A DNA stretch of 64,000 nucleotides from Bacillus sp. ISL-41. Its GTDB lineage: Bacteria; Bacillota; Bacilli; Bacillales; Cytobacillaceae. The notes beneath the pieces were generated by a model, which did no database searches, was not told the DNA's origin, and saw only the letters and a list, made by a program, of their open reading frames with translations. Location of the stretch: assembly GCF_018613235.1 (NCBI RefSeq), contig NZ_JAGGQP010000023.1, positions 62,001 to 126,000 on the forward strand, written 5' to 3'. The number at the start of each line of letters is the position of its first letter. Positions within the stretch are counted from its first letter, which is position 1. The translations under genes and the position numbers were made by a program. Positions 1 to 64,000 of the stretch are shown here, one piece after another.

Positions 1-1
1 G

Positions 2-1162
2 ATCACTCCTGATGGTGAGAGGTTTGACATCCAGTTGAAAGGATCGGGGCGGACACCGTATTCCCGTGGAGGAGACGGGCGTGCAGGACTAGGGCCGATG
101 CTACGTGAGTTTATCATCAGTGAAGCGATGGTGGGATTGGGGATCCCGACTACGAGAAGTCTGGCAGTGACGACAACGGGGGAGCAAATCATCCGCGAGA
201 CGATGCAGACCGGCGCTATCCTTACTCGTGTGGCAGCAAGCCACCTAAGGGTTGGTACATTCCAATTTGCCGCAAACTGGGGGAAGACAGAGGACCTGAG
301 GGCACTGGCTGATTATGCGATCGAGCGACATTATCCTGAAGCTGAAGGGGAGGAAAATCGCTATCTTTCATTTTTGAAAAAAGTGATCAAGCGCCAGGCA
401 GCATTGATTGCGAAATGGCAGCATGTTGGTTTTATCCACGGTGTCATGAATACTGACAACATGACAATCAGCGGCGAGAGTATTGATTATGGACCATGTG
501 CTTTCATGGATACTTACGACCCGGCAACGGTCTTCAGTTCAATTGACCGGGATGGCCGCTATGCCTATGGAAATCAGCCGTATATCGGCGGCTGGAATCT
601 TTCTCGTTTTGCTGAAGCCCTGTTGCCTTTGCTGCATGAAGATGAAGACGAGGCGGTAAAGCTGGCCGAGGAAGCTCTCTCAGAATTCCCGGAAATATTT
701 GAAGCGGAATTTATATTAGGAATGAGATTGAAACTTGGTATTTTCAATGAGGAAAAAGAAGACAAGACACTTATTTCCGACCTGCTTAATCTAATGCATA
801 AGCATAAGGCTGACTTTACGAATACGTTTAAAGCTTTAACTTTTGATCAGCTGGAAGGGTCGGAGTTGTTCGAGGCTGAGGAGTTCACGAAGTGGCAGGG
901 AAAATGGCAGGATAGACTCGAACGCCAGGAGCAATCGAAGGAAGATGTGCATGAGCTGATGCGTGACAGCAATCCAGGTGTGATTCCTCGCAACCATAGA
1001 GTGGAGGAAGCATTAGAGGCAGCTGTTAATGGTGACTTGAGTGTCATGGTGAAATTGCTCGAAGTCCTTGCCAACCCATACGAGCATTCAGCTGAACAAG
1101 CCGAATTCTGCAAGCCAGCACCACCAGCGGCAAGACCTTATCGGACATTTTGCGGGACGTGA
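2..1162 (+). CDS. selO: Protein adenylyltransferase SelO (YdiU/UPF0061), 5' end missing
   Basis: The reading frame is open from the first bases of the window, so the gene begins upstream and only the C-terminal ~386 residues are present. SelO is a pseudokinase-fold enzyme that transfers AMP to Ser/Thr/Tyr of target proteins. Visible family signatures are [20 protein letters not shown], the IPTTRSLA stretch, the VGTFQFAA stretch, [12 protein letters not shown] (active-site region, with the Asn and Asp used for metal binding) and DYGPCAFMD. The C-terminus ends with the family-typical run RPYRTFCGT, so the 3' end is complete. The gene is followed closely by a hairpin repeat array and a bidirectional terminator, and the next gene faces it. 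Family assignment is firm; substrates are unknown. Confidence 0.95.
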
Positions 1163-1187
1163 TTCTTAATACTATGTCATCAGAGTC

Positions 1188-1344
1188 ATGACGGACAAAA
1201 ACCCGGGAGAATCATGAAAAAGTGTCCGTCATCAAGGTCATGACGGACAAAAACCCGGGAGAATCATGAAAAGGTGTCCGTCATCAGAGTCATGATGGAC
1301 AAAAACTCGAGGGGAATCATGAAAAAGTGTCCATCATCAAGATG
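1188..1344. repeat. Intergenic tandem array A1: three 52-bp units with long inverted arms
   Basis: Units begin at 1188, 1240 and 1292, an exact 52-bp period. Each has a left arm ATGACGGACA and a right arm TGTCCGTCAT spanning 45 bp, with 7 bp between the right arm of one unit and the left arm of the next. In the third unit both arms carry a matching change (ATGATGGACA / TGTCCATCAT), so pairing is kept. The array lies between the convergent 3' ends of selO and the MMPL gene. Four other arrays in the window share this period. Confidence 0.9.
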
Positions 1345-1361
1345 TGGCAGTAGCAGTCACT

Positions 1362-1409
1362 AAAAAAGGCAGTCCCTGAGCTATTCTCGCTCTCAGGACT
1401 GCCTTTTTA
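1362..1409. terminator. Bidirectional terminator between selO and the MMPL gene
   Basis: The hairpin GGCAGTCCCTGAG / CTCAGGACTGCC is flanked by an A run on the left and a T run on the right, so it can end transcription from both converging genes. It abuts the stop codon of the minus-strand gene. Confidence 0.85.
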
Positions 1410-3533
1410 TTATTTACCTTCTACTGCAGCTTCTTTCTGATCTTTTTCAAAGAAGAGAATCAATGCTGGCAGCAGCATGCCGCGGACGAGGAAGGTGTCG
1501 ATCAGGATTCCGACGGCGACGATGAAGCCGAAGACGAACAGGTCGGCGATTGGCATCGTGGTCAGTGCAGCGAATGTCGCGGCCAGGATGACACCGGCTG
1601 ATGAAATCACTCCGCCGGTATTGCGGATCGCGATTTCTAGGGCATCCTTGACTTTGTGTACCTTGCGCTCTTCAATGAATCGGGAGGCTAGGATGATGTT
1701 ATAATCGATTCCCAATGCCACCAGGAAGATGAAGGCGTAGACCGGAACTCGCGAGCTTAATGCATCAAAGCCGAATAAGACGTCGACGAGGAAGATTCCC
1801 AATCCCAGCGCAGATAAGTAGGATAACAGGATCGTTCCCATCATGTAGATGGACATCTTGATCGAACGCGTGAGAGCGTACAAGAGAACTAGAATCAATA
1901 CTGTTTCCAGGAGGACGATTTTTACAATATCGCGGTTATTGATTTCCCGCTCGTCCAAAAGCTTGGCTGTGACTCCGCTATAATATGCTTCTCCATCGAT
2001 CGCAAGCTCCTCCAATAACTCAGGAGTTTCCGAGCGCAAATCACCGATAAAATCAATCGCTTCTGTTGAGTACGGATTCATTGATAATGCTATGCTAAGC
2101 TTCATGGCTTGTGCATCCTCGGACAGAGCGGATACCCGGACAGAGGCAATTTCATCATAGCTTTGCCATTGATCAACGATGGCTTTTGTATCTTCCTCGG
2201 TAAAAGGATCCTCACTGACAACCAGCAATGTCGTCGGGGCCAGTTCCCCTTTGTCATAGCGTGCCTCGACGATTTCATAGCCAACTCGTGAAGGCAGGTC
2301 CTCAGGGAATTTTTTTACCGTATCAAATTCAAAGTCGAGATTGAAAACATTGAAGGCTGTAAGAACTAAAAATACAGAAACAATTCCTCCTGAGATTCCA
2401 GGTTTGTTAACCACGAATCTGGCGACTGGTCCCCAGATTCCGTGCTTGACTTCTGTTTCCTGGCCGTACTTCGGTACCTTCGGCCAGAATGCTTTGCGGC
2501 CAAATAAGGTGAAAAGCGCCGGCAGCAGGGTGACTGAAGCGATCATGATGTAGAACATCGCAATCCCGAAAACAGGCGCGAAGTTCAGGTAATCGCGGAA
2601 ATCAGCGAAGAACAGGATGAGCATCGCGGCGAGAACAGTACCTCCTGCGAAAAACACAGGCTCAGCTGTTGCACGCATCGCATATTTCATTGCTTCGTAT
2701 TTGCTCTCATATTTGTTCAGCTCCTCGCGGTAACGGGAGAAGACGAACAATGAATAGTCAATGACCGCTGCAAAAAGCAGGATGCTCATGATGGATGAAG
2801 TCTGGCTGCTGACTTCCAGGCCGCCTGCACCCATTAGTGCTACACTTTGATTCACGACCTGATAGACGATGACAGTCGCGAGCAGCGGGATGATCGCAAG
2901 CAACGGCGAACGATAAATGACAATCAATAAGATCAAAATAATCAGCACGGTTGCAATCAGCAGGACAAAGTCAGCTTGTTCAAAAAGCTTGACGGTGTCT
3001 CCGGCAATCCCGGCTGGACCGGTAATGTAAAACTCGGTGCTTTCAAGGTCTTCGGCAATCTCGTTGCCAGTTTCCAAAGCCTTGTCATTGATTTCGGAAT
3101 ACTGGCTGTTTCCGAGCCCTTTTTCCAGCTCCATAGGCACGATGATGGTCGAACCATCTTCTGAGATAAAACCACCTAAAGCTTGAGGAGGAAGGGCGCT
3201 GATATCAACGATGGTTTCGATGCCGTCAATATCCTCAGCGATGATTCCATTGAGGATTTGCTTGACTTCATCCAGATTGATGTCGCCGTTGTTATTGTGG
3301 AAAACGAGGATTCCCGGTGTTCCTTGTTCATTCGGGAAAAGTTTTTCCGTCTTTTTCTCAGCGATTATCGATTGTGCTTCATCAGGAAGCGATTGGAAAT
3401 TGGTTGTTTTATATTCACTGAGCATTGGCCCTGCACTTAAACCAACCATGAGGACCAGCCAGGCAATGAGCGTGATCCACATTCCCTTCTTTGTTGAAAC
3501 CCAATCAGTGATTGGATGCAATAGCTTTTCCAC
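1410..3533 (-). CDS. MMPL/RND-family transporter
   Basis: A 707-residue membrane protein with the MMPL layout: an N-terminal membrane segment, a ~160-residue extracytoplasmic loop, a block of about five membrane segments (roughly residues 185-345), a second extracytoplasmic loop and a second block of segments (roughly 540-695). The internal duplication and the charged motif SRYREEL after a membrane helix match the YdfJ/YdgH-type MMPL exporters of Bacillus. These are proton-driven exporters of lipids or hydrophobic compounds in other bacteria; the substrate here is unknown. The start is GTG, supported by GGGAGG 7 bases upstream. It appears monocistronic, with the MerR-type regulator 90 bp upstream on the same strand. 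Confidence 0.88.
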   Translation of the reverse strand: MEKLLHPITDWVSTKKGMWITLIAWLVLMVGLSAGPMLSEYKTTNFQSLPDEAQSIIAEKKTEKLFPNEQGTPGILVFHNNNGDINLDEVKQILNGIIAEDIDGIETIVDISALPPQALGGFISEDGSTIIVPMELEKGLGNSQYSEINDKALETGNEIAEDLESTEFYITGPAGIAGDTVKLFEQADFVLLIATVLIILILLIVIYRSPLLAIIPLLATVIVYQVVNQSVALMGAGGLEVSSQTSSIMSILLFAAVIDYSLFVFSRYREELNKYESKYEAMKYAMRATAEPVFFAGGTVLAAMLILFFADFRDYLNFAPVFGIAMFYIMIASVTLLPALFTLFGRKAFWPKVPKYGQETEVKHGIWGPVARFVVNKPGISGGIVSVFLVLTAFNVFNLDFEFDTVKKFPEDLPSRVGYEIVEARYDKGELAPTTLLVVSEDPFTEEDTKAIVDQWQSYDEIASVRVSALSEDAQAMKLSIALSMNPYSTEAIDFIGDLRSETPELLEELAIDGEAYYSGVTAKLLDEREINNRDIVKIVLLETVLILVLLYALTRSIKMSIYMMGTILLSYLSALGLGIFLVDVLFGFDALSSRVPVYAFIFLVALGIDYNIILASRFIEERKVHKVKDALEIAIRNTGGVISSAGVILAATFAALTTMPIADLFVFGFIVAVGILIDTFLVRGMLLPALILFFEKDQKEAAVEGK

Positions 3534-3624
3534 TAGTAAACCTCCCTATTAAGTTTCCAGTCTAATCTTACTACTTTATACATCTGTAAAATCAAGCTAT
3601 TTATATCTTTTCTGTTAATAAAAT

Positions 3625-4497
3625 TCAGCGCATGAACGAGTCATACCATTTATCCCAATCGGGACCGAGGGAGTAGGTGACTGCCTTTGACTCCAGTTTT
3701 GGACAGTCATTAACGCAGCTTCCCCCAACGATGAATCTCAACGATGGATTCATCTGCAGTGTTGAAGATATCCAATCCTCGACATTGACAATCGGGGCCG
3801 GGTTGGTCATGGAAATTGCCACAACGCTGATGTCTTTCATTTTGATCAAATCGGATAATCCATCAAGCGGCGTATTCGGTCCCAAATAGATGACGTCATG
3901 GCCTTTCTTTTTTAAAAATAAGCTGAAGACCATCAAACCGATTTGATGCTGCTCTCCTTCCGGGCAGAACGCCAACACTTTCTGGAGTGCAGGATTTACA
4001 GGGAGGACCCTCAGGAACTGGGTGCAGCGGTTGATGATGAACTGCGAAGCAAAATGCTCCTGGGCAACCGAAATGGCCCCATTCTCCCATTCATCACCAA
4101 CCTTATACAAAACCTGGACTAATATTTGGTGAAACACCTCTTCATAGTCATACAAAGAAAAAGCGAGGTCGGCAATCTGGTTTGCCTCCTGGGTATCAAG
4201 GTTGACCAGTGCCTCGTAAAGCTTTTCTTTTAGCTCACCGTACTTGTCATTTTGTGTTGGAGGCGGGGCGGAGGCCGGAGGGGACTCCTGCAGCATCCTG
4301 ACCGCGTCACTGATTTTCATATTTTTTTCATGAACTTGATTCTTGATCCACTTGAGTGTTTCGAGATCCTTTTCGCTATATAAACGGTGTCCGCCCTCGG
4401 TCCTGGTAGGAGCTACGACATTATATCGGCTTTCCCAGGCCCTGATTGTGACGGCGGGTATATCCAAAAGTTCTGATACTTGCTTGATGCTATACAA
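3625..4497 (-). CDS. MerR-family regulator with cobalamin-binding domain, CarH/LitR-like photoreceptor candidate
   Basis: About 290 residues. The N-terminal MerR helix-turn-helix contains YSIKQVSELLDIPAVTIRAW and the wing TEGGHRLYSEKDL. A Pro-rich linker (~70-85) is followed by a helical cap and a Rossmann cobalamin domain. Two CarH signatures are present: W137-x9-E147-H148 in the cap, and E182-x-H184-x2-G187 (the axial histidine motif), with a GGS loop near the C-terminus. In Thermus CarH, adenosylcobalamin makes a dark tetramer that light breaks. The residue after the Trp is Glu here, where Thermus CarH has His132. I chose a TTG start at 4497 because GGAGG lies 8 bases before it; a GTG 15 bases upstream sits inside that ribosome site region. 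It is divergent from the DUF378 gene across 11-bp repeats. Light control is inferred. Confidence 0.85.
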   Translation of the reverse strand: MYSIKQVSELLDIPAVTIRAWESRYNVVAPTRTEGGHRLYSEKDLETLKWIKNQVHEKNMKISDAVRMLQESPPASAPPPTQNDKYGELKEKLYEALVNLDTQEANQIADLAFSLYDYEEVFHQILVQVLYKVGDEWENGAISVAQEHFASQFIINRCTQFLRVLPVNPALQKVLAFCPEGEQHQIGLMVFSLFLKKKGHDVIYLGPNTPLDGLSDLIKMKDISVVAISMTNPAPIVNVEDWISSTLQMNPSLRFIVGGSCVNDCPKLESKAVTYSLGPDWDKWYDSFMR

Positions 4498-4517
4498 AGT
4501 TTTCACCTCCACTCACC

Positions 4518-4551
4518 AGTATAGAGAAGTTATACAAGAATTACACAACAT
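4518..4551 (-). promoter_or_regulatory. Putative autoregulatory operator/promoter of the CarH-like gene
   Basis: Two 11-bp direct repeats, TTATACAAGAA (4530-4540) and TTACACAACAT (4541-4551), adjoin a possible -10 TATACT on the minus strand (4518-4523). The repeats would lie between that -10 and a poor -35. A weaker third copy (4519-4529) overlaps the -10. CarH operators are 11-bp direct repeats with a TACA core, so self-repression is a reasonable inference. Confidence 0.55.
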
Positions 4552-4594
4552 AAAAGCCGTTAAATCAACACTTTAACAAAATTATATAAAATGT

Positions 4595-4655
4595 TTGCGT
4601 AATTTGTATAGGTTTTGTATAATTAATCTCGAAAGATTATACAAAAATTATACAA
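4595..4655 (+). promoter_or_regulatory. Promoter of the DUF378 gene with four TACA/TGTA-type operator repeats
   Basis: A perfect -10 TATAAT (4618-4623) has TTGCGT 17 bp upstream as a weak -35. TTGTATA occurs at 4604 and 4615 (11-bp spacing) inside the spacer and -10. Downstream, TTATACAA occurs at 4637 and 4648, again 11 bp apart and inverted relative to the first pair. The layout resembles CarH operators that block RNA polymerase binding. Confidence 0.65.
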
Positions 4656-4669
4656 TGGGTGGTGTCAAA

Positions 4670-4867
4670 ATGAAAACGTTGAATTTGGTATCATTAGTAT
4701 TGCTTATTGTCGGCGGTTTAAATTGGCTATTGGTTGGATTATTTGAATGGGATTTAGTCGGCGGCCTTTTCGGAGGCATGGACAGTCCGATCGCAAAAGT
4801 GGTATATATCCTTGTAGGGCTCGCGGCAATATACAGCATCACGCTCTTATCAAAAGTGAATAAATAG
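4670..4867 (+). CDS. DUF378 family small membrane protein
   Basis: A 65-residue protein with two membrane segments (about 4-24 and 42-62) and the DUF378 pattern: N-terminal LNWLLVGLF, the GGMDSPIAKVVYILVGLAA segment, and a short basic tail. The function of the family is not established. The ATG at 4670 is chosen over an upstream in-frame ATG because GGGTGGTG lies just before it and the promoter -10 is at 4618. It is divergent from the CarH-like regulator, and its promoter is covered by the 11-bp repeats, so it is the obvious regulated target. A terminator follows directly. Confidence 0.85.
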   Translation: MKTLNLVSLVLLIVGGLNWLLVGLFEWDLVGGLFGGMDSPIAKVVYILVGLAAIYSITLLSKVNK

Positions 4868-4872
4868 TAGCA

Positions 4873-4906
4873 AGGCGTACAGAAGCTTATCTGTACGCCT
4901 TTTGCT
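4873..4906 (+). terminator. Rho-independent terminator after the DUF378 gene
   Basis: Stem GGCGTACAGA / TCTGTACGCC with a short loop, followed by TTTTGCTT. It lies 6 bp after the stop codon. Confidence 0.85.
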
Positions 4907-4976
4907 TGCATCTTGAATTAACGCCCTGATATCGCTATTCTATAAGAAGTAATCGTCGAAACAGGGGGACCAAGCA

Positions 4977-5153
4977 ATGGATAAAAGAGAAATTGAATAT
5001 AAAATCGTCGAATTGAAAGATGAGTATTTGCAGCTTCAGCATAATCTCGAAAAATTGGAATCTGTAAAAGGAAACCTGCATCCGCTGGAGAAGCGTCTTG
5101 CCGCGATTGAAGAGGAATTGAGCGCGTTGAATACAATGCTGCGTGATCTGTAG
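4977..5153 (+). CDS. SE1832-like small coiled-coil protein
   Basis: A 58-residue soluble protein, MDKREIEYKIVELKDEYLQL..., predicted almost entirely helical with heptads of Leu/Ile and many charged residues. I recognise it as resembling the SE1832 family of short Bacillales proteins of unknown function. AGGGGG lies 7 bases before the ATG, and a terminator follows the stop, so it is a self-contained transcription unit. Family recognition is from memory and moderate; that it is a real gene is well supported by ribosome site, codon use and terminator. Confidence 0.7.
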   Translation: MDKREIEYKIVELKDEYLQLQHNLEKLESVKGNLHPLEKRLAAIEEELSALNTMLRDL

Positions 5154-5159
5154 AATGAC

Positions 5160-5195
5160 AAGCCTGTTCTGAAAAGGAATCAGGCTTTTCTTTTT
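5160..5195 (+). terminator. Terminator after the SE1832-like gene
   Basis: Stem AAGCCTG / CAGGCTT followed by TTCTTTTT, 7 bp after the stop codon. Confidence 0.75.
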
Positions 5196-5324
5196 GCGAA
5201 GGGGGAAGATGCTATAAAATACGCATGAGCCCGAAAAAAATCGAGCTCATGCCTAGAGCAAAAATATCGATCAAAGGTTTAATTAAACCCATTTTTCCCA
5301 TCGGCCATAGCTTTAGGCACTTTC

Positions 5325-5340
5325 AATCAAACGTTTGATT
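5325..5340. promoter_or_regulatory. Perfect 16-bp palindrome, operator-like
   Basis: AATCAAACGTTTGATT is a perfect palindrome lying 21 bp beyond the stop codon of the alanine symporter gene. Palindromes of this form are typical of TetR-family operators, but no TetR gene is nearby and no promoter is evident beside it. The rest of 5200-5361 holds only a hairpin GCATGAGC / GCTCATGC at 5223-5252. Confidence 0.4.
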
Positions 5341-5361
5341 AATATCTTGCACGACGGTCTT

Positions 5362-6822
5362 TTAGGAGGCAAGAGAGCCATCTCTCGGTTTTTGAGTCTT
5401 CTCTTCCCAGAAGTCTGCTCCGTCAATTCCGAGTTTTGCAGGTTTGAAGATAGGGTCCTTGTTTGCTTTTTTCTGTGCTGAGTAGTCTTTTAAGACCTGA
5501 AGAGCTGGTTTTGTAAGCAGCAGGATGACGGAAAGGTTAATCCAGGCCATCATGCCCATTCCAAGATCGCCCATTGCCCAAACGACATCAGCGGTTCGGA
5601 TGCTTCCATAGAAAGTAGCAACAAGCAAGGTAATTTTCAGCAAGTGGTTCATCCAGGCAGATTTCTTACTATTGCCTACCAGATAAGCAAGATTTGTCTC
5701 TGCTTTATAGTAATAAGATAAGAGTGTGGTAAAACAGAAGAAGAATAAGGAAATAGCCATGAAAGAGATTCCGAATGTCGGTAAAGCCGATTCTACGGCG
5801 AGCTGAGTGTAGACAGATGGTTCTGCATTTCCGAGTTTCTCGGTGATCGGCGCCATTCCTTCCGGCTTCACATCGTACATGCCTGTGATCAGGATCATGA
5901 AGGCTGTTGCCGGAGCAATGATCAGCGTATCGATATAAACGGAAAACGCCTGGACCAACCCTTGTTTAGCAGGGTGTGATACTTCTGCTGCGCCTGCCTC
6001 GAATGTTTCACTGCCAATTCCGGCACCATTAGAATAGACGCCTCTTTGGACACCCCATGCTACAGCAGATCCCATTAATCCGCCAAAAGTGGAATTCAAA
6101 TTGAATGCACTTGTGAAAATCAGCGAAAGCACTTCAGGTATCAGAGTATAATTGATGCCAAGGATAATCAAACAGACTAATATGTAGCCAACTGCCATAA
6201 AAGGAACCATTACCTCTGCTGTTTTCGCAATTCTTTTGACACCGCCAAAAATGATGAACCCAAGCAGGACAATGATGACAGCCCCAGTCGCTGCAGGAGA
6301 TAAACCAAAGGCGTTATCCATCGTCAATGCGACGGTATTGGCCTGGACGCCCGGCCATAAATAGCTCATGACCACTAAGGATAAAAGGGCAGAAATCACT
6401 GCGAACGATTTCGATTTCAAGCCATTTTCAATGTAAAACGGTGTGCCTCCGCGATATTTCCCGTTGATTTTCCTTTTATATACTTGAGATAATGTCGTTT
6501 CAATAAAAGAAGTCGCGCTTCCTAACACAGCTGCGATCCACATCCAGAAAACAGCACCAGGACCCCCGAATGCGATGGCCGTAGCGACACCCGCTACATT
6601 GCCTGTCCCGATCCTGCTGCCCAATGACATTGTCAGTGCCTGAAACGAACTGACACCTGCCTTTGAACCCCCGCCTGAGAAGGTCAGTTTGATCATATCT
6701 TTAATGTATCTCACCTGGACAAAACGTGTGATAATCGTGTAAAACAATCCTAATCCCAAAAATGAATAGACTAATATCGAACTCCAAACATACCCGTTCA
6801 ACCAATTTACTATGTCTCCCAT
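5362..6822 (-). CDS. alsT: Alanine/glycine:cation symporter (AGCS family)
   Basis: A 486-residue inner-membrane protein with the AGCS layout: N-terminal GDIVNWLNGYVWS, the signature ALTMSLGSRIGTGNVAGVATAIAFGG in two blocks around residues 65-90, GGVQRGVYSNGAGIGSE-like stretch near 265, and 10-11 membrane segments. It would import alanine or glycine with Na+ or H+. The ATG at 6822 is preferred because GAAGGGAG lies 5 bases before it; an ATG five codons upstream would overlap that ribosome site. It appears monocistronic, with about 360 bp of non-coding sequence upstream. The specific amino acid (alanine, glycine, or glutamine for some AlsT proteins) cannot be read from the sequence. Confidence 0.9.
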   Translation of the reverse strand: MGDIVNWLNGYVWSSILVYSFLGLGLFYTIITRFVQVRYIKDMIKLTFSGGGSKAGVSSFQALTMSLGSRIGTGNVAGVATAIAFGGPGAVFWMWIAAVLGSATSFIETTLSQVYKRKINGKYRGGTPFYIENGLKSKSFAVISALLSLVVMSYLWPGVQANTVALTMDNAFGLSPAATGAVIIVLLGFIIFGGVKRIAKTAEVMVPFMAVGYILVCLIILGINYTLIPEVLSLIFTSAFNLNSTFGGLMGSAVAWGVQRGVYSNGAGIGSETFEAGAAEVSHPAKQGLVQAFSVYIDTLIIAPATAFMILITGMYDVKPEGMAPITEKLGNAEPSVYTQLAVESALPTFGISFMAISLFFFCFTTLLSYYYKAETNLAYLVGNSKKSAWMNHLLKITLLVATFYGSIRTADVVWAMGDLGMGMMAWINLSVILLLTKPALQVLKDYSAQKKANKDPIFKPAKLGIDGADFWEEKTQKPRDGSLAS

Positions 6823-7120
6823 AAAAACTCCCTTCATGATGATAATAGTATATTTGTTCTTATTTTATAGTTTTTTCCGGTCATCACTCCTAAATAGAAA
6901 ATCCGTGCATGGTGTACTCTTGCCATCTAGTAAAAATAGACCACTTAAACACAAGAATTTTCAGATAATTATACCCTTAGTCTAACAAAACTAAACGTTA
7001 GATTTCTAATGATTTGCATAAATTAAAGGGAGAACCATATGTTCTTCAGGCATTTGAAAAGGGTGCTTGAGGAGTGGGTAATAGGGTGTAAACTACGTTT
7101 GAATCATAGGAAAAATAAAG
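6823..7120. other. Non-coding gap upstream of alsT
   Basis: About 300 bp with AT-rich sequence near the alsT start (likely its promoter, no clear hexamers assigned). No convincing gene is present; a 29-codon frame at 7039 with a fair ribosome site runs into the terminator stem and is not accepted. Confidence 0.5.
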
Positions 7121-7160
7121 AGGCTTGAGCCCGATATAAGGTACCGGACCCAAGCCTATT
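7121..7160 (-). terminator. Terminator of the Gfo/Idh gene
   Basis: Read on the minus strand: AGGCTTGGGTCCGG ... CGGGCTCAAGCCT hairpin followed by CTTTATTTTT. Confidence 0.8.
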
Positions 7161-7184
7161 ATCCTGTTATTAATCTAGGGTGCT

Positions 7185-8261
7185 TTATTTTACTTCTGCT
7201 TTCTTACCTTCTCGAGCAGAAGCCCTGACTGCGTCTAATACTTTTTGAGTGGAATGCCCATGCTCGAAATCAGCGAGATACGGGTGCTTTTCTCCAGAAG
7301 CCAGCGTTTCATGGAGCGCATCCAAGGCTCTTTGGAAGCCGTTATAGTAACGTGCGGCGACCTGCGGCATAGTCGAAGGTGCTTCGAGATCAGCTGCCAG
7401 CTCAACTTCTTGAAGTGCTGAATTTCCTTCAGAAAGCAGGACTTTGTTGTCATCCAGCATCACCAGTGTGCCTTCTGTCCCGTATATTTCAAGGCGCCAG
7501 GTGTGCTCAGTTTGGCGTGCAGCAGAGATGAGCTCAAGAGTAACTGTAGCCCCGTTTCCCAGAGAACCAATAATCTGGAAAGCATCGTCCGCTGTCCGAT
7601 GTTCTGTATTCCCATGGTCATCAGTCTGAGTGGGAATATGAACTGGCAGCTGAGCAAACACTTCTTTAAAAGTGCTGTCCATCCACCATTGTAGGGCGTC
7701 GGTCATATGGGAGCCGATTGCGCCCAGCATTCCGCCGCCCTTTTCTTCTTGGCCAAGCCAGCCGCGAGGTTTTGAAATTAAGCCGGTATAATTCGCAAAG
7801 GAGCACTGGTAACGGACATGTAGAATCTCCCCGAGTTTCCCGCTTTCGATGATTTCTTTTACCTTTGTTCGAGCCGGAAGGAAGCGGAATTCATGGTTGA
7901 TCAACCCAAGTTTCCCAGCCTTGTCTCTTTCCGTCATCATTTCTTCTGTTTCGGCAGCGTCCAAAGCCATTGGTTTCTCACACACAACATGTACGCCTTT
8001 TTCGAAAGCGGCTTTAACCATTTCCTTATGTAAATGGACTGCAGAAGCGACAACCACTAAATCGAGAGTTTCCTGTTCAAGCATCTGGCGCCAGTCAGTA
8101 TAGATATTTTCAATTCCGCTGGCCTTCCGTGCTTCCTCAACATTTCCCCTTGATACACTTGAAATTGCGACAACTTCGAATCCTTCATGATGGTCCATCA
8201 TTGGCGCATGTACCTTCGCGCCAAAACCTGTCCCGATTATACCCGCTCTAAACTTTTCCAA
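7185..8261 (-). CDS. Gfo/Idh/MocA family NAD(P)-dependent oxidoreductase
   Basis: About 358 residues. The N-terminal Rossmann domain has the GxGxxG-type loop GIIGTGFGAKVHAP and the EKP motif in VCEKPMALD (around residue 95), which holds the catalytic lysine in this family. The C-terminal alpha/beta domain follows (about 130-335). These enzymes oxidise or reduce sugar, inositol or amino-sugar hydroxyls; the substrate here is unknown. The TTG at 8261 has AGGGG 8 bases before it; an in-frame GTG three codons upstream overlaps the ribosome site. It appears monocistronic with its own terminator, and no sugar catabolic genes lie beside it. Confidence 0.88.
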   Translation of the reverse strand: MEKFRAGIIGTGFGAKVHAPMMDHHEGFEVVAISSVSRGNVEEARKASGIENIYTDWRQMLEQETLDLVVVASAVHLHKEMVKAAFEKGVHVVCEKPMALDAAETEEMMTERDKAGKLGLINHEFRFLPARTKVKEIIESGKLGEILHVRYQCSFANYTGLISKPRGWLGQEEKGGGMLGAIGSHMTDALQWWMDSTFKEVFAQLPVHIPTQTDDHGNTEHRTADDAFQIIGSLGNGATVTLELISAARQTEHTWRLEIYGTEGTLVMLDDNKVLLSEGNSALQEVELAADLEAPSTMPQVAARYYNGFQRALDALHETLASGEKHPYLADFEHGHSTQKVLDAVRASAREGKKAEVK

Positions 8262-8368
8262 ATATAACACCCCTGTCCAGAATATAGTTTAATAGTAAAT
8301 CCGTGAGGGGAGGAATGTAAATCAATATAGTATAATGATGAAAAATACAATGTAAGGCGGGAGTTGTT

Positions 8369-8545
8369 TTGAACATGGGGGATTTATTATTTCAGGTTAT
8401 TTCTTTCATTTTAATGATAGGTATTGTGGCGGCTGTTTTCTATGCTGTACGTTCACTCGTCATAAAAGAACCGAATAATCAAAAGAGTATAGAACAAAAA
8501 CTGGACCGAATAATTGAGCTGCTAGAGAAGGACAATAAAGAGTAA
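8369..8545 (+). CDS. DUF4083-like small membrane protein
   Basis: A 58-residue protein with one membrane segment near the N-terminus (LLFQVISFILMIGIVAAVFYAV) and a charged helical C-terminus ending in DRIIELLEKDNKE. This matches the general form of DUF4083 proteins of Bacillus. The TTG start follows GGCGGGAG by 5 bases; an ATG two codons later is an alternative. Function is unknown. It is divergent from the Gfo/Idh gene. Confidence 0.7.
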   Translation: MNMGDLLFQVISFILMIGIVAAVFYAVRSLVIKEPNNQKSIEQKLDRIIELLEKDNKE

Positions 8546-8659
8546 AACAAGTCGCTGGCTGCGTGGTATAATAGGAACTTAGGTTTAAACGAATTTTACA
8601 TATAATTGCACGGATGCCTGAAAGCCTCCGTCTGGCGATCATATATGGAGGTATGAAAG

Positions 8660-8869
8660 ATGAATAAGCGATGGACGATCGGAAAGATTAAAGAATTTGT
8701 AGAGAACAATTCAGAGAGTAAGCTGTTGACGAAAGAGTATCAGGGTTTTTCGCAAAAACTGGAATTTCAATGCGAATGTGGCAATAAATTCGAAAAAACG
8801 TTCAAGAAATTCAAGGATAATCACCAGCGCAAATGCGAAGTGTGCCAGCCGCCAAAAGCGTCACGTTAA
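8660..8869 (+). CDS. Small zinc-ribbon-like hypothetical protein
   Basis: A 69-residue basic protein with an N-terminal helical part (about 1-30) and four cysteines arranged as CECGN (C-x-C) and CEVCQ (C-x2-C) about 22 residues apart, the pattern of a treble-clef or zinc-ribbon fold. It resembles the DNA-binding zinc domains found next to nuclease domains in phage-type proteins, but no nuclease domain is fused here. GGAGG is 8 bases before the ATG. Function unknown; nucleic-acid binding is an inference from the Cys and Lys content. Confidence 0.7.
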   Translation: MNKRWTIGKIKEFVENNSESKLLTKEYQGFSQKLEFQCECGNKFEKTFKKFKDNHQRKCEVCQPPKASR

Positions 8870-8896
8870 TCTAATAAGCAAGTCTATAAACGAACT

Positions 8897-8945
8897 GCTG
8901 CCTGGGGCTCTACGATTTTATTGCCACCAAGGCGGCTTTTTTTTC
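8897..8945 (+). terminator. Terminator after the zinc-ribbon gene
   Basis: Stem GCTGCCT / AGGCGGC (one G-T pair) with a ~26-nt loop, followed by eight T residues. Confidence 0.7.
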
Positions 8946-9037
8946 GGGTAAAAGACCAATAGAAGCGTGGATCATGGAGGATTTGCGCTTTATTTTATTG
9001 AACTTATGGAAGAGAATCTTACAGGAGCAACCAGGTT

Positions 9038-9217
9038 ATGAAGAGATATATGCTGAAAAAGAATTTCAGGGGTTTGAAAAGAGGCACACAATTTTATTTG
9101 ATTGCTGAGTCTGAATTTATCGGAGTCAAAGAGTATGTGCTGCGAACGAAGGATTTGTCGACCAGGATTGCCATCAGCGAGAGTGAGCTGCGCGGGAATT
9201 TTATTCTGTTGAACTAG
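9038..9217 (+). CDS. Hypothetical 59-residue protein
   Basis: MKRYMLKKNFRGLKRG... reads as a small, basic, predicted beta-rich protein with no membrane segment. AGGAG precedes the ATG by 10 bases, and the stop lies 12 bp before the next gene, so it probably heads the operon 9038-11257. A competing frame at 8974-9108 overlaps and lacks a ribosome site at the right spacing. No family recognised. Confidence 0.6.
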   Translation: MKRYMLKKNFRGLKRGTQFYLIAESEFIGVKEYVLRTKDLSTRIAISESELRGNFILLN

Positions 9218-9229
9218 GGGAGAACGGGC

Positions 9230-9490
9230 ATGTACTTGTTTTTATCTATCCTATTAAGTATGGTTCTGGGCTATTTTTTATTTGTCATGGGACCGATTGT
9301 TGGCGGGATTGCTGCTTTTGGAATCATTGCCGGCAGTTTATTCAGAGGGATTTATTTGCTGAATGATATCCGCAAAAGGCTCGCGAGCGATTCTCCTGTT
9401 GAAAAAGAGGTTCAAGAGCAGGTAACAGAAGTCGTTCCGGAGCATTTAAAGAGTCCGGGCGCTTATAAAAAATATCTTGAAGGCAAGTGA
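9230..9490 (+). CDS. Hypothetical membrane protein, two membrane segments
   Basis: An 86-residue protein with two hydrophobic helices (about 3-20 and 23-45) joined by a short Gly-rich turn, then a charged cytoplasmic tail containing EKEVQEQVTEVVPEHLKSPG. GGGGAGA lies before the ATG. It is followed at 15 bp by another small membrane protein and then the nucleotidyltransferase gene, so these are likely co-transcribed. No family recognised. Confidence 0.7.
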   Translation: MYLFLSILLSMVLGYFLFVMGPIVGGIAAFGIIAGSLFRGIYLLNDIRKRLASDSPVEKEVQEQVTEVVPEHLKSPGAYKKYLEGK

Positions 9491-9505
9491 GAGAGGGGAT
9501 TTTAA

Positions 9506-9862
9506 ATGCAGTTCACAGCAATAGTAGTGTTTGCGATTGTCTGGGGCGGTTTGATGATCTATTTCCTGACGCCTTTTCACGGTAAAATCGAAAGAAACCC
9601 TGATGATACATTCACCAAAGCATTAAAGGTAAGCATGGCCAGGCTGATTTTACATAAAAAAGCCATTCTTGCCTTCCTATTATTATTGGTTACGCTAATG
9701 AATATAAGGTCATATTTTATATCGGCTGAAGAGTATGACCGGCTCCACGCAATAACCAGGGAGTCGGGGAATCCTGTCATTTATATGGTCAGTGTGGTCT
9801 TGTATGCCGCATTATTGTATCTTTTATTGGCAGTCAGGTGGGCTGTGAAATCAGCAAAGTGA
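9506..9862 (+). CDS. Hypothetical membrane protein, three membrane segments
   Basis: A 118-residue protein with helices at about 4-22, 52-68 and 93-112 and a basic inside loop (RNPDDTFTKALKVSMARLILHKK). The ribosome site GAGAGGGG precedes the ATG. Its stop overlaps the ribosome site region of the next gene, consistent with an operon. Family not recognised. Confidence 0.7.
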   Translation: MQFTAIVVFAIVWGGLMIYFLTPFHGKIERNPDDTFTKALKVSMARLILHKKAILAFLLLLVTLMNIRSYFISAEEYDRLHAITRESGNPVIYMVSVVLYAALLYLLLAVRWAVKSAK

Positions 9863-9877
9863 TTGGAGAGAATTGTT

Positions 9878-10663
9878 GTGAAGGAGATTATATTAAAATC
9901 ACTGGCAAAAATAGAAGAAGATTTCGATGTGAAAATTCTTTATGCTGTTGAATCCGGCAGCAGGGCCTGGGAGTTTCCCTCAAAGGATAGTGATTATGAC
10001 GTCCGATTCATCTATGTACATAAAAAAGAAGATTATCTGACGATCGACCAGATGGGTATCGGCAAGAAAAGAGATGTGATTGAATTGCCGATTAACGATT
10101 TACTGGATATAACCGGCTGGGAACTGACCAAAGCCCTAAAGTTATTCAGGAAATCGAATCCGCCGCTGATGGAATGGCTGCGTTCGGGGATTGTCTACTA
10201 TCAGGCGTTTTCGACCATCGACCAGATGAAGGAGCTCAGTAAAGTGGTTTTCGCACCGAACTCCTGCCTGCATCATTATTTGAATATGGCGAGCAATAAT
10301 TTCAGGGAATACCTGCAGGGAGACCAGGTCAAGATTAAGAAGTATTTTTACGTCCTAAGACCGGTCCTGGCTGCACAATGGATCGAAAAATACAATGAGT
10401 TTCCGCCGCTGGAATTTCCGAGGCTATTGGAGGACCGGCTGCCGGAAGGTGAATTGAAGAGAGAAATCCATACCTTGTTGAAACGAAAAATCAGCGGTGA
10501 TGAACTGGATTACGAACCGAAAATTGAAGTCATCAACCAATTCCTGAACGAGGAGATTGCACGTTTAAAAGAGTATACCTCAAAACTGAATGTTGATTTG
10601 CCAGATTTCACACCACAGCTTGACCAGCTATTCAGGAATACTTTGGAGGAAGTTTGGAAATGA
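9878..10663 (+). CDS. Predicted nucleotidyltransferase (YcgL-like)
   Basis: About 261 residues. The N-terminal nucleotidyltransferase fold shows the active-site motif SGSRAWEFPSKDSDYDVRFI (residues ~26-46), with the GSR turn and the two Asp of DSDYD that bind metal. It resembles the YcgL/COG3541 group of stand-alone predicted nucleotidyltransferases; substrate unknown. I chose GTG at 9878, with GGAGAG 7 bases upstream, over a TTG five codons earlier that would sit on the ribosome site. The gene is embedded in a run of small genes and directly precedes DUF4256. A role in RNA or small-molecule modification is only a general inference. Confidence 0.82.
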   Translation: MKEIILKSLAKIEEDFDVKILYAVESGSRAWEFPSKDSDYDVRFIYVHKKEDYLTIDQMGIGKKRDVIELPINDLLDITGWELTKALKLFRKSNPPLMEWLRSGIVYYQAFSTIDQMKELSKVVFAPNSCLHHYLNMASNNFREYLQGDQVKIKKYFYVLRPVLAAQWIEKYNEFPPLEFPRLLEDRLPEGELKREIHTLLKRKISGDELDYEPKIEVINQFLNEEIARLKEYTSKLNVDLPDFTPQLDQLFRNTLEEVWK

Positions 10664-10690
10664 AAGAATTTGACAAGGAGGAACATCAAT

Positions 10691-11257
10691 ATGGCAAAGG
10701 AAAATAAAGAGTTATCCCGGGAACAGCAGAAGGATCTACTTGGAACTTTGATAGCTCGTTTTGAGAAAAATATGAGCAGGCATGAAGGACTTGATTGGGC
10801 TGACGTGGTAGCTAAGCTCGAAAACAATCCTGAAAAATTATGGTCGCTCAATGAAATGGAAGCAACCGGCGGAGAGCCGGATGTGGTTGGCTTTGATTCA
10901 GAGACTGGCGAATACATTTTTTATGATTGTGCAGCAGAAAGCCCTAAAGGCCGCAGAAGTGTTTGTTACGACCGTGAAGCACTGGAGTCAAGGAAGAAAC
11001 ACAAGCCGGAAAATAGCGTGATGGATATGGCAAACTCGATGGGCATTGAGCTTTTAACGGAGGAACAATACCGCGAGCTGCAAACGTTTGGGAATTTCGA
11101 TCTGAAAACGTCGAGCTGGGTGAAGACACCTGAGAATATTAGAAAGCTAGGCGGGGCGCTCTTTTGTGACCGGCGCTATGACACCGTATTTGTCTACCAC
11201 AATGGGGCAGATTCCTACTATGCCGCGAGAGGGTTTAGGGGCTCGTTGAGAGTATAG
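10691..11257 (+). CDS. DUF4256 family protein
   Basis: About 188 residues, soluble. Recognised from the pattern LEATGGEPDVVGFD-like stretch (here EMEATGGEPDVVGFDSETGEY), the CAAESPKGRRSVCYDREAL segment and the C-terminal GGALFCDRRYDTVFVYHNGADSYYAARGFR. The family is widespread in Bacteroidetes and Firmicutes with no known function. The ATG at 10691 is chosen because AAGGAGG lies 8 bases upstream. It is the last gene of the 9038-11257 run and ends before a strong bidirectional terminator. Confidence 0.85.
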   Translation: MAKENKELSREQQKDLLGTLIARFEKNMSRHEGLDWADVVAKLENNPEKLWSLNEMEATGGEPDVVGFDSETGEYIFYDCAAESPKGRRSVCYDREALESRKKHKPENSVMDMANSMGIELLTEEQYRELQTFGNFDLKTSSWVKTPENIRKLGGALFCDRRYDTVFVYHNGADSYYAARGFRGSLRV

Positions 11258-11307
11258 TTTTGAATGTTTTAGATGTAAAAGAAGACAGTGAAGTTTGCTG
11301 GCAAAAG

Positions 11308-11348
11308 AAAAGCCGTTACGGAAATATCTCCGGAACGGCTTTTCTTTT
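11308..11348. terminator. Bidirectional terminator between DUF4256 and the reductase gene
   Basis: AAAAGCCGTT / AACGGCTTTT with an inner CGGA / TCCG pairing, A run on one side and T run on the other. It ends both converging transcripts. Confidence 0.85.
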
Positions 11349-12363
11349 ATTTATCAGAATCTGCCACTTTAACGATCGCTTTTCCGAGATTTGCCCCTTT
11401 AAACAAATCCAAAAATGCGTCAATTGTATTCTCAAAGCCTTCTGTAACCGTTTCTTCATACTTCAATTTACCTTCCAAAAGCCAGCTCGCCAATTCTTTG
11501 GCACCTTCGCCAAAACGGGACGAGTAGTTTCCGACTGTGAACCCTTGCATCAAAGAACTAGTCTTAATTAAGTAACCCTGAACACGAGGTCCTACATCTG
11601 GCTCTGACTGGTTATACGCTGAGATCGCTCCGCAGACAGAAATCCTTGCGAAGTTGTTCAAGAGAGGAAAAATCGCATCGGAAATCTCTCCGCCGACGTT
11701 CTCAAAATAGACATCGATTCCATCAGGACATGCCTCTTTTAGAGAGGAGCTTACATCCTGTGTATTGTAGTTTATTGCTGCATCAAATCCAAGGTCTTCT
11801 AGAAGATAACGCACCTTCTCATCGGTACCAGCAATGCCAACGACCCTTGCTCCTTTGATTTTTGCAATCTGCCCCACGATGGAACCGACAGCTCCCGCGG
11901 CACCGGAAACAACGACTGTTTCACCTGCTTTCGGCTTGCCGATATCCAATAAACCAAAGTATGCTGTAAGACCAGTCATGCCTAATACACTTAAGTATGC
12001 CGATACTGGTGCCAGGTTAGGATCGATTTTACGGACCGTATTTTCTTTTGCGATGGAGAATTCCTGCCAGCCTAATGAGCCTATAACGAAATCGCCCTCT
12101 TCAAAAAGATCTGACTGGGACTCAACCACTTTTCCGATTACACCGCTTGAAATAGCCTCGTTCAATTTGAACGGCGGGATATAGGATTTGGTGTCATTCA
12201 TGCGCCCGCGTAAATAAGGATCGACCGAAATATAAATAGTCTGTAAAAGTATTTCTCCTTTTGCCGGTTTTTCTACAGGTACTTCTACAAATTCAAAATG
12301 GTCATATGTAGGAACTCCAGTTGGTCTCTTTTTAAGCTGTATTTGCTTTTGAATAGTAATCAC
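11347..12363 (-). CDS. yfmJ: NADPH-dependent medium-chain reductase (YfmJ/CurA-like)
   Basis: A 338-residue zinc-independent MDR enzyme of the leukotriene B4 12-hydroxydehydrogenase/curcumin reductase type. Visible: ISVDPYLRGRMNDTKSY in the N-terminal domain, the nucleotide loop VVSGAAGAVGSIVGQIAK (AxxGxxG, ~150-165), and FARISVCGAIS/ YETVTEGFEN near the C-terminus, all close to B. subtilis YfmJ. It reduces double bonds of alpha,beta-unsaturated carbonyls with NADPH, probably as detoxification. The start is GTG at 12363 with AGGAA nearby; the length then equals YfmJ. It is monocistronic. Confidence 0.88.
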   Translation of the reverse strand: MITIQKQIQLKKRPTGVPTYDHFEFVEVPVEKPAKGEILLQTIYISVDPYLRGRMNDTKSYIPPFKLNEAISSGVIGKVVESQSDLFEEGDFVIGSLGWQEFSIAKENTVRKIDPNLAPVSAYLSVLGMTGLTAYFGLLDIGKPKAGETVVVSGAAGAVGSIVGQIAKIKGARVVGIAGTDEKVRYLLEDLGFDAAINYNTQDVSSSLKEACPDGIDVYFENVGGEISDAIFPLLNNFARISVCGAISAYNQSEPDVGPRVQGYLIKTSSLMQGFTVGNYSSRFGEGAKELASWLLEGKLKYEETVTEGFENTIDAFLDLFKGANLGKAIVKVADSDK

Positions 12364-12598
12364 CCTTCCTAAATATTCTCTAGCCTTAATATACAGGAGA
12401 GAAGGGTGTATTCAAATTCATTTGATTTGGTATCGCGGTTTTGTATCTGGAATTGGAAGTGAAGAATACATAGGAACTAATTCTATATAGGATATTAAGC
12501 AATTTTGTTCCTGATATCCTCCTAATCATTCTATGTTTTACATCTCCTCCTCTTGGGAAGATGAAACTATTAGTTCATATTGATAGGAGGAGTCGGAA

Positions 12599-13384
12599 AT
12601 GGCTAAAACGATTTTTATTACAGGTGCTGGCAGCGGGCTTGGCCGCGGGGCTTCGCTAGGGCTTGCGAAAAAAGGGCACCGGGTGATTGCGACGACTGAG
12701 CTGACTTCCCAAAAGACGGATCTGATGCGGGAGGCCGAGGATCAGGGGCTTGATATGGAAGTATTCAAGCTTGATATAACAAATGAGAGGGATCGTGAGC
12801 AAATCAAGGAGTATGATTTTGATGTGTTTGTTGCGAATGCAGCGATTAATGAAGGCGGTCCGCTGGCTGAGGTGCCGATGGACCGGATACGTGCTCTTTT
12901 TGAAGTGAATGTTTTCTCGACGCTGGAGACTGTACAAATTGCTGCACGAAAGCTAGTAGAGAAAGGGAACGGAAAAATCATCTTCATGAGCTCGATGGCG
13001 GGGATTTCAGCGACACCGTATGTCGGGCCATATACGGCCACGAAGCATGCGATTGAGGGAATCGCCCAAACAATGAAGTCGGAGTTGGAAAAGCACGATG
13101 TAAAAGTGGCCACGATTAACCCGGGCGCATTCGAAACAGGCTTCAACAAGCGGGCGGCTGAGGAAAAGTGGAAATGGTACGATGAGGAGAAGAATTTTAC
13201 CCGGAAAGAGGACATGGAAAAGCAGGAGGAAGGATTAAAGAACCAATTCGATCCTGAGGATATGATTACGAAAATGGTAGAAATCATCCCTGCCGATCAC
13301 CATAAATTCCGGACGGTTTACCCTGAGGAGACGGAAAAGCAGCTGAAAAATACGCAAGAAGAAAGATGGACGATGGAAATCTAG
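12599..13384 (+). CDS. SDR family oxidoreductase
   Basis: 261 residues with the short-chain dehydrogenase features: TGAGSGLGRGAS cofactor loop (residues ~7-18), ANAAINEGG in place of the NNAG motif, SSMAGISATPYVGPYTATK containing the catalytic Ser and YTATK (Tyr-x3-Lys), and a variable C-terminal substrate region rich in Glu and Lys. Classical-type fold; substrate unknown. The ATG follows AGGAGGAG by 7 bases. Monocistronic, with a terminator 12 bp after the stop. Confidence 0.88.
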   Translation: MAKTIFITGAGSGLGRGASLGLAKKGHRVIATTELTSQKTDLMREAEDQGLDMEVFKLDITNERDREQIKEYDFDVFVANAAINEGGPLAEVPMDRIRALFEVNVFSTLETVQIAARKLVEKGNGKIIFMSSMAGISATPYVGPYTATKHAIEGIAQTMKSELEKHDVKVATINPGAFETGFNKRAAEEKWKWYDEEKNFTRKEDMEKQEEGLKNQFDPEDMITKMVEIIPADHHKFRTVYPEETEKQLKNTQEERWTMEI

Positions 13385-13395
13385 CATGGTAGATA

Positions 13396-13432
13396 AGAAG
13401 CCTGGTATTCGTTGAGTGCCAGGCTTCTTTCT
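13396..13432 (+). terminator. Terminator after the SDR gene
   Basis: Stem AGAAGCCTGG / CCAGGCTTCT followed by TTCT. Confidence 0.8.
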
Positions 13433-13525
13433 GTGCGGGCTTCCATCAAATTCAACGTGTAGAGGCTTTTTGTTGTGGTATAGCTTTAATAGACGAAAAA
13501 TCACAAATCACAAGGAGGGGATAAG

Positions 13526-15343
13526 ATGGCGAAAAAATCGAATGAGCGATTGAAAAGAGAAGAGGTGGATGAGAAACAGACATGGGATTTAACTGCTCTT
13601 TTCGAATCGAAGAGTGACTGGGAAAAGGAGCTGAAGGCGGTCAAGGAGGATGTGCCGGAAGTCACTAAATATAAGGGGAAGCTTGGCAATAGTGCAGGTG
13701 AGCTGCTGGAATGTCTTAAGGCGAAGGAGAAGCTGTTGGAGCGTTTTAACCTTGTTTCGATGTATGCCAATCTGCGGCAATCAGTCGACCATACCGATCC
13801 GGAAAGGCAGAAGGATGCAGCTAAGGCAAGTGATGCCCAATCGACTGTCAATTCGGAGCTTGCGTTTGTAGAAACAGAAATCATCAAGCTTCCACAAGGG
13901 AAAATAGATCAATTTTTAGAAGAGGAGCCAGGATTGGAGCCGTTCAAAAAGTATTTGAGCGATTTACAGGACCGCAAGCCTCATGCACTTGGCGAGGAAA
14001 CGGAGGAAACGCTCGCGGCTCTTGGGTCACTGTTCAGTTCCCCGTACAATATTTACAACCGCGGGAAATTGTCTGACATGCAGTTTGATCCTTTTATTGA
14101 TGACGAGGGAAATGAAATTCCTCTTTCCTTTGCTCTCTATTCAGGCAAATACGTGTCTTCACCGTCGGCAGCTGTGCGCCGCAATTCGTATGATTCTTTT
14201 AACAAGACATTGAATCAATATAAGCATACCTTTGCAGCAACCTACGCGACCCAGGTGAACCAGGAGGTGGCGATGGCCCGGCTGAGGAACTATGACTCTG
14301 TCACCGATATGCTGCTACAGGATCAGCAGGTCTCCAGGGAGATGTATGATAACCAGCTGGACATCATCCAGGAAGAGCTGGCTCCGCACATGAGGCGTTA
14401 TGCTAAATTGAAAAAACGCGTCCTAGGTCTGGATAAGATGACAAATGCAGATCTTAAAGCGCCGCTGGATCCGGAGTATAAAATAGAGACCAGCTATGAT
14501 GAGGCAGCAGAAACGGTACAGGAAGCACTCGAAATCATGGGGCCGGAGTACAGCGATATGATCAAGACGGCGCTGTCCGAGAGATGGGTTGATTATGCTG
14601 ACAATGTCGGGAAGAGCACGGGTGCTTTTTGCTCGAGTCCATATGGAGCGCATCCATACGTCCTGATGACCTGGCCGGATACGATGCGCGGTGCCTTCAC
14701 GCTTGCTCATGAATTGGGTCATGCCGGACACTTTTTCCTGGCAGGAAAGAATCAGAGAATGGTTAATAGCCGGCCGTCGAGATATTTTATCGAGGCACCA
14801 TCGACGATGAATGAGATGCTGCTTGGAAATCACTTGTTGGCGAATACGGAAGACAAGCGGAAAAGGCGCTGGGTCATTCTCCAGCTATTGGGGACGTACT
14901 ATCATAATTTTGTCACTCATCTCCTTGAAGGAGAACTTCAACGCAGAGTTTACAAACTGGCCGAAGATGGGGAGCCGTTGACAGCCGACTTATTGTCGAG
15001 GGTAAAGCGGGAGGTCCTTGAAAACTTCTGGGGAGATTCCGTTGAAATGGATGAAGGAGCAGGGCTGACCTGGATGCATCAGCCTCACTACTATATGGGC
15101 TTGTATCCATATACGTATTCGGCAGGATTAACGGTCTCGACGCTAGTTTCAAAACGGATCCTTGAAGAAGGTCAACCTGCAGTGGAAAACTGGCTCGACG
15201 TATTGAGGGCCGGCGGGACATTGAAGCCTCTGGACTTGATTAAAAAGGCTGGAGTCGACATGTCTAAGCCAGAACCAATCCGCGAAGCAGTCGTCTATGT
15301 CGGTGAACTGATCTCGGAGCTGGAAGAAAGCTTTGAAGAGTAA
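13526..15343 (+). CDS. pepF: Oligoendopeptidase F (M3 family)
   Basis: 605 residues, the usual PepF length. The zinc site HELGH is at residues 395-399 within FTLAHELGHAGHFF, and the likely third ligand is Glu423 in FIEAPSTMNE. The N-terminal helical oligopeptidase-F domain (about 110-180, including ALGEETEETLAAL) precedes the M3 catalytic domain. It is a cytoplasmic metallopeptidase that cuts peptides of roughly 7-17 residues, acting in peptide turnover. The ATG follows AAGGAGGGG by 7 bases. It stands alone; the amidase gene converges on it. Confidence 0.95.
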   Translation: MAKKSNERLKREEVDEKQTWDLTALFESKSDWEKELKAVKEDVPEVTKYKGKLGNSAGELLECLKAKEKLLERFNLVSMYANLRQSVDHTDPERQKDAAKASDAQSTVNSELAFVETEIIKLPQGKIDQFLEEEPGLEPFKKYLSDLQDRKPHALGEETEETLAALGSLFSSPYNIYNRGKLSDMQFDPFIDDEGNEIPLSFALYSGKYVSSPSAAVRRNSYDSFNKTLNQYKHTFAATYATQVNQEVAMARLRNYDSVTDMLLQDQQVSREMYDNQLDIIQEELAPHMRRYAKLKKRVLGLDKMTNADLKAPLDPEYKIETSYDEAAETVQEALEIMGPEYSDMIKTALSERWVDYADNVGKSTGAFCSSPYGAHPYVLMTWPDTMRGAFTLAHELGHAGHFFLAGKNQRMVNSRPSRYFIEAPSTMNEMLLGNHLLANTEDKRKRRWVILQLLGTYYHNFVTHLLEGELQRRVYKLAEDGEPLTADLLSRVKREVLENFWGDSVEMDEGAGLTWMHQPHYYMGLYPYTYSAGLTVSTLVSKRILEEGQPAVENWLDVLRAGGTLKPLDLIKKAGVDMSKPEPIREAVVYVGELISELEESFEE

Positions 15344-15399
15344 TCATTTGTAAGGAAAGGGCCGGATCCAATGTCAGGATTCGGCCGTGGAATACATAA

Positions 15400-16197
15400 T
15401 TAATCAGCCGTGATGAATGTATCAATTCCCCGGCTCTCGATTTCACGTACGCGAGTTTCTGCATTTTCACGGCTTGAAAAAGCACCGGCTTGTACCCGAT
15501 ACCAGGTCTGGCCGGAGAGAATGGTTTCTGCAACAAAACTTTCAATCCCTTTGGAGTCCAGTTCTGCCACTCGCCGATCGGCATTTTCTCTTTGCTGGAA
15601 AGAACCGGCGATGACTTTAAAGGCATCATCCCCGCGAGTTGGTATTTCCTTCGCTGCGAGATTGAACGCTTTTGCAATGCCATTCGCATGTCCCTGTGCA
15701 ACATTGCGCCGCCAGGATTCTTGTTTCATAAGGTCTGCGTCCTGGGCATTGTCGATAAAGCCGTTTTCAGAGAGCATCGCATCCATTGTGGATTCGCGAA
15801 GTACATGGAAATCGGCTTTTTTCTTGCCGCGGTCATCGAGCTGATTCAGCTTCATCACTTCACTGTGGATGATATCACGGTATCGCGCTGTTGCTGAATT
15901 ATCTGATAAGCTTCTGTGTATATAATCCTCGTATCCACTGGCAGAGCCGTTGAAGGAATTGATATGGACCGACAGATAAAAGTCAGCACCCCAGGCGTTG
16001 GCCTCATCTGTCCTCTGACTCAAATTTTTCGTTATATCGCTTGTCCGACTCATCATGACATTAATATTTTTATAGTTATTCGCAAGGATGGAACGGATTT
16101 TGAGCGCGATATCCAGGGTCAAATCTTTCTCCCGAAGACCATTTCCCTGTGCTCCTGGATCCGAGCCGCCATGGCCTGGATCTAAATAAAGTTTCAT
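15400..16197 (-). CDS. cwlC: N-acetylmuramoyl-L-alanine amidase with two SPOR repeats, CwlC-like
   Basis: 265 residues. The Amidase_3 domain (1-~178) starts at the second residue with KLYLDPGHGGSDPGAQGNG (His zinc ligand) and includes SVHINSF (second His) and LSENGFID (catalytic Glu). Two SPOR-type repeats follow (FKVIAGSFQQRENADRRVAEL and YRVQAGAFSSRENAETRVREI). There is no signal peptide, as in B. subtilis CwlC, the sigma-K amidase that lyses the mother cell wall; length and layout match. The ATG at 16197 has AAAGGAGGAGG upstream. A sigma-K-like promoter lies 29 bp farther upstream, supporting the sporulation role. Assignment strong, exact paralogue (CwlC or a CwlC-like protein) less so. 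Confidence 0.88.
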   Translation of the reverse strand: MKLYLDPGHGGSDPGAQGNGLREKDLTLDIALKIRSILANNYKNINVMMSRTSDITKNLSQRTDEANAWGADFYLSVHINSFNGSASGYEDYIHRSLSDNSATARYRDIIHSEVMKLNQLDDRGKKKADFHVLRESTMDAMLSENGFIDNAQDADLMKQESWRRNVAQGHANGIAKAFNLAAKEIPTRGDDAFKVIAGSFQQRENADRRVAELDSKGIESFVAETILSGQTWYRVQAGAFSSRENAETRVREIESRGIDTFITAD

Positions 16198-16225
16198 ATA
16201 ACCTCCTCCTTTAAGTTGGTCTTTA

Positions 16226-16252
16226 TAGAATATGTTGGAGAAAAGTGTTGGT
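16226..16252 (-). promoter_or_regulatory. Sigma-K-type promoter of the CwlC-like gene
   Basis: On the minus strand, AC, then 16 bp, then CATATTCTA. The consensus for mother-cell sigma-K is a short AC at -35 and CATANNNTA at -10. The -10 ends 29 bp before the ATG, so the leader would hold just the ribosome site. Confidence 0.65.
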
Positions 16253-16354
16253 AAGGGTACGTGTCCTGTTTGGGAAAAGTTAACTTTATTTTGACGGAAC
16301 ATTTCTTGATTTGAATCGTAAAAACAAATAAGACTTATTATTTGAGGTGACAGG

Positions 16355-16672
16355 ATGGAAACAAAAATGCAGGCATCACAAAATGTTAAAATAGAGAGGA
16401 CACCGGAAGCGGATTTCAAAAGGATATTGAATATCATCGGTGTATTCATCTTTGCCGGATTGGCGCTGACCAGTGTCACCAACCCGATGCCAGCTAAATA
16501 TCTCAAGGAATATTTACTGTTCATCGGAGGAAGTGCCGTGATTTATTACTTCTTGCTCAATATCTACTTCATTGGGGAAACATGGCGAAAAGTATTTTAT
16601 GCCAGCCTGGTCGTGCTCGGAATCGGCAGCCTGTCGATGGCGATTTATCTGTTTATTTATTCATCACATTAG
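16355..16672 (+). CDS. Hypothetical membrane protein, three membrane segments
   Basis: 105 residues: a ~24-residue charged N-terminus, then helices at about 25-42, 52-70 and 78-101. GAGGTGACAGG precedes the ATG. It is divergent from the CwlC-like gene (157 bp between the starts) and followed immediately by a terminator, so it is a single-gene unit. No family recognised. Confidence 0.72.
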   Translation: METKMQASQNVKIERTPEADFKRILNIIGVFIFAGLALTSVTNPMPAKYLKEYLLFIGGSAVIYYFLLNIYFIGETWRKVFYASLVVLGIGSLSMAIYLFIYSSH

Positions 16673-16679
16673 CAACAGA

Positions 16680-16706
16680 AACTCCCTGCTCTAGGGAGTT
16701 TTTATT
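16680..16706 (+). terminator. Terminator of the 105-residue membrane protein gene
   Basis: Stem AACTCCCT / AGGGAGTT with a short loop, then TTTATTTT. Confidence 0.8.
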
Positions 16707-16779
16707 TTGCGAAAAAGTGCTTGTCTAGTCGCTAAATAACTTATTCAGAATATTCATAATATATTTACTTCAATAAATT

Positions 16780-16794
16780 TTGTAAGCGTTACCA
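16780..16794 (+). promoter_or_regulatory. Catabolite-responsive element (cre)-like site
   Basis: TTGTAAGCGTTACCA fits every position of the CcpA consensus WTGNAANCGNWNNCW. It is 464 bp before the putP start and near no other annotated start, so its target is unclear; it could act on a long putP leader or be left over from a lost gene. The 16795-17029 interval holds no gene I can support. Confidence 0.45.
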
Positions 16795-17029
16795 TTACTA
16801 ACAGGCTAGTCAGGGCGCGGATTTTGACTGTTCGCGAAACCTTGTAACATCCTTGAAACAATTCCGGATGTTTGTTAGGTTTAATAACCGTAAGCCCCAT
16901 GAGGGCAGGAAAAACTTGGACGGCATAATTAACATAAGAATTTTTTTCTGTGTGGTTCGGCTGGTTAGCTCTTATACCATTCATACTTGAGGATTCAATT
17001 TCATTCTAGTACGTTAGCCGATTTTCTAT

Positions 17030-17207
17030 TGTCTAGCTCCAGCGCCTAACCAGTTTTCACCCTGACTTATCTTCCTCGAGTATCTTGCAAGAAGCGTTAG
17101 CTTTGAGCAGCTCGAGTCGCTTCGGTCCTGTCAATGAAGTCAAAGAACGACTTCACAGCCAGGCCCTACAGCGCTTGTCGGGGCTGACCGAGGCGCTTGC
17201 GCTTTCT
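17030..17207. repeat. Dispersed Bacillaceae intergenic element with complementary ends
   Basis: The segment starts with GTCTAGCTCCAGCGCCTA and ends with GAGGCGCTTGCGCTTTCT. The ends share inverted GCGCC / GGCGC cores, and the interior has further inverted stretches (GAAGTC.. / ..GACTTC, CAGCGCTTGTCGGGGCTG). I recognise it as a multi-copy non-coding element seen in many Bacillus-type genomes, of MITE-like size, with no coding capacity. Here it lies 50 bp before the putP start, so it may supply or replace its upstream region. Only one copy is in this window. Confidence 0.6.
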
Positions 17208-17257
17208 AACCACTATGTTACTTATTTCGTTTAGGGAAAACGAAAAGGAGAGATTTG

Positions 17258-18727
17258 GTGAGTATTGAAGTATTTATTTCTTTGGCAATTTATTTTATTG
17301 CAATGATCCTGATCGGATTGTATGCATACCGCAAAACGTCTGACCTATCAGACTATATGCTTGGCGGCCGTGGTCTTGGACCTTCGGTAACAGCACTTTC
17401 AGCCGGTGCGTCTGACATGAGTGGCTGGATGCTGATGGGCTTGCCTGGCGCAATGTACACATCAGGTATTTCCAGTGCCTGGATCGCTATTGGATTATCG
17501 ATTGGTGCCTATTTGAACTACCTCATCTTAGCTCCAAGACTTCGAACGTATACCGAGTTGGCAAATGATTCAATCACAATCCCCGATTTCCTTGAAAACC
17601 GCTTTTCAGATACGACGAAAATCCTTAAGTCTGTATCTGCAGTCGTTATTATCATTTTCTTTACGCTGTATACTTCAGCGGGTCTAGTTTCAGGCGGTAC
17701 TTTGTTCGAGTCGGCATTCGGGCTCGATTATCGTATGGGCTTGTTCGTGACAGCTGGTGTTGTTATCGTTTATACACTATTCGGTGGTTTCCTTGCTGTT
17801 AGTTTAACTGACTTTGTTCAAGGTATCATCATGTTCCTTGCGCTTGTCTTGGTGCCTGTGGTTGCTTTTACAGAGCTTGGCGGACCTGGAAATGTAATGG
17901 ACACTGTTGGAGCAATCGATCCTACATTGATGGATCTTTTCAAAGGTACGACATTCCTTGGAATTGTTTCGCTATTGGCATGGGGCCTTGGTTACTTTGG
18001 CCAGCCGCATATCATCGTGCGCTTTATGGCGATCAAATCAATGGATGAACTGAAGCCTGCGCGCAGAATCGCGATGACTTGGATGATCGTGTCCATTATT
18101 GGTGCTTTGGCAGTCGGTCTTGTCGGGATTGCTTACGTACAAGTGAACAATGTAACTCTTGAAAATCCAGAAACAGTATTCATCATGTTTGCGAATATCC
18201 TGTTCAACCCATTTATCACAGGATTCCTGCTCGCTGCGATTTTGGCCGCGATCATGAGTACAATTTCTTCACAGCTGCTTGTTACATCCAGTGCGTTGAC
18301 TGAAGACTTTTACAAAGCGTTCTTCCGCCGTGAAGCAAGTGACAAAGAATTGGTATTCGTCGGCCGTGCAGCCGTATTGCTTGTCGCATTGGTAGGCATC
18401 GCGCTTTCTTACACGCCTAACGACACAATTCTTTCATTGGTCGGTAACGCTTGGGCTGGATTCGGTGCCGCATTCGGACCAGTCATGCTCCTGAGCTTGT
18501 ACTGGAAGCAAATGAATCGCTGGGGTGCGCTTGCTGGTATCGTCGTCGGTGCACTTACCGTCATCATTTGGATCAGCATCGATGGATTATCAGCATTCCT
18601 ATATGAAATGGTCCCTGGATTCTTCTTGAGTTTGATTGCCGTCATTGTGGTAAGTAAAATCACAACAGGACCAGGCAAAGCGGTAAAAGAAGAGTTTAAC
18701 GAAATGGAAAACATTATGTCAGAGTAA
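17258..18727 (+). CDS. putP: Sodium/proline symporter
   Basis: 489 residues of the SSS family with 13 predicted membrane segments. Signature stretches include DYMLGGRGLGPSVTALSAGASDMSGWM near the N-terminus and GYFGQPHIIVRFMAIKS in the middle, both typical of PutP/OpuE, and the C-terminal STISSQLLVTSSALTEDFY. It imports L-proline with Na+. The GTG at 17258 has AAAGGAGAG 5 bases upstream and gives MSIEVFISLAIYF, as in B. subtilis PutP/OpuE. No proline catabolic genes are adjacent, so a role in osmoprotection (OpuE-like) rather than catabolism is possible. The upstream region is unusual: a dispersed repeat ends 50 bp before the start. Confidence 0.93.
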   Translation: MSIEVFISLAIYFIAMILIGLYAYRKTSDLSDYMLGGRGLGPSVTALSAGASDMSGWMLMGLPGAMYTSGISSAWIAIGLSIGAYLNYLILAPRLRTYTELANDSITIPDFLENRFSDTTKILKSVSAVVIIIFFTLYTSAGLVSGGTLFESAFGLDYRMGLFVTAGVVIVYTLFGGFLAVSLTDFVQGIIMFLALVLVPVVAFTELGGPGNVMDTVGAIDPTLMDLFKGTTFLGIVSLLAWGLGYFGQPHIIVRFMAIKSMDELKPARRIAMTWMIVSIIGALAVGLVGIAYVQVNNVTLENPETVFIMFANILFNPFITGFLLAAILAAIMSTISSQLLVTSSALTEDFYKAFFRREASDKELVFVGRAAVLLVALVGIALSYTPNDTILSLVGNAWAGFGAAFGPVMLLSLYWKQMNRWGALAGIVVGALTVIIWISIDGLSAFLYEMVPGFFLSLIAVIVVSKITTGPGKAVKEEFNEMENIMSE

Positions 18728-18734
18728 TAGAGTA

Positions 18735-18766
18735 ACAGGCTGCCAGATTGCTGGCAGCCTGTTTAT
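18735..18766. terminator. Bidirectional terminator after putP
   Basis: Stem ACAGGCTGCCAG / CTGGCAGCCTGT with a 4-nt loop, T-rich on the right. It serves putP and, being palindromic, may also end the converging zinc-ribbon gene. Confidence 0.85.
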
Positions 18767-18955
18767 TTATTTGAATTTATCCGGCTTTTTCACATAGCTT
18801 TCGATGATGAATCCACAGTCCGTGCAAATAATGTGTAGAATCTCAGAGCCTAAACTCATCACCTTATTCTCAGGATACATCACAGCATATCCAGCATGCT
18901 TGCCTTTGCCGATTTCCGTACTTCCGCATTTAGGGCACTCTTTTGTATAGTTCAT
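18767..18955 (-). CDS. Small zinc-ribbon protein
   Basis: 62 residues with two zinc knuckles: ECPKCGSTEIGKG (C-x2-C) near the N-terminus and ICTDCGFIIESYV (C-x2-C) near the C-terminus, plus the conserved GKGKHAGYAVM stretch. Relatives in Bacillus are often labelled TFIIIB-like only because of the ribbon; the function is not known. The ATG at 18955 has AAGGG 9 bases upstream; two ATGs closer to that site are less likely. Converges on putP. Confidence 0.78.
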   Translation of the reverse strand: MNYTKECPKCGSTEIGKGKHAGYAVMYPENKVMSLGSEILHIICTDCGFIIESYVKKPDKFK

Positions 18956-19191
18956 AATCATCATCCCTTCAAAAAATGCTTATAGTGGATGTACGTATGG
19001 CTTTGCTAGTAGGTTTCAAGAATTTTGCAAAAGGTAAAGCTCAAAAAGGAGACCTGGAGCAAGTGCCCTAAGATACAAATGGGAAAGCAGTCATTATAAT
19101 TTGAGGATAAATCTGTAATGTTGGAGAATACTACCTTTTGTAAAAATACAGAGGTTAATCATACCTCGATTGGAAAAAAGGAGTGATTCTC

Positions 19192-19686
19192 ATGATGAAG
19201 AAGTTTGCGGCAGTTCTTTTTGCAGTGTTGATGGTGATGTCAATAGCGAATCCTAGTTTCGCAGCGGGCAATCCAGGAAACAAAAAGGATATTGTCGATA
19301 CGGCCGTAGCAGCTGGGAACTTTAAAATTCTCGCAGCTGCCCTCGAGAAAGCAGGTCTGGTTGAAACGTTGAAAGGCGAAGGGCCGTTCACAGTTTTTGC
19401 GCCGACTGATGAAGCGTTCAATAAGCTTCTCAAGGATTTAGGGATTACAGCTGATGAGTTGCTGGCAAGACAGGATTTGAAGGATATCCTGCTGTACCAT
19501 GTGCTTCCTGGCAAAGTCATGTCGGGTGACCTGAAGGAAGGAATGCAGGCACAGACACTGGCAAAGAAAAATGTCACCATCTCACTTGACCCGGTTCAAG
19601 TAAACGATGCGAATGTCGTGACTCCTGATGTTAAAGCGTCAAATGGCGTCATCCATGTAATCGATAAAGTTTTGCTGCCAAAATAA
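19192..19686 (+). CDS. Secreted fasciclin (FAS1) domain protein
   Basis: 164 residues. An N-terminal signal peptide (basic start, hydrophobic core, likely cleavage after NPSFA) precedes a single FAS1 domain with the H1 and H2 motifs [17 protein letters not shown] and [17 protein letters not shown]1 proteins are extracellular adhesion or surface proteins; the role in Bacillus is not defined. The ATG follows AAAAGGAG by 8-9 bases; a second ATG follows immediately. A modest hairpin after the stop (19695-19728) may be the terminator. Monocistronic. Confidence 0.9.
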
Positions 19687-19827
19687 GTGTTCATGACTGG
19701 ATCCGGTGAGGGTTCAGTCTTTTTCTTTCACATGTTCTCAAAGTTCACCTCCATAGACATAAATTTTAAAAAACGTTATAATTAATTCGGTTTTCGAAAT
19801 ATGTTGTACAACTTAGAAGGTGAATGT

Positions 19828-21015
19828 ATGCAGAATGAAAAGTTATGGACGAAGGATTTCATTTCGATTTCGCTTGTGAATTTCGTGATGATGCTTTCTA
19901 TGTATCTATTGATTGTAACGATGGCATCGTATGCGACAGATGCGTATGGTGCGTCATCTAGTATGGCCGGCCTGGCTTCGAGTATTTTCATCATCGGGGT
20001 CCTTTTTGCCAGATTGTATGCTGGCAAAGAGGTTGCGAGGATCGGCAGCAAAAGGATGTTGATCGGCGGGGTATTGTTCTTCGTTTTGATTTCAGCTCTT
20101 TATCTCATCCCCTCCAATATTTATGTCCTTCTGGCTGTCCGTTTTCTTCACGGTGTCGGCATTGGGTTTGCGTCAACCGCAACGGGAACGATTGTGGCGC
20201 AGGTGGTTCCTGCCAGCAGGAAGGGAGAGGGAATCAGCTATTTCAGCTTGAGCGTGATTTTATCAACAGCGATTGGTCCACTGATCGGCCTGCCGATGAT
20301 CAGCCAATTTGGCTACGAAAGCATGTTCATTTTTTCGCTCGTTGTTGGAATGCTCTGTTTGCCAATTGCCCTTATGGTAAAAGAACCTGTTGTGGATAAT
20401 ACGGCAGAAGGTGCCGGCAGCAGGGGATTCAGTCTGGCGAAATACCTGGAGCCCAATGCATTGCCAGTCTCGATTGTTATGTTCGTCATTGCGCTCGCAT
20501 ACTCTGGGACGCTTTCCTTCATCGCTTCATTTGCCAAGGAAGCGGACCTGACAGAAGCGGGGAGCATGTACTTCTTCGTATACGCAATGGCTGTCTTGTT
20601 TTCAAGGCCGTTCACGGGAAAGCTGATGGACGCCAAAGGTGCCAATTTCGTTGCTTATCCGGCAATGATTGCTTTTGCGTTAGGGATGTTGACCTTGAGC
20701 CAGGCGAATTCAGGCGCTGTGTTCCTGCTGGCTGCCGCGCTCATCGGGTTAGGATACGGAAACTTTCAATCAGTCGCCCAGACGGTCGCCATTAAAATGA
20801 CTCCGCCGCATCGCATGGGCCTAGCCAACTCGACGTTTTTCATCATGATGGATGTTGGCATAGGTGTCGGCCCGTTCCTGCTTGGATACATGGTGCCGGA
20901 CTATGGATATCGCGGGCTGTACCTGGCGATGGTGCCGCTGATCATCGTCGGTGTCTTTACCTATTACGCACTCCATGGGAAAAAAGAAAAGAACCTAACA
21001 CAACAGAATGCTTAA
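19828..21015 (+). CDS. MFS transporter
   Basis: 395 residues, 12 predicted membrane segments. The first cytoplasmic loop carries AGKEVARIGSKRM, a variant of the MFS loop 2-3 motif, and segment 5 contains GIGFASTATGTIVAQVVPASRKGEGISYF, characteristic of the YwoG/YfkF-type drug:proton antiporter group. Exported substrate unknown. The ATG at 19828 follows AGAAGGTGA; an earlier in-frame ATG lacks a ribosome site. A -10 TATAAT lies at about 19774. A terminator and then repeat array A2 follow. Confidence 0.87.
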   Translation: MQNEKLWTKDFISISLVNFVMMLSMYLLIVTMASYATDAYGASSSMAGLASSIFIIGVLFARLYAGKEVARIGSKRMLIGGVLFFVLISALYLIPSNIYVLLAVRFLHGVGIGFASTATGTIVAQVVPASRKGEGISYFSLSVILSTAIGPLIGLPMISQFGYESMFIFSLVVGMLCLPIALMVKEPVVDNTAEGAGSRGFSLAKYLEPNALPVSIVMFVIALAYSGTLSFIASFAKEADLTEAGSMYFFVYAMAVLFSRPFTGKLMDAKGANFVAYPAMIAFALGMLTLSQANSGAVFLLAAALIGLGYGNFQSVAQTVAIKMTPPHRMGLANSTFFIMMDVGIGVGPFLLGYMVPDYGYRGLYLAMVPLIIVGVFTYYALHGKKEKNLTQQNA

Positions 21016-21020
21016 ACAGG

Positions 21021-21049
21021 AACCTCGCCAGAAATTGGTGAGGTTTTTG
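21021..21049 (+). terminator. Terminator after the MFS gene
   Basis: Stem AACCTCGCCA / TGGTGAGGTT followed by TTTG. Array A2 begins about 45 bp beyond. Confidence 0.85.
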
Positions 21050-21092
21050 TTTATAGTTGAAAAGCTGGCGCTTAAATTCCCGTGTGGGGAAC

Positions 21093-21450
21093 GATGGATG
21101 TCGCTTTTTTCTGTTCGTGCGTGGTAATGTGCCTCTATAAGGCCGATGGATGTCGCTTTTTTCATGATATGCGAGAAAATGTGCTTCCATAAGGCCGATG
21201 GATGTCGCTTTTTTCTGTTCGTGCGTGGTAATGTGCCTCCATAAGGCCGATGGATAGCGCTTTTTTCATGATACGTGAGAAAAAGTGTCTCCATAAGGCC
21301 GATGGATAGCGCTTTTTTCATGATACGTGAGAAAAAGTGTCTCCATAAAGCCGATGGATAGCGCTTTTTTCATGATACGCGAGAAAAAGTGTCTCCATAA
21401 AGCCGATGGGTGCCGCTTTTTCCAGAACGTGAGCCATATCGCGCCTCTAA
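21093..21450. repeat. Intergenic tandem array A2: seven 52-bp units
   Basis: Units start at 21093, 21145, 21197, 21249, 21301, 21353 and 21405: exactly 52 bp every time. Each carries arms ATGGA and TCCAT spanning 45 bp with 7 bp between units, the same geometry as array A1 although the sequences are unrelated. Some units differ by blocks (TTCTGTTCGTGCG versus TTCATGATACGTG), so two sub-types alternate in the left part. It sits between convergent 3' ends, beyond the MFS terminator. Confidence 0.92.
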
Positions 21451-21480
21451 AGTGCTTATCGCCATTTCACCAAAATAAAT

Positions 21481-21526
21481 AGACTGAGGACATGCTCGTT
21501 TATAATGAGTTTGTCCACAGTCTGAG
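21481..21526 (-). terminator. Terminator of the 107-residue hypothetical gene
   Basis: On the minus strand AGACTGTGGACA ... TGTCCTCAGTCT forms a long stem, followed by ATTTATTTTGG. Confidence 0.65.
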
Positions 21527-21547
21527 TTATCGCAGTATCTAGGTGGT

Positions 21548-21871
21548 TTACAAAGTAGGTGCGTAGTTTGTATTTTTTTCAGCATCGGTTTCCTTCGCGA
21601 GTTCTTCCATTTCCATATGGGTTTGCGGGAAACCGTTGGCCTGCCATTCTGCGCGCATGGCCGAATCAAGCTGGGTCAGGCCTCTTTCGGCTGGGTCGAT
21701 GCCCGCATCGACACTCTCCATCTGGTCGAGTTTTTCGCTGTTTCTCATGTCTGTATCCTCAAGAAAACGAATCGCATCCCGTTGGCTTTTACGATAAGCG
21801 GCTGTCAGCAAAACGGCGCCGCCAGCTGAAAGCAAAGAAGCCAGTACAAAATTCTTGGTCGATTTCTTCAT
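21548..21871 (-). CDS. Hypothetical protein with one N-terminal membrane segment
   Basis: 107 residues: MKKSTKNFVLASLLSAGGAV starts a single membrane anchor or uncleaved signal (about 8-26), followed by a charged, mostly helical domain with many Glu and Asp. No cysteine at a lipobox position. GGAGGG precedes the ATG. It converges on the MFS gene across array A2. No family recognised. Confidence 0.75.
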   Translation of the reverse strand: MKKSTKNFVLASLLSAGGAVLLTAAYRKSQRDAIRFLEDTDMRNSEKLDQMESVDAGIDPAERGLTQLDSAMRAEWQANGFPQTHMEMEELAKETDAEKNTNYAPTL

Positions 21872-21979
21872 CTTCGTTTCCCTCCATTCGAAAATAACTC
21901 CTCTTGAAAGACTATATTCCCGTTTTATGTGACTTTAAAGAGTCCAGTTATTTACATTTTTGTTTCAGGAGGAAACGAA

Positions 21980-22453
21980 CTATTTATCTTCCATCATCTT
22001 CAGATCAAGATGCTCAAGAATCATTTCCCAGGCTGAATCATGACGGCTTTTAGCTTTTTCATGCGGAAATCCTTTGTGTGTCAGTCTTAGGTAAGTGCCA
22101 TTCTCCTTTGGTTCGAGCTCTATTGTCACAACAGTTTCGGCACCCTCCGTTCCTCCTGCTCCTGTTATCCAGGTAAATTCGATCAGGCGGTCAGGAATTA
22201 ACCTAAGGAATCTTCCATAATGCGGATGGCGCTGCTCAACAGAATCTTCTTCTGTTTTAAAAACAGTCTCGAAAAAGAACACGGAATTGACTTCAGCTTT
22301 CATGATTAGTGTTCCAGGGGCGGCAAACCATTCATCGAATGTTTCAGTCCACGCTTGGTAGAGGACGTCAGCTCGTGCCTCCATTAAACGTTCCACTTTA
22401 AATCCATGTGGTCTTGCTGAAAGGTCGGGAACTGTGATTGGTTCCATTTTCAT
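21980..22453 (-). CDS. SRPBCC/AHSA1 domain protein
   Basis: 157 residues with the START-like helix-grip fold of Aha1-type proteins: an early strand with VERLMEARADVLYQAWTE, the central FEWFAAPG-like segment (DEWFAAPGTL), EFTWITGA, and the C-terminal long helix including GFPHEKAKSRHDSAWEMIL. These proteins bind hydrophobic ligands; no specific ligand can be predicted. It is the last of three minus-strand genes (VOC, DUF1801, SRPBCC) with gaps of 6-31 bp, a combination often seen in Bacillus. Confidence 0.85.
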   Translation of the reverse strand: MKMEPITVPDLSARPHGFKVERLMEARADVLYQAWTETFDEWFAAPGTLIMKAEVNSVFFFETVFKTEEDSVEQRHPHYGRFLRLIPDRLIEFTWITGAGGTEGAETVVTIELEPKENGTYLRLTHKGFPHEKAKSRHDSAWEMILEHLDLKMMEDK

Positions 22454-22459
22454 TTCTCC

Positions 22460-22882
22460 TTATGTAGTGGGATATCTTTCTTTTAAAAAGGTGACTGACT
22501 GATTGATTAATGCCTTCAAAACTTCTACATCAATATCAGCTACTTTGTTTATGTACACGCAAGCTTTCCCGGAGGTATGTTTGCCGAATTCTTTAAGCAA
22601 AGCCTTTCTTTCTGTATCCCCCGTGGCAAAATACAAGCTGATCTTCGTTTTCCGAGGGGAAAAGCCTACGAGTGGCGCATCTCCTTCGTGACCGGATTCA
22701 TATTTGTAATGATAGGATCCAAATCCGATGATGCTTGGTCCCCACATTTTCGCAGGGTAACCTGTTGTTTCAGTAAAAATATCCAATAACCTGTAAGCAT
22801 CCTCACGTTTTTTGGGGCTGTCGACATTTTCAATGAACTCAATGACACTATTATCATTTTCCTTTGTTTTCAGTTCGTACAT
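22460..22882 (-). CDS. DUF1801 family protein
   Basis: About 140 residues. Recognised from the YdhG/DUF1801 pattern: RREDAYRLLDIF, the PAKMWGPSIIGFGSYHYKYESG stretch and VGFSPRKTKISLYF, then GKACVYINKVADID and the C-terminal helix. Function unknown; the fold is ferredoxin-like in relatives. An ATG at 22882 is used, 11 bases after AGGGGAG; a TTG two codons earlier is equally possible. Middle gene of the VOC-DUF1801-SRPBCC set, 6 bp before the last. Confidence 0.87.
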   Translation of the reverse strand: MYELKTKENDNSVIEFIENVDSPKKREDAYRLLDIFTETTGYPAKMWGPSIIGFGSYHYKYESGHEGDAPLVGFSPRKTKISLYFATGDTERKALLKEFGKHTSGKACVYINKVADIDVEVLKALINQSVTFLKERYPTT

Positions 22883-22913
22883 GGTCAAGCGGTCTCCCCT
22901 CATTTTTTATATT

Positions 22914-23285
22914 TTATCGATGTTGGTCAAAAAGAATCTGATTACCGTCAGGATCTTCAATCATAAAATGGGCCGGTCCTTCTCCGGTCTCATTTGCTTC
23001 AGCCAGGAACTTAACGCCTTTTACTTTAAGCTGCTTTTGAAGTTCACGAACATCTGTGAAGCTTTCCAGATTTTCAGCATTCTCGTTCCAACCCGGATTG
23101 AAGGTAAGGATATTTTTTTCAAACATCCCCTGGAACAGCCCGATAATGCAATTCTCATTTTTAAGGATCAGCCAATTTTGATTGATGTCTCCGCCAAGGG
23201 CTTGAAACCCTAGATTCTCGTAAAAATTTTTTGAAGCAGCAATGTCTTTTACAGTTAAGCTTACAGAAAATGCACCGAGTTTCAT
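22914..23285 (-). CDS. VOC (glyoxalase/dioxygenase) superfamily protein
   Basis: About 123 residues forming two beta-alpha-beta-beta-beta modules: [26 protein letters not shown] opens the first and [21 protein letters not shown] closes the second, with the metal-ligand-like Glu/Asp positions partly present. Could be a metal-dependent lyase or a binding protein; substrate unknown. The ATG at 23285 has AGGATGG 8 bases upstream, and another ATG four codons earlier is possible. First gene of the three-gene minus-strand operon. Confidence 0.82.
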
Positions 23286-23421
23286 CCTTTTTACCATCCT
23301 TTTAGGTAGAATATTCTGATATTTAATTTCTAGTATAGACAAGCATCCTGGAATTTACAATGAACCGCCAATATTGAGAAGAACACCTCTGTCATAATTC
23401 GTTCAAAGCTTTTCAACAGAA

Positions 23422-23439
23422 TTGTGACTAATGTCACAA
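23422..23439. promoter_or_regulatory. Redox-type operator before the first DoxX gene
   Basis: TTGTGACTAATGTCACAA is an 18-bp inverted repeat. It fits the shape of Rex boxes (TTGTGAAWWWWTTCACAA) and of FNR boxes (TGTGA-N6-TCACA). The equivalent site precedes the second DoxX gene, and a flanking TTCAA repeat (23402-23416) is also shared. Confidence 0.6.
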
Positions 23440-23513
23440 CGCAGTCTCTTTTTGAGCAGAATCTGATATCTTAATAGTGTAATAATAATAAAAAACTTAT
23501 TGGAGTGAGGAAC

Positions 23514-24026
23514 ATGTTTGCAAAGTGGTTAAGAGAAAACAATGTTGCTGCTGGTCTATTGGCTGTTATTAGAATATGGCTAGGATATAACTGGATGACT
23601 GCTGGATGGGGTAAATTGACTGGAGGTTTCGACGCTTCTGGTTACTTGAAAAATGCTGTCGCGAATCCGGTAAAAGGTCCAGACGGAAACGCAGTTTATG
23701 GATGGTACGTGAACTTCCTTGAAAGCTTCGCGATTCCGAACATCGAATTGTTCAACTTCATCGTTCCGCTTGGAGAATTCCTGGTAGGACTTGGTTTGAT
23801 CCTTGGAACACTGACAACGGCTGCGATGTTCTTCGGCCTGGTGATGAACTTCAGCTTCTTCCTGGCAGGAACTGTATCTCACAACCCAACAGACATCTTC
23901 TTCGGCTTCATCATCCTGTTCGCAGGCTACAATGCAGGTAAATATGGTTTAGACCGCTGGGTCGTACCATTCATCCGCAAAACTGTTTTCAAACGCGGTG
24001 AGGAAGTCACACGCAATGCTGCTTAA
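23514..24026 (+). CDS. DoxX family membrane protein (copy 1)
   Basis: 170 residues, four membrane helices, with DoxX features: NWMTAGWGKLTGGFDASGYL after helix 1, the NAVYGWYVNFLESF loop, and the last helices ending in GKYGLDRWVVPFIRKTVFKRGEE. DoxX proteins are quinone- or thiol-linked membrane oxidoreductase subunits; the role in Bacillus is not settled. Nearly the same protein is encoded at 26923-27438. Both upstream regions share an inverted repeat of Rex/FNR type and the same leader up to GGAGTGAGGAA, so the duplication included the promoter. The ATG at 23514 follows that ribosome site. Confidence 0.88.
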   Translation: MFAKWLRENNVAAGLLAVIRIWLGYNWMTAGWGKLTGGFDASGYLKNAVANPVKGPDGNAVYGWYVNFLESFAIPNIELFNFIVPLGEFLVGLGLILGTLTTAAMFFGLVMNFSFFLAGTVSHNPTDIFFGFIILFAGYNAGKYGLDRWVVPFIRKTVFKRGEEVTRNAA

Positions 24027-24042
24027 CTTGATAAATATAATT

Positions 24043-24075
24043 TGGCAGCCGGGAATTACCGGCTGCCATTTTTAT
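24043..24075. terminator. Terminator between DoxX copy 1 and the phosphotransferase gene
   Basis: Stem GGCAGCCGG / CCGGCTGCC followed by ATTTTTATATT; the phosphotransferase stop codon lies in its right edge. Confidence 0.85.
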
Positions 24076-25043
24076 ATTCCAGAAAACAAATCCTCCAAAC
24101 GATCCCAATGGTCCGCTATCCAGCCATTTTCTTCGCGAAAACGTTTGAGGGGAGTGGAGTCTCCAGGTTTCTCGACACGAAGCCATTCCGCTTCTCGCCA
24201 CCAGGTCAGTTTTATGGAACGGACTAGTTTTTCAGGCGGCAAGGGTTTGAACTCGCGATATCCGCGGACTAATGCTGAAACACACTCAAGACACATTTTA
24301 TTGTCATGAATGCAGCAGGAGAGAATAGGCCTGGAAATATCGAAATCGGTATAAACAACATTCATCCGGTCAAAATCAAGAATGGCTGAAACCGCGTTTT
24401 CGGTAAATAAAAGGTTATCCGCAAATAAGTCCCAATGGGCCCAGCCTATTTCACATTCAGAAAATAAATCCGTGTCATTCTGATCGAGAATCTTTTTTTG
24501 CGTTTCCAATCTCTTAATTGTTTTGCCGCAACCCAAAGCAATGGCTTCCTTCCATCGATTACTCCAGTTTTCCAGCATTTCTGGTTTGGAAAGAATATCC
24601 CAATGCAGCGGTTCTAATGCTATATTTTCCTCGAGCAGTACATGCATGTTCCCGATGATCTTCCCGAGACTGTACATTTGTGATGGATTTGCGCTGCCGG
24701 GGGGAAGGGTGAAGCCTTTATTGAACCCCATCAAAACGAATCGGTCACCGCCCTCAGTATTCAAGATGAATTTTCCGTTGTGTGAAAATAACTCAGGACA
24801 AGGGAGACCTTCATCAATCAATTTGTTTTGAATTTGAAGCGCTTTTTCCAGTCCTGGAATCCTGTGGTCAGGATATCTTTGCTTATTATATTGCTTTACA
24901 AATAAATCGCCAGCATCCGTTTTTATCTGCCACTTTAAGTTCTTAAACCCTAAATAAATTTGATTATAGGCCTGGATTTCGATTCTAAATAAACGGCTGA
25001 TGGTTTCGAAGATTTCCTCTTGTATTTCAGTGTGAACGATCAT
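24072..25043 (-). CDS. Phosphotransferase of the APH/choline-kinase fold
   Basis: 323 residues with an aminoglycoside-phosphotransferase-type kinase fold: the catalytic loop GWAHWDLFADNLLF (H-x-D-x4-N) near residue 200 and the metal loop SAILDFDR about 20 residues on. The N-terminal lobe has KWQIKTDAGDLFVKQY, holding the ATP-binding Lys. It resembles spore-coat CotS/YtaA-type and HSK2-type kinases more than true resistance enzymes, so an antibiotic role is not implied. Start ATG at 25043, weak ribosome site. It converges on DoxX copy 1. Confidence 0.82.
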   Translation of the reverse strand: MIVHTEIQEEIFETISRLFRIEIQAYNQIYLGFKNLKWQIKTDAGDLFVKQYNKQRYPDHRIPGLEKALQIQNKLIDEGLPCPELFSHNGKFILNTEGGDRFVLMGFNKGFTLPPGSANPSQMYSLGKIIGNMHVLLEENIALEPLHWDILSKPEMLENWSNRWKEAIALGCGKTIKRLETQKKILDQNDTDLFSECEIGWAHWDLFADNLLFTENAVSAILDFDRMNVVYTDFDISRPILSCCIHDNKMCLECVSALVRGYREFKPLPPEKLVRSIKLTWWREAEWLRVEKPGDSTPLKRFREENGWIADHWDRLEDLFSGI

Positions 25044-25200
25044 TATAATCTCCCTTAGTATCGATTTTAGCTATATTCGAGAGGTGAGAGAGGAAATCCT
25101 GTTTTGCACAAAATAAAAAAGCATAGGAATGAAATCAAATGCCTCAGTGTTGATACTCTTAAGAATAATACCTATGGTTATGCATTTTAAGGGGCGAAAC

Positions 25201-25788
25201 GCACCCTTATGCAGAGGTAAAACGGCATATAAGGGCACATTTTAGGATGTAAATGCACCCTTATGCAGAGGTAAAGCAACATATAAGGGCACATTTAGGT
25301 TGAAAATGCACCCTTATGCAGAGGTGAAACGGCATATAAGGGTACATTTAGGTTGAAAATGCACCCTTATGCAGAGGTAAAACGGCATATAAGGGCACAT
25401 TTAGGTTATAAACGCACCCTTATGCAGAGGTAAAGCGGCATATAAGGTTACATTTAGGTTGAAAATGTACCCTTATGCAAAGGTAAAGCAACATATAAGG
25501 GCACATTTAGGTTATAAATGCACCCTTATGCAATGGTAAAGCAACATATAAGGGCACATTTAGGTTGTAAATGTACCCTTATGCAGAGGTAAAGCGGCAT
25601 ATAAGGGCACATTTAGGCTGTAAATGCACCCTTATGCAAAGGTAAAGCGGCATATAAGGGTACATTTAGGTTGAAAATGCACCCTTATGCAGAGGTAAAA
25701 CGGCATATAAGGGCACATTTAGGCTGCAAATGCACCCTTATGCAGAGGTAAAACGGCCATATAAGGGCACATTTAGGCTGTAAATGCT
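25201..25788. repeat. Intergenic tandem array A3: eleven 53-bp units
   Basis: Eleven near-identical units, GCACCCTTATGCAGAGGTAA onward, 53 bp each (the first 54). Arms ATAAGGG and CCCTTAT span 35 bp with 18 bp between them, and the 18-bp gap lets the same arms pair the other way as a short-loop hairpin. Variants interchange CA and TA next to the arms. The array starts 9 bp after the stop codon of the minus-strand yhcN-like gene and has no ordinary terminator before it. 25044-25200 holds no gene. Confidence 0.93.
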
Positions 25789-25796
25789 TTCAAGTG

Positions 25797-26540
25797 CTAT
25801 CTTCCAAAGAACCCGTCCATTGCCTCACGGAAGTCTTCGAACATGCCGTCCCTGTTTCTGTCGGTGCGGATGTCATCGGCGAATGTTCCCATTCTGTCGT
25901 ATGCGTTACGGTCAACCGAAACGTACACATTGTCGATTCTGTTATTCGCCTGGCGCACTCTTTGTTCGATTTGCTGCTCCAGCTGGCTCTTATTACCGTT
26001 CATTGTATTACCAGCTGCGTTTCCATTCATGTCTGTATTGCCAATTCCATTCATGTTTCCATTGCCGTTATCATTCCCGTTGCCAAAAATATTGTTGCCA
26101 TTTGTGTTTCCAGCGTTTTGGTGGTCGCCATTTCCTGCGTCACCTTTGCCGTCAATGATTCCATCATTTCCTGCACGGTTGTTGTCACCCTGGTCAACTC
26201 GTCCATTCTCGGCAAAAGTCCTGCCGTTGCCATCCAATGCATCATTGACTGAAGCATTCCCATTATTTTCGCCATTGTTGTCTGCGAGTCTAACAGCTAC
26301 GTATGCATTGTTTTCCGAGATAATGACTCGTGCGTCGTCTACTTCCGGCATCTGTTCTACCTGGCGCTCTGCACGATCAGCCAGCTGGAGCCTGGTTCCT
26401 TCGGTAGCTGGTCCGCGCTGAACCTGGGAGATTTCTACTTGCTGTTCGCCGTTATCGTCGGCAGCATTGTTATTCGCTCCGCAGCCAGTCAAACCGAATG
26501 AAATTGCAGCACATCCTGCTAAAATGAATGACTTTTTCAC
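25797..26540 (-). CDS. YhcN/YlaJ family sporulation lipoprotein
   Basis: About 247 residues. The N-terminus is a lipoprotein signal with lipobox LTGC (Cys about residue 20). A YhcN/YlaJ domain is split: the ADRAERQVEQMPEVDDARVIISENNAYVAVRL half near residues 55-87 and the RVRQANNRIDNVYVSVDRNAYDRM half near 200-225, with a ~110-residue Asn/Gly/Asp-rich spacer (GNGNDNGNGNMNGIGN type) between them. Members are spore- or forespore-associated. The start is a GTG at 26540, with GAAGGAG 8 bases upstream. Array A3 lies directly downstream. Confidence 0.86.
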   Translation of the reverse strand: MKKSFILAGCAAISFGLTGCGANNNAADDNGEQQVEISQVQRGPATEGTRLQLADRAERQVEQMPEVDDARVIISENNAYVAVRLADNNGENNGNASVNDALDGNGRTFAENGRVDQGDNNRAGNDGIIDGKGDAGNGDHQNAGNTNGNNIFGNGNDNGNGNMNGIGNTDMNGNAAGNTMNGNKSQLEQQIEQRVRQANNRIDNVYVSVDRNAYDRMGTFADDIRTDRNRDGMFEDFREAMDGFFGR

Positions 26541-26830
26541 TTTATTCACTCCTTCTTTTGTTGTTATTCGTCCTTATGATGGCTTGAAATTGGCGCAGTA
26601 TGCAGGGAGATAAATTTTTTTTGGAAAAAAAGCCATTCCATTGAAGATCCTTGCTGGTCTCCTGCCAGTTAACTTTAGAGTTTCTTGATAGGGAGGACGT
26701 CCAATACCCCTTAATAAGGTCGAATTCCAATAACAAATCTAGTGTTAATTCGATGGAGAGCCTTTATTAGTATGCTTTTAAAGCCTGGATTTTTGTGTTG
26801 TCACCATTCGTTCAAAACATTTCAACAGAA
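26541..26830. other. Non-coding gap before DoxX copy 2
   Basis: About 290 bp with no gene. It contains the likely promoter of the yhcN-like gene (no sigma factor assigned) and an inverted repeat TCGAATT / AATTCGA at about 26718-26751. Confidence 0.45.
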
Positions 26831-26848
26831 TTGTGAATTCATTCACAA
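26831..26848. promoter_or_regulatory. Redox-type operator before the second DoxX gene
   Basis: TTGTGAATTCATTCACAA matches the Rex consensus TTGTGAAWWWWTTCACAA at all but one spacer position. It sits 74 bp before the ATG, at the same relative place as the site before copy 1. Confidence 0.65.
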
Positions 26849-26922
26849 ATAACCCTATTCTCGAGATATATTTGATATCTTATAAGTGTACTAATACTAA
26901 TTAACTTATTGGAGTGAGGAAG

Positions 26923-27438
26923 ATGATTGCAAAGTGGTTAAGAGAAAATAATGTTGCTGCTGGTATCTTGACTGTCATTAGGGTATGGCTTGGATACAAC
27001 TGGATGACTGCAGGATGGGGCAAATTGACTGGTGAAGGCTTTGACGCTTCTGGATATTTAAATAATGCGGTGGCAAACCCTGTTAAAGGTCCAGATGGAA
27101 ACGCAGTTTATGGGTGGTATGTGAACTTCCTTGAAAGCTTTGCGATCCCGAACGTCGATATTTTCAATACTATTGTGCCTTTAGGGGAATTCCTTGTTGG
27201 TCTTGGTTTGCTCCTTGGTACACTGACTACTGCTGCTATGTTCTTCGGCCTGGTAATGAACTTCAGCTTCTTCCTGGCTGGTACAGTATCTCACAACCCA
27301 ACTGACATCTTCTTCGGATTCATCATCCTTGCTGCAGGTTTCAACGCAGGTAAATACGGCTTAGACCGCTGGGTGGTACCATTCATCCGCAAAACAGTTT
27401 TCAAGCGCGGAGAAGAAGTCACACGCAACGCTGCTTAA
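26923..27438 (+). CDS. DoxX family membrane protein (copy 2)
   Basis: 171 residues, about 90 percent identical by eye to the DoxX protein at 23514-24026 and one residue longer (an extra Glu in GKLTGEGFDASGYL). The same four-helix layout and C-terminal GLDRWVVPFIRKTVFKRGEE are kept. DNA-level differences are mostly at third positions, so the duplication is not very recent or both copies are under selection. Ribosome site and operator are shared with copy 1. Terminator GCTGCCGGGA / TCCCGGCAGC follows. Confidence 0.88.
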   Translation: MIAKWLRENNVAAGILTVIRVWLGYNWMTAGWGKLTGEGFDASGYLNNAVANPVKGPDGNAVYGWYVNFLESFAIPNVDIFNTIVPLGEFLVGLGLLLGTLTTAAMFFGLVMNFSFFLAGTVSHNPTDIFFGFIILAAGFNAGKYGLDRWVVPFIRKTVFKRGEEVTRNAA

Positions 27439-27469
27439 CTTGAATTAAATCCCCCTTTAAAATAAATTG

Positions 27470-27500
27470 GCTGCCGGGAATGGATCCCGGCAGCTTTTTT
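27470..27500. terminator. Terminator between DoxX copy 2 and the response regulator gene
   Basis: Stem GCTGCCGGGA / TCCCGGCAGC with a 4-nt loop, then TTTTTT. Confidence 0.85.
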
Positions 27501-28893
27501 ATAGGTCATTTTTATTTCTGAGGATTTTGTATTTTCTTATCTTGTACAAGAGACCTTGCCTTGTTATGCCGAGTGCTTCGGCAGCGCGTGCCTGGTTGCC
27601 GTTTTCACTTGTCAAAGCGGTTTCAATCACTTCTTTTTCAACCTTTTCCAGATGTTCTGGCAAAGAAAAGTCTTCAGTCAGGTCAATAGGAACATCAGAA
27701 GTTTCAACCTCTTTTGTTGAAAAATGGTTCTGGATCTCCTCAGGGAAATCCTCGAGCATCAGTTGTCCTGAGCGGGAGAGGACGGTTGCCCTGGACAAGG
27801 CATTTTGCAATTCGCGGATATTGCCTGGCCATGGATAGGAAGTGAGTTTTGTTAAAAGGTGTTTGGAAATCGAATAGCTGCGGTTATGTTCTTCTTCAAA
27901 CTGTGCCAGAAATTGTTCGACGAGCAAGGGGATGTCTTCGATGCGCTCCCGCAATGGAGGCAATTTAATCCCGATGATATTTAAGCGGTAATACAAGTCT
28001 TCACGAAACTCGCCGTTCTGGACCATTTCCCATAAATTTCGGTTGGTGGCAGCAATGATACGTACGTCTGAATAAACTTCTCTGGCCGTCCCGAGCGGTG
28101 TAAAGGTTTTGTCCTGGGTAAACTGCAGGAGCTTTGCCTGCACATCCAGGGAGATTTCACCGATTTCATCCAGAAAAAGAGTGCCTTTGTCGGCAGCGGC
28201 GCATTTGCCCTCCTGGGATCGGACAGCGCCGGTAAAAGCGCCTTTTTCGTAGCCGAATAACTCACTTTCCAACAGGTTTGAGGGGATGGCGGCGCAATTG
28301 ACTTTTATGAATGGACCTAACTTCCGGGTGCTCTCGAGATGCACAGCATGAGCTCCGCGCGATTTACCAGTCCCGCTTTCTCCTTCAAGCATGATGGTGA
28401 TATCCTGCTTGGCGACTCTTTCGATTAACGAGTAGACCTCCTGCATTTTTGGGCTTTTGCCAATCATCCCATGAAGGTCATATTTTTGCTGAACAGCCTG
28501 TTTTAACTCTTTGTTTTCTTTTTTCAAATGTTTCATTTCAAATGCCCGTTTAATGACGACTTTTAGTTCATCAGCCTTGATGGGTTTTGTTAAGTAGTCG
28601 TAAGCTCCCATTTTCATCGCTTTGACTGCATCCTCGATATCTCCGTAGGCAGTACAAGGAATAAAAACAGTTTCAGGGAAAGTTGGCGCCCATTTTTCCA
28701 GCAGCTTCAGCCCAGTCGTATCAGGCAGAAGGAAATCGAGCAAAACAAGGTCAATGTTCTCGCTCTCCATAAGATTTTCAGCGTTTTTGCCTGTTTCCGC
28801 TTCGATGACGGCATACCCTTCCTTCTGTAAGGTCAGCCTGGTCAGGCGGCGGAATTTTTCATTATCTTCAACTAACAAGATTGTTTTTTTCAT
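27499..28893 (-). CDS. NtrC-type sigma-54-dependent response regulator
   Basis: About 464 residues: receiver domain (1-~120) with acidic pocket ED10 and phospho-acceptor Asp53 in VLLDFLLPD, Thr and Lys at CTAYG and LTKPI; AAA+ sigma-54 activator domain (about 140-365) with Walker A GESGTGKS, the sigma-54 contact loop GAFTGA and Walker B TLFLDEIGE; and a Fis-type helix-turn-helix at the C-terminus (NQARAAEALGITRQGLLYKI). It activates sigma-54 promoters when phosphorylated. The ATG at 28893 lies inside the 3' end of the kinase gene (26-bp overlap), so the pair is translationally coupled. A consensus sigma-54 promoter precedes the neighbouring osmoprotectant operon. Confidence 0.93.
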   Translation of the reverse strand: MKKTILLVEDNEKFRRLTRLTLQKEGYAVIEAETGKNAENLMESENIDLVLLDFLLPDTTGLKLLEKWAPTFPETVFIPCTAYGDIEDAVKAMKMGAYDYLTKPIKADELKVVIKRAFEMKHLKKENKELKQAVQQKYDLHGMIGKSPKMQEVYSLIERVAKQDITIMLEGESGTGKSRGAHAVHLESTRKLGPFIKVNCAAIPSNLLESELFGYEKGAFTGAVRSQEGKCAAADKGTLFLDEIGEISLDVQAKLLQFTQDKTFTPLGTAREVYSDVRIIAATNRNLWEMVQNGEFREDLYYRLNIIGIKLPPLRERIEDIPLLVEQFLAQFEEEHNRSYSISKHLLTKLTSYPWPGNIRELQNALSRATVLSRSGQLMLEDFPEEIQNHFSTKEVETSDVPIDLTEDFSLPEHLEKVEKEVIETALTSENGNQARAAEALGITRQGLLYKIRKYKILRNKNDL

Positions 28894-31021
28894 AGTGATC
28901 GCCTTTCTCATGCTTTTTCAATGAAATCAGGAAGGAAGTTCCTTCGCCCATTTCACTTTCTACCTCGATATGGCCGTTATGGGAAGAAATAATGTCATGG
29001 GTAATCCATAAGCCCAGCCCGGTACCTTCTTGTTTGGTAGAAAAGAATGGATTGAAAATACGCTTGATTTTTTGCTGGGGGATACCGATTCCATCATCTT
29101 TTATCGCTATTTCAATATTATCACTATTTGCTCTTTTCATCGAAACGGTGATTTGGCCATGATGGGAAACTGCCTCTATACTATTGATAAAAAGATTGAT
29201 GAGAGCCTGAATCATCTGGTTTCTGTCACCTTTAACAAAGTAATCCTCACCCTCAGCTTCAAGAGTGGCATGAATCTGCTTTTTCCTGAATTGATGGGAT
29301 AAAAGCTGCAGCGTTTCAGAGGCGACTGTCTTCATGCTGAAAACAGATTCGTCCTTTTTGTTTTCCCGGCTGAATTGAAGGAACCGTCTAACGAGATGGT
29401 CAAGGCGCTGTATTTCATCCTGAATATCCTTGGCCGCTTCGGAAATGATTTCAGCGGAAGCCGCCTCACTTTCACTGGCAGCTGTCATTTCCTTTATTTC
29501 GCTGGCGATTAAATCACTCGCAAGCTGGACGGTTCCAAGCGGATTTTTTACCTCGTGAGCAAGTCCGGCGGTCATCTGACCAATTGCAACCAGCTGTTCT
29601 GAACGTTGAATATGGGTTTCAAGCTGTCGCACCTTAGTCACATCCCAAAAAGTGATCAGTACCCCAATGACTTGGTCTTTTTCATCTAATAACGGTGAAC
29701 TGGACTGCTTGATGATTTTCTTTCCCCATTCATTTTCAAAGGTGAAGTCATCTTCAAGGCCGTCAAATTTCCTTGAAACATGCTTGCACTGCTCAAAATG
29801 ATTTCTGAAAGAAAGCGGCAGGGCAGAGACCGATTTTCCAATGATCGTTTCGTTCTTTATATTCAATAGATCCCCGGCCGTTGTATTCATTGAACTGATG
29901 AAGCCTTCTGGATTGATAGCAAGGACACCGAAAGGGAAGGATTCCAGGATCAGCTGCAAATGGCGCTCGTGTGACTTTAAGCTTTCAGCCATATATTTCA
30001 TGGTGCTGGACAATGTCTGGATCTCATCCTCTTTCTCAAGTACAGGAACAAACCACTCACCGCCCTTTGCATAGCTTGCTGCTTCCTGGGTAAGAGCTTT
30101 GATCGGCTTAATGATCCAGCGGATACCGAATATAAGCAAGGTCAACGCCGCTAAAAAGATCAGGATAAAGCCTTTCCATAAGATATCTTTCAAGGAATCG
30201 ATGACGGCGTTTGCTTCTGACAGCGGGATAGAAGTGGCTGTATAAAATGGCAGCCGGTCGACAGGGTTATAAGCAACAAGGGATTCTTCGCCCCAGAGTT
30301 CACCCCTGTAAACCCCGGTCCTGTCCAAAAAGGCCTCTCGCGAAAATGGATACTCGTTAAGCAGGTTGCCTGATTTACTAAAATCGTTCGTATCGAACAA
30401 AACTTTTCCTTCCCGGTTAAAAAGGAAACTGTGGCCCAAATCACCGATCACATTTTGCTTGAAGTATTTCTGCAAATACACGAGACTTACATAAGCAATC
30501 AGCCCGCCATCAACTTCCGCTGCTTCGTCAGCCTGGAAAGGCACGATAATCATTAGTGTTGGCTCACCATTCATTTTTGAAATCGAGTCAGCGACAAACG
30601 AGCTGCGCCGCCATTTCAGTTCAGCATACAAGTCGGCTTCGGCGGAATTCAGCTTGGAATCACTTTCGATAAAAGGAGCTTTATAGACGATTCTTTCCTT
30701 CTCATCATTCACAATCTGGATTCTTTTAAAAAAAGGATCATTCACGACGAGATTGGTCAGTATTCCTTCTAATTTGCCCGTCTCTTCAGCCTGATTTTCA
30801 ACGATATTCTCCAGCAGCTGGATCTTCAGGTTGAATAGGTCACTCGTCTTGTCGGACATGACCCTTGTCACCTGGATCGCCTGATTCTCAGTCTGACTTT
30901 TTATGATATCTCTTGAAGAAGTTGCAGCGAGAATGAATATGATCAGTAGAGGAATAAAAATGATGATGGTAGTAAGATATAGAAACCTTTTGGTTAATCG
31001 TGATGGATAAAGTCTTTTCAT
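28868..31021 (-). CDS. Membrane sensor histidine kinase (dCACHE-HAMP-PAS-HisKA-HATPase)
   Basis: About 717 residues. Two membrane helices (about 12-32 and 283-303) enclose a ~250-residue extracytoplasmic domain of double-CACHE type, the class that binds small amines, amino acids or carboxylates. Then HAMP (about 304-355), PAS (about 360-470), HisKA with His489 in AGLAHEVKNPLG, and an HATPase_c domain with N, G1 (DDGIGIPQQK) and G2 (GTGLGLWI) boxes. It pairs with the overlapping NtrC-type regulator. The ATG at 31021 follows AGAAAGGTGA. Ligand unknown; adjacency to a quaternary-amine importer suggests an osmoprotectant or related amine. Confidence 0.92.
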   Translation of the reverse strand: MKRLYPSRLTKRFLYLTTIIIFIPLLIIFILAATSSRDIIKSQTENQAIQVTRVMSDKTSDLFNLKIQLLENIVENQAEETGKLEGILTNLVVNDPFFKRIQIVNDEKERIVYKAPFIESDSKLNSAEADLYAELKWRRSSFVADSISKMNGEPTLMIIVPFQADEAAEVDGGLIAYVSLVYLQKYFKQNVIGDLGHSFLFNREGKVLFDTNDFSKSGNLLNEYPFSREAFLDRTGVYRGELWGEESLVAYNPVDRLPFYTATSIPLSEANAVIDSLKDILWKGFILIFLAALTLLIFGIRWIIKPIKALTQEAASYAKGGEWFVPVLEKEDEIQTLSSTMKYMAESLKSHERHLQLILESFPFGVLAINPEGFISSMNTTAGDLLNIKNETIIGKSVSALPLSFRNHFEQCKHVSRKFDGLEDDFTFENEWGKKIIKQSSSPLLDEKDQVIGVLITFWDVTKVRQLETHIQRSEQLVAIGQMTAGLAHEVKNPLGTVQLASDLIASEIKEMTAASESEAASAEIISEAAKDIQDEIQRLDHLVRRFLQFSRENKKDESVFSMKTVASETLQLLSHQFRKKQIHATLEAEGEDYFVKGDRNQMIQALINLFINSIEAVSHHGQITVSMKRANSDNIEIAIKDDGIGIPQQKIKRIFNPFFSTKQEGTGLGLWITHDIISSHNGHIEVESEMGEGTSFLISLKKHEKGDHYEKNNLVS

Positions 31022-31256
31022 ATCGATTTCACCTTTCTGACAGCATGCCTCCATCGTAAAAAGAAAGAGGCGGGGATGCTTATAATCTATTACCTTTATA
31101 CCATACTATTGAATGGCTATGGCCGGTACCCCTGAGGAAGGAAGAAGTTAGTATTTTTCCAGACGGATGTTTAATTTTTCTATAAGTCACTGTCTGAACC
31201 TGGTATGCGAAAATAAGCAAGGGATCATAACTCAAGAAGGGGTATCCTCAACCATT

Positions 31257-31290
31257 TTAAAAAGGAGGAAACCATGGCTGATTTCCTCCC
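31257..31290 (-). terminator. Terminator of the osmoprotectant ABC operon
   Basis: On the minus strand GGAGGAAA / TTTCCTCC with a 10-nt loop, followed by TTTTTAAAA. It separates the ABC operon from the kinase-regulator pair, so the two are distinct units. Confidence 0.82.
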
Positions 31291-31300
31291 GAAAAACTTA

Positions 31301-32221
31301 TTACTCTTCAATTAAGCCGTTTTCTGTCAGCCATTTTCTGGCAACCTCTGTTTCACTTTTTTCTTCAATATCGACTTGATAGTTAAGGTCCGTCATTGTT
31401 TCTGTGTTGATTTTTTCAGCTAAAGGCTTCAGAAGCTCTTCTAATTCAGGATACTTTTCAAGTGTTTTTTCATGAACGGTGATTCCGGCATTGTAAGCAG
31501 GGAAGAAGCTCTTGTCATCTTCAAGGTTTACGAGATTGAAAGCTTTGATACGGCTATCTGTTGAGAAGCCTGTTGCCACATCAACCTGTCCGTCTCTCAG
31601 TGCCTGATAAAACAGGCCAACGTCCATCTTTTTGATGTTGGAAGAACCAAATTTAAATCCATAGGCTTTCTCTACACCTTTAATTCCATCTGGTCGCGTC
31701 GCGAATTCAGCATCTGCACCTAAAGACAATTTGTTGCCATCATTCATGTAAGCTGCTAAATCGCTGATTGATTCAATGCCGAGTTCTTTTGCTTTTTCTT
31801 CTCTCATCATCAATGTGTACGTATTGTTTAACGGTGCTTGTTCAAGCCACACAAGGCCGTTCTCTTTGTCAACTTCCTTTACTTTTTCATAGGCTTCCAC
31901 TGAATCGGAAAGAGGGTCAAGCTTGTTATAGTTTACGAGGCTTGTACCTGTATATTCCCAGTAAAGGTCTACCTGTTTATTCTCCAATGCCTGGCGGACA
32001 ACCTGGCTTGCCATATTGTTTTTCTCCTCAACCTCAAAGCCATTCTCCTTTAAATAGATGGCAAGGATTTTTGAAAGGACGAATTGTTCCGTGAAGTTTT
32101 TTGCACCGACGACAACCTTTTTGTCTGAAGCAGAAGCGGATGTGTCTTCTTCACTGCTGCAAGCGGATAGCAGTGAAACCATTAAAGCGATGATTAAGGT
32201 AAATGATAAAATCTTTTTCAT
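31301..32221 (-). CDS. opuCC: Osmoprotectant ABC transporter substrate-binding lipoprotein
   Basis: 306 residues. Signal peptide with lipobox LLSAC (Cys21), then an OpuAC-type periplasmic-binding fold: VVVGAKNFTEQFVLSKILAIYL and the QALENKQVDLYWEYTGTSLV segment with the aromatic residues that cage quaternary ammonium groups in OpuBC/OpuCC. It would capture glycine betaine, carnitine, choline or related compounds outside the membrane. Last gene of the four-gene operon, 30 bp after the permease. The ligand cannot be narrowed from sequence alone. Confidence 0.9.
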   Translation of the reverse strand: MKKILSFTLIIALMVSLLSACSSEEDTSASASDKKVVVGAKNFTEQFVLSKILAIYLKENGFEVEEKNNMASQVVRQALENKQVDLYWEYTGTSLVNYNKLDPLSDSVEAYEKVKEVDKENGLVWLEQAPLNNTYTLMMREEKAKELGIESISDLAAYMNDGNKLSLGADAEFATRPDGIKGVEKAYGFKFGSSNIKKMDVGLFYQALRDGQVDVATGFSTDSRIKAFNLVNLEDDKSFFPAYNAGITVHEKTLEKYPELEELLKPLAEKINTETMTDLNYQVDIEEKSETEVARKWLTENGLIEE

Positions 32222-32251
32222 TTTGTTTTCCCCCTAAAAAATTTGTTCTCA

Positions 32252-32995
32252 TTAATCTGAAACTGTTACTGATTGTCTTAACCCTTTAGAAATAACCAGT
32301 TTTTCGATGAGCCTGACCAATTGGTCGGCCAATAGAGCAAGCAAAGTAACCGGGATGGCTCCGGATAGGAGATAAGAGTTATCCCTCATCATGATTCCGG
32401 TGAAAATCCAGTCGCCCAGTCCGCCTCCGCCTACCAGATAGGCTAAGGCAGCCGTTCCGATGTTGATCACCACAGCTGTCCGGATGCCTGCCATGATCGG
32501 GTAGGCTGCGTTAGGCAGCTCAATTTTCAGAAGAATTTGAGCCGGTGTATAGCCGATGCCTTTCGCTGCATCCAGCAAGTCCGGATCAATCGATTTAATC
32601 CCGGCTACAGTATTCCGTAGAATCGGCAGCAAGGAATAAAGAAACAGAGCAAAGACTGCCGGCTTAAAACCGATTCCCATCCAGGTCATCGCCAATGCCA
32701 GAATTGCAAGGCTCGGAATCGTCTGCCCGAGATTGGCTGTATTCATAAACAGCCATTGAAGCTTTTGGAATTTTGGCCTCGTAACCAAGATCCCCATCGG
32801 AATCGCAAGCAGTATTGCCAGCAGCGAGGACAGGAGCACCATGTTGATATGCTGCTTCAATAAAAAGATAAATCCTTCTGAATCATCGATAATCAGCTGA
32901 TAATACCCTGATTTGAATGACCAGGCGAAGAAGCTCCCTACAAGGGTGAAGAGGATCAGCTTGATGACAAAAGATACAAAACGTTTATTCTTCAT
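32252..32995 (-). CDS. opuCD: Osmoprotectant ABC transporter permease
   Basis: 247 residues with a BPD_transp_1 domain, about six membrane helices and the EAA-type loop in LDAAKGIGYTPAQILLKIELPNA that docks the ATPase. Compared with the other permease of the operon (34036-34689) it has an extra N-terminal helix. Ribosome site GGGGGAG precedes the ATG. Forms the channel with the second permease. Confidence 0.9.
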   Translation of the reverse strand: MKNKRFVSFVIKLILFTLVGSFFAWSFKSGYYQLIIDDSEGFIFLLKQHINMVLLSSLLAILLAIPMGILVTRPKFQKLQWLFMNTANLGQTIPSLAILALAMTWMGIGFKPAVFALFLYSLLPILRNTVAGIKSIDPDLLDAAKGIGYTPAQILLKIELPNAAYPIMAGIRTAVVINIGTAALAYLVGGGGLGDWIFTGIMMRDNSYLLSGAIPVTLLALLADQLVRLIEKLVISKGLRQSVTVSD

Positions 32996-33010
32996 GCTTT
33001 TTCTCCCCCG

Positions 33011-33976
33011 TTACTTAATATGCTGATGCAAATAGGCCTCTACATCATCAATTTGCATCGCACCAACAAGCTTGTTGTTTGCCTGGACGACAAGCTGGTC
33101 GGCTTCCTGGTTGAGCAGGATGGATAAGGCATCCCGCAGGTTCGTTTCAACTGAAATTGTCTTTTTGTTGGCTTTCTCCGGCCCGTCCAGTTTTCGCAGC
33201 ATCCGTTCTGAAATCAAATCCTTTACGGTATGAAGACTCAAACTCTTCAACGCGCGGTCCTTGCCGACGAATTCACGGACGAAATCATTCTTGGGATGAG
33301 CAAGCAGCTCGCTTGGAGAATCATATTGCATCAGTTTTCCTTCTTTGAAAATCGCAATTCCGTCACCCATTTTGATGGCTTCATCAATATCATGGCTGAC
33401 AAAAAGAATCGTCTTTTTTACTTCTTTCTGAATTTGCAAAAACTCATTTTGAATTCGAGTACGGATGACGGGATCCAATGCCCCGAATGGTTCATCCATT
33501 AACATGACAGGCGGGTCTGCAGCCATCGCACGGGCAATCCCGACTCTTTGCTGCTGTCCTCCTGAAAGCTCATGTGGATAACGCTTCCGGTATTCATCCG
33601 GATTCAGGCCGACCAGATCCATTAAGTATTTATACCTGTCTGCTTTCTTTTTCCGGTCCCATCCAATTAAATTAGGAACAGCCATCACATTATCTTCAAT
33701 CGTCATATTAGGGAACAGGCCGTTATGCTGGATGACATAGCCGATATTCCTTCTAAGCTCAATGTCATTCAAGGAATTCACATCTGTTCCATTGACTAAA
33801 ATTTTTCCGTCGGTGATCGATTCCAGTCTGTTTACCATTCTCAGTGTTGTCGTCTTTCCGCAGCCTGATGGCCCCAGGAAAACGACGATATTGCCTTCAG
33901 GTACATCAAAGCTTACATTATCGACAGCCTTCACCTTATCGCCGTACACTTTGGTGACTTGATCAAACTTAATCAT
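33011..33976 (-). CDS. opuCA: Osmoprotectant ABC transporter ATP-binding protein
   Basis: 321 residues: Walker A GPSGCGKTT (~35-43), Q-loop, signature LSGGQQQR (~136), Walker B PVMLMDEPFGALD and the H-loop VSHD. After the ATPase domain a short CBS-like tail (about 240-318) with VETNLRDALSILLN and ADQLVVQANNKLVGAMQIDD, shorter than the two-CBS tail of typical OpuCA. CBS tails in this family respond to ionic strength or c-di-AMP. Second gene of the operon. Confidence 0.92.
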   Translation of the reverse strand: MIKFDQVTKVYGDKVKAVDNVSFDVPEGNIVVFLGPSGCGKTTTLRMVNRLESITDGKILVNGTDVNSLNDIELRRNIGYVIQHNGLFPNMTIEDNVMAVPNLIGWDRKKKADRYKYLMDLVGLNPDEYRKRYPHELSGGQQQRVGIARAMAADPPVMLMDEPFGALDPVIRTRIQNEFLQIQKEVKKTILFVSHDIDEAIKMGDGIAIFKEGKLMQYDSPSELLAHPKNDFVREFVGKDRALKSLSLHTVKDLISERMLRKLDGPEKANKKTISVETNLRDALSILLNQEADQLVVQANNKLVGAMQIDDVEAYLHQHIK

Positions 33977-34035
33977 ACTTTCACCCCATCTTACTTCTTT
34001 TTATTGTGGCCGTTTTCGCATTGATTAAAGAGCCT

Positions 34036-34689
34036 TTATTGTTGAAAACCTTTTGGAGTCATACGCTTTTGGAGAATCCCCAACAGTCCGTCGGTCACAA
34101 TCGCCAGGATGGAAATGGCAATCGCTCCTGCCAGTACCATTGTGGTATTCGATCTTGAAATCCCCTGGTTGATCAATACACCAAGGCCGCCAGCCCCGAT
34201 AAACGCTGCAATTGCGCCGATTCCGATATTCATGACCACGGCCTGCCTGACTCCTGCCATAATGATAGGAAGGGCATTTGGAATCTCAACACGCAGTAGA
34301 CGCTGCATCGTACTCATTCCCAGCCCAATGGCGGCATCACGAATATTGGGATCGACATTATTGATGGCTACATATGTATTACGGATGATCGGCAGCTGCG
34401 AATATAAAATAAGTGCGATTACCGCTGGCACAAAGCCAATGCCCTGGTTGATGACCGACAGAATCGGGATCATGATTCCAAAAAGCGCGATACTCGGAAT
34501 CGTCATGATAATATTCGCAACCTGGAGAACTGTCTCAGCCAGCTCTTCGTTCGTTGTCAGATAAATCCCAAGCGGAAGTCCAATTGCGATGGCAATCAAA
34601 ACGGACAATCCTACAAGCTGTAAATGCTCCGCACTATACGTCCAAATCGAAGCCTGGTTTTCTATTATGTAGTTCAATAAATCATTCAT
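34036..34689 (-). CDS. opuCB: Osmoprotectant ABC transporter permease
   Basis: 217 residues, about five or six membrane helices, with the ATPase-docking loop IRDAAIGLGMSTMQRLLRVEIPNALPIIMAG. First gene of the operon in the order permease, ATPase, permease, binding protein. GAAGGAGGTG precedes the ATG. A sigma-54-type promoter ends 44 bp upstream of the start codon. Confidence 0.9.
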   Translation of the reverse strand: MNDLLNYIIENQASIWTYSAEHLQLVGLSVLIAIAIGLPLGIYLTTNEELAETVLQVANIIMTIPSIALFGIMIPILSVINQGIGFVPAVIALILYSQLPIIRNTYVAINNVDPNIRDAAIGLGMSTMQRLLRVEIPNALPIIMAGVRQAVVMNIGIGAIAAFIGAGGLGVLINQGISRSNTTMVLAGAIAISILAIVTDGLLGILQKRMTPKGFQQ

Positions 34690-34732
34690 CTTTTTACACC
34701 TCCTTCAAAATGACTAGTACAAATATATTAGT

Positions 34733-34748
34733 TGCAAGAAGCGTGCCA
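34733..34748 (-). promoter_or_regulatory. Sigma-54 (-24/-12) promoter of the osmoprotectant operon
   Basis: Read on the minus strand: TGGCACGCTTCTTGCA, an exact match to TGGCAC-N5-TTGCA, with the GG and GC elements 10 bp apart. It is 44 bp before the opuCB-like start codon and followed by a good ribosome site. The adjacent NtrC-type regulator is the natural activator. Confidence 0.85.
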
Positions 34749-34766
34749 ACTTTTAAAAAGGACGCA

Positions 34767-34811
34767 AAAAAGCGCCTGAACCCGCATCTTTCAATGGGTC
34801 AAGCGCTTTGT
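34767..34811. terminator. Terminator-like hairpin upstream of the sigma-54 promoter
   Basis: AAAGCGC-CTGA-ACCC pairs with GGGT-CA-AGCGCTTT; on the minus strand it is followed by TTTTTTGCG. It may isolate the promoter from read-through on the minus strand or shape the DNA between activator sites and promoter. Confidence 0.55.
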
Positions 34812-34833
34812 TAATTTATTAGGGTATTAGTAG

Positions 34834-34906
34834 AATTTTGTACAAGAGCAAAGAATTTTTACATTGCTGTCAAAAAATTTTTACATAAAAGTGAGATTTT
34901 CTACAT
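34834..34906. promoter_or_regulatory. Putative upstream activator sites of the sigma-54 promoter
   Basis: AATTTTTACAT occurs at 34854-34864 and again at 34876-34886, exactly 22 bp apart. Weaker copies are ATTTTCTACAT at 34896-34906 and AATTTTGTACA at 34834-34844. They lie about 90-170 bp upstream of the promoter, the usual distance for NtrC-family enhancer sites. Confidence 0.5.
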
Positions 34907-35030
34907 ATCTAGTTCATTACCACAATAGAAGGAGGATAAACCTGTAGTTCAAGAAAAAGGAGTGAAAGGGTGTTTCATAGAATAAAATGTACAAGCAATA
35001 AGAGAATCAGGGATTTGGAGAGTGCTAAAA

Positions 35031-36089
35031 GTGCAAAATATACATAAACCATGGATCAAACTGCAGGAATATATCGATGCCGGAGATTATGAAGCTATTA
35101 ACGGACTTCAGGACCGTTGCAATTCAGTGGATCAAACGGCACTTAAGCTGGAGCTTGATTATAAGCTTGGTGTCAACGATGACAACAGGAATGGCGTCGA
35201 GGATATAAATGAGTTCATGTACTTTGATGGGGAAGAGCTGATTGGCTATGTGGGGATTTGCAGCTTTGGCGGTCCTTGGGAAGTGAACGGAATGGTGGAT
35301 CCGGATTATCGGCGCCAGGGTGTTTTCACTAAATTGTTTGAGCTTGCCATGGCTGAATGGAAGCGCCGGGATTCTGGCAGCATGCTGTTGCTGAGTGACC
35401 GCAACTCGGAATCGGGGCAGAAGTTCATCGCTGGTGTTGGTGCGCAATACAAGCATTCGGAATATGAGATGTTTTTGAAAAAAGATGCCCCTGCGGCCAC
35501 TCCGGATCAGTTGGAAGGGATTGTTTTCAGAAAAGCGACGAACGCGGACGCGCACGAGATTGCACGGCAGAACGTGATTTATTTTAACGATGAAGTGGAA
35601 ATCAATTCAGAAGACATGATTTTATCAGAGGAAGACGAAATCAGTTCAGAAGAGATCATTTTGCCTGAGGAAGAGGAATTCAGTTCAGAAGACATGATTT
35701 TGCCTGAGGAAGAGGAATTCAGTTCAGAAGAGAACATTTTGCCAGAGGAAGGGGAATTCAGATCAGAAGACATGATCTTGCCTGAGGAAGAGGAAAGGCG
35801 AGGGATGACTTCTTATCTTGTTGAAAAAGACGGGCAAATCATCGGGAAAGTGAATCTGCAGCTGACAACGAAGCTCGGTGCCATTTTTGGTCTGGGTGTG
35901 TTGCCGGAGCATCGCCGGAAAGGTTACGGCAGGGCGCTTCTTTTGCTGGCCATTGAAAAACTGAAGGAAGCAAATGCAAAAGAAATCATGCTGCAGGTTG
36001 CCGCTGAAAACTCGAATGCGCTTAACCTTTATAAGTCGTGCGGTTTTGAAGAGACGTCTACGATGGATTATTTTGAGCTGAGATCGTGA
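35031..36089 (+). CDS. Double GNAT-domain N-acetyltransferase with internal acidic repeats
   Basis: About 352 residues with two GNAT domains. The first (about 5-150) has VDPDYRRQGVFTKLFE as its acetyl-CoA loop (R-x2-G-x-F). The second (about 162-350) has GVLPEHRRKGYGRALL and a C-terminal ALNLYKSCGFEE. Between the first helix region and first strands of the second domain lie five copies of a 13-residue acidic repeat of the form SSEDMILPEEEEF (residues 192-256), an expansion of a short acidic linker. The start is taken as GTG at 35031, 10 bases after GGAG. Substrate unknown. Single gene ending at a terminator. Confidence 0.85.
   Translation: MQNIHKPWIKLQEYIDAGDYEAINGLQDRCNSVDQTALKLELDYKLGVNDDNRNGVEDINEFMYFDGEELIGYVGICSFGGPWEVNGMVDPDYRRQGVFTKLFELAMAEWKRRDSGSMLLLSDRNSESGQKFIAGVGAQYKHSEYEMFLKKDAPAATPDQLEGIVFRKATNADAHEIARQNVIYFNDEVEINSEDMILSEEDEISSEEIILPEEEEFSSEDMILPEEEEFSSEENILPEEGEFRSEDMILPEEEERRGMTSYLVEKDGQIIGKVNLQLTTKLGAIFGLGVLPEHRRKGYGRALLLLAIEKLKEANAKEIMLQVAAENSNALNLYKSCGFEETSTMDYFELRS
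35604..35798 (+). repeat. Five in-frame 39-bp tandem repeats inside the GNAT gene
   Basis: Five consecutive 39-bp units encode NSEDMILSEEDEI, SSEEIILPEEEEF, SSEDMILPEEEEF, SSEENILPEEGEF and RSEDMILPEEEER. They resemble each other strongly at DNA level (GAATTCAGTTCAGAAGA core), as expected for a slippage- or recombination-prone coding minisatellite. Confidence 0.9.
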
Positions 36090-36090
36090 A

Positions 36091-36127
36091 AGGATCCGCC
36101 TTCGAAATGGAGGCGGATCTTTTTTTA
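36091..36127 (+). terminator. Terminator after the GNAT gene
   Basis: Stem AGGATCCGCCT / AGGCGGATCT followed by seven T residues. Confidence 0.85.
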
Positions 36128-36239
36128 CCGGTATATTGCAGGAGTGATAATGATATAATTCAGTGGTGGTAAATTTTTGAAAATAGTAATTTTAGAGTTT
36201 ATAATCTTCCTATAATGTCTGTGGAAAAAGGTGGTAGAA

Positions 36240-36686
36240 ATGAAAGTAGTGATGAAAAGGAAGAGGCTGATTGTGAAATTTTTAGGGTCAGCGGTTTTTG
36301 CGATTCCGGGTTTGCTGGCGCTGCTGTATGGAATCCTTAATATTGATTTGATCTGGTTAGCCGTGGGCTTCGGGTGCATGTTCTTTTTGCCCATTTTCAT
36401 CCGTGCGGCGATTTATTTTATCAAACCGAAAGTGGTTTTTACCGTTGAGGATGGGCTGATCAAATCAGACCAGCAGGCGGTCGAGATCGAGGCCCTTAAA
36501 GGGTTTTACCATTTCTGGAGAGGGTCAACCAGTTACCTGGGATTGGTGAAAAAGGATGATACGAATGTGGAAATAGAGCTTTTTAACATGGTGGAGGAAG
36601 AAGACTACGCAGATGAATTGAAGGAATATATCCCGAGAGTCAACCCGAATTGGGAGGATGCAGAAGAAGTGGATGTTAAGTTTTAA
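36240..36686 (+). CDS. Hypothetical membrane protein, two membrane segments
   Basis: About 148 residues. Basic N-terminus (MKVVMKRKRLIVKF), two hydrophobic helices (about 15-34 and 37-60), then a soluble domain with FTVEDGLIKSDQQAVEIEALKGFYHFWRG and an acidic C-terminus. It has a PH-like or STM3941-like appearance but I do not recognise the family firmly. AAAGGTGG precedes the ATG; an earlier GTG overlaps that site. First of three closely spaced genes (to 37782). Confidence 0.72.
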   Translation: MKVVMKRKRLIVKFLGSAVFAIPGLLALLYGILNIDLIWLAVGFGCMFFLPIFIRAAIYFIKPKVVFTVEDGLIKSDQQAVEIEALKGFYHFWRGSTSYLGLVKKDDTNVEIELFNMVEEEDYADELKEYIPRVNPNWEDAEEVDVKF

Positions 36687-36721
36687 AATGTAGAAAGGGA
36701 TTCGAAACGGAGGTGTATCCT

Positions 36722-37348
36722 ATGAAAAATTTTAAAACATCAGCCCTGATCATTTTAGTGGTCATCACAGCGATTGCTCTTTTGGATAATGCGAGAACAG
36801 CCGACTCGGCGGCGAAGCTTGAGGCGAATCAAAATCGACTGGAAAAGAAGGTTGCCAGTTTAGAAGAAGAAATCGAAAAACGGTCAAGGGTGGAGGCTGA
36901 ATTGAAAAACGAAAGTGATACTCTGGCCGTCAATCTTGCAAACCTGGAAGAGGAAGTCGCTGCATCACAATTTTCTGTTCGGTATCAGGATTTCTTGGAT
37001 GCGATCGATGTCGTTGAGACCTATAAAGCCGCGGGAGATTTTAAAGAAGTCATTGACTTAATGGCCCTTAAAGAATTATCAGGTTTTAGTACCAGTGATA
37101 AGGAGCTCAATTGCCCGTGCAGTTTTTCCTTCAAAAATAGTAATCTTGATTGGAGTCCTGGAGTGGTTCTGAATCTTAGCGAATTTAGTATTGAAAAAGG
37201 AAGAATTCTTCTTACATATTTTACAGTCGAGGATCTGGAAAATAACTATCAATTCGTCTTGACCAGGAGTGAAGGCTTTTACGATATGACTGAAAAGTGG
37301 AGGATCGAGGATATTAGGCTATTGGTAAAGGAGGGATCCCCATTATAA
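36722..37348 (+). CDS. Hypothetical membrane-anchored coiled-coil protein
   Basis: 208 residues: one N-terminal membrane segment (about 5-22), a coiled coil (about 30-85, with KLEANQNRLEKKVASLEEEI and later NLANLEEEVAAS), then an extracytoplasmic domain with a Cys-x-Cys (NCPCSF). GGAGGTG lies 7 bases before the ATG. It overlaps the start region of the next gene, so the two are probably coupled. No family recognised. Confidence 0.72.
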   Translation: MKNFKTSALIILVVITAIALLDNARTADSAAKLEANQNRLEKKVASLEEEIEKRSRVEAELKNESDTLAVNLANLEEEVAASQFSVRYQDFLDAIDVVETYKAAGDFKEVIDLMALKELSGFSTSDKELNCPCSFSFKNSNLDWSPGVVLNLSEFSIEKGRILLTYFTVEDLENNYQFVLTRSEGFYDMTEKWRIEDIRLLVKEGSPL

Positions 37349-37782
37349 AATTCGATAAACGGTTTCTCCCATTAGTGATGTATTTTTTATTGGTGACCTT
37401 GCTTTTACTTTTTACGGTGCAAACGAACTTTAATTTGCCGGGGGTTCATTATCAGTTCAATCAGGATAATATGACGATGACAGTTGAAAAAGGGATGTGG
37501 ACTAGGCAGGTGGATGAAAGGCAGGTTACTGCTCAGGAAGCGCTTGAAATAATGCTGCCGCTTAATGAGGCAAATCAGCTTTGGAAGATCAATATATATC
37601 TAATCCCGCTATTTGTTGCTGCTTTTATCGCTTTAGTTTATTCGCCCTTCAGACCAAAGCGGCATTTTAAATGGTATGTATTTTTATATTTTACACTCCT
37701 TATGGGATTCGTAGTTTGGGACATCGCTGTACACCGGGAAATTACAGAGGAGATTGCCAAAGTTCTGAATGGTTTAGAGTAA
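37342..37782 (+). CDS. Hypothetical membrane protein with a probable ATT start
   Basis: About 146 residues with three membrane segments (about 9-24, 85-104, 115-132). The first ATG/GTG in frame is at 37375-37378, but it lies 40 bp beyond a strong ribosome site (AAAGGAGGG, ending 37335) and would begin within the first membrane helix. ATT at 37342 is 6 bases after that site and adds the basic N-terminus IIKFDKRFLPL. I therefore place the start at ATT (ATA at 37345 is possible). The frame overlaps the stop of the preceding gene, as coupled genes do. Family unknown. Confidence 0.6.
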   Translation: MIKFDKRFLPLVMYFLLVTLLLLFTVQTNFNLPGVHYQFNQDNMTMTVEKGMWTRQVDERQVTAQEALEIMLPLNEANQLWKINIYLIPLFVAAFIALVYSPFRPKRHFKWYVFLYFTLLMGFVVWDIAVHREITEEIAKVLNGLE

Positions 37783-37839
37783 GTTCGGGCCTGATAGTAC
37801 TGCGTTCATTCTGTAAAAAATAAATATCAGAAAAGTCTA

Positions 37840-37936
37840 TTGACAGTAAAGTCGGATTCATGATAAATTTATCTCGAATTAAAAATAATTGATTTTGAGA
37901 TTTATTTTTTTAAGATAATATCTCGAATTCGAGATA
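37840..37936 (+). promoter_or_regulatory. yceI promoter with MhqR-type operators
   Basis: TTGACA at 37840-37845 with an AT-rich -10 (ATAAAT/TAAATT) 17-18 bp downstream. A half-site TTATCTCGAATT (37869-37880) covers the likely start point, and the perfect 18-bp palindrome TATCTCGAATTCGAGATA (37919-37936) lies in the leader, 25 bp before the ATG. The palindrome matches the B. subtilis MhqR consensus ATCTCGAATTCGAGAT. Confidence 0.8.
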
Positions 37937-37960
37937 AAAACAAAACAGGGGGATTATAGA

Positions 37961-38485
37961 ATGACTAAATTTGCAGTAGATCAGGCGCACTCAGCAGTAG
38001 GATTTGAAGTGAAACACATGATGGTATCAAAGGTGAAGGGACAATTCGGATCATATACAGCTGACGTTGAAGCAGCAGACCTGACAGATTTAACAACAGC
38101 TTCAATCGCATTCAAAATTGATGTAGCAAGCATCGACACACGTAACGAAGATCGCGAAAACCACTTGAAATCAGCAGACTTCTTTGACGTGGAAAACTAT
38201 CCAACAATCGATTTCAAATCCACAAGCATCACTCGCGATGGCGATGATTACAAAGTAACTGGCGACCTGACAATCAAAGATGTAACAAAGCCAGTCACAT
38301 TCGACGTGGAATACGGCGGCAAAGGCACAAACCCATGGGGCGTGGAAGTTTACGGATTCGAAGCAGCAGCAAAAGTAAACCGCGAAGAATTTGGCCTTAC
38401 ATGGAATGCTCCACTAGAAACAGGCGGCGTTCTAGTCGGCAAAGACATCAAGATCAAAGTAGAACTGGAAGTGAATCCAGCTTAA
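37961..38485 (+). CDS. yceI: YceI family protein
   Basis: 174 residues of the lipocalin-like YceI fold: TKFAVDQAHSAVGFEVKHMMVSKVKG at the start, ASIDTRNEDRENHLKSADFFDVENYP and DLTIKDVTKPVTFDVEYGG, all family hallmarks. No signal peptide, so cytoplasmic, as for other Bacillus members. YceI proteins bind isoprenoid quinone-like molecules, which fits control by an MhqR-type operator (MhqR responds to quinones). GGGGG precedes the ATG. A terminator and then array A4 follow. Confidence 0.93.
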   Translation: MTKFAVDQAHSAVGFEVKHMMVSKVKGQFGSYTADVEAADLTDLTTASIAFKIDVASIDTRNEDRENHLKSADFFDVENYPTIDFKSTSITRDGDDYKVTGDLTIKDVTKPVTFDVEYGGKGTNPWGVEVYGFEAAAKVNREEFGLTWNAPLETGGVLVGKDIKIKVELEVNPA

Positions 38486-38498
38486 TTTTATTTAGTGT

Positions 38499-38538
38499 AA
38501 CCGCTCGAGGGGGCAAAAGACCTCGGGCGGTTTTTTTG
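38499..38538 (+). terminator. Terminator after yceI
   Basis: AACCGCTCGAGG pairs with CCTCGGGCGGTT, then seven T residues. Confidence 0.87.
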
Positions 38539-38575
38539 ATTTGTTTTGGGGGACGGGGGACGTTGATCGGGATTG

Positions 38576-39190
38576 TGACAGATTTGGATGCTGAGGGTGA
38601 AAAGCTGTCAAGAAAAAGAGGTAATCATGTAATCATGACAGGTTTGGGTGCTGAGGGTGAAAAGCTGTCAAGAAAAGAAGGTAATCGTGACAGGTTTGGG
38701 TGCTGAGGGTGAAAAGCTGTCAAGAAAAAGAGGTAATTGTGACAGGTTTGGGTGCTGAGGATGAAAAGCTGTCAAGAAAAAAGGGTAATCGTGACAGGTT
38801 TGGGTGCTGAGGGGGAAAAGCTGTCAAGAAAAGAAGGTAATCGTGACAGGTTTAAGTGCTGAGGGGGAAAAGCTGTCAAGAAAAGAAGGTAATCGTGACA
38901 GGTTTGGGTGGTGAGGGTGAAAAGCTGTCAAGAAAAAGAGGTAATCGTGACAGGTTTGGGTGCTGAGGGTGAAAAGCTGTCACGAAAAAGAGGTAATCGT
39001 GACAGGTTTGAGTGCTGAGGGTTAAAAGCTGTCAAGAAAAGAAGGAAATCGGGACAGGTTTGAGTGCTGAGGGTAAAAAGCTGTCAAGAAAAGAAGGAAA
39101 TCGTGACAGGTTTGTTGCCAAATGGAGAAAAGCTGTCAAAAGAAAGCCGAACTTCAGCCAGGTTTGGCATCAAACGGAGAAAAGCTGTCA
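38576..39190. repeat. Intergenic tandem array A4: about twelve 52-bp units
   Basis: Units begin TGACAGGTTTGGGTGCTGAG; starts at 38636, 38688, 38740, 38792, 38844 and onward are 52 bp apart (the first interval is 60 through an 8-bp duplication, GTAATCAT). Arms TGACAG and CTGTCA span 35 bp with 17 bp between units. The last two units are more diverged. It lies 3' of yceI, beyond its terminator. Apparent reading frames through it are repeat artefacts. 39191-39328 holds the promoter region of the MFS gene. Confidence 0.93.
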
Positions 39191-39328
39191 GAAGAAAGAG
39201 TAGAACCTAATCCAAATCCCCCTAGCCACCAGCTTATATAAAATGGGGCTGAAAACTCATCTTGTTTATATTCGGAAAATTCGGTATTTTATTGATAAAG
39301 GAAGTTACCATGTTAAGAAGGTGATTAG

Positions 39329-40516
39329 ATGACTCGTCTATTGTGGACTTTATCGATAGCTCAATTTCTGGCGATGCAGGTGTGGTTTAACTTTTCAGCG
39401 GTTATGCCTGTTGTTGAAAAAGAATGGGGCCTATCCCCGACGGAATCGGGGATTATCGTTGCGTTTTTTCATATAGGCTATGTGGCGGCGGTGTTTTTTT
39501 ACAGTTTTTTGAGTGATCGTTATAATCCGAAGTACTCGTTTATGTATGGGGCGCTGATCGCTGGGGTTTCTGGTGTGCTCTTCAGTGTATTGGCACAAGG
39601 ATTTTGGTCGGCTTTATTACTGAGATTTATTTCAGGTATTGGGATTGCGGGTATTTATGTCCCAGGGATGAAAATTGTTGCCCAAACATCGAGCGATAGA
39701 ACACGGGGTGCGGCGCTGGGGCTTTTTGTTGGGTCGCTTGTCGTTGGCTCGGGATTTTCGCTGCTTGTCTCTGGGTTATTCATTAACCTGGTCGGCTGGA
39801 AGGGTGTCATTTTCATCACTTCGTGTTCGGCAATTCTGGCATCCGCGTTAATTCATTTTTCCACCATACCTGAAAACATCCATATTCATAACCAGCGTTT
39901 GAGTATGTCACTTTTAAAACGTGTGCTCACCAAAAGAAATCTGCTGGTGAACATCAGCTACACTGGCCACTGTTGGGAACTGTATGCGATGTGGGCATGG
40001 ATTGGCCCTTTTATGGTGTATTACTTTCAGGCGCATGAGGTCAGCAATGCCATTTCTGTTGGCAATTTTATCGGAGCGTTTGTGGTGATGATTGGCGGCA
40101 TTGCCAGTTTTATAGGGGGAAGAATGTCGGATACCTTCGGCCGGCTAAAATCAATAAAGCTATTTATTTATATTAGCATTTGCTGTTCATTGGTGATTGG
40201 CTGGCTGACGCCTGCGAGCATGTGGATTTTGCTTCCGATTGTTTTCATATATGGATTTACGATTATTGCTGATTCACCGATCTATAACACGATGATCACA
40301 GAAATATCCGATCCCGAAATAACCGGCATTGCATTAGGGATCCAGTCCGTTTTAGGGTTCAGTGCTACGATTTTTTCACCGATGATTTTTGGCATTCTGC
40401 TTGATTACTTCAATTGGGGTGTTGCTTTTACGACCATTGGTGCAATGACAATCATCACGCCAATTTGCATTTCGTTTTTAAGGAAGTGGCTGAGTGAGGA
40501 TGTAAAGGTCGCATGA
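39329..40516 (+). CDS. MFS transporter
   Basis: 395 residues, 12 predicted membrane helices. The loop after helix 2 has SDRYNPKYSFMYGA (a variant of the G-x3-D-R-x-G-R motif), and the second half GGRMSDTFGRLKS repeats it. The N-terminus (LLWTLSIAQFLAMQVWFNFSAVMPVVEKEWGLS) recalls the CynX/nitrate-type and unknown-anion MFS groups. Substrate unknown. The ATG follows AAGAAGGTGA. Stands alone. Confidence 0.85.
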   Translation: MTRLLWTLSIAQFLAMQVWFNFSAVMPVVEKEWGLSPTESGIIVAFFHIGYVAAVFFYSFLSDRYNPKYSFMYGALIAGVSGVLFSVLAQGFWSALLLRFISGIGIAGIYVPGMKIVAQTSSDRTRGAALGLFVGSLVVGSGFSLLVSGLFINLVGWKGVIFITSCSAILASALIHFSTIPENIHIHNQRLSMSLLKRVLTKRNLLVNISYTGHCWELYAMWAWIGPFMVYYFQAHEVSNAISVGNFIGAFVVMIGGIASFIGGRMSDTFGRLKSIKLFIYISICCSLVIGWLTPASMWILLPIVFIYGFTIIADSPIYNTMITEISDPEITGIALGIQSVLGFSATIFSPMIFGILLDYFNWGVAFTTIGAMTIITPICISFLRKWLSEDVKVA

Positions 40517-40558
40517 ACGGTATTTCTGGTCTGAAAAAGATTATCTTTTAACCCGGAA

Positions 40559-40580
40559 TTTTGGTATAATTTTACCAAAA
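40559..40580. promoter_or_regulatory. Extended -10 promoter inside an inverted repeat, before the AI-2E-type gene
   Basis: TTTTGGTA and TACCAAAA are inverted around a 6-bp centre. The left arm overlaps TGGTATAAT, an extended -10 element (TATAAT at 40565-40570). A repressor bound here would cover the promoter. No regulator gene is adjacent. Confidence 0.55.
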
Positions 40581-40605
40581 TAACCTAAAGCAAGAGGTAC
40601 ATACT

Positions 40606-41709
40606 TTGACTAAATCTAAACTGCAGTTTTGGCTGATTCAAATTTTGCTTATAGCCACGATCATTTATGTTTCTACAAAAATCTCGTTTATGTTTGAGCC
40701 GATCGGGATTTTCATCTCAACAGTGTTCTTTCCGATTCTGATTACTGGATTCCTCTATTTCCTGCTGAATCCGGTGGTGGACTTCCTGGAACGCAAGAAA
40801 CTTCCTCGGGTACTCGCCATATTGATTATTTATGTTGTGTTTGGCGCCCTTCTTGTTCTGGCGATTGGGAATCTGGTTCCGGCGGTTTCCAAGCAGGCAA
40901 CGGAGCTTGCGAATGATCTGCCTGTTTTTGCTGACAAGACGACGGAGTATTTTTACGATGTTGTTCAGTCCTCAGAGTTTAAAAGCTTTAGGGATGAGCA
41001 GCGTGAAATGATTGATACGGTGCAGGAGCGCGTAATTGAGTATGCAAATACGATACCGACCAAACTGACGAATGGGCTCAGGGGCTTTTTGGGCATCGTC
41101 ACCAATATCGCGATCATCCTTGTTACCGTCCCATTTTTATTGTTTTACATGTTCAAGGACGGGCACAGGTTCCCGCTGGCTGTTTCCAAGTTTATTCCGA
41201 AAGATTACCGGGATGAAGGGCTTAAAATCCTGAAAGAAACGGGCGAAACACTGGCGGCATACATCCAGGGCCAGGTAACGGTTGCCCTGGCGGTTGGGAC
41301 GCTGGCGTTTATCGGGTATCTCATCATTGATTTACGCTATGCCTTGATTCTGGCGTTAATCGTCGCTTTCACCAACATCATCCCGTATGTCGGGCCGATT
41401 ATTGGCGGAGCGCCTGCAGTGCTGGTTGGTCTCTTTGATTCCCCGACAAAAGCTTTGCTGGTAGTCGTCGTCATCCTTGTGGCCCAGCAAATTGAAGGGA
41501 ATTTGCTGTCTCCTTTGATTCTTGGTAAGACACTGGACACCCATCCGGCAACGATCATCATTATTTTACTGGCGGCCGGAAATCTGGCTGGCGTTCTGGG
41601 AATGGTGTTAGCCGTTCCAACTTATGCCGTCACAAAAACAATCGTCTTAAACCTTGTCCGGTTCTTAAGAGCACGGAAACGGGCAACAATTACCACCGAG
41701 GCAACATAA
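40606..41709 (+). CDS. AI-2E family transporter
   Basis: 367 residues of the PerM/TqsA/YdbI type: N-terminal and C-terminal membrane blocks around a central amphipathic region (about 95-165). Signature stretches are FPILITGFLYFLLNPVVDFLERKK, VPFLLFYMFKDG, and the C-terminal YVGPIIGGAPAVLVGLFDSPTKALLVVVVILVAQQIEGNLLSP. Members export signals or act as Na+/H+ antiporters; the substrate here is unknown. The TTG start follows AAGAGGT. Followed by a terminator. Confidence 0.88.
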   Translation: MTKSKLQFWLIQILLIATIIYVSTKISFMFEPIGIFISTVFFPILITGFLYFLLNPVVDFLERKKLPRVLAILIIYVVFGALLVLAIGNLVPAVSKQATELANDLPVFADKTTEYFYDVVQSSEFKSFRDEQREMIDTVQERVIEYANTIPTKLTNGLRGFLGIVTNIAIILVTVPFLLFYMFKDGHRFPLAVSKFIPKDYRDEGLKILKETGETLAAYIQGQVTVALAVGTLAFIGYLIIDLRYALILALIVAFTNIIPYVGPIIGGAPAVLVGLFDSPTKALLVVVVILVAQQIEGNLLSPLILGKTLDTHPATIIIILLAAGNLAGVLGMVLAVPTYAVTKTIVLNLVRFLRARKRATITTEAT

Positions 41710-41740
41710 ACTAACATGAGTATCCTGGATTAGTCTTTGG

Positions 41741-41779
41741 GCGATAGAGCTTTCTTTAAAGCTGCTATCGCTTTTTTTA
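41741..41779 (+). terminator. Terminator after the AI-2E-type gene
   Basis: GCGATAGAGCTTT pairs with AAAGCTGCTATCGC, then TTTTTTTAT. Confidence 0.85.
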
Positions 41780-41859
41780 TACAGATGCAGTGAATTTCGC
41801 AAGGAAAACAGAGATCCAGATTACATACAAAATCGCGCGACTAAAGGGAGGTCATCAAC

Positions 41860-42042
41860 ATGTCCAAGGAAAAAAGAGAGCAATTGAAATCCAAGGAACA
41901 GCAGAAGAATCCTGGGGCGGCATTGAACAATGGCTGGGCACGGGCCATGACGGGGTCACCAGGCAGTGGCTGTTTGGTAAATGTTGTTTCGATTTTGATT
42001 GTAGTTGGTTTTTTTCTACTAATAAGAGCGTGCTCACAGTAA
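41860..42042 (+). CDS. DUF6366-like small membrane protein
   Basis: 60 residues: a charged N-terminal half (MSKEKREQLKSKEQQKNPGAALNNGW) and one C-terminal membrane helix (about 40-57). The KNPGAALNNGWARA-like segment is typical of DUF6366. AAAGGGAGG precedes the ATG. It is followed 13 bp later by another small membrane protein. Family call moderate. Confidence 0.7.
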   Translation: MSKEKREQLKSKEQQKNPGAALNNGWARAMTGSPGSGCLVNVVSILIVVGFFLLIRACSQ

Positions 42043-42055
42043 GGGGGGAAATAGC

Positions 42056-42220
42056 ATGAGAGGAATATTGAGTTTCATTTTGTTACTGATCGGCAGTCTT
42101 TTTTTGGGAATCACTGTTGAGGGTTCAATTGTCGGCACAAGCATAGTGAAAGGAATAGGGGCATTATGCATGATTGGATTTTGGAGGTTATTTCCTTACC
42201 GGAAACGTGACTTATATTAA
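42056..42220 (+). CDS. Hypothetical 54-residue membrane protein
   Basis: MRGILSFILLLIGSLFLGIT... has two hydrophobic helices (about 4-20 and 27-43) and a basic C-terminus (RLFPYRKRDLY). AAGGGGGGA lies 7 bases before the ATG, and the gene fits between its neighbours with no overlap, in the same orientation. It is too short for most gene finders. No family recognised. Confidence 0.6.
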   Translation: MRGILSFILLLIGSLFLGITVEGSIVGTSIVKGIGALCMIGFWRLFPYRKRDLY

Positions 42221-42239
42221 AACAGAAGGGAGGATGGGT

Positions 42240-42629
42240 ATGAAATTGAGATTATTGTTACCCTTTGTACTTATTTCAGTTGTAACCGGCTGCAATATTA
42301 CGACCACAACGGAGGAAGATTTTATTTACTCCTATGAGATGGATTCGATTGAAGAGGAAGACAAGGATGCAATCCAAAGTTGGCTGAACCAGCAGGACCA
42401 AACACCAATAAGTACCTACGAGATCCATGACGAGAGTAACGGTCGCTATTTCTATTATGCACATTCAAGTAAGTTCAGCGAAGTCGAGGTAACGCAAAAG
42501 GGCGATGCGATTAAAATGATGTTCAGGAATGAAAAGACAAATGGTTCAGGTCAAGATGCCTTTGTTAAAATAAAATTCAACCCAGATATCATTAAGAATT
42601 TTGTGTTGGATTCGGAGGAGATCGAATGA
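42240..42629 (+). CDS. Hypothetical lipoprotein
   Basis: 129 residues with a lipoprotein signal: MKLRLLLPFVLISVVTGC (lipobox VTGC, Cys18). The mature part is acidic and mixed alpha/beta, ending in DPDIIKNF-like NPDIIKNFVLDSEEIE. GGGAGG is 6 bases before this ATG. It overlaps the next gene by 4 bp (ATGA), so they are translationally coupled. No family recognised. Confidence 0.78.
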   Translation: MKLRLLLPFVLISVVTGCNITTTTEEDFIYSYEMDSIEEEDKDAIQSWLNQQDQTPISTYEIHDESNGRYFYYAHSSKFSEVEVTQKGDAIKMMFRNEKTNGSGQDAFVKIKFNPDIIKNFVLDSEEIE

Positions 42630-42973
42630 AGAAAAGGAAGTGGCTGCTATCATTGGCACCTATTATGATTGCCGCAGTAATAGCAATCAGTCTGAAGCCG
42701 AATGAAGCTGATTTTGCGATTTGGATGGAAGATACCTATGAAGTGAAGTGCCTTGATGAGCTTTGTGACGTCTTTCAATTAGAAACAGGTAACGAAAAAA
42801 TCGTCATGCAATCAGTGCAAGGCGGCTTTTCACCCGGGATTTTTGTGACAAGGATGCACAAAACCTATCGAAATCTTGATGACGCTTCTTTTCATTTAGA
42901 GCTTAAAGCATCTGGTTTCCTGGAGAACATAACGATTCAAAAAGAAACGATGCAAGGAATGCGTAAAAGGTAA
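42626..42973 (+). CDS. Hypothetical membrane-anchored protein
   Basis: 115 residues: N-terminal KKRK followed by one membrane helix (about 6-22), then an extracytoplasmic domain with two Cys (CLDELC) that could form a disulfide. Start overlaps the stop of the lipoprotein gene. Terminator follows immediately. No family recognised. Confidence 0.75.
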   Translation: MKKRKWLLSLAPIMIAAVIAISLKPNEADFAIWMEDTYEVKCLDELCDVFQLETGNEKIVMQSVQGGFSPGIFVTRMHKTYRNLDDASFHLELKASGFLENITIQKETMQGMRKR

Positions 42974-42975
42974 AT

Positions 42976-43008
42976 GATGCTTTCCGATTATGGAAAAGCA
43001 TTTTTTTA
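42976..43008 (+). terminator. Terminator after the 115-residue gene
   Basis: ATGCTTTCC pairs with GGAAAAGCAT, then seven T residues. Confidence 0.8.
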
Positions 43009-43016
43009 AAAGTAGA

Positions 43017-43078
43017 TGTAAGGTTTACTTGACACTCGAAGGGGATGATTGTAATTTATATGTAAGGTTAACCTTACA
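43017..43078 (+). promoter_or_regulatory. Promoter with two palindromic operators before the XRE regulator
   Basis: A consensus -35 TTGACA (43029-43034) with TAATTT 17 bp downstream. TGTAAGGTTTACTTGACA (43017-43034) overlaps the -35, and the perfect 18-bp palindrome TGTAAGGTTAACCTTACA (43061-43078) covers the start site. The two are variants of one site 44 bp apart, consistent with autorepression by the XRE protein. Confidence 0.75.
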
Positions 43079-43096
43079 CAGGAAGAGGAATCTATC

Positions 43097-43303
43097 ATGA
43101 AAAACAAAGTCAAACACTTAAGGGAGCAATTCGGTTTAACGCAAGCGCAGCTTGGCCAGAAGGTGAATGTGTCACGGCAGGCGATCAATGCGATAGAAAA
43201 AAACAAGTTCGATCCTTCCATCTGGCTGGCCTATGATTTAGCAAAACTTTTCAATATGAGCATTGAGGAATTATTCGAGTTTGAGGAGAGTGAGCGAAAG
43301 TGA
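43097..43303 (+). CDS. XRE-family transcriptional regulator
   Basis: 68 residues, a single HTH_3 domain: VKHLREQFGLTQAQLGQKVNVSRQAINAIEKNKFDPS, close to the Cro-like YvaO/YozG type of small regulators. GGAAGAGG precedes the ATG. Its stop overlaps the start of a membrane-protein gene by 4 bp, the common XRE plus membrane-protein pairing. Two copies of an 18-bp palindrome in its promoter are the probable binding sites. High confidence in family. Confidence 0.92.
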   Translation: MKNKVKHLREQFGLTQAQLGQKVNVSRQAINAIEKNKFDPSIWLAYDLAKLFNMSIEELFEFEESERK

Positions 43304-43752
43304 GTATACTGAGACATCCGGTGATCAATATTCTTTTCATTAGTTTCATGTCTGCTATTTATTCATTCATTTTTATTTTTACAGCCGGCCATATGGAATT
43401 CATCAGCATACTTTCACATGGGAAAACGCTGGACTCGGGTTTTTGGAACGGGTGGTCTGACTTTTTAAAAGCAGGGAATATGAAATTCGTTGGCTATCTG
43501 ATTATCGGATTAACCGCTCTGATTATCGTATTTATTTTTTTAAAAAGGACGAAGGAATACGATGAATATCAAGTGAGTATTTTAGCAAAAAGCTTGTTTG
43601 TCGCCGGTTTTTTATCAATCATGATGGTCCCGTTCCTTATGATCATGCTGTTAAGCGACCCGAACTACAGCACCGAAACGATTCTTTTATTTGCCACGAT
43701 CCAATGGTTGGGTGTTCTGGTTTCCTATTTGTATTTTGTTATTCGTTCTTAA
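43300..43752 (+). CDS. Membrane protein coupled to the XRE regulator
   Basis: 150 residues with four membrane helices (about 8-30, 60-80, 97-118, 125-147) and a short charged loop KRTKEYDEYQ between helices 2 and 3. The KEYDEYQ-like loop before helix 3 is typical of the DUF3796/DUF2178-like partners of small XRE regulators, though I cannot fix the family. GTG start overlapping the regulator stop (GTGA). Function unknown. Confidence 0.78.
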   Translation: MSILRHPVINILFISFMSAIYSFIFIFTAGHMEFISILSHGKTLDSGFWNGWSDFLKAGNMKFVGYLIIGLTALIIVFIFLKRTKEYDEYQVSILAKSLFVAGFLSIMMVPFLMIMLLSDPNYSTETILLFATIQWLGVLVSYLYFVIRS

Positions 43753-43861
43753 GTTTTTTTCCAAATGCTCTTTTCCTTACTTATGCCTCTGGTAACTGTA
43801 CATAATATTCGGGGGAAGTCCTTTTTCCTATCATGATAAACGGACAATGGAGGGCGATGAA

Positions 43862-43996
43862 ATGAGCGGAACCAAAGAGGAACTTAAGGAACAGCTTAGT
43901 GTACTAACAGCTCGCAGGGATCGGATGCAAAAGAATCTTTACGAAGTCGAGAAGGAAATCGCGGAAATCACCAATAAGCTGGCTAAGATGAAGTAA
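43862..43996 (+). CDS. Hypothetical 44-residue coiled-coil protein
   Basis: MSGTKEELKEQLSVLTARRD... is fully helical with regular hydrophobic positions and ends ITNKLAKMK. ATGGAGGG lies 6 bases before the ATG. The last 33 bp of the coding sequence, stop codon included, are repeated directly after it. It is too short for standard prediction but has good codon use. No family recognised. Confidence 0.55.
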   Translation: MSGTKEELKEQLSVLTARRDRMQKNLYEVEKEIAEITNKLAKMK

Positions 43997-44031
43997 AGCG
44001 TCACCAATAAGCTAGCCAAGATGAATTAAAG
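43966..44031 (+). repeat. 33-bp tandem duplication across a stop codon
   Basis: TCACCAATAAGCTGGCTAAG... (from 43968) is repeated from 44001 with four substitutions. Both copies contain the in-frame TAA, so the second is outside the protein. Confidence 0.8.
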
Positions 44032-44124
44032 CTGACACAAGATGGAAGCTTATAAAATCAGGTGAAGGGAACGTCCGGGGTGCTCCTAAGTATTTGTTGA
44101 CAAGCTATGAATACGCATTTAATA

Positions 44125-44225
44125 TTTACTTAATAATTGAATACTCCTAAAGGGGAGTAGCTTTTACAACAAGGTCGTCATTACGGAGTTCCTGACTCTC
44201 GGCTTTGTTGGCAACCATTGTTGTT
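44125..44225 (+). promoter_or_regulatory. yybP-ykoY (manganese) riboswitch
   Basis: Contains the conserved cores AAAGGGGAGTAGC (44148-44160), TCGTCATTACGGAG and CTCGGC..GGCAACC of the yybP-ykoY class, which senses Mn2+. It lies before two tandem terminator hairpins and the DedA gene. Boundaries are approximate; a sigma-A promoter with TTGACA is seen at about 44096. Confidence 0.85.
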
Positions 44226-44228
44226 AGC

Positions 44229-44265
44229 AAGACCTTTACCCTATTTGTGGTAAAGGTCTTTTTTG
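44229..44265 (+). terminator. First terminator hairpin of the Mn riboswitch leader
   Basis: AAGACCTTTACC pairs with GGTAAAGGTCTT, then TTTT. Likely the expression platform. Confidence 0.85.
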
Positions 44266-44270
44266 TCTGA

Positions 44271-44311
44271 AAAACCTTTGCCAGCTAGATGGTAAAGGTT
44301 TTTTCTTTTTT
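44271..44311 (+). terminator. Second terminator hairpin in the same leader
   Basis: AAAACCTTTGCC pairs with GGTAAAGGTTTT, then TTCTTTTTTT. Its left arm and that of the first hairpin share ACCTTT-CC, so the two can exchange partners. Confidence 0.8.
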
Positions 44312-44342
44312 TGAATGACCATTAAAACTTAAGGAGAATGAC

Positions 44343-44954
44343 ATGGAAAAATGGTTAATCGGGATAATGGAGGAATTTGGCTATGCAGGGGTTATGTTTC
44401 TGATTGCACTTGAAAACATCTTTCCTCCAATACCATCCGAAGTTATTCTAACTTTTGCTGGATTTATGACTGCTTCAACGGATCTTAGCATTGCGGGCGT
44501 GGTCCTTTCTTCCACCGCAGGCTCGCTGTTGGGGGCTGTATTGCTATATGGACTAGGGCTGCAGATGGGTGTGGAAAAGTTAGAGAAAATCGTTGATAGG
44601 TGGGGGCATCTTCTCCGTGTAACGAAAAAGGATATTTACAAGGCGGATTCCTGGTTTGATCGATATGGGGCATGGACCGTGTTATTCTGCCGTGTTATTC
44701 CATTGCTTCGGAGTCTGATCTCTATTCCAGCTGGTATATCAGAGATGAAGTTTAGAACATTCCTGCTGTTTACAACAATTGGAACATTCATTTGGAATTC
44801 AATCCTGGTTTACTTAGGTGCAACGGTCGGCGCTTCCTGGGAGGAGATTGTGAAGTATATAGATGTCTACTCAAGGTTTATTTATATAGTGCTATTGCTG
44901 TTATTAATCGGAATTATATTTATGTTAGTTTTTAGGGGGAAAAGGATACGCTAA
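44343..44954 (+). CDS. DedA family membrane protein
   Basis: 203 residues of the DedA/SNARE-associated (VTT) family: ENIFPPIPSEVILTFAGFM near residue 20, the FDRYGAWTVLFCRVIPLLRSLISIPAGISEMKFRTFL signature (about 100-140), and GTFIWNSILVYLGATVG. Members are polyprenyl-phosphate or lipid flippases/transporters needed for envelope homeostasis and proton-motive force. The gene is read from a Mn-type riboswitch leader. AAGGAGAA precedes the ATG. Monocistronic. Confidence 0.92.
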   Translation: MEKWLIGIMEEFGYAGVMFLIALENIFPPIPSEVILTFAGFMTASTDLSIAGVVLSSTAGSLLGAVLLYGLGLQMGVEKLEKIVDRWGHLLRVTKKDIYKADSWFDRYGAWTVLFCRVIPLLRSLISIPAGISEMKFRTFLLFTTIGTFIWNSILVYLGATVGASWEEIVKYIDVYSRFIYIVLLLLLIGIIFMLVFRGKRIR

Positions 44955-45092
44955 CAGCTTTCTAGGATTTTTCTATATGGCCGATTGGAGGAATATACCA
45001 CTTTTTTGTTGAATTTAAAGAAGCAAGGAGGAACGTTAGCAGATCAATAAAATTAACCAGTTGCTAATCCTTGGATCATAAGGAGGCCTTTG

Positions 45093-45326
45093 ATGAATTT
45101 TAATCGTTCTCGGTTGGTATGGTTTATAGGTATTCCTTTATTCTTATTTTTCCTTGGTGTGTTCTATGTGGAGGTATCAGTTTATTCCATTTTGCCTCCA
45201 GATCAGGGCGGAATGAGTTTTTGGACCGAATTGAAGAATGTCTGGTATCGTTCTGTATCGTTTTATGCGATGGTCCTGATTGTGTCCCTTATGTTTTATT
45301 TTTATTTAATGCATAAACGAAGATAA
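45093..45326 (+). CDS. Hypothetical 77-residue membrane protein
   Basis: Two membrane helices (about 8-26 and 52-70) around a ~25-residue outside loop with PPDQGGMSFWTELKNVW, ending in a basic tail HKRR. AGGAGG is 6 bases before the ATG. Followed by a hairpin that also ends the converging DUF3231 gene. No family recognised. Confidence 0.68.
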   Translation: MNFNRSRLVWFIGIPLFLFFLGVFYVEVSVYSILPPDQGGMSFWTELKNVWYRSVSFYAMVLIVSLMFYFYLMHKRR

Positions 45327-45328
45327 AA

Positions 45329-45357
45329 ACGTCCCTCCATTTACAGAAGGACGTTGA
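45329..45357. terminator. Bidirectional terminator between 45326 and the DUF3231 gene
   Basis: AACGTCC pairs with GGACGTT; on the minus strand followed by TTTTATC. Confidence 0.72.
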
Positions 45358-45359
45358 AG

Positions 45360-46367
45360 TTAATCGATTCCATTTGCGAGTTCTTTTCGATTAGGAGCAA
45401 GCGGGGGCTGTTCCAGCCATTTATTTTTTTGCATAATATTGAACCATTTCTTTGTCACCATTAAATTTTTGAGAATGATGCTTTCATACGTAGTGATCAG
45501 ATCGGTCCGCATGGCGGATGCCAAACCAGTACCGTGATAAACTTGGGCCGCTTGAAATAGGAAGCCAGTATGATACATCATCAGCTTGTCAGAAAAAGGG
45601 GATTCCGTCGATGTTGTGACTTCTGTTTCCCATGACCGTGGAGTTGGCAAACTATCTTCATGCATAATTTTAGAAAAAGATTGTATTTGCTGGTCAGCCG
45701 TTTTTTCTGAATCAGAAAAAAACTTTCTCACTTCTTTTGAGTGTGCTACTTGACTGAAGGCAATAGACAGCGTTTTAGCCATAATACTCTTTTTTAGGTT
45801 GAAGGAAATACTTATAATCTCTGTGGCAGATAAACTTCTTCCTTTTCCGAAAATCCCATCTGTAAAATCTTCGCTGACAATAAATTCAGGTTTTTTGGCA
45901 GGATAAAATAAAGGATCTCTTTGAAAACTGCCTTTCTCAAGTAATAGTTCAATTGTCTGGTGGTACATTTTTTTCCCGTCGTTATCACATGAATCGTAAA
46001 AATCCCGTAAGTCTTTTCTTACAGAAACTCCCAGGGCAGTGACATGTCCAATCAAGCCATGCAGTGTCATTATATGTAAATAATTCAAGCAAAAGATGTC
46101 GGAGAACAACCTTTTTGCACCTTTATTGATATCCGCTTCACTAAATCCTACGGGAACCGGAAACCCTTCATTCTCTAAGAATGTAACCATTTGGTTCTTT
46201 TGTCGTTGGAACGTCGAAATGGCATCCTCGAAAATGGCCTTGATCTCTTCATCTTCAATAATTGTAAACATATATTTATTCACTGCATCAATCATGGTCC
46301 CGTTTACATATTCGCCCCACAAGGTTCCTATTTCAGAAGAAGTAAGCTGTATTTTTTCCATATCCAT
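45360..46367 (-). CDS. DUF3231 family protein
   Basis: 335 residues, two repeated ferritin-like four-helix units (about 5-165 and 175-325), each opening with a T/S-x-S-E-I motif (LTSSEIGTLWGEY and LSATEIISISFNL) and containing the AQVYHGTGLASAMRTDL-type segment. The family is common in spore formers and has no firm function; the ferritin-like fold is inferred from its helical repeats. GGGAGGTG precedes the ATG. Monocistronic. Confidence 0.9.
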   Translation of the reverse strand: MDMEKIQLTSSEIGTLWGEYVNGTMIDAVNKYMFTIIEDEEIKAIFEDAISTFQRQKNQMVTFLENEGFPVPVGFSEADINKGAKRLFSDIFCLNYLHIMTLHGLIGHVTALGVSVRKDLRDFYDSCDNDGKKMYHQTIELLLEKGSFQRDPLFYPAKKPEFIVSEDFTDGIFGKGRSLSATEIISISFNLKKSIMAKTLSIAFSQVAHSKEVRKFFSDSEKTADQQIQSFSKIMHEDSLPTPRSWETEVTTSTESPFSDKLMMYHTGFLFQAAQVYHGTGLASAMRTDLITTYESIILKNLMVTKKWFNIMQKNKWLEQPPLAPNRKELANGID

Positions 46368-46626
46368 ATTTCACCTCCCAGGTATTATTTCCTCTTATAG
46401 AAAAAATATGAATATGCTGGGCACTTAATATTGCTGCTTTTTTGACAGCGTATTAACTCTAGTTCCTGACAGATATCAAAAAAATTAAGGTTTTTTGAAG
46501 AGATTATAGTTGTATTGGAAGCAGATTGAGGTCGGCCTGCTGGCTTGCTCCAGAAGTTTGCACCTCTAAATTTGGGATCATATATCTATTGGTGGAATAA
46601 CGGAAAAAACTGGAGGGAAATTGTAA

Positions 46627-47022
46627 ATGAAGAAAATGATTTTGTTGATGTTAGTTCTTCTCCTTATATCAGGCTGCAGTTATCAGCCTTCGGATGAAGA
46701 TATTGTGGATAGCCACGGTGAAATAACGAACCTTGAGAAGTTTATGAAGTTCATCGGGAATGTAAAGGAAGGCAAGGAAGATAAAATTAGAGTTGTGCGA
46801 TATACAATCGAGGGAGATCCCATTTTGCACGACCTCGAATTCGATGGGGAAATCATCACCTCAAAAGTTGATAGTACTAGAGATGAGTTCGGCTCTGGGA
46901 AGGTTAGTACGGCAACTTGCCAATCAATTGAAGTGATCGAAACACATGAAAAAACAGAATACACCTTATCAGGCTGCGATAAAACGAATAGAGACAACAG
47001 TATACTCGTATTCTGGAAATAA
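46627..47022 (+). CDS. DUF4362 lipoprotein
   Basis: 131 residues: signal peptide with lipobox ISGC (Cys17), then the DUF4362 pattern SHGEITNLEKFMKFIGNV, IRVVRYTIEGDPILHDLEFDG and the Cys-containing CQSIEV / LSGCDKT segments. Exported and membrane-anchored; function unknown. GGAGGGAAA precedes the ATG. A 20-bp-period repeat array follows the stop. Confidence 0.85.
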   Translation: MKKMILLMLVLLLISGCSYQPSDEDIVDSHGEITNLEKFMKFIGNVKEGKEDKIRVVRYTIEGDPILHDLEFDGEIITSKVDSTRDEFGSGKVSTATCQSIEVIETHEKTEYTLSGCDKTNRDNSILVFWK

Positions 47023-47070
47023 GCATGCTGTTTCAGGTTTTTTGCATACTTTGAATGTGTGTTCCAGGCT

Positions 47071-47210
47071 TTATTGGCGAAAAAATAGATTTACTGGCGA
47101 TTTCCCGCAACTTATTGGCAAAAAATGACTTTATTGGCGATGTTCACAACTTTATTGGCGGAAATTTAATTTTATTGGCGACTTGAAAATTATGGATCAG
47201 TTAGCGACAC
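47071..47210. repeat. Intergenic array A6: TTATTGGCGA motif about every 20 bp
   Basis: Six copies of TTATTGGCG or near forms start at 47071, 47091, 47112, 47131, 47152 and 47172, a 19-21 bp spacing (two helical turns), with a degenerate copy at 47201. Sequence between the motifs alternates between A-rich and ATnTnCnCAAC types. This differs from the 52-bp arrays in period and in lacking inverted arms. Confidence 0.8.
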
Positions 47211-47218
47211 TTAAAAAA

Positions 47219-47260
47219 TAAAGGCAGGGCATTGTTCCTTCATGGGACAGTGCCTTTTTC
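47219..47260 (+). terminator. Terminator beyond array A6
   Basis: AAAGGCAGGGCATTGTTCC pairs with GGGACAGTGCCTTT, then TTCT. If it belongs to the DUF4362 gene, array A6 is transcribed. Confidence 0.75.
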
Positions 47261-47344
47261 TATCAAAAGCAAATGCCCTCCCCGATATTTCAAAAAAGAG
47301 ATTGACACTATGAAGCTATAGGAGTACTTTATACTTATCAATTT

Positions 47345-47500
47345 AATAATGACCTTTTTGCTGAATCTTTTGAGCGGGGGAACCAATTTCGATAAAGCAA
47401 CTTTATCTTGGGGTGAATTTTAGCGAATGCAGCTAAAAGGGGATACTCTCAATCCCTAATCCGACAGCTAACTCCGTAAGCGTGAAGAGAGAAGGGTTGA
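47345..47500 (+). promoter_or_regulatory. c-di-AMP (ydaO/yuaA) riboswitch
   Basis: Conserved elements in order: GAGCGGGGGAACCAAT (47372 on), CTTGGGGTGAAT, and GGGATACTCTCAATCCCTAA followed by TCCGACAGCTAACTCCGTAAGCG. These are diagnostic of the ydaO class, an OFF switch for c-di-AMP. It precedes a terminator and a Trk/Ktr potassium transporter gene, the classic target. Confidence 0.93.
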
Positions 47501-47513
47501 TGATCTTTACATT

Positions 47514-47542
47514 GACCATTCTTATTAGAGATGGTCTTTTTG
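47514..47542 (+). terminator. Terminator of the c-di-AMP riboswitch leader
   Basis: GACCATTCT / AGAGATGGTC hairpin followed by TTTTTG. Confidence 0.82.
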
Positions 47543-47586
47543 TGCTTGCCTTGTTTAAATAAAATCGTAGAAAAGAAGGTATTACC

Positions 47587-48936
47587 TTGGCAAAAATAAC
47601 TAGAAGGAACTGGTTAAAGCCAGCGCAAATCATTGTATTTTTCTATGTCATTGCCGTATTGATTTCAGCGTCGCTCCTCAGTCTGCCGATTGCTCTCAAG
47701 CCGGGAGTACATTGGACATTCATTGATGTTTTATTTACGGCAGTCAGTGCGGTCAGTGTAACAGGGCTGACGGTGGTATCGACACCGGATACATTTAGTA
47801 CACCGGGCATTTTCATTTTAATGTTCATCCTTCAGTTTGGCGGGATTGGGATCATGACGCTTGGTACGTTTTTCTGGATGCTGCTGCGAAGGAAAATCGG
47901 TCTTAAAGATCGGCAGTTAATCATGACCGACCAAAATCAATCTCAGATGTCAGGCCTGGTCAAGCTCATGAGGCAAATTTTGGCCATCATCCTCTTGATC
48001 GAGGCGGTTGGGGCCCTAATATTGGGGACTTACTTTCTTGGCTTTTTCCCGACATGGCAGGAAGCCTATCTGCAGGGCTTATTTGCGGCGGTAAGTGCAA
48101 CAACAAACGCTGGTTTTGATATTACAGGAAGTTCACTGATTCCTTTTGCGCATGATTACTTCGTGCAATCCGTGAACATTATTCTTTTAACCTTAGGAGC
48201 GATTGGATTCCCGGTATTAGTGGAAGTAAAGGAATATTTCATCAATCGGAAAAAGAAAAAACAAGGCCATTTTTCTTTATATACGAAGTTAACTACATTA
48301 ACCTTTTTTGCGCTTATGTTTTTCGGTACATTCGCTATCCTGCTGTTTGAATATAATCATTTTTTTAAGAGCTACAACTGGCATGAGTCGTTTTTTTATG
48401 CCTGGTTCCAGTCGTCTTCCACCAGGAACGGCGGGCTTGCTACGATGAATGTGAGTGATTTCTCTAATCCAACTTTATTGCTGCTTTGCTTTTTGATGTT
48501 TATTGGTGCTTCCCCAAGTTCTGTTGGCGGTGGGATAAGGACGACTACTTTTGCGGTAGTCATATTGCTGATCATCAACTTTGCAAAAGGACATAATGCG
48601 ATCAAGGTGTTTGGACGTGAGCTGCATGACGAAGATATCCGGAAATCGGTAGTGGTCAGTTTTTTAGCCATGCTGCTCTGTTTTGCTGCTGTGGTGATAT
48701 TGAATGCGACCGAAAATTTCACGATGATGGAAATCATGTTCGAAGTGAGTTCAGCATTCGGGACGACTGGCTTGTCCATGGGGATCACTCCTGAACTAAG
48801 TACTGCAGGGAAGAGTGTCATTATTTCCTTGATGTTCATTGGAAGAATAGGAATTCTATCGTTTATTTTCTTGTTCAACCGCGGAAAGCTGGAGCCAAAA
48901 TGCCATTACCCGAAAGAAAGATTGATTGTTGGATAG
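47587..48936 (+). CDS. TrkH/KtrB-family potassium transporter membrane subunit
   Basis: 449 residues with four membrane-pore-membrane units typical of Ktr/Trk. Selectivity-filter-like segments include SAVSVTGLTVVST, ATTNAGFDITG, STRNGGLATMN and GTTGLSMG, each with the conserved Gly. Short N-terminus as in KtrB and KtrD of B. subtilis; I cannot say which. It imports K+ with Na+ or H+. No KtrA/KtrC partner is adjacent, so the cytoplasmic regulator must be elsewhere. The TTG start follows AGAAGGT. It is controlled by the c-di-AMP riboswitch just upstream, which shuts K+ uptake when c-di-AMP is high. Confidence 0.93.
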   Translation: MAKITRRNWLKPAQIIVFFYVIAVLISASLLSLPIALKPGVHWTFIDVLFTAVSAVSVTGLTVVSTPDTFSTPGIFILMFILQFGGIGIMTLGTFFWMLLRRKIGLKDRQLIMTDQNQSQMSGLVKLMRQILAIILLIEAVGALILGTYFLGFFPTWQEAYLQGLFAAVSATTNAGFDITGSSLIPFAHDYFVQSVNIILLTLGAIGFPVLVEVKEYFINRKKKKQGHFSLYTKLTTLTFFALMFFGTFAILLFEYNHFFKSYNWHESFFYAWFQSSSTRNGGLATMNVSDFSNPTLLLLCFLMFIGASPSSVGGGIRTTTFAVVILLIINFAKGHNAIKVFGRELHDEDIRKSVVVSFLAMLLCFAAVVILNATENFTMMEIMFEVSSAFGTTGLSMGITPELSTAGKSVIISLMFIGRIGILSFIFLFNRGKLEPKCHYPKERLIVG

Positions 48937-49104
48937 GAATGCGAGGAAGTATTGGGTGGAGGAAGTTGCCCGATGCTTCTTTTTTTGTATCTAGTTCTAT
49001 AGAGTTAACTAAATATTCACAATACAGTTACAAGAAATGCCAGGTGGTTATTTATAATAGGTAGTGAAAAGTGCTTCTGTTATATGACAAAGGAGGTAAC
49101 TGTT

Positions 49105-49866
49105 ATGAAATTGAATGAGAAAGTGGCTATTGTAACTGGTGGGGCATCTGGTATGGGGAAGGCGATTGCGGAGCTTTATGCGAAAGAAGGGGCGAAAGTG
49201 CTTCTCGCTGATTTTAATTATGAGGGTGCTGAAGCAGTAGCGAATGGAATTGTCGAAAACGGCGGAACAGCTAAGGCATTGAAGGTGAATGTGGCGGAAT
49301 TGGCGGACGTGGAAAATATGATCGATACAGCTCTTAAGCAGTTTGGAACATTGGATATCCTGGTGAACAATGCGGGCATCATGGACGGGTTTGAACCAAT
49401 TGGAGACATAACCGATGAGAAATGGGATAAAGTTTTTGATGTGAATACAAAAGGCGTCATGCGCGCAATGAGAAAAGCCATTCCGATCTTCCTGGAGAAG
49501 GAAAAGGGGATCATCATCAATGTTGCTTCGACCGGCGGATTCAGCGGTGCCCATGCCGGAGCAGCATATGGCGCATCCAAGCATGCGGTGATTGGGTTAA
49601 CAAAGAATACCGGCTTCATGTATGCGCAAAAAGGAATCCGCTGCAATGCCATCGCACCGGGTGCAGTTGAGACCAATATTGGTTCAAGCATGGCGAACAT
49701 CAATGAATTCGGCCTGTCACGGGCAGGCATGACACACTCTTTATCTCCACGTGCCGGTAAGCCGGAGGAGATTGCCCAAGCTGCTTTGTTCTTGGCAACT
49801 GATGAATCCAGCTTTGTTAATGGTACGGTCATTACCGTTGATGGCGGTTGGACTGCTGCGTTTTAA
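49105..49866 (+). CDS. SDR family oxidoreductase
   Basis: 253 residues, classical short-chain dehydrogenase: cofactor loop TGGASGMGKAIAELYAKEGAKV (start quoted in two parts: TGGASGMGKAIA and ELYAKEGAKV), NNAGIMDGF (NNAG), catalytic Ser in NVASTGG and Y-G-A-S-K at about residue 155. Resembles glucose- or 3-oxoacyl-type dehydrogenases; substrate unknown. AAAGGAGG precedes the ATG. Monocistronic; terminator follows. Confidence 0.9.
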   Translation: MKLNEKVAIVTGGASGMGKAIAELYAKEGAKVLLADFNYEGAEAVANGIVENGGTAKALKVNVAELADVENMIDTALKQFGTLDILVNNAGIMDGFEPIGDITDEKWDKVFDVNTKGVMRAMRKAIPIFLEKEKGIIINVASTGGFSGAHAGAAYGASKHAVIGLTKNTGFMYAQKGIRCNAIAPGAVETNIGSSMANINEFGLSRAGMTHSLSPRAGKPEEIAQAALFLATDESSFVNGTVITVDGGWTAAF

Positions 49867-49884
49867 ATATAACCAACATCAAAA

Positions 49885-49912
49885 TTCCTCTTGCAGAAAG
49901 AGGGATTTTTTT
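49885..49912 (+). terminator. Terminator after the second SDR gene
   Basis: TTCCTCTT pairs with AAGAGGGA, then seven T residues. Confidence 0.83.
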
Positions 49913-50037
49913 ATACCTGCTACAACCTGCAGGGAGAATTATATCAAAAATTATTCGTCATTATAGTTCCTATGTCTCTGTCTGCCATTTTGTGGTATCG
50001 TTGAAGGAAAGATAAATAGTTGGGGATGAGGGTTTTT

Positions 50038-50238
50038 ATGAAAAAACTAATCCTAAGCTTTAGCGTACTGATTATTCTCGCAGCTTGCAATGCGAAGGAA
50101 CCCTACACCTACTGGACCGACAGGACAGACAACCAAATCCTTCGTCTGGATGAAGCGGGGATCAAGTATGAAATCAGAGCAGGCAAGATCTGGGTCCGCG
50201 AGAAGGATTTGAAGAGAGTAATGGCCTGTTGCTCTTAA
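50038..50238 (+). CDS. Hypothetical small lipoprotein
   Basis: 66 residues: signal with lipobox LAAC (Cys17), then a short mature part with WTDRTDNQILRLDEAGIKYEIRAG..., which reads as one alpha/beta unit. GGATGAGGG precedes the ATG. The final residues MACCS hold two Cys. No family recognised; the 50239-50472 gap after it shows no gene. Confidence 0.72.
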   Translation: MKKLILSFSVLIILAACNAKEPYTYWTDRTDNQILRLDEAGIKYEIRAGKIWVREKDLKRVMACCS

Positions 50239-50472
50239 GGCAGCTGTCTCGTTATAAATAACTGATTATTCAAATAGTTAAATAGCCACTCTGTCCCGCA
50301 GACTGCCTTGATGTCCAGAGGTTTGTTGTTTTAGGTAAAGAGGATTCGGTTTTGTGAATTTCCACTGACTTTTTCCAGTTCAATTAACAGCAAAAAACCC
50401 AACTGAACCCAATTTTTCATGGAACTTCCAGTGTACCTGTCCGTATATATAAAAAGGGATAGGAGGATGGAA

Positions 50473-50730
50473 ATGAAGAAAGTATTTGGGGTTACATACG
50501 AAGGTCATCATATACAAGTGGAGAATACCTGGTTTAATGGGGAAAAGCTTTTTGTGGACGGTAAATTACAGGACCAGAATCTGGGATTTGCCTTTGATCG
50601 AGCCAGTTTATACGGGATGATTAAACATAATGAAGGTGCAAATCAGAAAATTAAGGTCAGCCTCGGCGGTGCTATAACGGTGGAGTGCAGGATTTTTGTA
50701 GACCATGAATTAATTTATCCAAATCAGTAG
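50473..50730 (+). CDS. Hypothetical 85-residue protein
   Basis: A soluble, mostly beta protein beginning MKKVFGVTYEGHHIQVENTW, with VDGKLQDQN and VSLGGAITVECRIFVDHELI. It lacks a signal peptide and membrane segment. AGGAGG lies 6 bases before the second ATG, which I take as the start. 60 bp upstream of the sigma/anti-sigma fusion gene and perhaps co-transcribed. No family recognised. Confidence 0.68.
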   Translation: MKKVFGVTYEGHHIQVENTWFNGEKLFVDGKLQDQNLGFAFDRASLYGMIKHNEGANQKIKVSLGGAITVECRIFVDHELIYPNQ

Positions 50731-50790
50731 TTTTATAGGAACATTTGTAATTTTAGGAAACGGTTGTTCCAAAGGGGGGAGAAGCCAAAG

Positions 50791-52845
50791 ATGATCCTGG
50801 AAAAAATGGAGCCAATCTCGATTTCGGCGATTCAAGAAAAGGGAATTCAGTCTGTCGTGGATTGGTTTGAAGACCATAAGGAATATTTCTATCGTTTAGG
50901 CTGGTATTATGTTCAAGATCAGCAGCAGATGGAGGAGCTTTTTTACCAGTCGATACTGAAGGTGCATAAGGAGTTTCCGCGTTTTAAAGGGAATCTAACA
51001 TTCAAGATGTGGGTAACCTCCATTTTTATTCGAAACATTCGCGAGCTTTCTAGTTTGCCAGATTCAGAGGAAGTGGACCCGCGCCGGGAAGTGTTTGCTG
51101 GTATGGACCAACTGGAAAAGGATGCGCTGATTTTTACATATGTAACAGGTTTCACCCTGGAGGAGACTGCGCAACTCCTCGATGTTTCGGCTGAAAAAAT
51201 AAAGCAATTGTTATTCTCCGGGATTCAGTCGGCCAGAAAACAATTAGATGGATCTGACTATCATGGCTGTGAGCAGTTCCAGAAGCATTATATCGATTAC
51301 CTGGAAAAATCGATGGAACGTCCGGCGAAGATCGAGTTTGAGATTCATCTTTATAACTGCCGGGAATGTCAGGAGGATTTGGCGAGTTTTCAGGAAGTTG
51401 CGATGACTAGACTGAATCACATTGAGGGAGTCAATGACCTCGAAGTGGATCCGGAACTAATGGAGAACGTCAAAAAGAGACTGGCACTTCAGAAGGAACA
51501 TAGACAACTGAAGTTTAAGGTACGAAAAAAATGGGCGCTTGGTTTTGCGAGTGCTTTTGCCTTCATAGTGGCGATTGGCTTCATTACCGGTGCATTTCCA
51601 AAGGTCTATTATGCATGGGCGGAAGATGACATATATTTGCGTGAGTTTCTCCAGGAGGGCTTTGGCCAGAGGCTGAATCTGGAAGCGGAAAGCGACGGAG
51701 TGAAGGTGAAGATCAAGGGTGTAGTAGCGGATGACATCCAGACGCTTGTTTTCTATGAGATTCATGATATGAAGGAAGACAAGCAATATTTCATGACCTT
51801 TGAGGATGGACTGGCAGTCGTTAACGAATTTGACATTATGAAACGCGAAACCTATCCGCGCTATTCAATCCCTGATGTCGAGGCGGAGATGAACAATAAA
51901 GAGAAGAATGTGTTTTACGGTAAGGTAGCGCTAAGGCCGCTTGAAGAGGACCAGGGAACCATTAAATTGAGGATCACAAAGATTCAGAGACTGGCCGACA
52001 ATGCCTCCCTGTCATTTGGTTTTACTTCCGGTGATTATAAAACAGGTGAATGGAGCTTCGAGTTCCCTGTAACCAAACAGCCTTCAATGGAATATGAAAT
52101 CAATGAACAAAGAGAACTCGAGGGCGTCGCAGTCAGATTGGAAAAGTTGATTGTTGCGCCTACCGCAACTCTATTACAATTTGGCATCAACACAGAAAAG
52201 CAGGAAAAGCGAATCGAATTTCTTAATTTCAAATCGCTGGAAGTGAATGATAAAAAAGTGAAGGCGGATCGATATGGCAGCCACTTTATGGATTACCAGC
52301 TGGACGGTACCTGGACTGGTTTCCTGGGTCATTTTGACCCGCTTTATGGTGAGAAAGTTAAAGGTTTCAAAGCCCATCTAGACTCAATCTACCTATCGGT
52401 TGTAGATCATAGAAGCATCGAACTTAGCGGAAATCAACCATTCCCGCAGAATATTGAATATGCAGGCAGTACCCTTTTTATTGATAAGGTCGATGCCGGT
52501 CAGTCTACCGAAGTCATTGTACGTAATGACGATTTGAAAAATCGGGAGTTTGAATCACTTCACATCAATTTTGTGGACGAAAATGATCAACAGCCCAGTA
52601 TAACTCATATCGACTCCAAAGCAGTGCTGGTTGACAAGAATGGAGTGGAATATGATCCGTATAAAGGTCCAATCGATTTTGAGAAGTTGGAGCAGCCACG
52701 CCACTTTGTCACAGAACAGTCCATGAGAGTAGAAGGCGTCGAAGATAAGTCTATGAAACTACAAATCACCGGTTATAACAGCCTGGAGTACCTTGATGAA
52801 GCTTGGGATCTGGGGGCGGTTCTGGTGCCGCCGGATAAGGAATAA
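50791..52845 (+). CDS. Fused ECF sigma factor-like / zinc-finger anti-sigma / DUF4179-type membrane protein
   Basis: 684 residues in four parts. Residues 22-85 read as ECF sigma region 2 (YRLGWYYVQDQQQMEELFYQ, then FKMWVTSIFIRNIREL). Residues 105-152 read as region 4 (GFTLEETAQLLDVSAEKIKQ helix-turn-helix). Residues 160-193 form a zf-HC2 zinc finger: C160, then H186-x3-C190-x2-C193, as in ZAS-type anti-sigma factors. A membrane helix (about 249-267) leads to a ~415-residue extracytoplasmic DUF4179/DUF5643-like domain. Sigma factor and anti-sigma factor are usually separate genes; here they are one chain. The ATG at 50791 follows AAAGGGGGGAG. Regulatory output and signal are unknown. Confidence 0.8.
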   Translation: MILEKMEPISISAIQEKGIQSVVDWFEDHKEYFYRLGWYYVQDQQQMEELFYQSILKVHKEFPRFKGNLTFKMWVTSIFIRNIRELSSLPDSEEVDPRREVFAGMDQLEKDALIFTYVTGFTLEETAQLLDVSAEKIKQLLFSGIQSARKQLDGSDYHGCEQFQKHYIDYLEKSMERPAKIEFEIHLYNCRECQEDLASFQEVAMTRLNHIEGVNDLEVDPELMENVKKRLALQKEHRQLKFKVRKKWALGFASAFAFIVAIGFITGAFPKVYYAWAEDDIYLREFLQEGFGQRLNLEAESDGVKVKIKGVVADDIQTLVFYEIHDMKEDKQYFMTFEDGLAVVNEFDIMKRETYPRYSIPDVEAEMNNKEKNVFYGKVALRPLEEDQGTIKLRITKIQRLADNASLSFGFTSGDYKTGEWSFEFPVTKQPSMEYEINEQRELEGVAVRLEKLIVAPTATLLQFGINTEKQEKRIEFLNFKSLEVNDKKVKADRYGSHFMDYQLDGTWTGFLGHFDPLYGEKVKGFKAHLDSIYLSVVDHRSIELSGNQPFPQNIEYAGSTLFIDKVDAGQSTEVIVRNDDLKNREFESLHINFVDENDQQPSITHIDSKAVLVDKNGVEYDPYKGPIDFEKLEQPRHFVTEQSMRVEGVEDKSMKLQITGYNSLEYLDEAWDLGAVLVPPDKE

Positions 52846-52904
52846 AATGTTTTTTTCAAGGTAGGTAATCGGTGCAGGAAAACGAATAAAACAATGTTTT
52901 TTCG

Positions 52905-52925
52905 AGGGACGGGAAATCTGTCCCT
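52905..52925 (+). repeat. GGGAC/GTCCC hairpin element, copy 1
   Basis: AGGGAC pairs with GTCCCT, followed by CTGTTTGATAAGGAGG, so it ends at the ribosome site of the next gene. Related copies occur before or after the next genes. Confidence 0.6.
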
Positions 52926-52947
52926 CTGTTTGATAAGGAGGCATAAT

Positions 52948-53754
52948 TTGTTGTATCAAAAGGTCATGATTGCCGGTATGTTATCTTTGCTATTTTTATC
53001 GGCGTGCAGTTCGGAAATAAGTGATCCGGAAGCTGGCGGAGATAACAATGCTGAGATCGAAGAAAGCCAGAATAAGGACGACCAAGATTCAGTGGGAACA
53101 GATAGTAAAGAGGATCAAGATTCTGCGGAAACAGCAACTCAGCCGGCGGAAGATAATCAAACAACAGCTAAGGCAGCGGAGGACGCCATCAGCTTCATAG
53201 AAAAGCAGTATACAAAAGGGGATATCCAGGTAGAATATCCGCAGTTACCAGATGCAGATTCTGTTGAAGTGCAAAGCATTAACGAAGTGATTTCCAGGGA
53301 TGCGACTTATTTTTTCGAAAATGGTTTGTATGAAGGGTATTCCGGTGACATAAAATATGAAACTACTTTTCTTGATGAAGAGGTTGCCAGTTTTCTCTAT
53401 CAGGGTCTGCTGACGAGCCCGAAACAGAGTTATCCGCTAAACCTTAGCTATTCCACTATCGTCAATAGGCAAACAGGTGAAAAAGTAACATTATCTGACC
53501 TGGTCACAGTCGACGAGGCGTTTGTTGACAAAATCAAGCAAGGGAAGATTCTCTCAAGCTCATCAGTTGAATATAGTGATGAAGTAAAGAACTATCTATC
53601 GAGTTTAGGCAATGAACAACTATTAAACGAATTGTCAAAAGCAGATACGATGGATTCGAGCACCTTCACCTATTTAAAAGATGATTCTATAGTGGTGATC
53701 GTAGGCGTTCCGCATGCATTAGGTGACTTTGTTCATGTTGAAATATCTAAATAA
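52948..53754 (+). CDS. Lipoprotein with DUF3298/RsiV-like domain
   Basis: About 268 residues. Lipoprotein signal (lipobox LSAC), then a ~55-residue acidic Gln/Asp/Ser/Thr-rich linker (EESQNKDDQDSVGTDSKEDQ), then a domain with SVEVQSINEVISRDATYFFE, LNLSYSTIVNRQTGEKVTLSDLV, the DUF3298 layout seen in RsiV and PdaC. RsiV-type domains bind lysozyme; ligand here unknown. TTG at 52948 follows AAGGAGG by 6 bases (a second TTG follows). It lies just after the sigma/anti-sigma fusion gene. Confidence 0.8.
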   Translation: MLYQKVMIAGMLSLLFLSACSSEISDPEAGGDNNAEIEESQNKDDQDSVGTDSKEDQDSAETATQPAEDNQTTAKAAEDAISFIEKQYTKGDIQVEYPQLPDADSVEVQSINEVISRDATYFFENGLYEGYSGDIKYETTFLDEEVASFLYQGLLTSPKQSYPLNLSYSTIVNRQTGEKVTLSDLVTVDEAFVDKIKQGKILSSSSVEYSDEVKNYLSSLGNEQLLNELSKADTMDSSTFTYLKDDSIVVIVGVPHALGDFVHVEISK

Positions 53755-53765
53755 ATGGGATAGTC

Positions 53766-53796
53766 GGGCGGGCTTTTAGCGTCAGAAGCACCGTTC
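53766..53796 (+). repeat. GGGCGG/CCGTTC hairpin element, copy 2
   Basis: GGGCGG pairs with CCGTTC (two G-T pairs), with inner GCTT / AAGC; followed by CTCTGTCT and then the ribosome site of the thioesterase gene. Confidence 0.6.
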
Positions 53797-53823
53797 CTCT
53801 GTCTAAAAAAGAGGGATATCATC

Positions 53824-54279
53824 TTGAAGAAAAAAATTGATGAGTATCAAATTCATGAGAAACACTACGACCAAATTTATGAACAAGTTAAAAATGACCC
53901 GTATGCAAAATCGTTAGGCATTCTGTTAACTAAATTCGAGGCTGGATTTGCAGAGGCAATGCTAGAGGTGCAGGACCATATGGTAAATGCACATGGAACT
54001 GTTCATGGAGCAGTTATGTATGCTTTAGCGGACCATGTATTTTCTGTAGCCTGTAATGCATATGGAAAAACCTCAGTAGGACTATCGACAACCATCCAGT
54101 TTATTGAAGCTGCTCAACCTGGAGACAGAATAGTTGCCCGTGCAACCGAAGTAAGGCGAAACTTCCGTACTGGATTTTACCGCATTGAAATTTTTCATGA
54201 GCAAAGCCTGATCGCAACAATGGAGGCCGTTTCTTACCGTAAGGACCAGTATTTTATCGAACTTGATGAACAAGATTAA
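53824..54279 (+). CDS. PaaI-type hotdog-fold thioesterase
   Basis: 151 residues with the hotdog fold: the VNAHGTVHGAVMYALADHVF segment with the catalytic HG-x-HG-type loop and Asp, and TIQFIEAAQPGDRIVARATEVRR on the second strand pair. It resembles YbgC/PaaI acyl-CoA thioesterases, probably cytoplasmic; substrate unknown. Start TTG, GAGGG 8 bases upstream. Preceded by hairpin copy 2. Confidence 0.9.
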   Translation: MKKKIDEYQIHEKHYDQIYEQVKNDPYAKSLGILLTKFEAGFAEAMLEVQDHMVNAHGTVHGAVMYALADHVFSVACNAYGKTSVGLSTTIQFIEAAQPGDRIVARATEVRRNFRTGFYRIEIFHEQSLIATMEAVSYRKDQYFIELDEQD

Positions 54280-54358
54280 GTATTTTTTAGGTTCAATGCT
54301 GTCATCCCCACTACAAGCGGGACTTGGAGATGGTTTTGATGTAAGATTTGGGCTTGTT

Positions 54359-54379
54359 AGGGGCGGGAGAACTGCCCTC
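54359..54379 (+). repeat. GGGGC/GCCCT hairpin element, copy 3
   Basis: AGGGGC pairs with GCCCTC around GGGAGAACT, followed by TGTCTTGTTAATAAGGAGG. Same position relative to the ribosome site as copies 1 and 2. Confidence 0.6.
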
Positions 54380-54405
54380 TGTCTTGTTAATAAGGAGGAA
54401 TTCCC

Positions 54406-54960
54406 TTGAATTTTATTGCATGGATGATAGTTGCCTGTGAAATTGAGTTTTGGATTGTCATTATCCTGGGGTTGACCCTTCGGTACATTTTTAAGAAGAA
54501 TAGACTCAGCATCTTTTTCCTTGCTCTGACACCGGTGATCGATCTGCTGTTGCTGGCACTTACTAGTTATGATCTTTACCGAGGGGCAACGGCTACCATT
54601 GCACACGGAATCGCGGCCATTTATATCGGCGTTTCGATTGCCTATGGTAAAAGCATGATCAACTGGGCGGATTCGCGTTTCCAATATTATATTTTGAGGA
54701 AAGGTGAAAAGCCTGAACGTTTGAGAGGGAATGAATTTTCCCGAAACGAAAGGAAGAACCTTCTCCGCCATTACGCTGCGTTCTTGATTGGCGGCAGCAT
54801 GCTCGGAGTGATCTTTTACCTGGTGAATGACCCGGCAAGGACGGAGAGCCTATTCGCTGTCTTGAAAACTTGGGGATTTGTTCTCGCCATTGATACTGCG
54901 ATAACAGCGAGTTACTTTATTTGGCCGAAAAAGGAAAAAGGAACAAGCAAAATGGGTTAG
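54406..54960 (+). CDS. Hypothetical integral membrane protein
   Basis: 184 residues with about five membrane helices (5-25, 34-52, 60-78, 120-139, 150-172) and a charged central loop (RKGEKPERLRGNEFSRNERKNLL). Resembles the YmcC-type proteins of Bacillus by layout, but the family is uncertain. TTG start with AAGGAGG 8 bases upstream. Hairpin copies lie on both sides. Confidence 0.78.
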   Translation: MNFIAWMIVACEIEFWIVIILGLTLRYIFKKNRLSIFFLALTPVIDLLLLALTSYDLYRGATATIAHGIAAIYIGVSIAYGKSMINWADSRFQYYILRKGEKPERLRGNEFSRNERKNLLRHYAAFLIGGSMLGVIFYLVNDPARTESLFAVLKTWGFVLAIDTAITASYFIWPKKEKGTSKMG

Positions 54961-55031
54961 GGCGGGACAAAGTGTTATGGTTCCTAAGGAATAGTGAGAA
55001 TTTGGACGTTTTTATGTGGAAGAACCGTCCC
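54960..55031 (+). repeat. GGGCGG/CCGTCC hairpin element, copy 4
   Basis: GGGCGGGAC and GTCCC-type arm CCGTCCC, about 55 nt apart, followed by CTCTGTCT as in copies 2 and 3. Here no plus-strand gene follows, so it is a 3' element of 54406-54960. Confidence 0.55.
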
Positions 55032-55119
55032 TCTGTCTCCGAACCAGTGAGTTAGTTATTGATTTTGCCATATTGATTTATGATGATTTGTTGATGTAGA
55101 TGAAACAAAAAGTGAACTG

Positions 55120-55605
55120 TTAGGGATTACTTTCTCTATTGTCTAAAAATCTAATTCCCTCAATACATCCTTTAACAAGTAAAAAAGTAAATGAAAGAAC
55201 ACCAAAGGTTACATAACCATTCCAGCCCTTGTTGTATTTCACTAAATTTGTATTTTTTTCAAGCCAATTCTCAAAAAGTGTCATTGGCCCGCTAAAAAGG
55301 ATTACACTTAAAATAGTTTTGAATGGTTTCATTTTATAGGTGAATTGATTGTAAATGACACATGCTAAGGGAAATAATATGTAAAGGAACACAATATTGG
55401 AATCGAAAAATTTAGGGAAATAGCGATGTGGATATTGCAAATATTTAGTCTTGATAACGGGTCCATCAAATATTGTAGAAACAAAAGTTTTTATAAAAAA
55501 AATAAGGTACCAATCCTTTAAATTCCTCTTCTTGCGAGATAAAAAAAATATGCTTCCCCCGATTCCGATTGTGGTCAATATGTTCAATATTGTTCTGTCC
55601 TTCAT
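55120..55605 (-). CDS. CBO0543 family membrane protein
   Basis: 161 residues, about five membrane helices, with the LKDWYLIFFIKTFVSTIFD and SGPMTLFENWLEKNTNLVKYNKGWNGYV-like stretches (quoted in parts: SGPMTLFENWLEK, NLVKYNKGWN) that mark the CBO0543 group of Clostridia and Bacilli. Function unknown. CAGGAGG precedes the ATG. AT content is higher than the genes to the left. Confidence 0.82.
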   Translation of the reverse strand: MKDRTILNILTTIGIGGSIFFLSRKKRNLKDWYLIFFIKTFVSTIFDGPVIKTKYLQYPHRYFPKFFDSNIVFLYILFPLACVIYNQFTYKMKPFKTILSVILFSGPMTLFENWLEKNTNLVKYNKGWNGYVTFGVLSFTFLLVKGCIEGIRFLDNRESNP

Positions 55606-56007
55606 ACAGCATACACCTCCTGTAAATAAGGTGTCCTTTTTCTAAGGGAATTATGAAGTGGAAAAGTTATTTCTAATTTCAACAAACACGTGTAAAAGTG
55701 AAGGTCGTATTGACCAACTCCAATTAGTCTGCCTACTCATTGATGCCAGATTGAAGGTATACCCGATAAAAGTTGGTTAAATGGTATTTTTAAAGAGGTA
55801 GCCAAGAACAGAGTGATTTCCTTAAAATCAGCTGAGACCTAATTAATGAGCAGGAACTTATTTTACCTTATGATTTTGAAGTGAAAGGTTTTATCTGTGA
55901 TGAGGACTATTACTGTGAAATAGGAGAGTTAAATTTGTAAAATCAACAGGAAAAAGCATATATATTAAATCAGAATAGTTTTAAAACATCTGAAAATAGG
56001 AGGAATT
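55606..56007. other. Gap with a possible gene remnant
   Basis: About 400 bp. A frame from 55836 to 55940 reads DLINEQELILPYDFEVKGFI, then CDEDYYCEIGELNL and a stop, with no start codon or ribosome site and a stop just upstream. It looks like the 3' end of a lost gene. The rest shows nothing clear. Confidence 0.4.
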
Positions 56008-56364
56008 ATGAACTCAAAACCAATTTTAAATCAAATCGGAACGACATTTATTCCTGTTCGTGACATTGAAAAGGCACGGGACTGGTATTGTGACATATTA
56101 GGTTTACCATCCGATGGTGAGATTTTATTTGGCCATCTTTACATATTGCCTATGAACGGAACGGGTATTGTATTAGACAGCAAAATATTTTCAGAGGAAA
56201 ATATATATAAAGCTCCACCTTTTCATTTAAATACAAATAATATAGAACAAGCTTTTCAATACATGAAAAGTAAAAATGTAGAGATTACAACAGAAATTGA
56301 AAATAATCATTGGTTCAATTTTAAAGATTTAGACGGTAATCATTTAATGATTTGTCAATGTTAG
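56008..56364 (+). CDS. VOC superfamily protein
   Basis: 118 residues, beta-alpha-beta modules typical of glyoxalase/bleomycin-resistance folds: FIPVRDIEKARDWYCDILGLP at the start and NHWFNFKDLDGNHLMICQC at the end. Unlike its VOC neighbour at 22914 it is AT-rich in codon use, a sign of acquisition. AGGAGG lies 8 bases before the ATG. Ligand unknown. Confidence 0.85.
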   Translation: MNSKPILNQIGTTFIPVRDIEKARDWYCDILGLPSDGEILFGHLYILPMNGTGIVLDSKIFSEENIYKAPPFHLNTNNIEQAFQYMKSKNVEITTEIENNHWFNFKDLDGNHLMICQC

Positions 56365-56380
56365 TTGATTTACTACAGTA

Positions 56381-56435
56381 GGGACGGATTTGGTGCCTTA
56401 AGCTATTGAATAAAATGGGGCGGGGAAACCGTCCC
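56381..56435 (+). repeat. GGGACGG/CCGTCCC hairpin element, copy 5
   Basis: GGGACGG (56381) pairs with CCGTCCC (56429), followed by TTGTTTTTTG, so this copy can serve as a terminator of the VOC gene. Confidence 0.6.
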
Positions 56436-56571
56436 TTGTTTTTTGCCTCGGCAGGGAAGGTGTTGAAGGAAATCATGAATAAAACTTGTGAAGAGAAAAT
56501 ATATAATGAATAAATGTGTTTGGACAAACAACTGTCTTACGATAAATTCAGAACTATAAGGTGCTGATCTT

Positions 56572-56751
56572 TTGAATAAGAATAGGAATTTGAATTTAGT
56601 CATTTTTGCGCTTTTCTGTTTGCTTATAGTTCTATTTGTGCATGTTGTGCTTCATACAAAGGTTTACGTCGTGTATAGCGCAAGTCTTGGTTCGATCTTC
56701 ATGATTGGACTGGTCATTTTTCTCATTGTATTCCTTTATTTTTATGGGTGA
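56572..56751 (+). CDS. Hypothetical 59-residue membrane protein
   Basis: MNKNRNLNLVIFALFCLLIV... has two membrane helices (about 8-26 and 37-57) with a short outside loop. TTG start, AAGGTG 8 bases upstream. No other gene in the interval. No family recognised. Confidence 0.6.
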   Translation: MNKNRNLNLVIFALFCLLIVLFVHVVLHTKVYVVYSASLGSIFMIGLVIFLIVFLYFYG

Positions 56752-56832
56752 AAATAGTGAAATAGTGACCTGGGAATAACTAACCTTTGAAAATGTTATA
56801 AACGGAAGAATTGATCCATAGTCTCTATTGAA

Positions 56833-56859
56833 AAAAGCTCCCTAGCAATAGGGGGCTTT
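56833..56859 (-). terminator. Terminator of the minus-strand GNAT gene
   Basis: On the minus strand AAAGCCCCCTA / TAGGGAGCTTT, followed by TTTCAATAG. Confidence 0.75.
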
Positions 56860-56862
56860 CCA

Positions 56863-57390
56863 TTATGTATTTCTAAGAACGGTTATGAATCCGTCCAGAA
56901 TCTGATGGCTTATTTTAAATCCTTTGCTTTGGTAAAAATTAAGGGCAGCATCATTTCCGTTAGAGACATAGATGAACTGGTCATGAACGTCGTTAAAGGA
57001 ATCAAGCCATTCCTGTGATTTTTCATAAAGGACCGAACCAATGCCCATGCTGCGATACCCTTCTTTGATATAAAATTGCGAAAGGCAGCCGACATCATTC
57101 CCTTTTACAGATTCCATGTCAAAAAAAACAGCAAACTCATTAGAATACACTTCCTTCGGGGACACATTGCTATACACGTATCCGACAGCTTCATCGCCAT
57201 CCATTGCGGCAATGATCTGATTGGCTTTCGCATTTTTAACAGAAGGGACCATTCTCGTTTCAAAGCTCATGCCATCGAAAAGCTCAGGGCGGATCGTCGC
57301 TAATGATTTCTGGTAAACCATCAACTCATTGCAGAGATCTTTCACAATGCTAATCTGCTCTTCTGATATTAGTTCATAAGTAATTGCCAT
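56863..57390 (-). CDS. GNAT family N-acetyltransferase
   Basis: 175 residues, single GNAT domain: the acetyl-CoA loop is in FYIKEGYRSMGIGSVLYEKSQEW (R-x2-G-I-G), with NGNDAALNFYQSKGFKISH as the last conserved segment. Substrate unknown. GGGAG precedes the ATG. Single gene, divergent from the 72-residue protein. Confidence 0.87.
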   Translation of the reverse strand: MAITYELISEEQISIVKDLCNELMVYQKSLATIRPELFDGMSFETRMVPSVKNAKANQIIAAMDGDEAVGYVYSNVSPKEVYSNEFAVFFDMESVKGNDVGCLSQFYIKEGYRSMGIGSVLYEKSQEWLDSFNDVHDQFIYVSNGNDAALNFYQSKGFKISHQILDGFITVLRNT

Positions 57391-57533
57391 TATCCAACTC
57401 CCTTTCTTACCGGATTCTTATTCGGATTATATCGTAAAACCTCGATTCTTGATAACCAAATCTATTTTCTTCCTGACAGCTTGTCATGATTAGGTCACAT
57501 GGTTCATAAACTCTATCAAAAGGGGGTGTAGAG

Positions 57534-57752
57534 TTGAACCGTGTTTCGAACAGAGTGGATTATTATTTGGAAAATAAATGTCTCTTAAGTGCGAATGTAA
57601 AGCAGTGGGAGCAATATATTGCTGCATTGAGGGCCTGCAATACAGTCACGATAAACAAAAAGGAATACATGGTAGACAAAATAAATATGGTTCATGATCC
57701 TGCAACCATCGTGTTGAAAGTCAATATTCAACCACTTAAGGTTTATATTTAA
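57534..57752 (+). CDS. Hypothetical 72-residue protein
   Basis: Small soluble protein: MNRVSNRVDYYLENKCLLSA..., mixed alpha/beta with a helical middle (NVKQWEQYIAALRACN) and beta ending. TTG start 6-8 bases after AAAGGGGGTG. Terminator and then array A5 follow. No family recognised. Confidence 0.66.
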   Translation: MNRVSNRVDYYLENKCLLSANVKQWEQYIAALRACNTVTINKKEYMVDKINMVHDPATIVLKVNIQPLKVYI

Positions 57753-57780
57753 GTATCCTTTATGGATGCTTTTTTATTTT
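57752..57780 (+). terminator. Terminator after the 72-residue gene
   Basis: AGTATCC pairs with GGATGCT, then a long T run. Confidence 0.8.
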
Positions 57781-57857
57781 TTTAAGGATTTCTAACATGA
57801 GATATGGGGGACTGCAGAACCTTCAGAAGCCCTACAGAATTCACATTGGACATGAGC

Positions 57858-58135
57858 CCGAAAAGAAGAGGAGCCATGGATTTCGGTAACAAGGTGGAGG
57901 AACATGTGCTTGAAAAGAGGAGAGGCCGTGATTTTCGGTAACAAGTTGGAGCAACATGTGCCCGAAAAGAAGAGAGGCCGTGGATTTCGGTAACAAGTTG
58001 GAGCAACATGTGCCCGAAAAGAGGAGGAGCCGTGGATTTCGGTAACAAGTTGGAGCAACATGTGCCCGAAAAGAGGAGAGGCCGTGGATTTCGGTAACAA
58101 GTTGGAGCAACATGTGCCCGAAAAGAGGAGGAGCT
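57858..58135. repeat. Intergenic tandem array A5: five to six 52-bp units
   Basis: Units TTTCGGTAACAAGTTGGAGC onward start at 57881, 57932, 57985, 58037 and 58089 (51, 53, 52, 52 bp). Arms TTTCGG and CCGAAA span 35 bp with 17 bp between units, the same geometry as array A4 with unrelated sequence. It lies 3' of the 72-residue gene, past its terminator. Long frames on the minus strand here are artefacts. Confidence 0.92.
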
Positions 58136-58266
58136 TCTCATGTCCGGGTTTGTAGCTCTTGGAGGTTTAATCTTCCAAGTTATCACTGTTAGAATAGAAG
58201 TTCACTCAACATTTCCTGAGCTAAGAAAGCGAAAGCTTGAATAGAATCTTAGGGGAGGTGTCGAAA

Positions 58267-58659
58267 CTGTCTACATTCTTCATGCACATTAGCAGAGTGT
58301 TCCTTGGAGTCGTTTTCCTGCTTGCGGGCATTAACGGCTATTTTGTCATTTTCGGATTGGAGCCCTTTATTGCCACAAGTCCAGAAGCAATGGCTTTATT
58401 TGAATTTAAATACCTTTTAGTGGCCGAAAAATCCCTTGGAATTTTTTGTGGAATATTACTGATTACTCATCAATTTATCCCTCTGGCATTGTCGGTTCTA
58501 GCTCCGATTGTTGCCAACATTTTATTGCTGCATCTATTTGTGGATCATAGCTTGCTTCCATTAGTCTCTTTGCTGGTTATCAGTTTTACTCATTTGCTGT
58601 ATTTTTACCGGGCGAACTTTATGAGTTTAGTGGAGAGGAAACCAAAGCCTGCTAAATAA
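58267..58659 (+). CDS. DoxX-like membrane protein, probable CTG start
   Basis: About 130 residues, four membrane helices: STFFMHISRVFLGVVFLLAGINGYF opens helix 1 (quoted in part), FKYLLVAEKSLGIFCGILL and a C-terminal FYRANF segment recall DoxX/SURF-type quinol-interacting proteins, but the match is weak. The ribosome site GGGGAGGTG ends at 58260; the codon six bases on is CTG (58267), which I take as start. An in-frame TTG at 58237 lies upstream of the site and an ATG at 58282 is 21 bases after it. Confidence 0.65.
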   Translation: MSTFFMHISRVFLGVVFLLAGINGYFVIFGLEPFIATSPEAMALFEFKYLLVAEKSLGIFCGILLITHQFIPLALSVLAPIVANILLLHLFVDHSLLPLVSLLVISFTHLLYFYRANFMSLVERKPKPAK

Positions 58660-58741
58660 AATAAATTTATTTAAGATAAACAACGTTGATCCAGAAGGAT
58701 AACGGGTTTACTTCAGAGATGCAAACAAGTAAATAAGAAGG
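58660..58741. other. Gap opening the AT-rich block
   Basis: Contains a GTTGATCC-AGA-GGATAAC inverted segment (58684 on), a diverged copy of the element found again at 61083 and 61588. No gene; 58790-59017 holds only the leader of the next gene, with GAAGCAGTTATGTTGAAGAA at 58965. Confidence 0.45.
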
Positions 58742-58788
58742 CAAATCGCACGGATTTTCACATCAAAATTCACCTTGCGATTTTTTTA
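58742..58788 (+). terminator. Terminator in the 58.7 kb gap
   Basis: AAATCGCA pairs with TGCGATTT, then TTTTATT. The ~25-nt loop is longer than usual. Confidence 0.6.
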
Positions 58789-59017
58789 TTATATTAATGG
58801 TTTTTTTATATTTTATTTAAATCACACATTAATTCACAGGTCATTTCTCAATGGTGGAAATGTGATTTTGTTGAGATTTAACCAGTGAAATGGTTATTAA
58901 CAAGGTATTTGGATATTTATGTTAAAATGAATGTAGAGAATGTGAAAAGATGTACTAAACAAACGAAGCAGTTATGTTGAAGAAGAAAAGATGAAAATGA
59001 TTAAAAGGTGGATACAT

Positions 59018-59425
59018 ATGGGTAGTACGGTTGAAGAATATATACTTAATTTGAATGAAAAGGCTATCAAATATGCTAAGTCTTTTGATAAAGAATTTAA
59101 TTATAAAGAGGATACCTTAGAAGATTTGGAAGAAATATTAGATTACTACTCCAAAGATTTAAAGAGTGAAATGCCTACAGAAAATCAGATATATTCAATG
59201 GCTTTAATTTGGGGTGCTTATCTCGGGCAAATGTTAAAAAAACGAATTAACCCTGGATTATACTGGGTTAATGAGGATGTATTTGATGACGGAGAAATTA
59301 TTCACCTTAAATTTGGAGAATATAGGATCTTCCCAATTGATAAGGTCTATAAAAGATTAATAAATGGTAAAGAAGATAATATTATCTCTTTTTATGAGGT
59401 AGTTAAAGAAGATTTCAGTAATTAA
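59018..59425 (+). CDS. Hypothetical protein, possibly DUF3806-like
   Basis: About 135 residues, soluble and AT-rich: helical N-terminus (VEEYILNLNEKAIKYAKSFD) and a C-terminal part YSMALIWGAYLGQMLKKR followed by short strands and IFPIDKVYKRL. The arrangement recalls DUF3806-type proteins that serve as immunity or contact-system partners, but this is uncertain. AAAGGTGG precedes the ATG. First gene of the AT-rich block. Confidence 0.65.
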   Translation: MGSTVEEYILNLNEKAIKYAKSFDKEFNYKEDTLEDLEEILDYYSKDLKSEMPTENQIYSMALIWGAYLGQMLKKRINPGLYWVNEDVFDDGEIIHLKFGEYRIFPIDKVYKRLINGKEDNIISFYEVVKEDFSN

Positions 59426-59538
59426 ATTTCTAGGTCCTAAGTGAATTGAGCCAGTCGGGATTGATAAACTTTTAGAAAACTACTCTTAAATAAAGAAGCA
59501 GCAGTATAGTTACAAAAGCTTATTAAAAAGGAGTGATC

Positions 59539-59751
59539 ATGTTGAATGAAAGATTAAATAAAGAACAATTAATTATTTTGGGAATTAAGCGTAATCTAAT
59601 TTATCTTTTTACCTTGGTATTTCTGACAATAGCGATATACTTTATTGTTGATTCTATCTCATTTAAAGGGATTTTTGACGAATTTGAACCTGTATGTATA
59701 CTGCTTTCTCTAATAGCATCACATTTGATCACTACCAAGATTCTTGAATAA
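59539..59751 (+). CDS. Hypothetical 70-residue membrane protein
   Basis: A basic N-terminus followed by two membrane helices (about 21-39 and 50-66). AAAAAGGAG lies just before the ATG; a TTG one codon later is an alternative start. AT-rich like its neighbours. No family recognised. Confidence 0.65.
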   Translation: MLNERLNKEQLIILGIKRNLIYLFTLVFLTIAIYFIVDSISFKGIFDEFEPVCILLSLIASHLITTKILE

Positions 59752-59789
59752 TCATTATAAAATTTGAACTAATTGGGTGGCTTGATCAG

Positions 59790-59809
59790 AAGGGGTAAAC
59801 CCCTTTTTT
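59790..59809 (+). terminator. Terminator before the NUDIX gene
   Basis: AAGGGG TAAA CCCCTT followed by T residues. Confidence 0.7.
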
Positions 59810-59878
59810 GAGAATATCCTTTTTTAACATAATAAGCAGGTTTGTTAAAAAACTATAACATGAAAGAGGGGGATTATT

Positions 59879-60310
59879 ATGGTACATAGTACACAACAAA
59901 TTTACACACCACCAAAACATTTTGTTTCAGCAGCAACTATTGTAATCAATGATCAAAAGGAAATTTTGTTAATTAAAGGACCTAGTAGAGGATGGGAAAT
60001 GCCAGGGGGAATAGTTGAAGAAGGTGAGTCTTTGAAAGATGCAGCAGTAAGAGAAACTAAAGAGGAATCTGGTATTGATATTGAAGTTCTAAAATTCTGT
60101 GGAATATTTCAGAATGTGAACAAATCAATATGTAATACGTTGTTTTTAGCTAAGCCAATCGGAGGAGAATTAACAACTTCATCAGAGAGTTTAGAAGTAG
60201 GATTCTATCCAATTGAGAAAGCATTAGAAATGGTAACCGTGGGAAACTTTAAGCAAAGAATTGAATACTGTCTTGATAATAGCCAACACCCATTTTATAT
60301 AGAATTTTAG
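59879..60310 (+). CDS. NUDIX hydrolase
   Basis: 143 residues with a complete Nudix box: GGIVEEGESLKDAAVRETKEESGI spans residues ~45-68 (G-x5-E-x7-R-E-x2-E-E-x-G; quoted here as pattern GIVEEGE... RETKEESGI). It hydrolyses nucleoside diphosphates linked to other groups; substrate unknown. GGGGG lies 7 bases before the ATG. Codon use is AT-rich, fitting the cassette-like block. Confidence 0.9.
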   Translation: MVHSTQQIYTPPKHFVSAATIVINDQKEILLIKGPSRGWEMPGGIVEEGESLKDAAVRETKEESGIDIEVLKFCGIFQNVNKSICNTLFLAKPIGGELTTSSESLEVGFYPIEKALEMVTVGNFKQRIEYCLDNSQHPFYIEF

Positions 60311-60538
60311 GCGAAAGTAAATGAAATAACAGTATTGCTTATTAAACTCCCTCAGTTAGATACGATTATCTCTCGAATACTCACTTATTCGCAGGATTTC
60401 AAATCACTTGAAAGAATAGTAGGGGATAGATTGAATGAGTTTGAACATTATGGCTAAAGGTGCAGTAATGTTGAAGAAGGATTTAATATTAAAAAGTAGA
60501 ACTTTTCTATATTAAGCGACAGTTAGGGAGTGGAGAAG

Positions 60539-61060
60539 TTGGCTAAGAAAGAAGATATTGTTATCCGAAGAGCGAATTTAGAAGATGCTTTAGCGATTTT
60601 ACATATACAAATAGAAGTAGTATCGGAAGGAGATTATTTAATAACTCTTTCAGAGGAATTTAAGAAGACATTAGAACAACAAAGAGAATGGATAGGGAAG
60701 ATTTTGCAAAACGACAAAGAGACAATGTTGGTTGCAGAAATTTCAAATGAGATAGTGGGCTGGATAGTGCTTATGTCACCAAACAGAATAAGGCTTTCTC
60801 ATACTGGTTCAATTGGAATGATGATAAAGAAAGATTATCGAAGTATGGGGATTGGTAAGTTATTGATGAAAGGTATGTTGGATTGGGCGGGACAAAATCC
60901 ATTTATTGAAAAAGTTTCTTTAGGTGTATTCTCAACAAATGAAAGAGCAATAGCTTTATATAAGGGTATGGGGTTTGTGGAGGAAGGAAGAAAGATTAAA
61001 GAATTCAAGATGGATACCAATGAATATGTAGATGATATCTTAATGTACAAACTTGTCTAA
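60539..61060 (+). CDS. GNAT family N-acetyltransferase
   Basis: About 173 residues; RIRLSHTGSIGMMIKKDYRS then MGIGKLLMKGMLDWA forms the acetyl-CoA loop, and RAIALYKGMGFVEEGRK is the C-terminal signature. TTG start at 60539, 8 bases after AGGGAG. Resembles small cassette-borne acetyltransferases that modify amines or amino acids; substrate unknown. AT-rich. Confidence 0.87.
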   Translation: MAKKEDIVIRRANLEDALAILHIQIEVVSEGDYLITLSEEFKKTLEQQREWIGKILQNDKETMLVAEISNEIVGWIVLMSPNRIRLSHTGSIGMMIKKDYRSMGIGKLLMKGMLDWAGQNPFIEKVSLGVFSTNERAIALYKGMGFVEEGRKIKEFKMDTNEYVDDILMYKLV

Positions 61061-61078
61061 ATACTGTTGTGTTAAAGG

Positions 61079-61165
61079 GAGCGTTGATCCAGGATTAACG
61101 CGTTTATTGTGCAACTTCTTATTAAAGTAAAGGGGCATTATGTTGAACAAGAACATTCAATAAAC
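61079..61165 (+). repeat. Cassette-boundary element, copy before the 61186 lipoprotein gene
   Basis: AGCGTTGATC-CAG-GATTAACGC hairpin, then CTTCTTATTAAAGTAAAGGG and GCATTATGTTGAACAAGAAC. The same parts recur after the next gene and, diverged, before the other genes of the block. Confidence 0.6.
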
Positions 61166-61185
61166 TAATGGAAAGGAGGGGGAAT

Positions 61186-61566
61186 ATGAACCGGAAAATA
61201 TTGGTACTATTTATTTCTTTATTATTACTGTTAGTGGCTTGTAGTTCCAAGACGTTAACTTTCTCTGGACAGACAGAAAATTGGTCAGCAAATTTAAAAG
61301 TTACTCAAACCAGTGATGATTATGAAACACAGGAATTTGTACTTGAATATAAGGGCGATGATGTAAGTTCAGTTGGAGAAATTACTTATAGTGTCGATAG
61401 TGTAGGAAGTTTTGGTCGGGGTGGTGTCACATTAGAGGAAAACGGTACTCTCAGAGATAGGGATGAAGCTAATCCTACAAATGCCAAAGTTAACGAAGAT
61501 ACTCAGGTAGAAGTAACAGTAGAATGGAATGGTAGTGTTGAGACATTTAAACTAAGTAAGAAATAA
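61186..61566 (+). CDS. Hypothetical lipoprotein
   Basis: 126 residues: signal with lipobox LVAC (Cys19), then a beta-rich domain (TFSGQTENWSANLKVTQTSD, VEVTVEWNGSVETFKLSK) resembling an immunoglobulin-like fold. AAGGAGGGGG precedes the ATG. AT-rich; flanked on both sides by the cassette-boundary element. No family recognised. Confidence 0.78.
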   Translation: MNRKILVLFISLLLLLVACSSKTLTFSGQTENWSANLKVTQTSDDYETQEFVLEYKGDDVSSVGEITYSVDSVGSFGRGGVTLEENGTLRDRDEANPTNAKVNEDTQVEVTVEWNGSVETFKLSKK

Positions 61567-61584
61567 GTCTCCATTAACCTTTAG

Positions 61585-61700
61585 GTGCGTTGATCGAGGA
61601 TTAACGCTCTTTTTATAGAACTTCTTTATTTAACATAAGGGGCAGCATTCCTGTAACTTTGTGAACAAATGTACTTAAGCTAACGGGTGCTTTAACACAA
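61585..61700 (+). repeat. Cassette-boundary element, copy after the lipoprotein gene
   Basis: TGCGTTGATC-GAG-GATTAACGC hairpin with following CTCTTTTT (can terminate), then ACTTCTTTATTTAACATAAG, GGGCAG and AAGCTAACGGGTGC. The last phrase also resembles a widespread Bacillus intergenic repeat. Confidence 0.6.
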
Positions 61701-61712
61701 TAAGATAATATG

Positions 61713-61751
61713 AAAAAGGCTTAGAGAATTAAATTCCCTAAGCCCTTTTTG
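61713..61751 (+). terminator. Terminator in the 61.6-61.9 kb gap
   Basis: AAAAAGGCTTAG pairs with CTAAGCCCTTTTT. 61752-61948 holds no other feature I can support. Confidence 0.75.
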
Positions 61752-61948
61752 TATTGTGAATATTGTTGTGAATTAATATGTGATTTTGTCTGTGATTTAT
61801 CGTTTTTGCACCTCACAGGTAAACCCGTTACCAGGAGGATTAGCGTTTTTTTGTCATTGTATGAGTGTGCAGCAGCGGATTTTGCTAAAATGTTGGGTAA
61901 GGGCTGAGATGTTATGAAGCTTGATGAAGTAAAACAATGGAGGAAATG

Positions 61949-62236
61949 ATGGAGACAGAATCTAAAGCAACCAAACCTCTGGTATATAAAATAGGAATGA
62001 TCCTGATCATAGCATCTTTTATCGTTTGGGTTATGCCTCTGGGAATTCCCTTTTTGCCCATTAGTGGCAAAATGAAAGCAATCAGTATTACAAGCGCTCT
62101 CGTCATTGCAGAGGTTTTATTTTGGGTCGGCGCTTTAATGGTAGGTAAAGAGGCCGCGAGAAAAATAAAAAGAGCCTTTAATCCGAAAAACTGGAGAAGT
62201 AGAAGGAATGCAGACAGGCAAGAAGGTGGAGAGTAA
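61949..62236 (+). CDS. Transporter-suffix-domain membrane protein
   Basis: 95 residues with two membrane helices (about 17-35 and 45-68) and a basic C-terminal tail containing NPKNWRSRR. The LPISGKMKAISITSALVIAEVLFWVGALMVGKEAA segment (in part LPISGKMKAISI and EVLFWVGALMVGKE) matches small proteins labelled transporter suffix domain, homologous to a tail of some transporters. Start ATG at 61949, 5 bases after GGAGG. Confidence 0.75.
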   Translation: METESKATKPLVYKIGMILIIASFIVWVMPLGIPFLPISGKMKAISITSALVIAEVLFWVGALMVGKEAARKIKRAFNPKNWRSRRNADRQEGGE

Positions 62237-62314
62237 GCGGTTGTGCCTGTGAGGCAGTGATGTTGAAATCTTTTTAAAGTTTAGAGAAATATACTTTACA
62301 GGGAGTGGATCTGT

Positions 62315-62518
62315 TTGTTTGTTGGCCGGACGTTATATTTATTGGGGATGGCTTTCGTTTTCTTTAGTATTGTTGTACTGATTATGTCTCTTTTTTCAAA
62401 TGGCGGCGGAGATTTAATGATTCCAGTATTCGCCTTGCTGAATGGTTTGATTGCCATGGGGGTTGGAGATCTTGTAATAGATGTGAATCATCGGCAAAGG
62501 ATTGAAAAGATGAAATAA
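62315..62518 (+). CDS. Hypothetical 67-residue membrane protein
   Basis: Two membrane helices (about 5-27 and 35-55), Gly-Gly-Gly turn between them, charged C-terminus NHRQRIEKMK. TTG start with GGGAGTGG 8 bases upstream. No family recognised. 62519-62661 has no gene. Confidence 0.68.
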   Translation: MFVGRTLYLLGMAFVFFSIVVLIMSLFSNGGGDLMIPVFALLNGLIAMGVGDLVIDVNHRQRIEKMK

Positions 62519-62661
62519 ATAGGACGATTCAATTGGGTCAAGGGGACTAAACGGATAGGAGATAATAGGGTTCTAGGTCTCTTGCGGGTAACAAACCAAG
62601 CCAGGCGTTCATAGGATAATCAGAATTAAAAGGTGACCTGCCTGGAGGGGGAAGAAGGATT

Positions 62662-62907
62662 ATGATGCCTAATGGAATGAATTTGCAGGGAGCACAAACC
62701 GGGCCAATGAATGTGATGGTTGCAGAACCGTATGTCTATTCAGCTCTTTATAAGCTTATTGGAAAAAGAGTCGTCCTTGACACAACGCGTGGATCCGTCA
62801 GCGGAATCGTCAGGGATGCCAAGCCTGACCATGTGGTGATCCAGGAGCATGATTCCACCTTTTTTGTCCGGATCCGTGAGATTGTCTGGATTATGCCTGA
62901 GACTTGA
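62662..62907 (+). CDS. yuzF: YuzF/DUF2642 family protein
   Basis: 81 residues with the Sm-like DUF2642 core: LIGKRVVLDTTRGSVSGIVRDAKPDHVVIQEHDSTFFVRIREIVWIMPE (quoted in parts: LIGKRVVLDTTRGSVSG and KPDHVVIQEHDSTFFVR). Close to B. subtilis YuzF, a small protein of unknown role often seen in spore formers. GGAGGGGGAAG lies upstream. A strong terminator follows the stop. Confidence 0.88.
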   Translation: MMPNGMNLQGAQTGPMNVMVAEPYVYSALYKLIGKRVVLDTTRGSVSGIVRDAKPDHVVIQEHDSTFFVRIREIVWIMPET

Positions 62908-62910
62908 GTG

Positions 62911-62945
62911 GAAGCAAAGGGAGTGAGTCCCTTTGCTTCTTTTCA
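62911..62945 (+). terminator. Terminator after yuzF
   Basis: GAAGCAAAGGGA pairs with TCCCTTTGCTTC, then TTTTC. Confidence 0.88.
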
Positions 62946-63021
62946 TTTGTGGATTCTTGTCTATACATAAGGCTCTCCTGGTGAATAGAATATTGGGAGT
63001 GTCTTCATGTAAGGAGGTTAG

Positions 63022-63279
63022 ATGGGAATGAAGCAAGAAAAGACAAACCAGACTTACTCAAACAGGGTGCTACGAGCAGAGTTTGATGATTACTGGAAGA
63101 CCACTGTGACCAAATCGGGCTATGTAAAATATACAGCTTTGAAAAATAAAGCAAGAGTTGACCTGATTCTTTCTGATGGTTCAACCAGGACGGTGTTGTT
63201 CCCTAAGAATGGGTATGTGCTGGTCGGCGGCGGGGGAACAAGCCACTTCAGCAAGCCGCATATTACGATTACTCCGTAA
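63022..63279 (+). CDS. Hypothetical 85-residue protein
   Basis: A basic soluble protein with a beta-rich core (KARVDLILSDGSTRTVLFP, YVLVGGGGTSHF). AAGGAGG is 4 bases before the ATG; another ATG two codons on has better spacing. No family recognised. Confidence 0.7.
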   Translation: MGMKQEKTNQTYSNRVLRAEFDDYWKTTVTKSGYVKYTALKNKARVDLILSDGSTRTVLFPKNGYVLVGGGGTSHFSKPHITITP

Positions 63280-63300
63280 GTTTTATCCAGACGAGAGCCA

Positions 63301-63338
63301 CACCTCGATTGTTAGATCAATCGCAGGTGTATTTTTTT
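63301..63338 (+). terminator. Terminator after the 85-residue gene
   Basis: CACCTCGATTG pairs with CAATCGCAGGTG, then T-rich sequence. It faces the TspO-like gene. Confidence 0.83.
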
Positions 63339-63389
63339 GAAAAAATCATGGTCTCCCTGCTATTCATAACGTTGTGGCTTGGATTTCAA

Positions 63390-64000
63390 TCAGTGCTTCC
63401 TAAACAATCCGAATAAAACCCAGACCAAAATGATTCCGGCCAAGACATAGGAAGTAATGCTGACTGCTTGGTGGGAGGCCGCGTTCTTCACTCCGATTCC
63501 GATAAAGGCCCACACGAATACGAGCGGATAGATACGATCTTCATTTTTATGGTGAAAATAAATAGCCAGGAGTGTGGCAACCACGAGCATGATCAGTGTC
63601 CAGGCGACATCTGAAAGACCGAATCCATTCCATTCGATATGTTTCAAGTAATAGCTGATATTGGCGATGGTGGCGACGCTGATCCATCCGAGATAGACAG
63701 AAAAGGGAAGAAGATCCCACACAGAATGGTCTTCATTTTTGATGAGATGATAAAGCTTGATAAGAGTCACCAGCAGACCAATCATCACAAATACCGTAAG
63801 CAGGAAGAACTCGTAATGCCATAAAAGGATCCAGGCGATATTTAAGACAGAACTTAGTACATAAAGCGGAGTGGCCTTTTGATAACCCGGCAAATTTCTT
63901 CTTGAAGCAGGAAACTGCCTGATTGTCCAAATAAACAATAAGAAATAAATCAATCCCCAAATCCCAAAAACATATCCAGCAGGAGTGAATAAAACATCCA
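63390..64000 (-). CDS. TspO/MBR-like (tryptophan-rich sensory) membrane protein, 5' end beyond the window
   Basis: The frame is open to the right edge, so at least 203 residues are visible and the start lies outside. Visible from the edge: DVLFTPAGYVFGIWGLIYFL, the TspO-type segment after helix 1, then WTIRQF and further helices with LPFSVYLGWISVATIANISYYL and the C-terminal LVFVWAFIGIGVKN. Five to six membrane helices. TspO proteins bind porphyrins and sterol-like ligands; the PagL-type DUF variants of this length in Bacillus are less studied. A TTG at 63953 is not the true start because coding signal continues past it. Confidence 0.78.
   Translation of the reverse strand, partial: DVLFTPAGYVFGIWGLIYFLLFIWTIRQFPASRRNLPGYQKATPLYVLSSVLNIAWILLWHYEFFLLTVFVMIGLLVTLIKLYHLIKNEDHSVWDLLPFSVYLGWISVATIANISYYLKHIEWNGFGLSDVAWTLIMLVVATLLAIYFHHKNEDRIYPLVFVWAFIGIGVKNAASHQAVSITSYVLAGIILVWVLFGLFRKH

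What the first reader, a model, noticed from the sequence alone, without database searches (positions are those of the whole stretch)
1188..58135. Five unrelated intergenic arrays share a 52-53 bp clock and two fixed hairpin geometries
Seen directly: arrays A1 (1188-1344), A2 (21093-21450), A3 (25201-25788), A4 (38576-39190) and A5 (57858-58135) have no common sequence, yet their periods are 52, 52, 53, 52 and 52 bp. Each unit has inverted arms. In A1 and A2 the arms span 45 bp with 7 bp between units (45+7). In A4 and A5 they span 35 bp with 17 bp between (35+17), and A3 is 35+18. 52 bp is about five helical turns and the two spans differ by one turn. Every array is immediately 3' of a gene, in A2, A4 and A5 beyond its terminator. 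Inference: something measures DNA or RNA length here (a bound protein dimer, a replication or recombination mechanism), while sequence is free to drift in step. I know of no description of such a family.
Basis: partly seen in the sequence, partly recalled or inferred. Interest (0 to 1): 0.88.

Follow-up and report, generated by a model that had tools for sequence, protein, structure and literature searches.

The report
Helix-phased 52-bp palindrome arrays
Short 52-bp DNA repeats that sit just behind genes in this Bacillus-like bacterium belong to a known but unexplained class, and they share a hidden design, A/T-rich stretches once per turn of the double helix and often mirror-image arms, which suggests they are places where DNA is bent or wrapped by a protein.

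Summary
The five arrays, their 52/52/53/52/52 bp periods and arm spans are real. The "constant 52 nt, variable sequence" class is already published for Bacillus (PMC8161180, read in full).

New here: (1) 17 of 38 arrays from unbiased stretches have TGTC...GACA at the stem base. Two such cores 52 bp apart occur in 69 of 397 genomes of the order, against one hit for the reversed pattern. (2) In such arrays stem hexamers differ between arrays yet stay complementary and diverge 3-fold less than loop or linker. (3) A+T content oscillates every 10.4 bp in TGTC and non-TGTC arrays, in published units of other species, and in the 20-21/40-42 bp class. (4) No consistent G-U wobble asymmetry supports an RNA hairpin.

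Best reading: a DNA-level bend/wrap element at gene 3' ends, most likely a gyrase or nucleoid-protein site working like E. coli BIME-2. No protein was tested. A4 and A5 alone do not show the 10.4-bp signal.

The parts
1188..1337 (.). Array A1: three 45/46-bp elements (ATGA[CT]GGACA-N25/26-TGTCC[GA]TCAT) with 7-bp spacers, 25 bp after the stop of a SelO-like gene and before a terminator-like hairpin, between convergent genes
1223..1249 (.). one exact 27-bp core TGTC-N6-N7-N6-GACA of A1 (the next exact core is 1275-1301)
1363..1409 (.). terminator-like hairpin with T run beyond A1, between the convergent genes
   Evidence: read by eye
21092..21450 (.). Array A2: 52-bp units in a 104-bp super-repeat, arms TCCAT-N7-ATGGA, between convergent genes, after a terminator-like hairpin behind an MFS gene (hairpin read by eye)
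25197..25788 (.). Array A3: about 11 units of 53 bp, arms ATAAGGGNNCATTTA / TAAATGNACCCTTAT; 10 bp after the stop of a Spore_YhcN_YlaJ gene on the minus strand
38576..39190 (.). Array A4: about 12 units of 52 bp, AAAGC-TGTC...GACA-GGTTT; after a terminator-like hairpin behind a YceI-domain gene (hairpin read by eye)
38666..39108 (.). nine exact TGTC-N19-GACA cores of A4 at steps of 52
57850..58135 (.). Array A5: about 5.4 units of 52 bp, arms TTTCGG/CCGAAA; after a 72-aa ORF (57534-57752, +) and a terminator-like hairpin (read by eye)

Best explanation
The arrays are DNA-level architectural sites at gene 3' ends. Each 52-bp unit is five turns of the helix. A/T-rich minor grooves recur every 10.4 bp, in many arrays with a fixed phase to a dyad flanked by symmetric arms, so tandem units form a continuous helix-phased track that favours bending or wrapping round a protein. 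The most likely reader is DNA gyrase (or a gyrase-like or nucleoid wrapping protein), which would resolve the positive supercoils that pile up behind genes, especially between convergent ones. It would thus work like E. coli BIME-2. Shown here: helical phasing, the 27+25 geometry in about half of unbiased arrays, stem covariation and constraint in TGTC arrays, 3'/convergent placement. Inferred: bending or wrapping in the cell, gyrase, and the supercoiling role.
For: Phasing: 109 non-redundant TGTC units phased on the core give A+T spectrum power 28.1 at 10.4 bp against at most 1.42 at the other harmonics printed (1-12; first of all 26). The variable loop and linker columns alone give coherent power 8.97 against a permutation 95% point of 0.73. 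Thirty non-TGTC arrays of 51-53 bp give 3.60 against 1.03 shuffled, z 13.8; random intergenic 52-mers 1.20, coding 1.02; the 13 non-TGTC units that could be aligned on a dyad peak at the same harmonic, and their printed profile looks in phase. Published units of other species: mean 3.00 against 1.03, z 9.5, 27 units, 9 of which rank this harmonic first. Non-coding 19-22 and 39-43 bp arrays: 2.67 (n 23) and 4.01 (n 10) against about 1; coding 19-22 bp arrays 1.09 (n 6). Placement: 41 of 131 arrays between convergent genes against 94 of 531 intergenic regions (p 0.001), 9 divergent against 121 (p 1e-5). 32 of 62 co-directional arrays lie beyond a predicted terminator, 30 do not. No wobble excess on the sense strand in 60 arrays: GT 103, AC 72, control 548:421, odds 1.10, p 0.62. 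Literature, passages read: the E. coli gyrase motif has two periodic GC flanks whose size agrees with the 35-52 bp thought to wrap round GyrA CTDs, and BIME-2 elements behave as transcription-independent gyrase sites (PMC6379681). Gyrases of three species, B. anthracis included, have 10-11 bp periodic GC preferences (PMC12324340).
Against: No protein, strain or occupancy data. A4 and A5 of the window do not show the signal singly (p 0.30 and 0.19). A wedge model gives little more static curvature than tandem copies of shuffled units (6.14 against 5.47 degrees per turn, parameters recalled), so bendability rather than fixed curvature would have to matter. Phasing does not by itself explain why stem bases stay complementary, and only 18 of 38 unbiased arrays pair at 8 or more of 10 positions. 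Arrays are patchy (328 of 397 genomes of the order lack the TGTC double core), while gyrase is universal (recalled). Arrays are purine-rich on the sense strand in 59 of 81 co-directional cases, and one subset gave a sense-strand GT excess (65:42 against 296:310, p 0.027), which an RNA role would predict. In E. coli, gyrase attraction to downstream regions seemed not hard-wired in sequence (PMC6379681 passage).
Confidence: 0.45

Rival explanations
1. RNA hairpin arrays: transcribed 3' regions fold into strings of 10-bp stem-loops that stabilise mRNA, act as sponges, or are processed to small RNAs.
For: Stems covary: 526 of 702 pairs Watson-Crick against 249 after shuffling arms between arrays. 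Stem hexamers diverge 3-fold less than loops. The purine-rich strand is the sense strand in 59 of 81. Subset GT excess p 0.027. The Bacillus coagulans satellites are reported as transcribed (PMC8625621 passages).
Against: The larger set shows no GT over AC excess beyond control (p 0.62). 32 of 62 lie beyond a predicted terminator. The 10.4-bp A+T phasing and the 20.5/41/52 series of periods have no reason at RNA level. No Rfam family hits the arrays at gathering score.
Confidence: 0.18
2. Neutral or selfish satellites: hairpin-assisted slippage, unequal exchange and ectopic copying make and homogenise arrays, and the helical period reflects the amplifying machinery rather than a use.
For: Copy number varies at the A1 locus between species, from 1 (G017, G009, G014) to 6 and 7 (G020, G005). 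Sister species differ hugely, e.g. 454 against 5 double cores in one genus. Copies ride on a dispersed element in G167.
Against: Stem hexamers are 3-fold and TGTC/GACA about 9-fold less diverged than the loop in interior units (the TGTC figure is biased by the exact-core selection). Array borders prefer the ends of complete 45-nt elements (49 of 132 left, 36 of 130 right against 13.5% expected; 25 and 25 end at the hairpin edge, the rest elsewhere). Non-random placement.
Confidence: 0.21
3. Mobile REP/BIME-type elements moved by a RAYT (Y1 tyrosine transposase).
For: Palindromes with a constant tetranucleotide, 3' of genes, clustered, similar to tagged REPs (PMC3733652). Y1_Tnp proteins occur in 18 of 21 genomes of the genus, two in this genome.
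Against: Two of the three genomes richest in the TGTCCGTCAT hairpin, G006 (76) and G016 (53), have no Y1_Tnp match. The tag is paired, not unpaired. No target-site duplication seen by eye in the borders printed.
Confidence: 0.06
4. Tandem operators for a sequence-specific dimeric DNA-binding protein.
For: TGTC/GACA half-sites at fixed spacing; the hairpin TGTCCRTCAT-N7-ATGAYGGACA is found in 18 of 21 genomes of the genus.
Against: 74 different stem hexamers among 117 arrays, several in one genome; a single protein would not read them by sequence.
Confidence: 0.1

Closest known systems
52-nt tandem repeats (satellites) of Bacillus, Subirana and Messeguer (PMC8161180)
   Same: Period 51-53, several families per genome, non-coding, species-specific sequence, copy number differs between strains; 7 of 27 printed units carry the TGTC core at 7 or more of 8 letters.
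   Different: That paper names short species signals, often with their reverse in the same repeat, but no shared geometry, covariation or helical phasing of the 52-nt units; these are added here. The 2020 J. Bacteriol. paper was not held.
E. coli BIME-2 / REP arrays
   Same: Palindromic, tandem, intergenic, REPs 3' of genes and between convergent genes (PMC3733652, section 15 read); BIME-2 are gyrase sites in vivo (PMC6379681 passages).
   Different: No unpaired GTAG/CGTC tag, different unit and length, no RAYT needed in two array-rich genomes, no gyrase data.
Gyrase wrapping motif (about 130 bp, periodic GC flanks)
   Same: 10-11 bp periodic A+T/G+C alternation.
   Different: Central cleavage motif not tested; the arrays are continuous tracks, often with a palindromic unit.
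20-21 nt bacterial satellites (PMC8161180)
   Same: Same 10.4-bp A+T phasing.
   Different: Two or four turns instead of five; palindromic arms not examined.

Membership tests
52-nt Bacillus satellites | repeat length 51-53 with varied sequence, non-coding | tested here: met
52-nt Bacillus satellites | at least four repeats in 800 nt (that paper's search rule) | tested here: met
   A2-A5 met by TRF copy number; A1 has three units and is below the rule
52-nt Bacillus satellites | copy number differs between related genomes | tested here: met
   A1 locus 1 to 7 units; A4 locus
REP/BIME (tagged) | unpaired GTAG or CGTC tag beside a 20-40 bp palindrome | tested here: not met
   TGTC is paired with GACA; definition from PMC3733652 abstract and section 6, which notes CGTC often varies to TGTC
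REP/BIME (tagged) | associated RAYT (Y1_Tnp) in the genome | tested here: inconclusive
   18 of 21 genomes of the genus match, two matches in this genome; none in G006, G015, G016, of which G006 and G016 are array-rich
REP/BIME (tagged) | located 3' of genes, convergent or co-directional | tested here: met
gyrase strong sites | periodic GC/AT at 10-11 bp over the wrapped flanks | tested here: met
   for the class; not for A4, A5 singly
gyrase strong sites | gyrase cleavage or binding in vivo | not testable with these tools
   needs Topo-seq
CRISPR arrays | identical repeats with unique spacers | tested here: not met
   linkers are repeated within arrays; cas genes not searched
Rfam RNA families | match at gathering score | tested here: not met
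   only a c-di-AMP riboswitch in the window

The most novel reading that the evidence does not exclude
The two published satellite classes of these bacteria (20-21 and 52 nt) are one system: helix-phased DNA tracks, 2, 4 or 5 turns per unit, that evolve under selection for A/T phasing and dyad symmetry more than for sequence, so that a wrapping protein (gyrase or an unknown one) can load at gene 3' ends. Covarying arms mean that symmetry or a transient hairpin/cruciform, not base identity, is read.
Probability: 0.28. Interest if true: 0.85.

Novelty: new member of a known kind. Interest (0 to 1): 0.62.

Why it matters
The 52-nt satellites have been an open puzzle: constant size, no common sequence. 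The rules found here (27+25 geometry, covarying stem, 10.4-bp phase) explain why 52 could be special, tie the class to the 21-nt class, and turn a curiosity into a test: do arrays attract gyrase or another wrapping protein, and do they insulate neighbouring genes from supercoils? If so, many Bacillaceae carry hundreds of hard-wired topology sites that no annotation shows.

Tried and rejected
RAYT mobility: disfavoured because array-rich G006 and G016 lack Y1_Tnp, though 18 of 21 genomes, this one included, have it. Target-site duplications or clean empty sites: none seen by eye in the borders printed. At the A1 locus, 13 of 30 loci were read and the other 17 were tried on the other strand (6 of them lack the left gene). 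At least one element: G017, G009, G014 (1), G013, G016 (2), G019 (about 2.5), here (3), G006 (at least 3, contig end), G004 (several, contig end), G011 (5), G020 (6), G005 (7). None: G018, G007, G001, G002, G010, G012, G015, G008, whose downstream sequence differs where I read it. At the A4 locus arrays follow the gene in G000, G017, G004, G011, G001, G014, G020, a remnant in G012; G016, G013, G006, G018, G009, G007, G002 have other downstream sequence (one search had shown the wrong side for three minus-strand loci, mended). RNA wobble: (34:19, control 104:81, no test run), p 0.20, p 0.027, p 0.62. Static curvature: not clearly above tandem shuffles. Universal TGTC tag: rejected, 17 of 38 unbiased arrays (own 3 of 8, G019 8 of 13, G011 6 of 11, other genera 0 of 6), 7 of 27 published units. 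Universal 10-7-10 stem: weaker than I first thought, since pattern-chosen arrays inflate the 122 of 163; in unbiased arrays 9 of 17 TGTC and 9 of 21 non-TGTC pair at 8 or more of 10, shuffles 14 of 760. I lowered the best explanation from 0.47 to 0.45, the novel case from 0.30 to 0.28 and raised the RNA and neutral rivals by 0.01 each for this. Within-array double changes: 1 paired and 4 unpaired, 3.1 expected by independence, so pairing is not restored at this time scale. Border analysis was first biased by unit extension and redone. Structure prediction and fold search were not used: no protein is implicated.
Full report
OBSERVATION. The five arrays exist with the stated periods and arm spans. 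They are part of a larger set: 22 tandem repeats of period 52 or 53 in 431.5 kb of this genome (window plus 20 stretches, 14 of which had been chosen because they matched A1). In stretches not chosen for arrays, 52-53 bp dominates non-coding tandem repeats in this genome (8 of 11) and in G019 (13 of 19), shares the field with 20-22 and 40-42 bp in G011 (11 of 34) and is a minority in 40 genomes of other genera (7 of 27); coding repeats have other periods, mostly multiples of three.

ALREADY IN PRINT. PMC8161180 (all five parts read) describes 52-nt tandem repeats with constant size and variable sequence in about 30% of the Bacillus species studied there, with short species-specific signals, often with their reverse in the same repeat, and only partial conservation between strains. 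PMC8625621 (passages) reports transcripts from them in B. coagulans. The 2020 founding paper is not held. Searches showed me no paper, in listings or passages read, on shared geometry, covariation or helical phasing of these repeats; subscription journals are mostly outside that library.

ONE GEOMETRY. A1-family arrays are TGTCCGTCAT-N7-ATGACGGACA plus about 25 bp. With a loop of 5 to 9 allowed, every match printed for the genus has loop 7 (the printed list is only part of the hits). A4 is AAAGC-TGTC-N19-GACA-G[GC]TTT plus linker. Both place TGTC and GACA 27 bp end to end, so 45+7 and 35+17 are the same unit. In 38 arrays from unbiased stretches, 9 of 17 TGTC and 9 of 21 non-TGTC arrays pair at 8 or more of 10 positions in the 10-7-10 frame, against 14 of 760 shuffled units. 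In the wider set of 163, which contains pattern-chosen arrays, it is 122, and 121 of those have an odd loop, the dyad falling on a base.

HOW WIDE. Two cores 52 bp apart, 16 fixed letters, occur in 69 of 397 genomes and 30 of 135 genera of the order (292 in this genome, up to 584), against one hit for the reversed control. In a sample of 250 genomes of the class, 5 have it: two of this genus and three of one family outside the order. It names Mesobacillus, Neobacillus, Cytobacillus, Litchfieldia, Robertmurraya, Evansella, Heyndrickxia, Ureibacillus, Caldibacillus, Pallidibacillus, Thalassobacillus, Virgibacillus, Texcoconibacillus and Trichococcus among others. The window is probably from a Bacillaceae genome, perhaps Mesobacillus (inference). 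The tag is not universal: 17 of 38 unbiased arrays, 7 of 27 published units at 7 or more of 8 letters; some arrays keep a 27-bp stem with GGTC/GACC (L092) or GGTC/GCCC (L019) instead.

CONSTRAINT AND COVARIATION. Among 117 arrays chosen by exact cores there are 74 different left hexamers; 526 of 702 arm pairs are Watson-Crick against a mean of 249 (maximum 308) when arms are shuffled between arrays. In 742 interior units of 116 arrays, divergence from the array consensus is 1.3-1.5% at TGTC/GACA (biased low by selection), 4.2-4.3% in the hexamers, 13.5% in the loop and 13.2% in mid-linker.

HELICAL PHASE. The A+T content of 109 non-redundant TGTC units (under 75% identity) peaks every 10.4 bp. 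The same holds for 30 non-TGTC arrays; the 13 of them that could be aligned on a dyad peak at the same harmonic, with profiles that look in phase with the TGTC set. It holds for 27 published units of other species on average, 9 of them ranking it first and several, e.g. one of cellulosilyticus and one of kochii, showing nothing. It holds for non-coding arrays of 19-22 and 39-43 bp, while six coding arrays of 21 bp lack it. Random intergenic 52-mers show a trace (1.20), coding none (1.02). In the window A1, A2 and A3 show it singly (p 0.019, 0.007, below 0.001), A4 and A5 do not (p 0.30, 0.19). A wedge model gives little excess of static curvature over tandem shuffled units, so the pattern fits bendability or wrapping better than fixed bends.

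PLACE AND DYNAMICS. Of 131 arrays between called genes, 81 are co-directional, 41 convergent and 9 divergent (32 more lay at contig or locus edges), against 316/94/121 for intergenic regions over 100 bp in a largely overlapping set that includes the array regions: convergent enriched (p 0.001), divergent depleted (p 1e-5). The median distance to the upstream stop codon is 91 bp in 62 co-directional cases; 32 of these have a predicted terminator before the array and 30 do not, by a crude rule. At the A1 locus the number of elements runs from 1 (G017, G009, G014) through 3 (here) to 6 and 7 (G020, G005), and eight genomes have none. At the A4 locus, arrays in seven species share the place but not all arm letters. 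Borders favour the ends of complete 45-nt elements: 49 of 132 left, 36 of 130 right, 13.5% expected; a further 25 and 25 end at the hairpin edge and the rest elsewhere.

MECHANISM. A fixed number of helical turns, A/T phase tied to a dyad, many sequences serving equally, little strand preference in the stems, and a seat behind genes point to DNA that is bent or wrapped. Gyrase is the best candidate: its E. coli motif has periodic GC flanks, BIME-2 palindrome arrays are gyrase sites (PMC6379681, passages), and B. anthracis gyrase has the 10-11 bp preference too (PMC12324340, passages). Plectoneme pinning by curved DNA (PMC6301789, passages) is a protein-free alternative of the same kind, weakened by the wedge result. 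What remains unexplained is why arms stay complementary base by base. A transient hairpin or cruciform, or a reader that needs exact two-fold symmetry, would do it; the RNA alternative is disfavoured but alive.

LIMITS. Arrays are related by descent, and I only thinned them at 75% identity. Many arrays were gathered by the TGTC pattern; where that matters I give the unbiased count. Gene calls come from a home-made codon model and missed at least one small ORF. No binding, transcription or mutant data were available.

Noticed in passing
window:47069-47181: A repeat of about 40 bp (TTTATTGGCGA twice per unit) lies just upstream of a c-di-AMP riboswitch (47349-47496); it looks like the 20-21/40-42 bp class.
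   Followed up: partly
window:35592-35796: 39-bp repeats encoding an acidic stretch inside the ORF 35022-36089.
   Followed up: no
   Followed up: partly
L242, L292, L312, L313: Records titled Chryseobacterium sp. ISL-80 carry typical Bacillaceae 52-bp arrays, so the record name is probably wrong.
   Followed up: no
L370-L389 (G011): This species carries more 20-22 and 40-42 bp non-coding arrays (18 of 34) than 52-53 bp ones (11 of 34), so both classes coexist in one genus.
   Followed up: partly
window:21092-21421: A2 alternates two unit types, giving a 104-bp super-repeat; other arrays were also scored at 104 or 156 bp.
   Followed up: no
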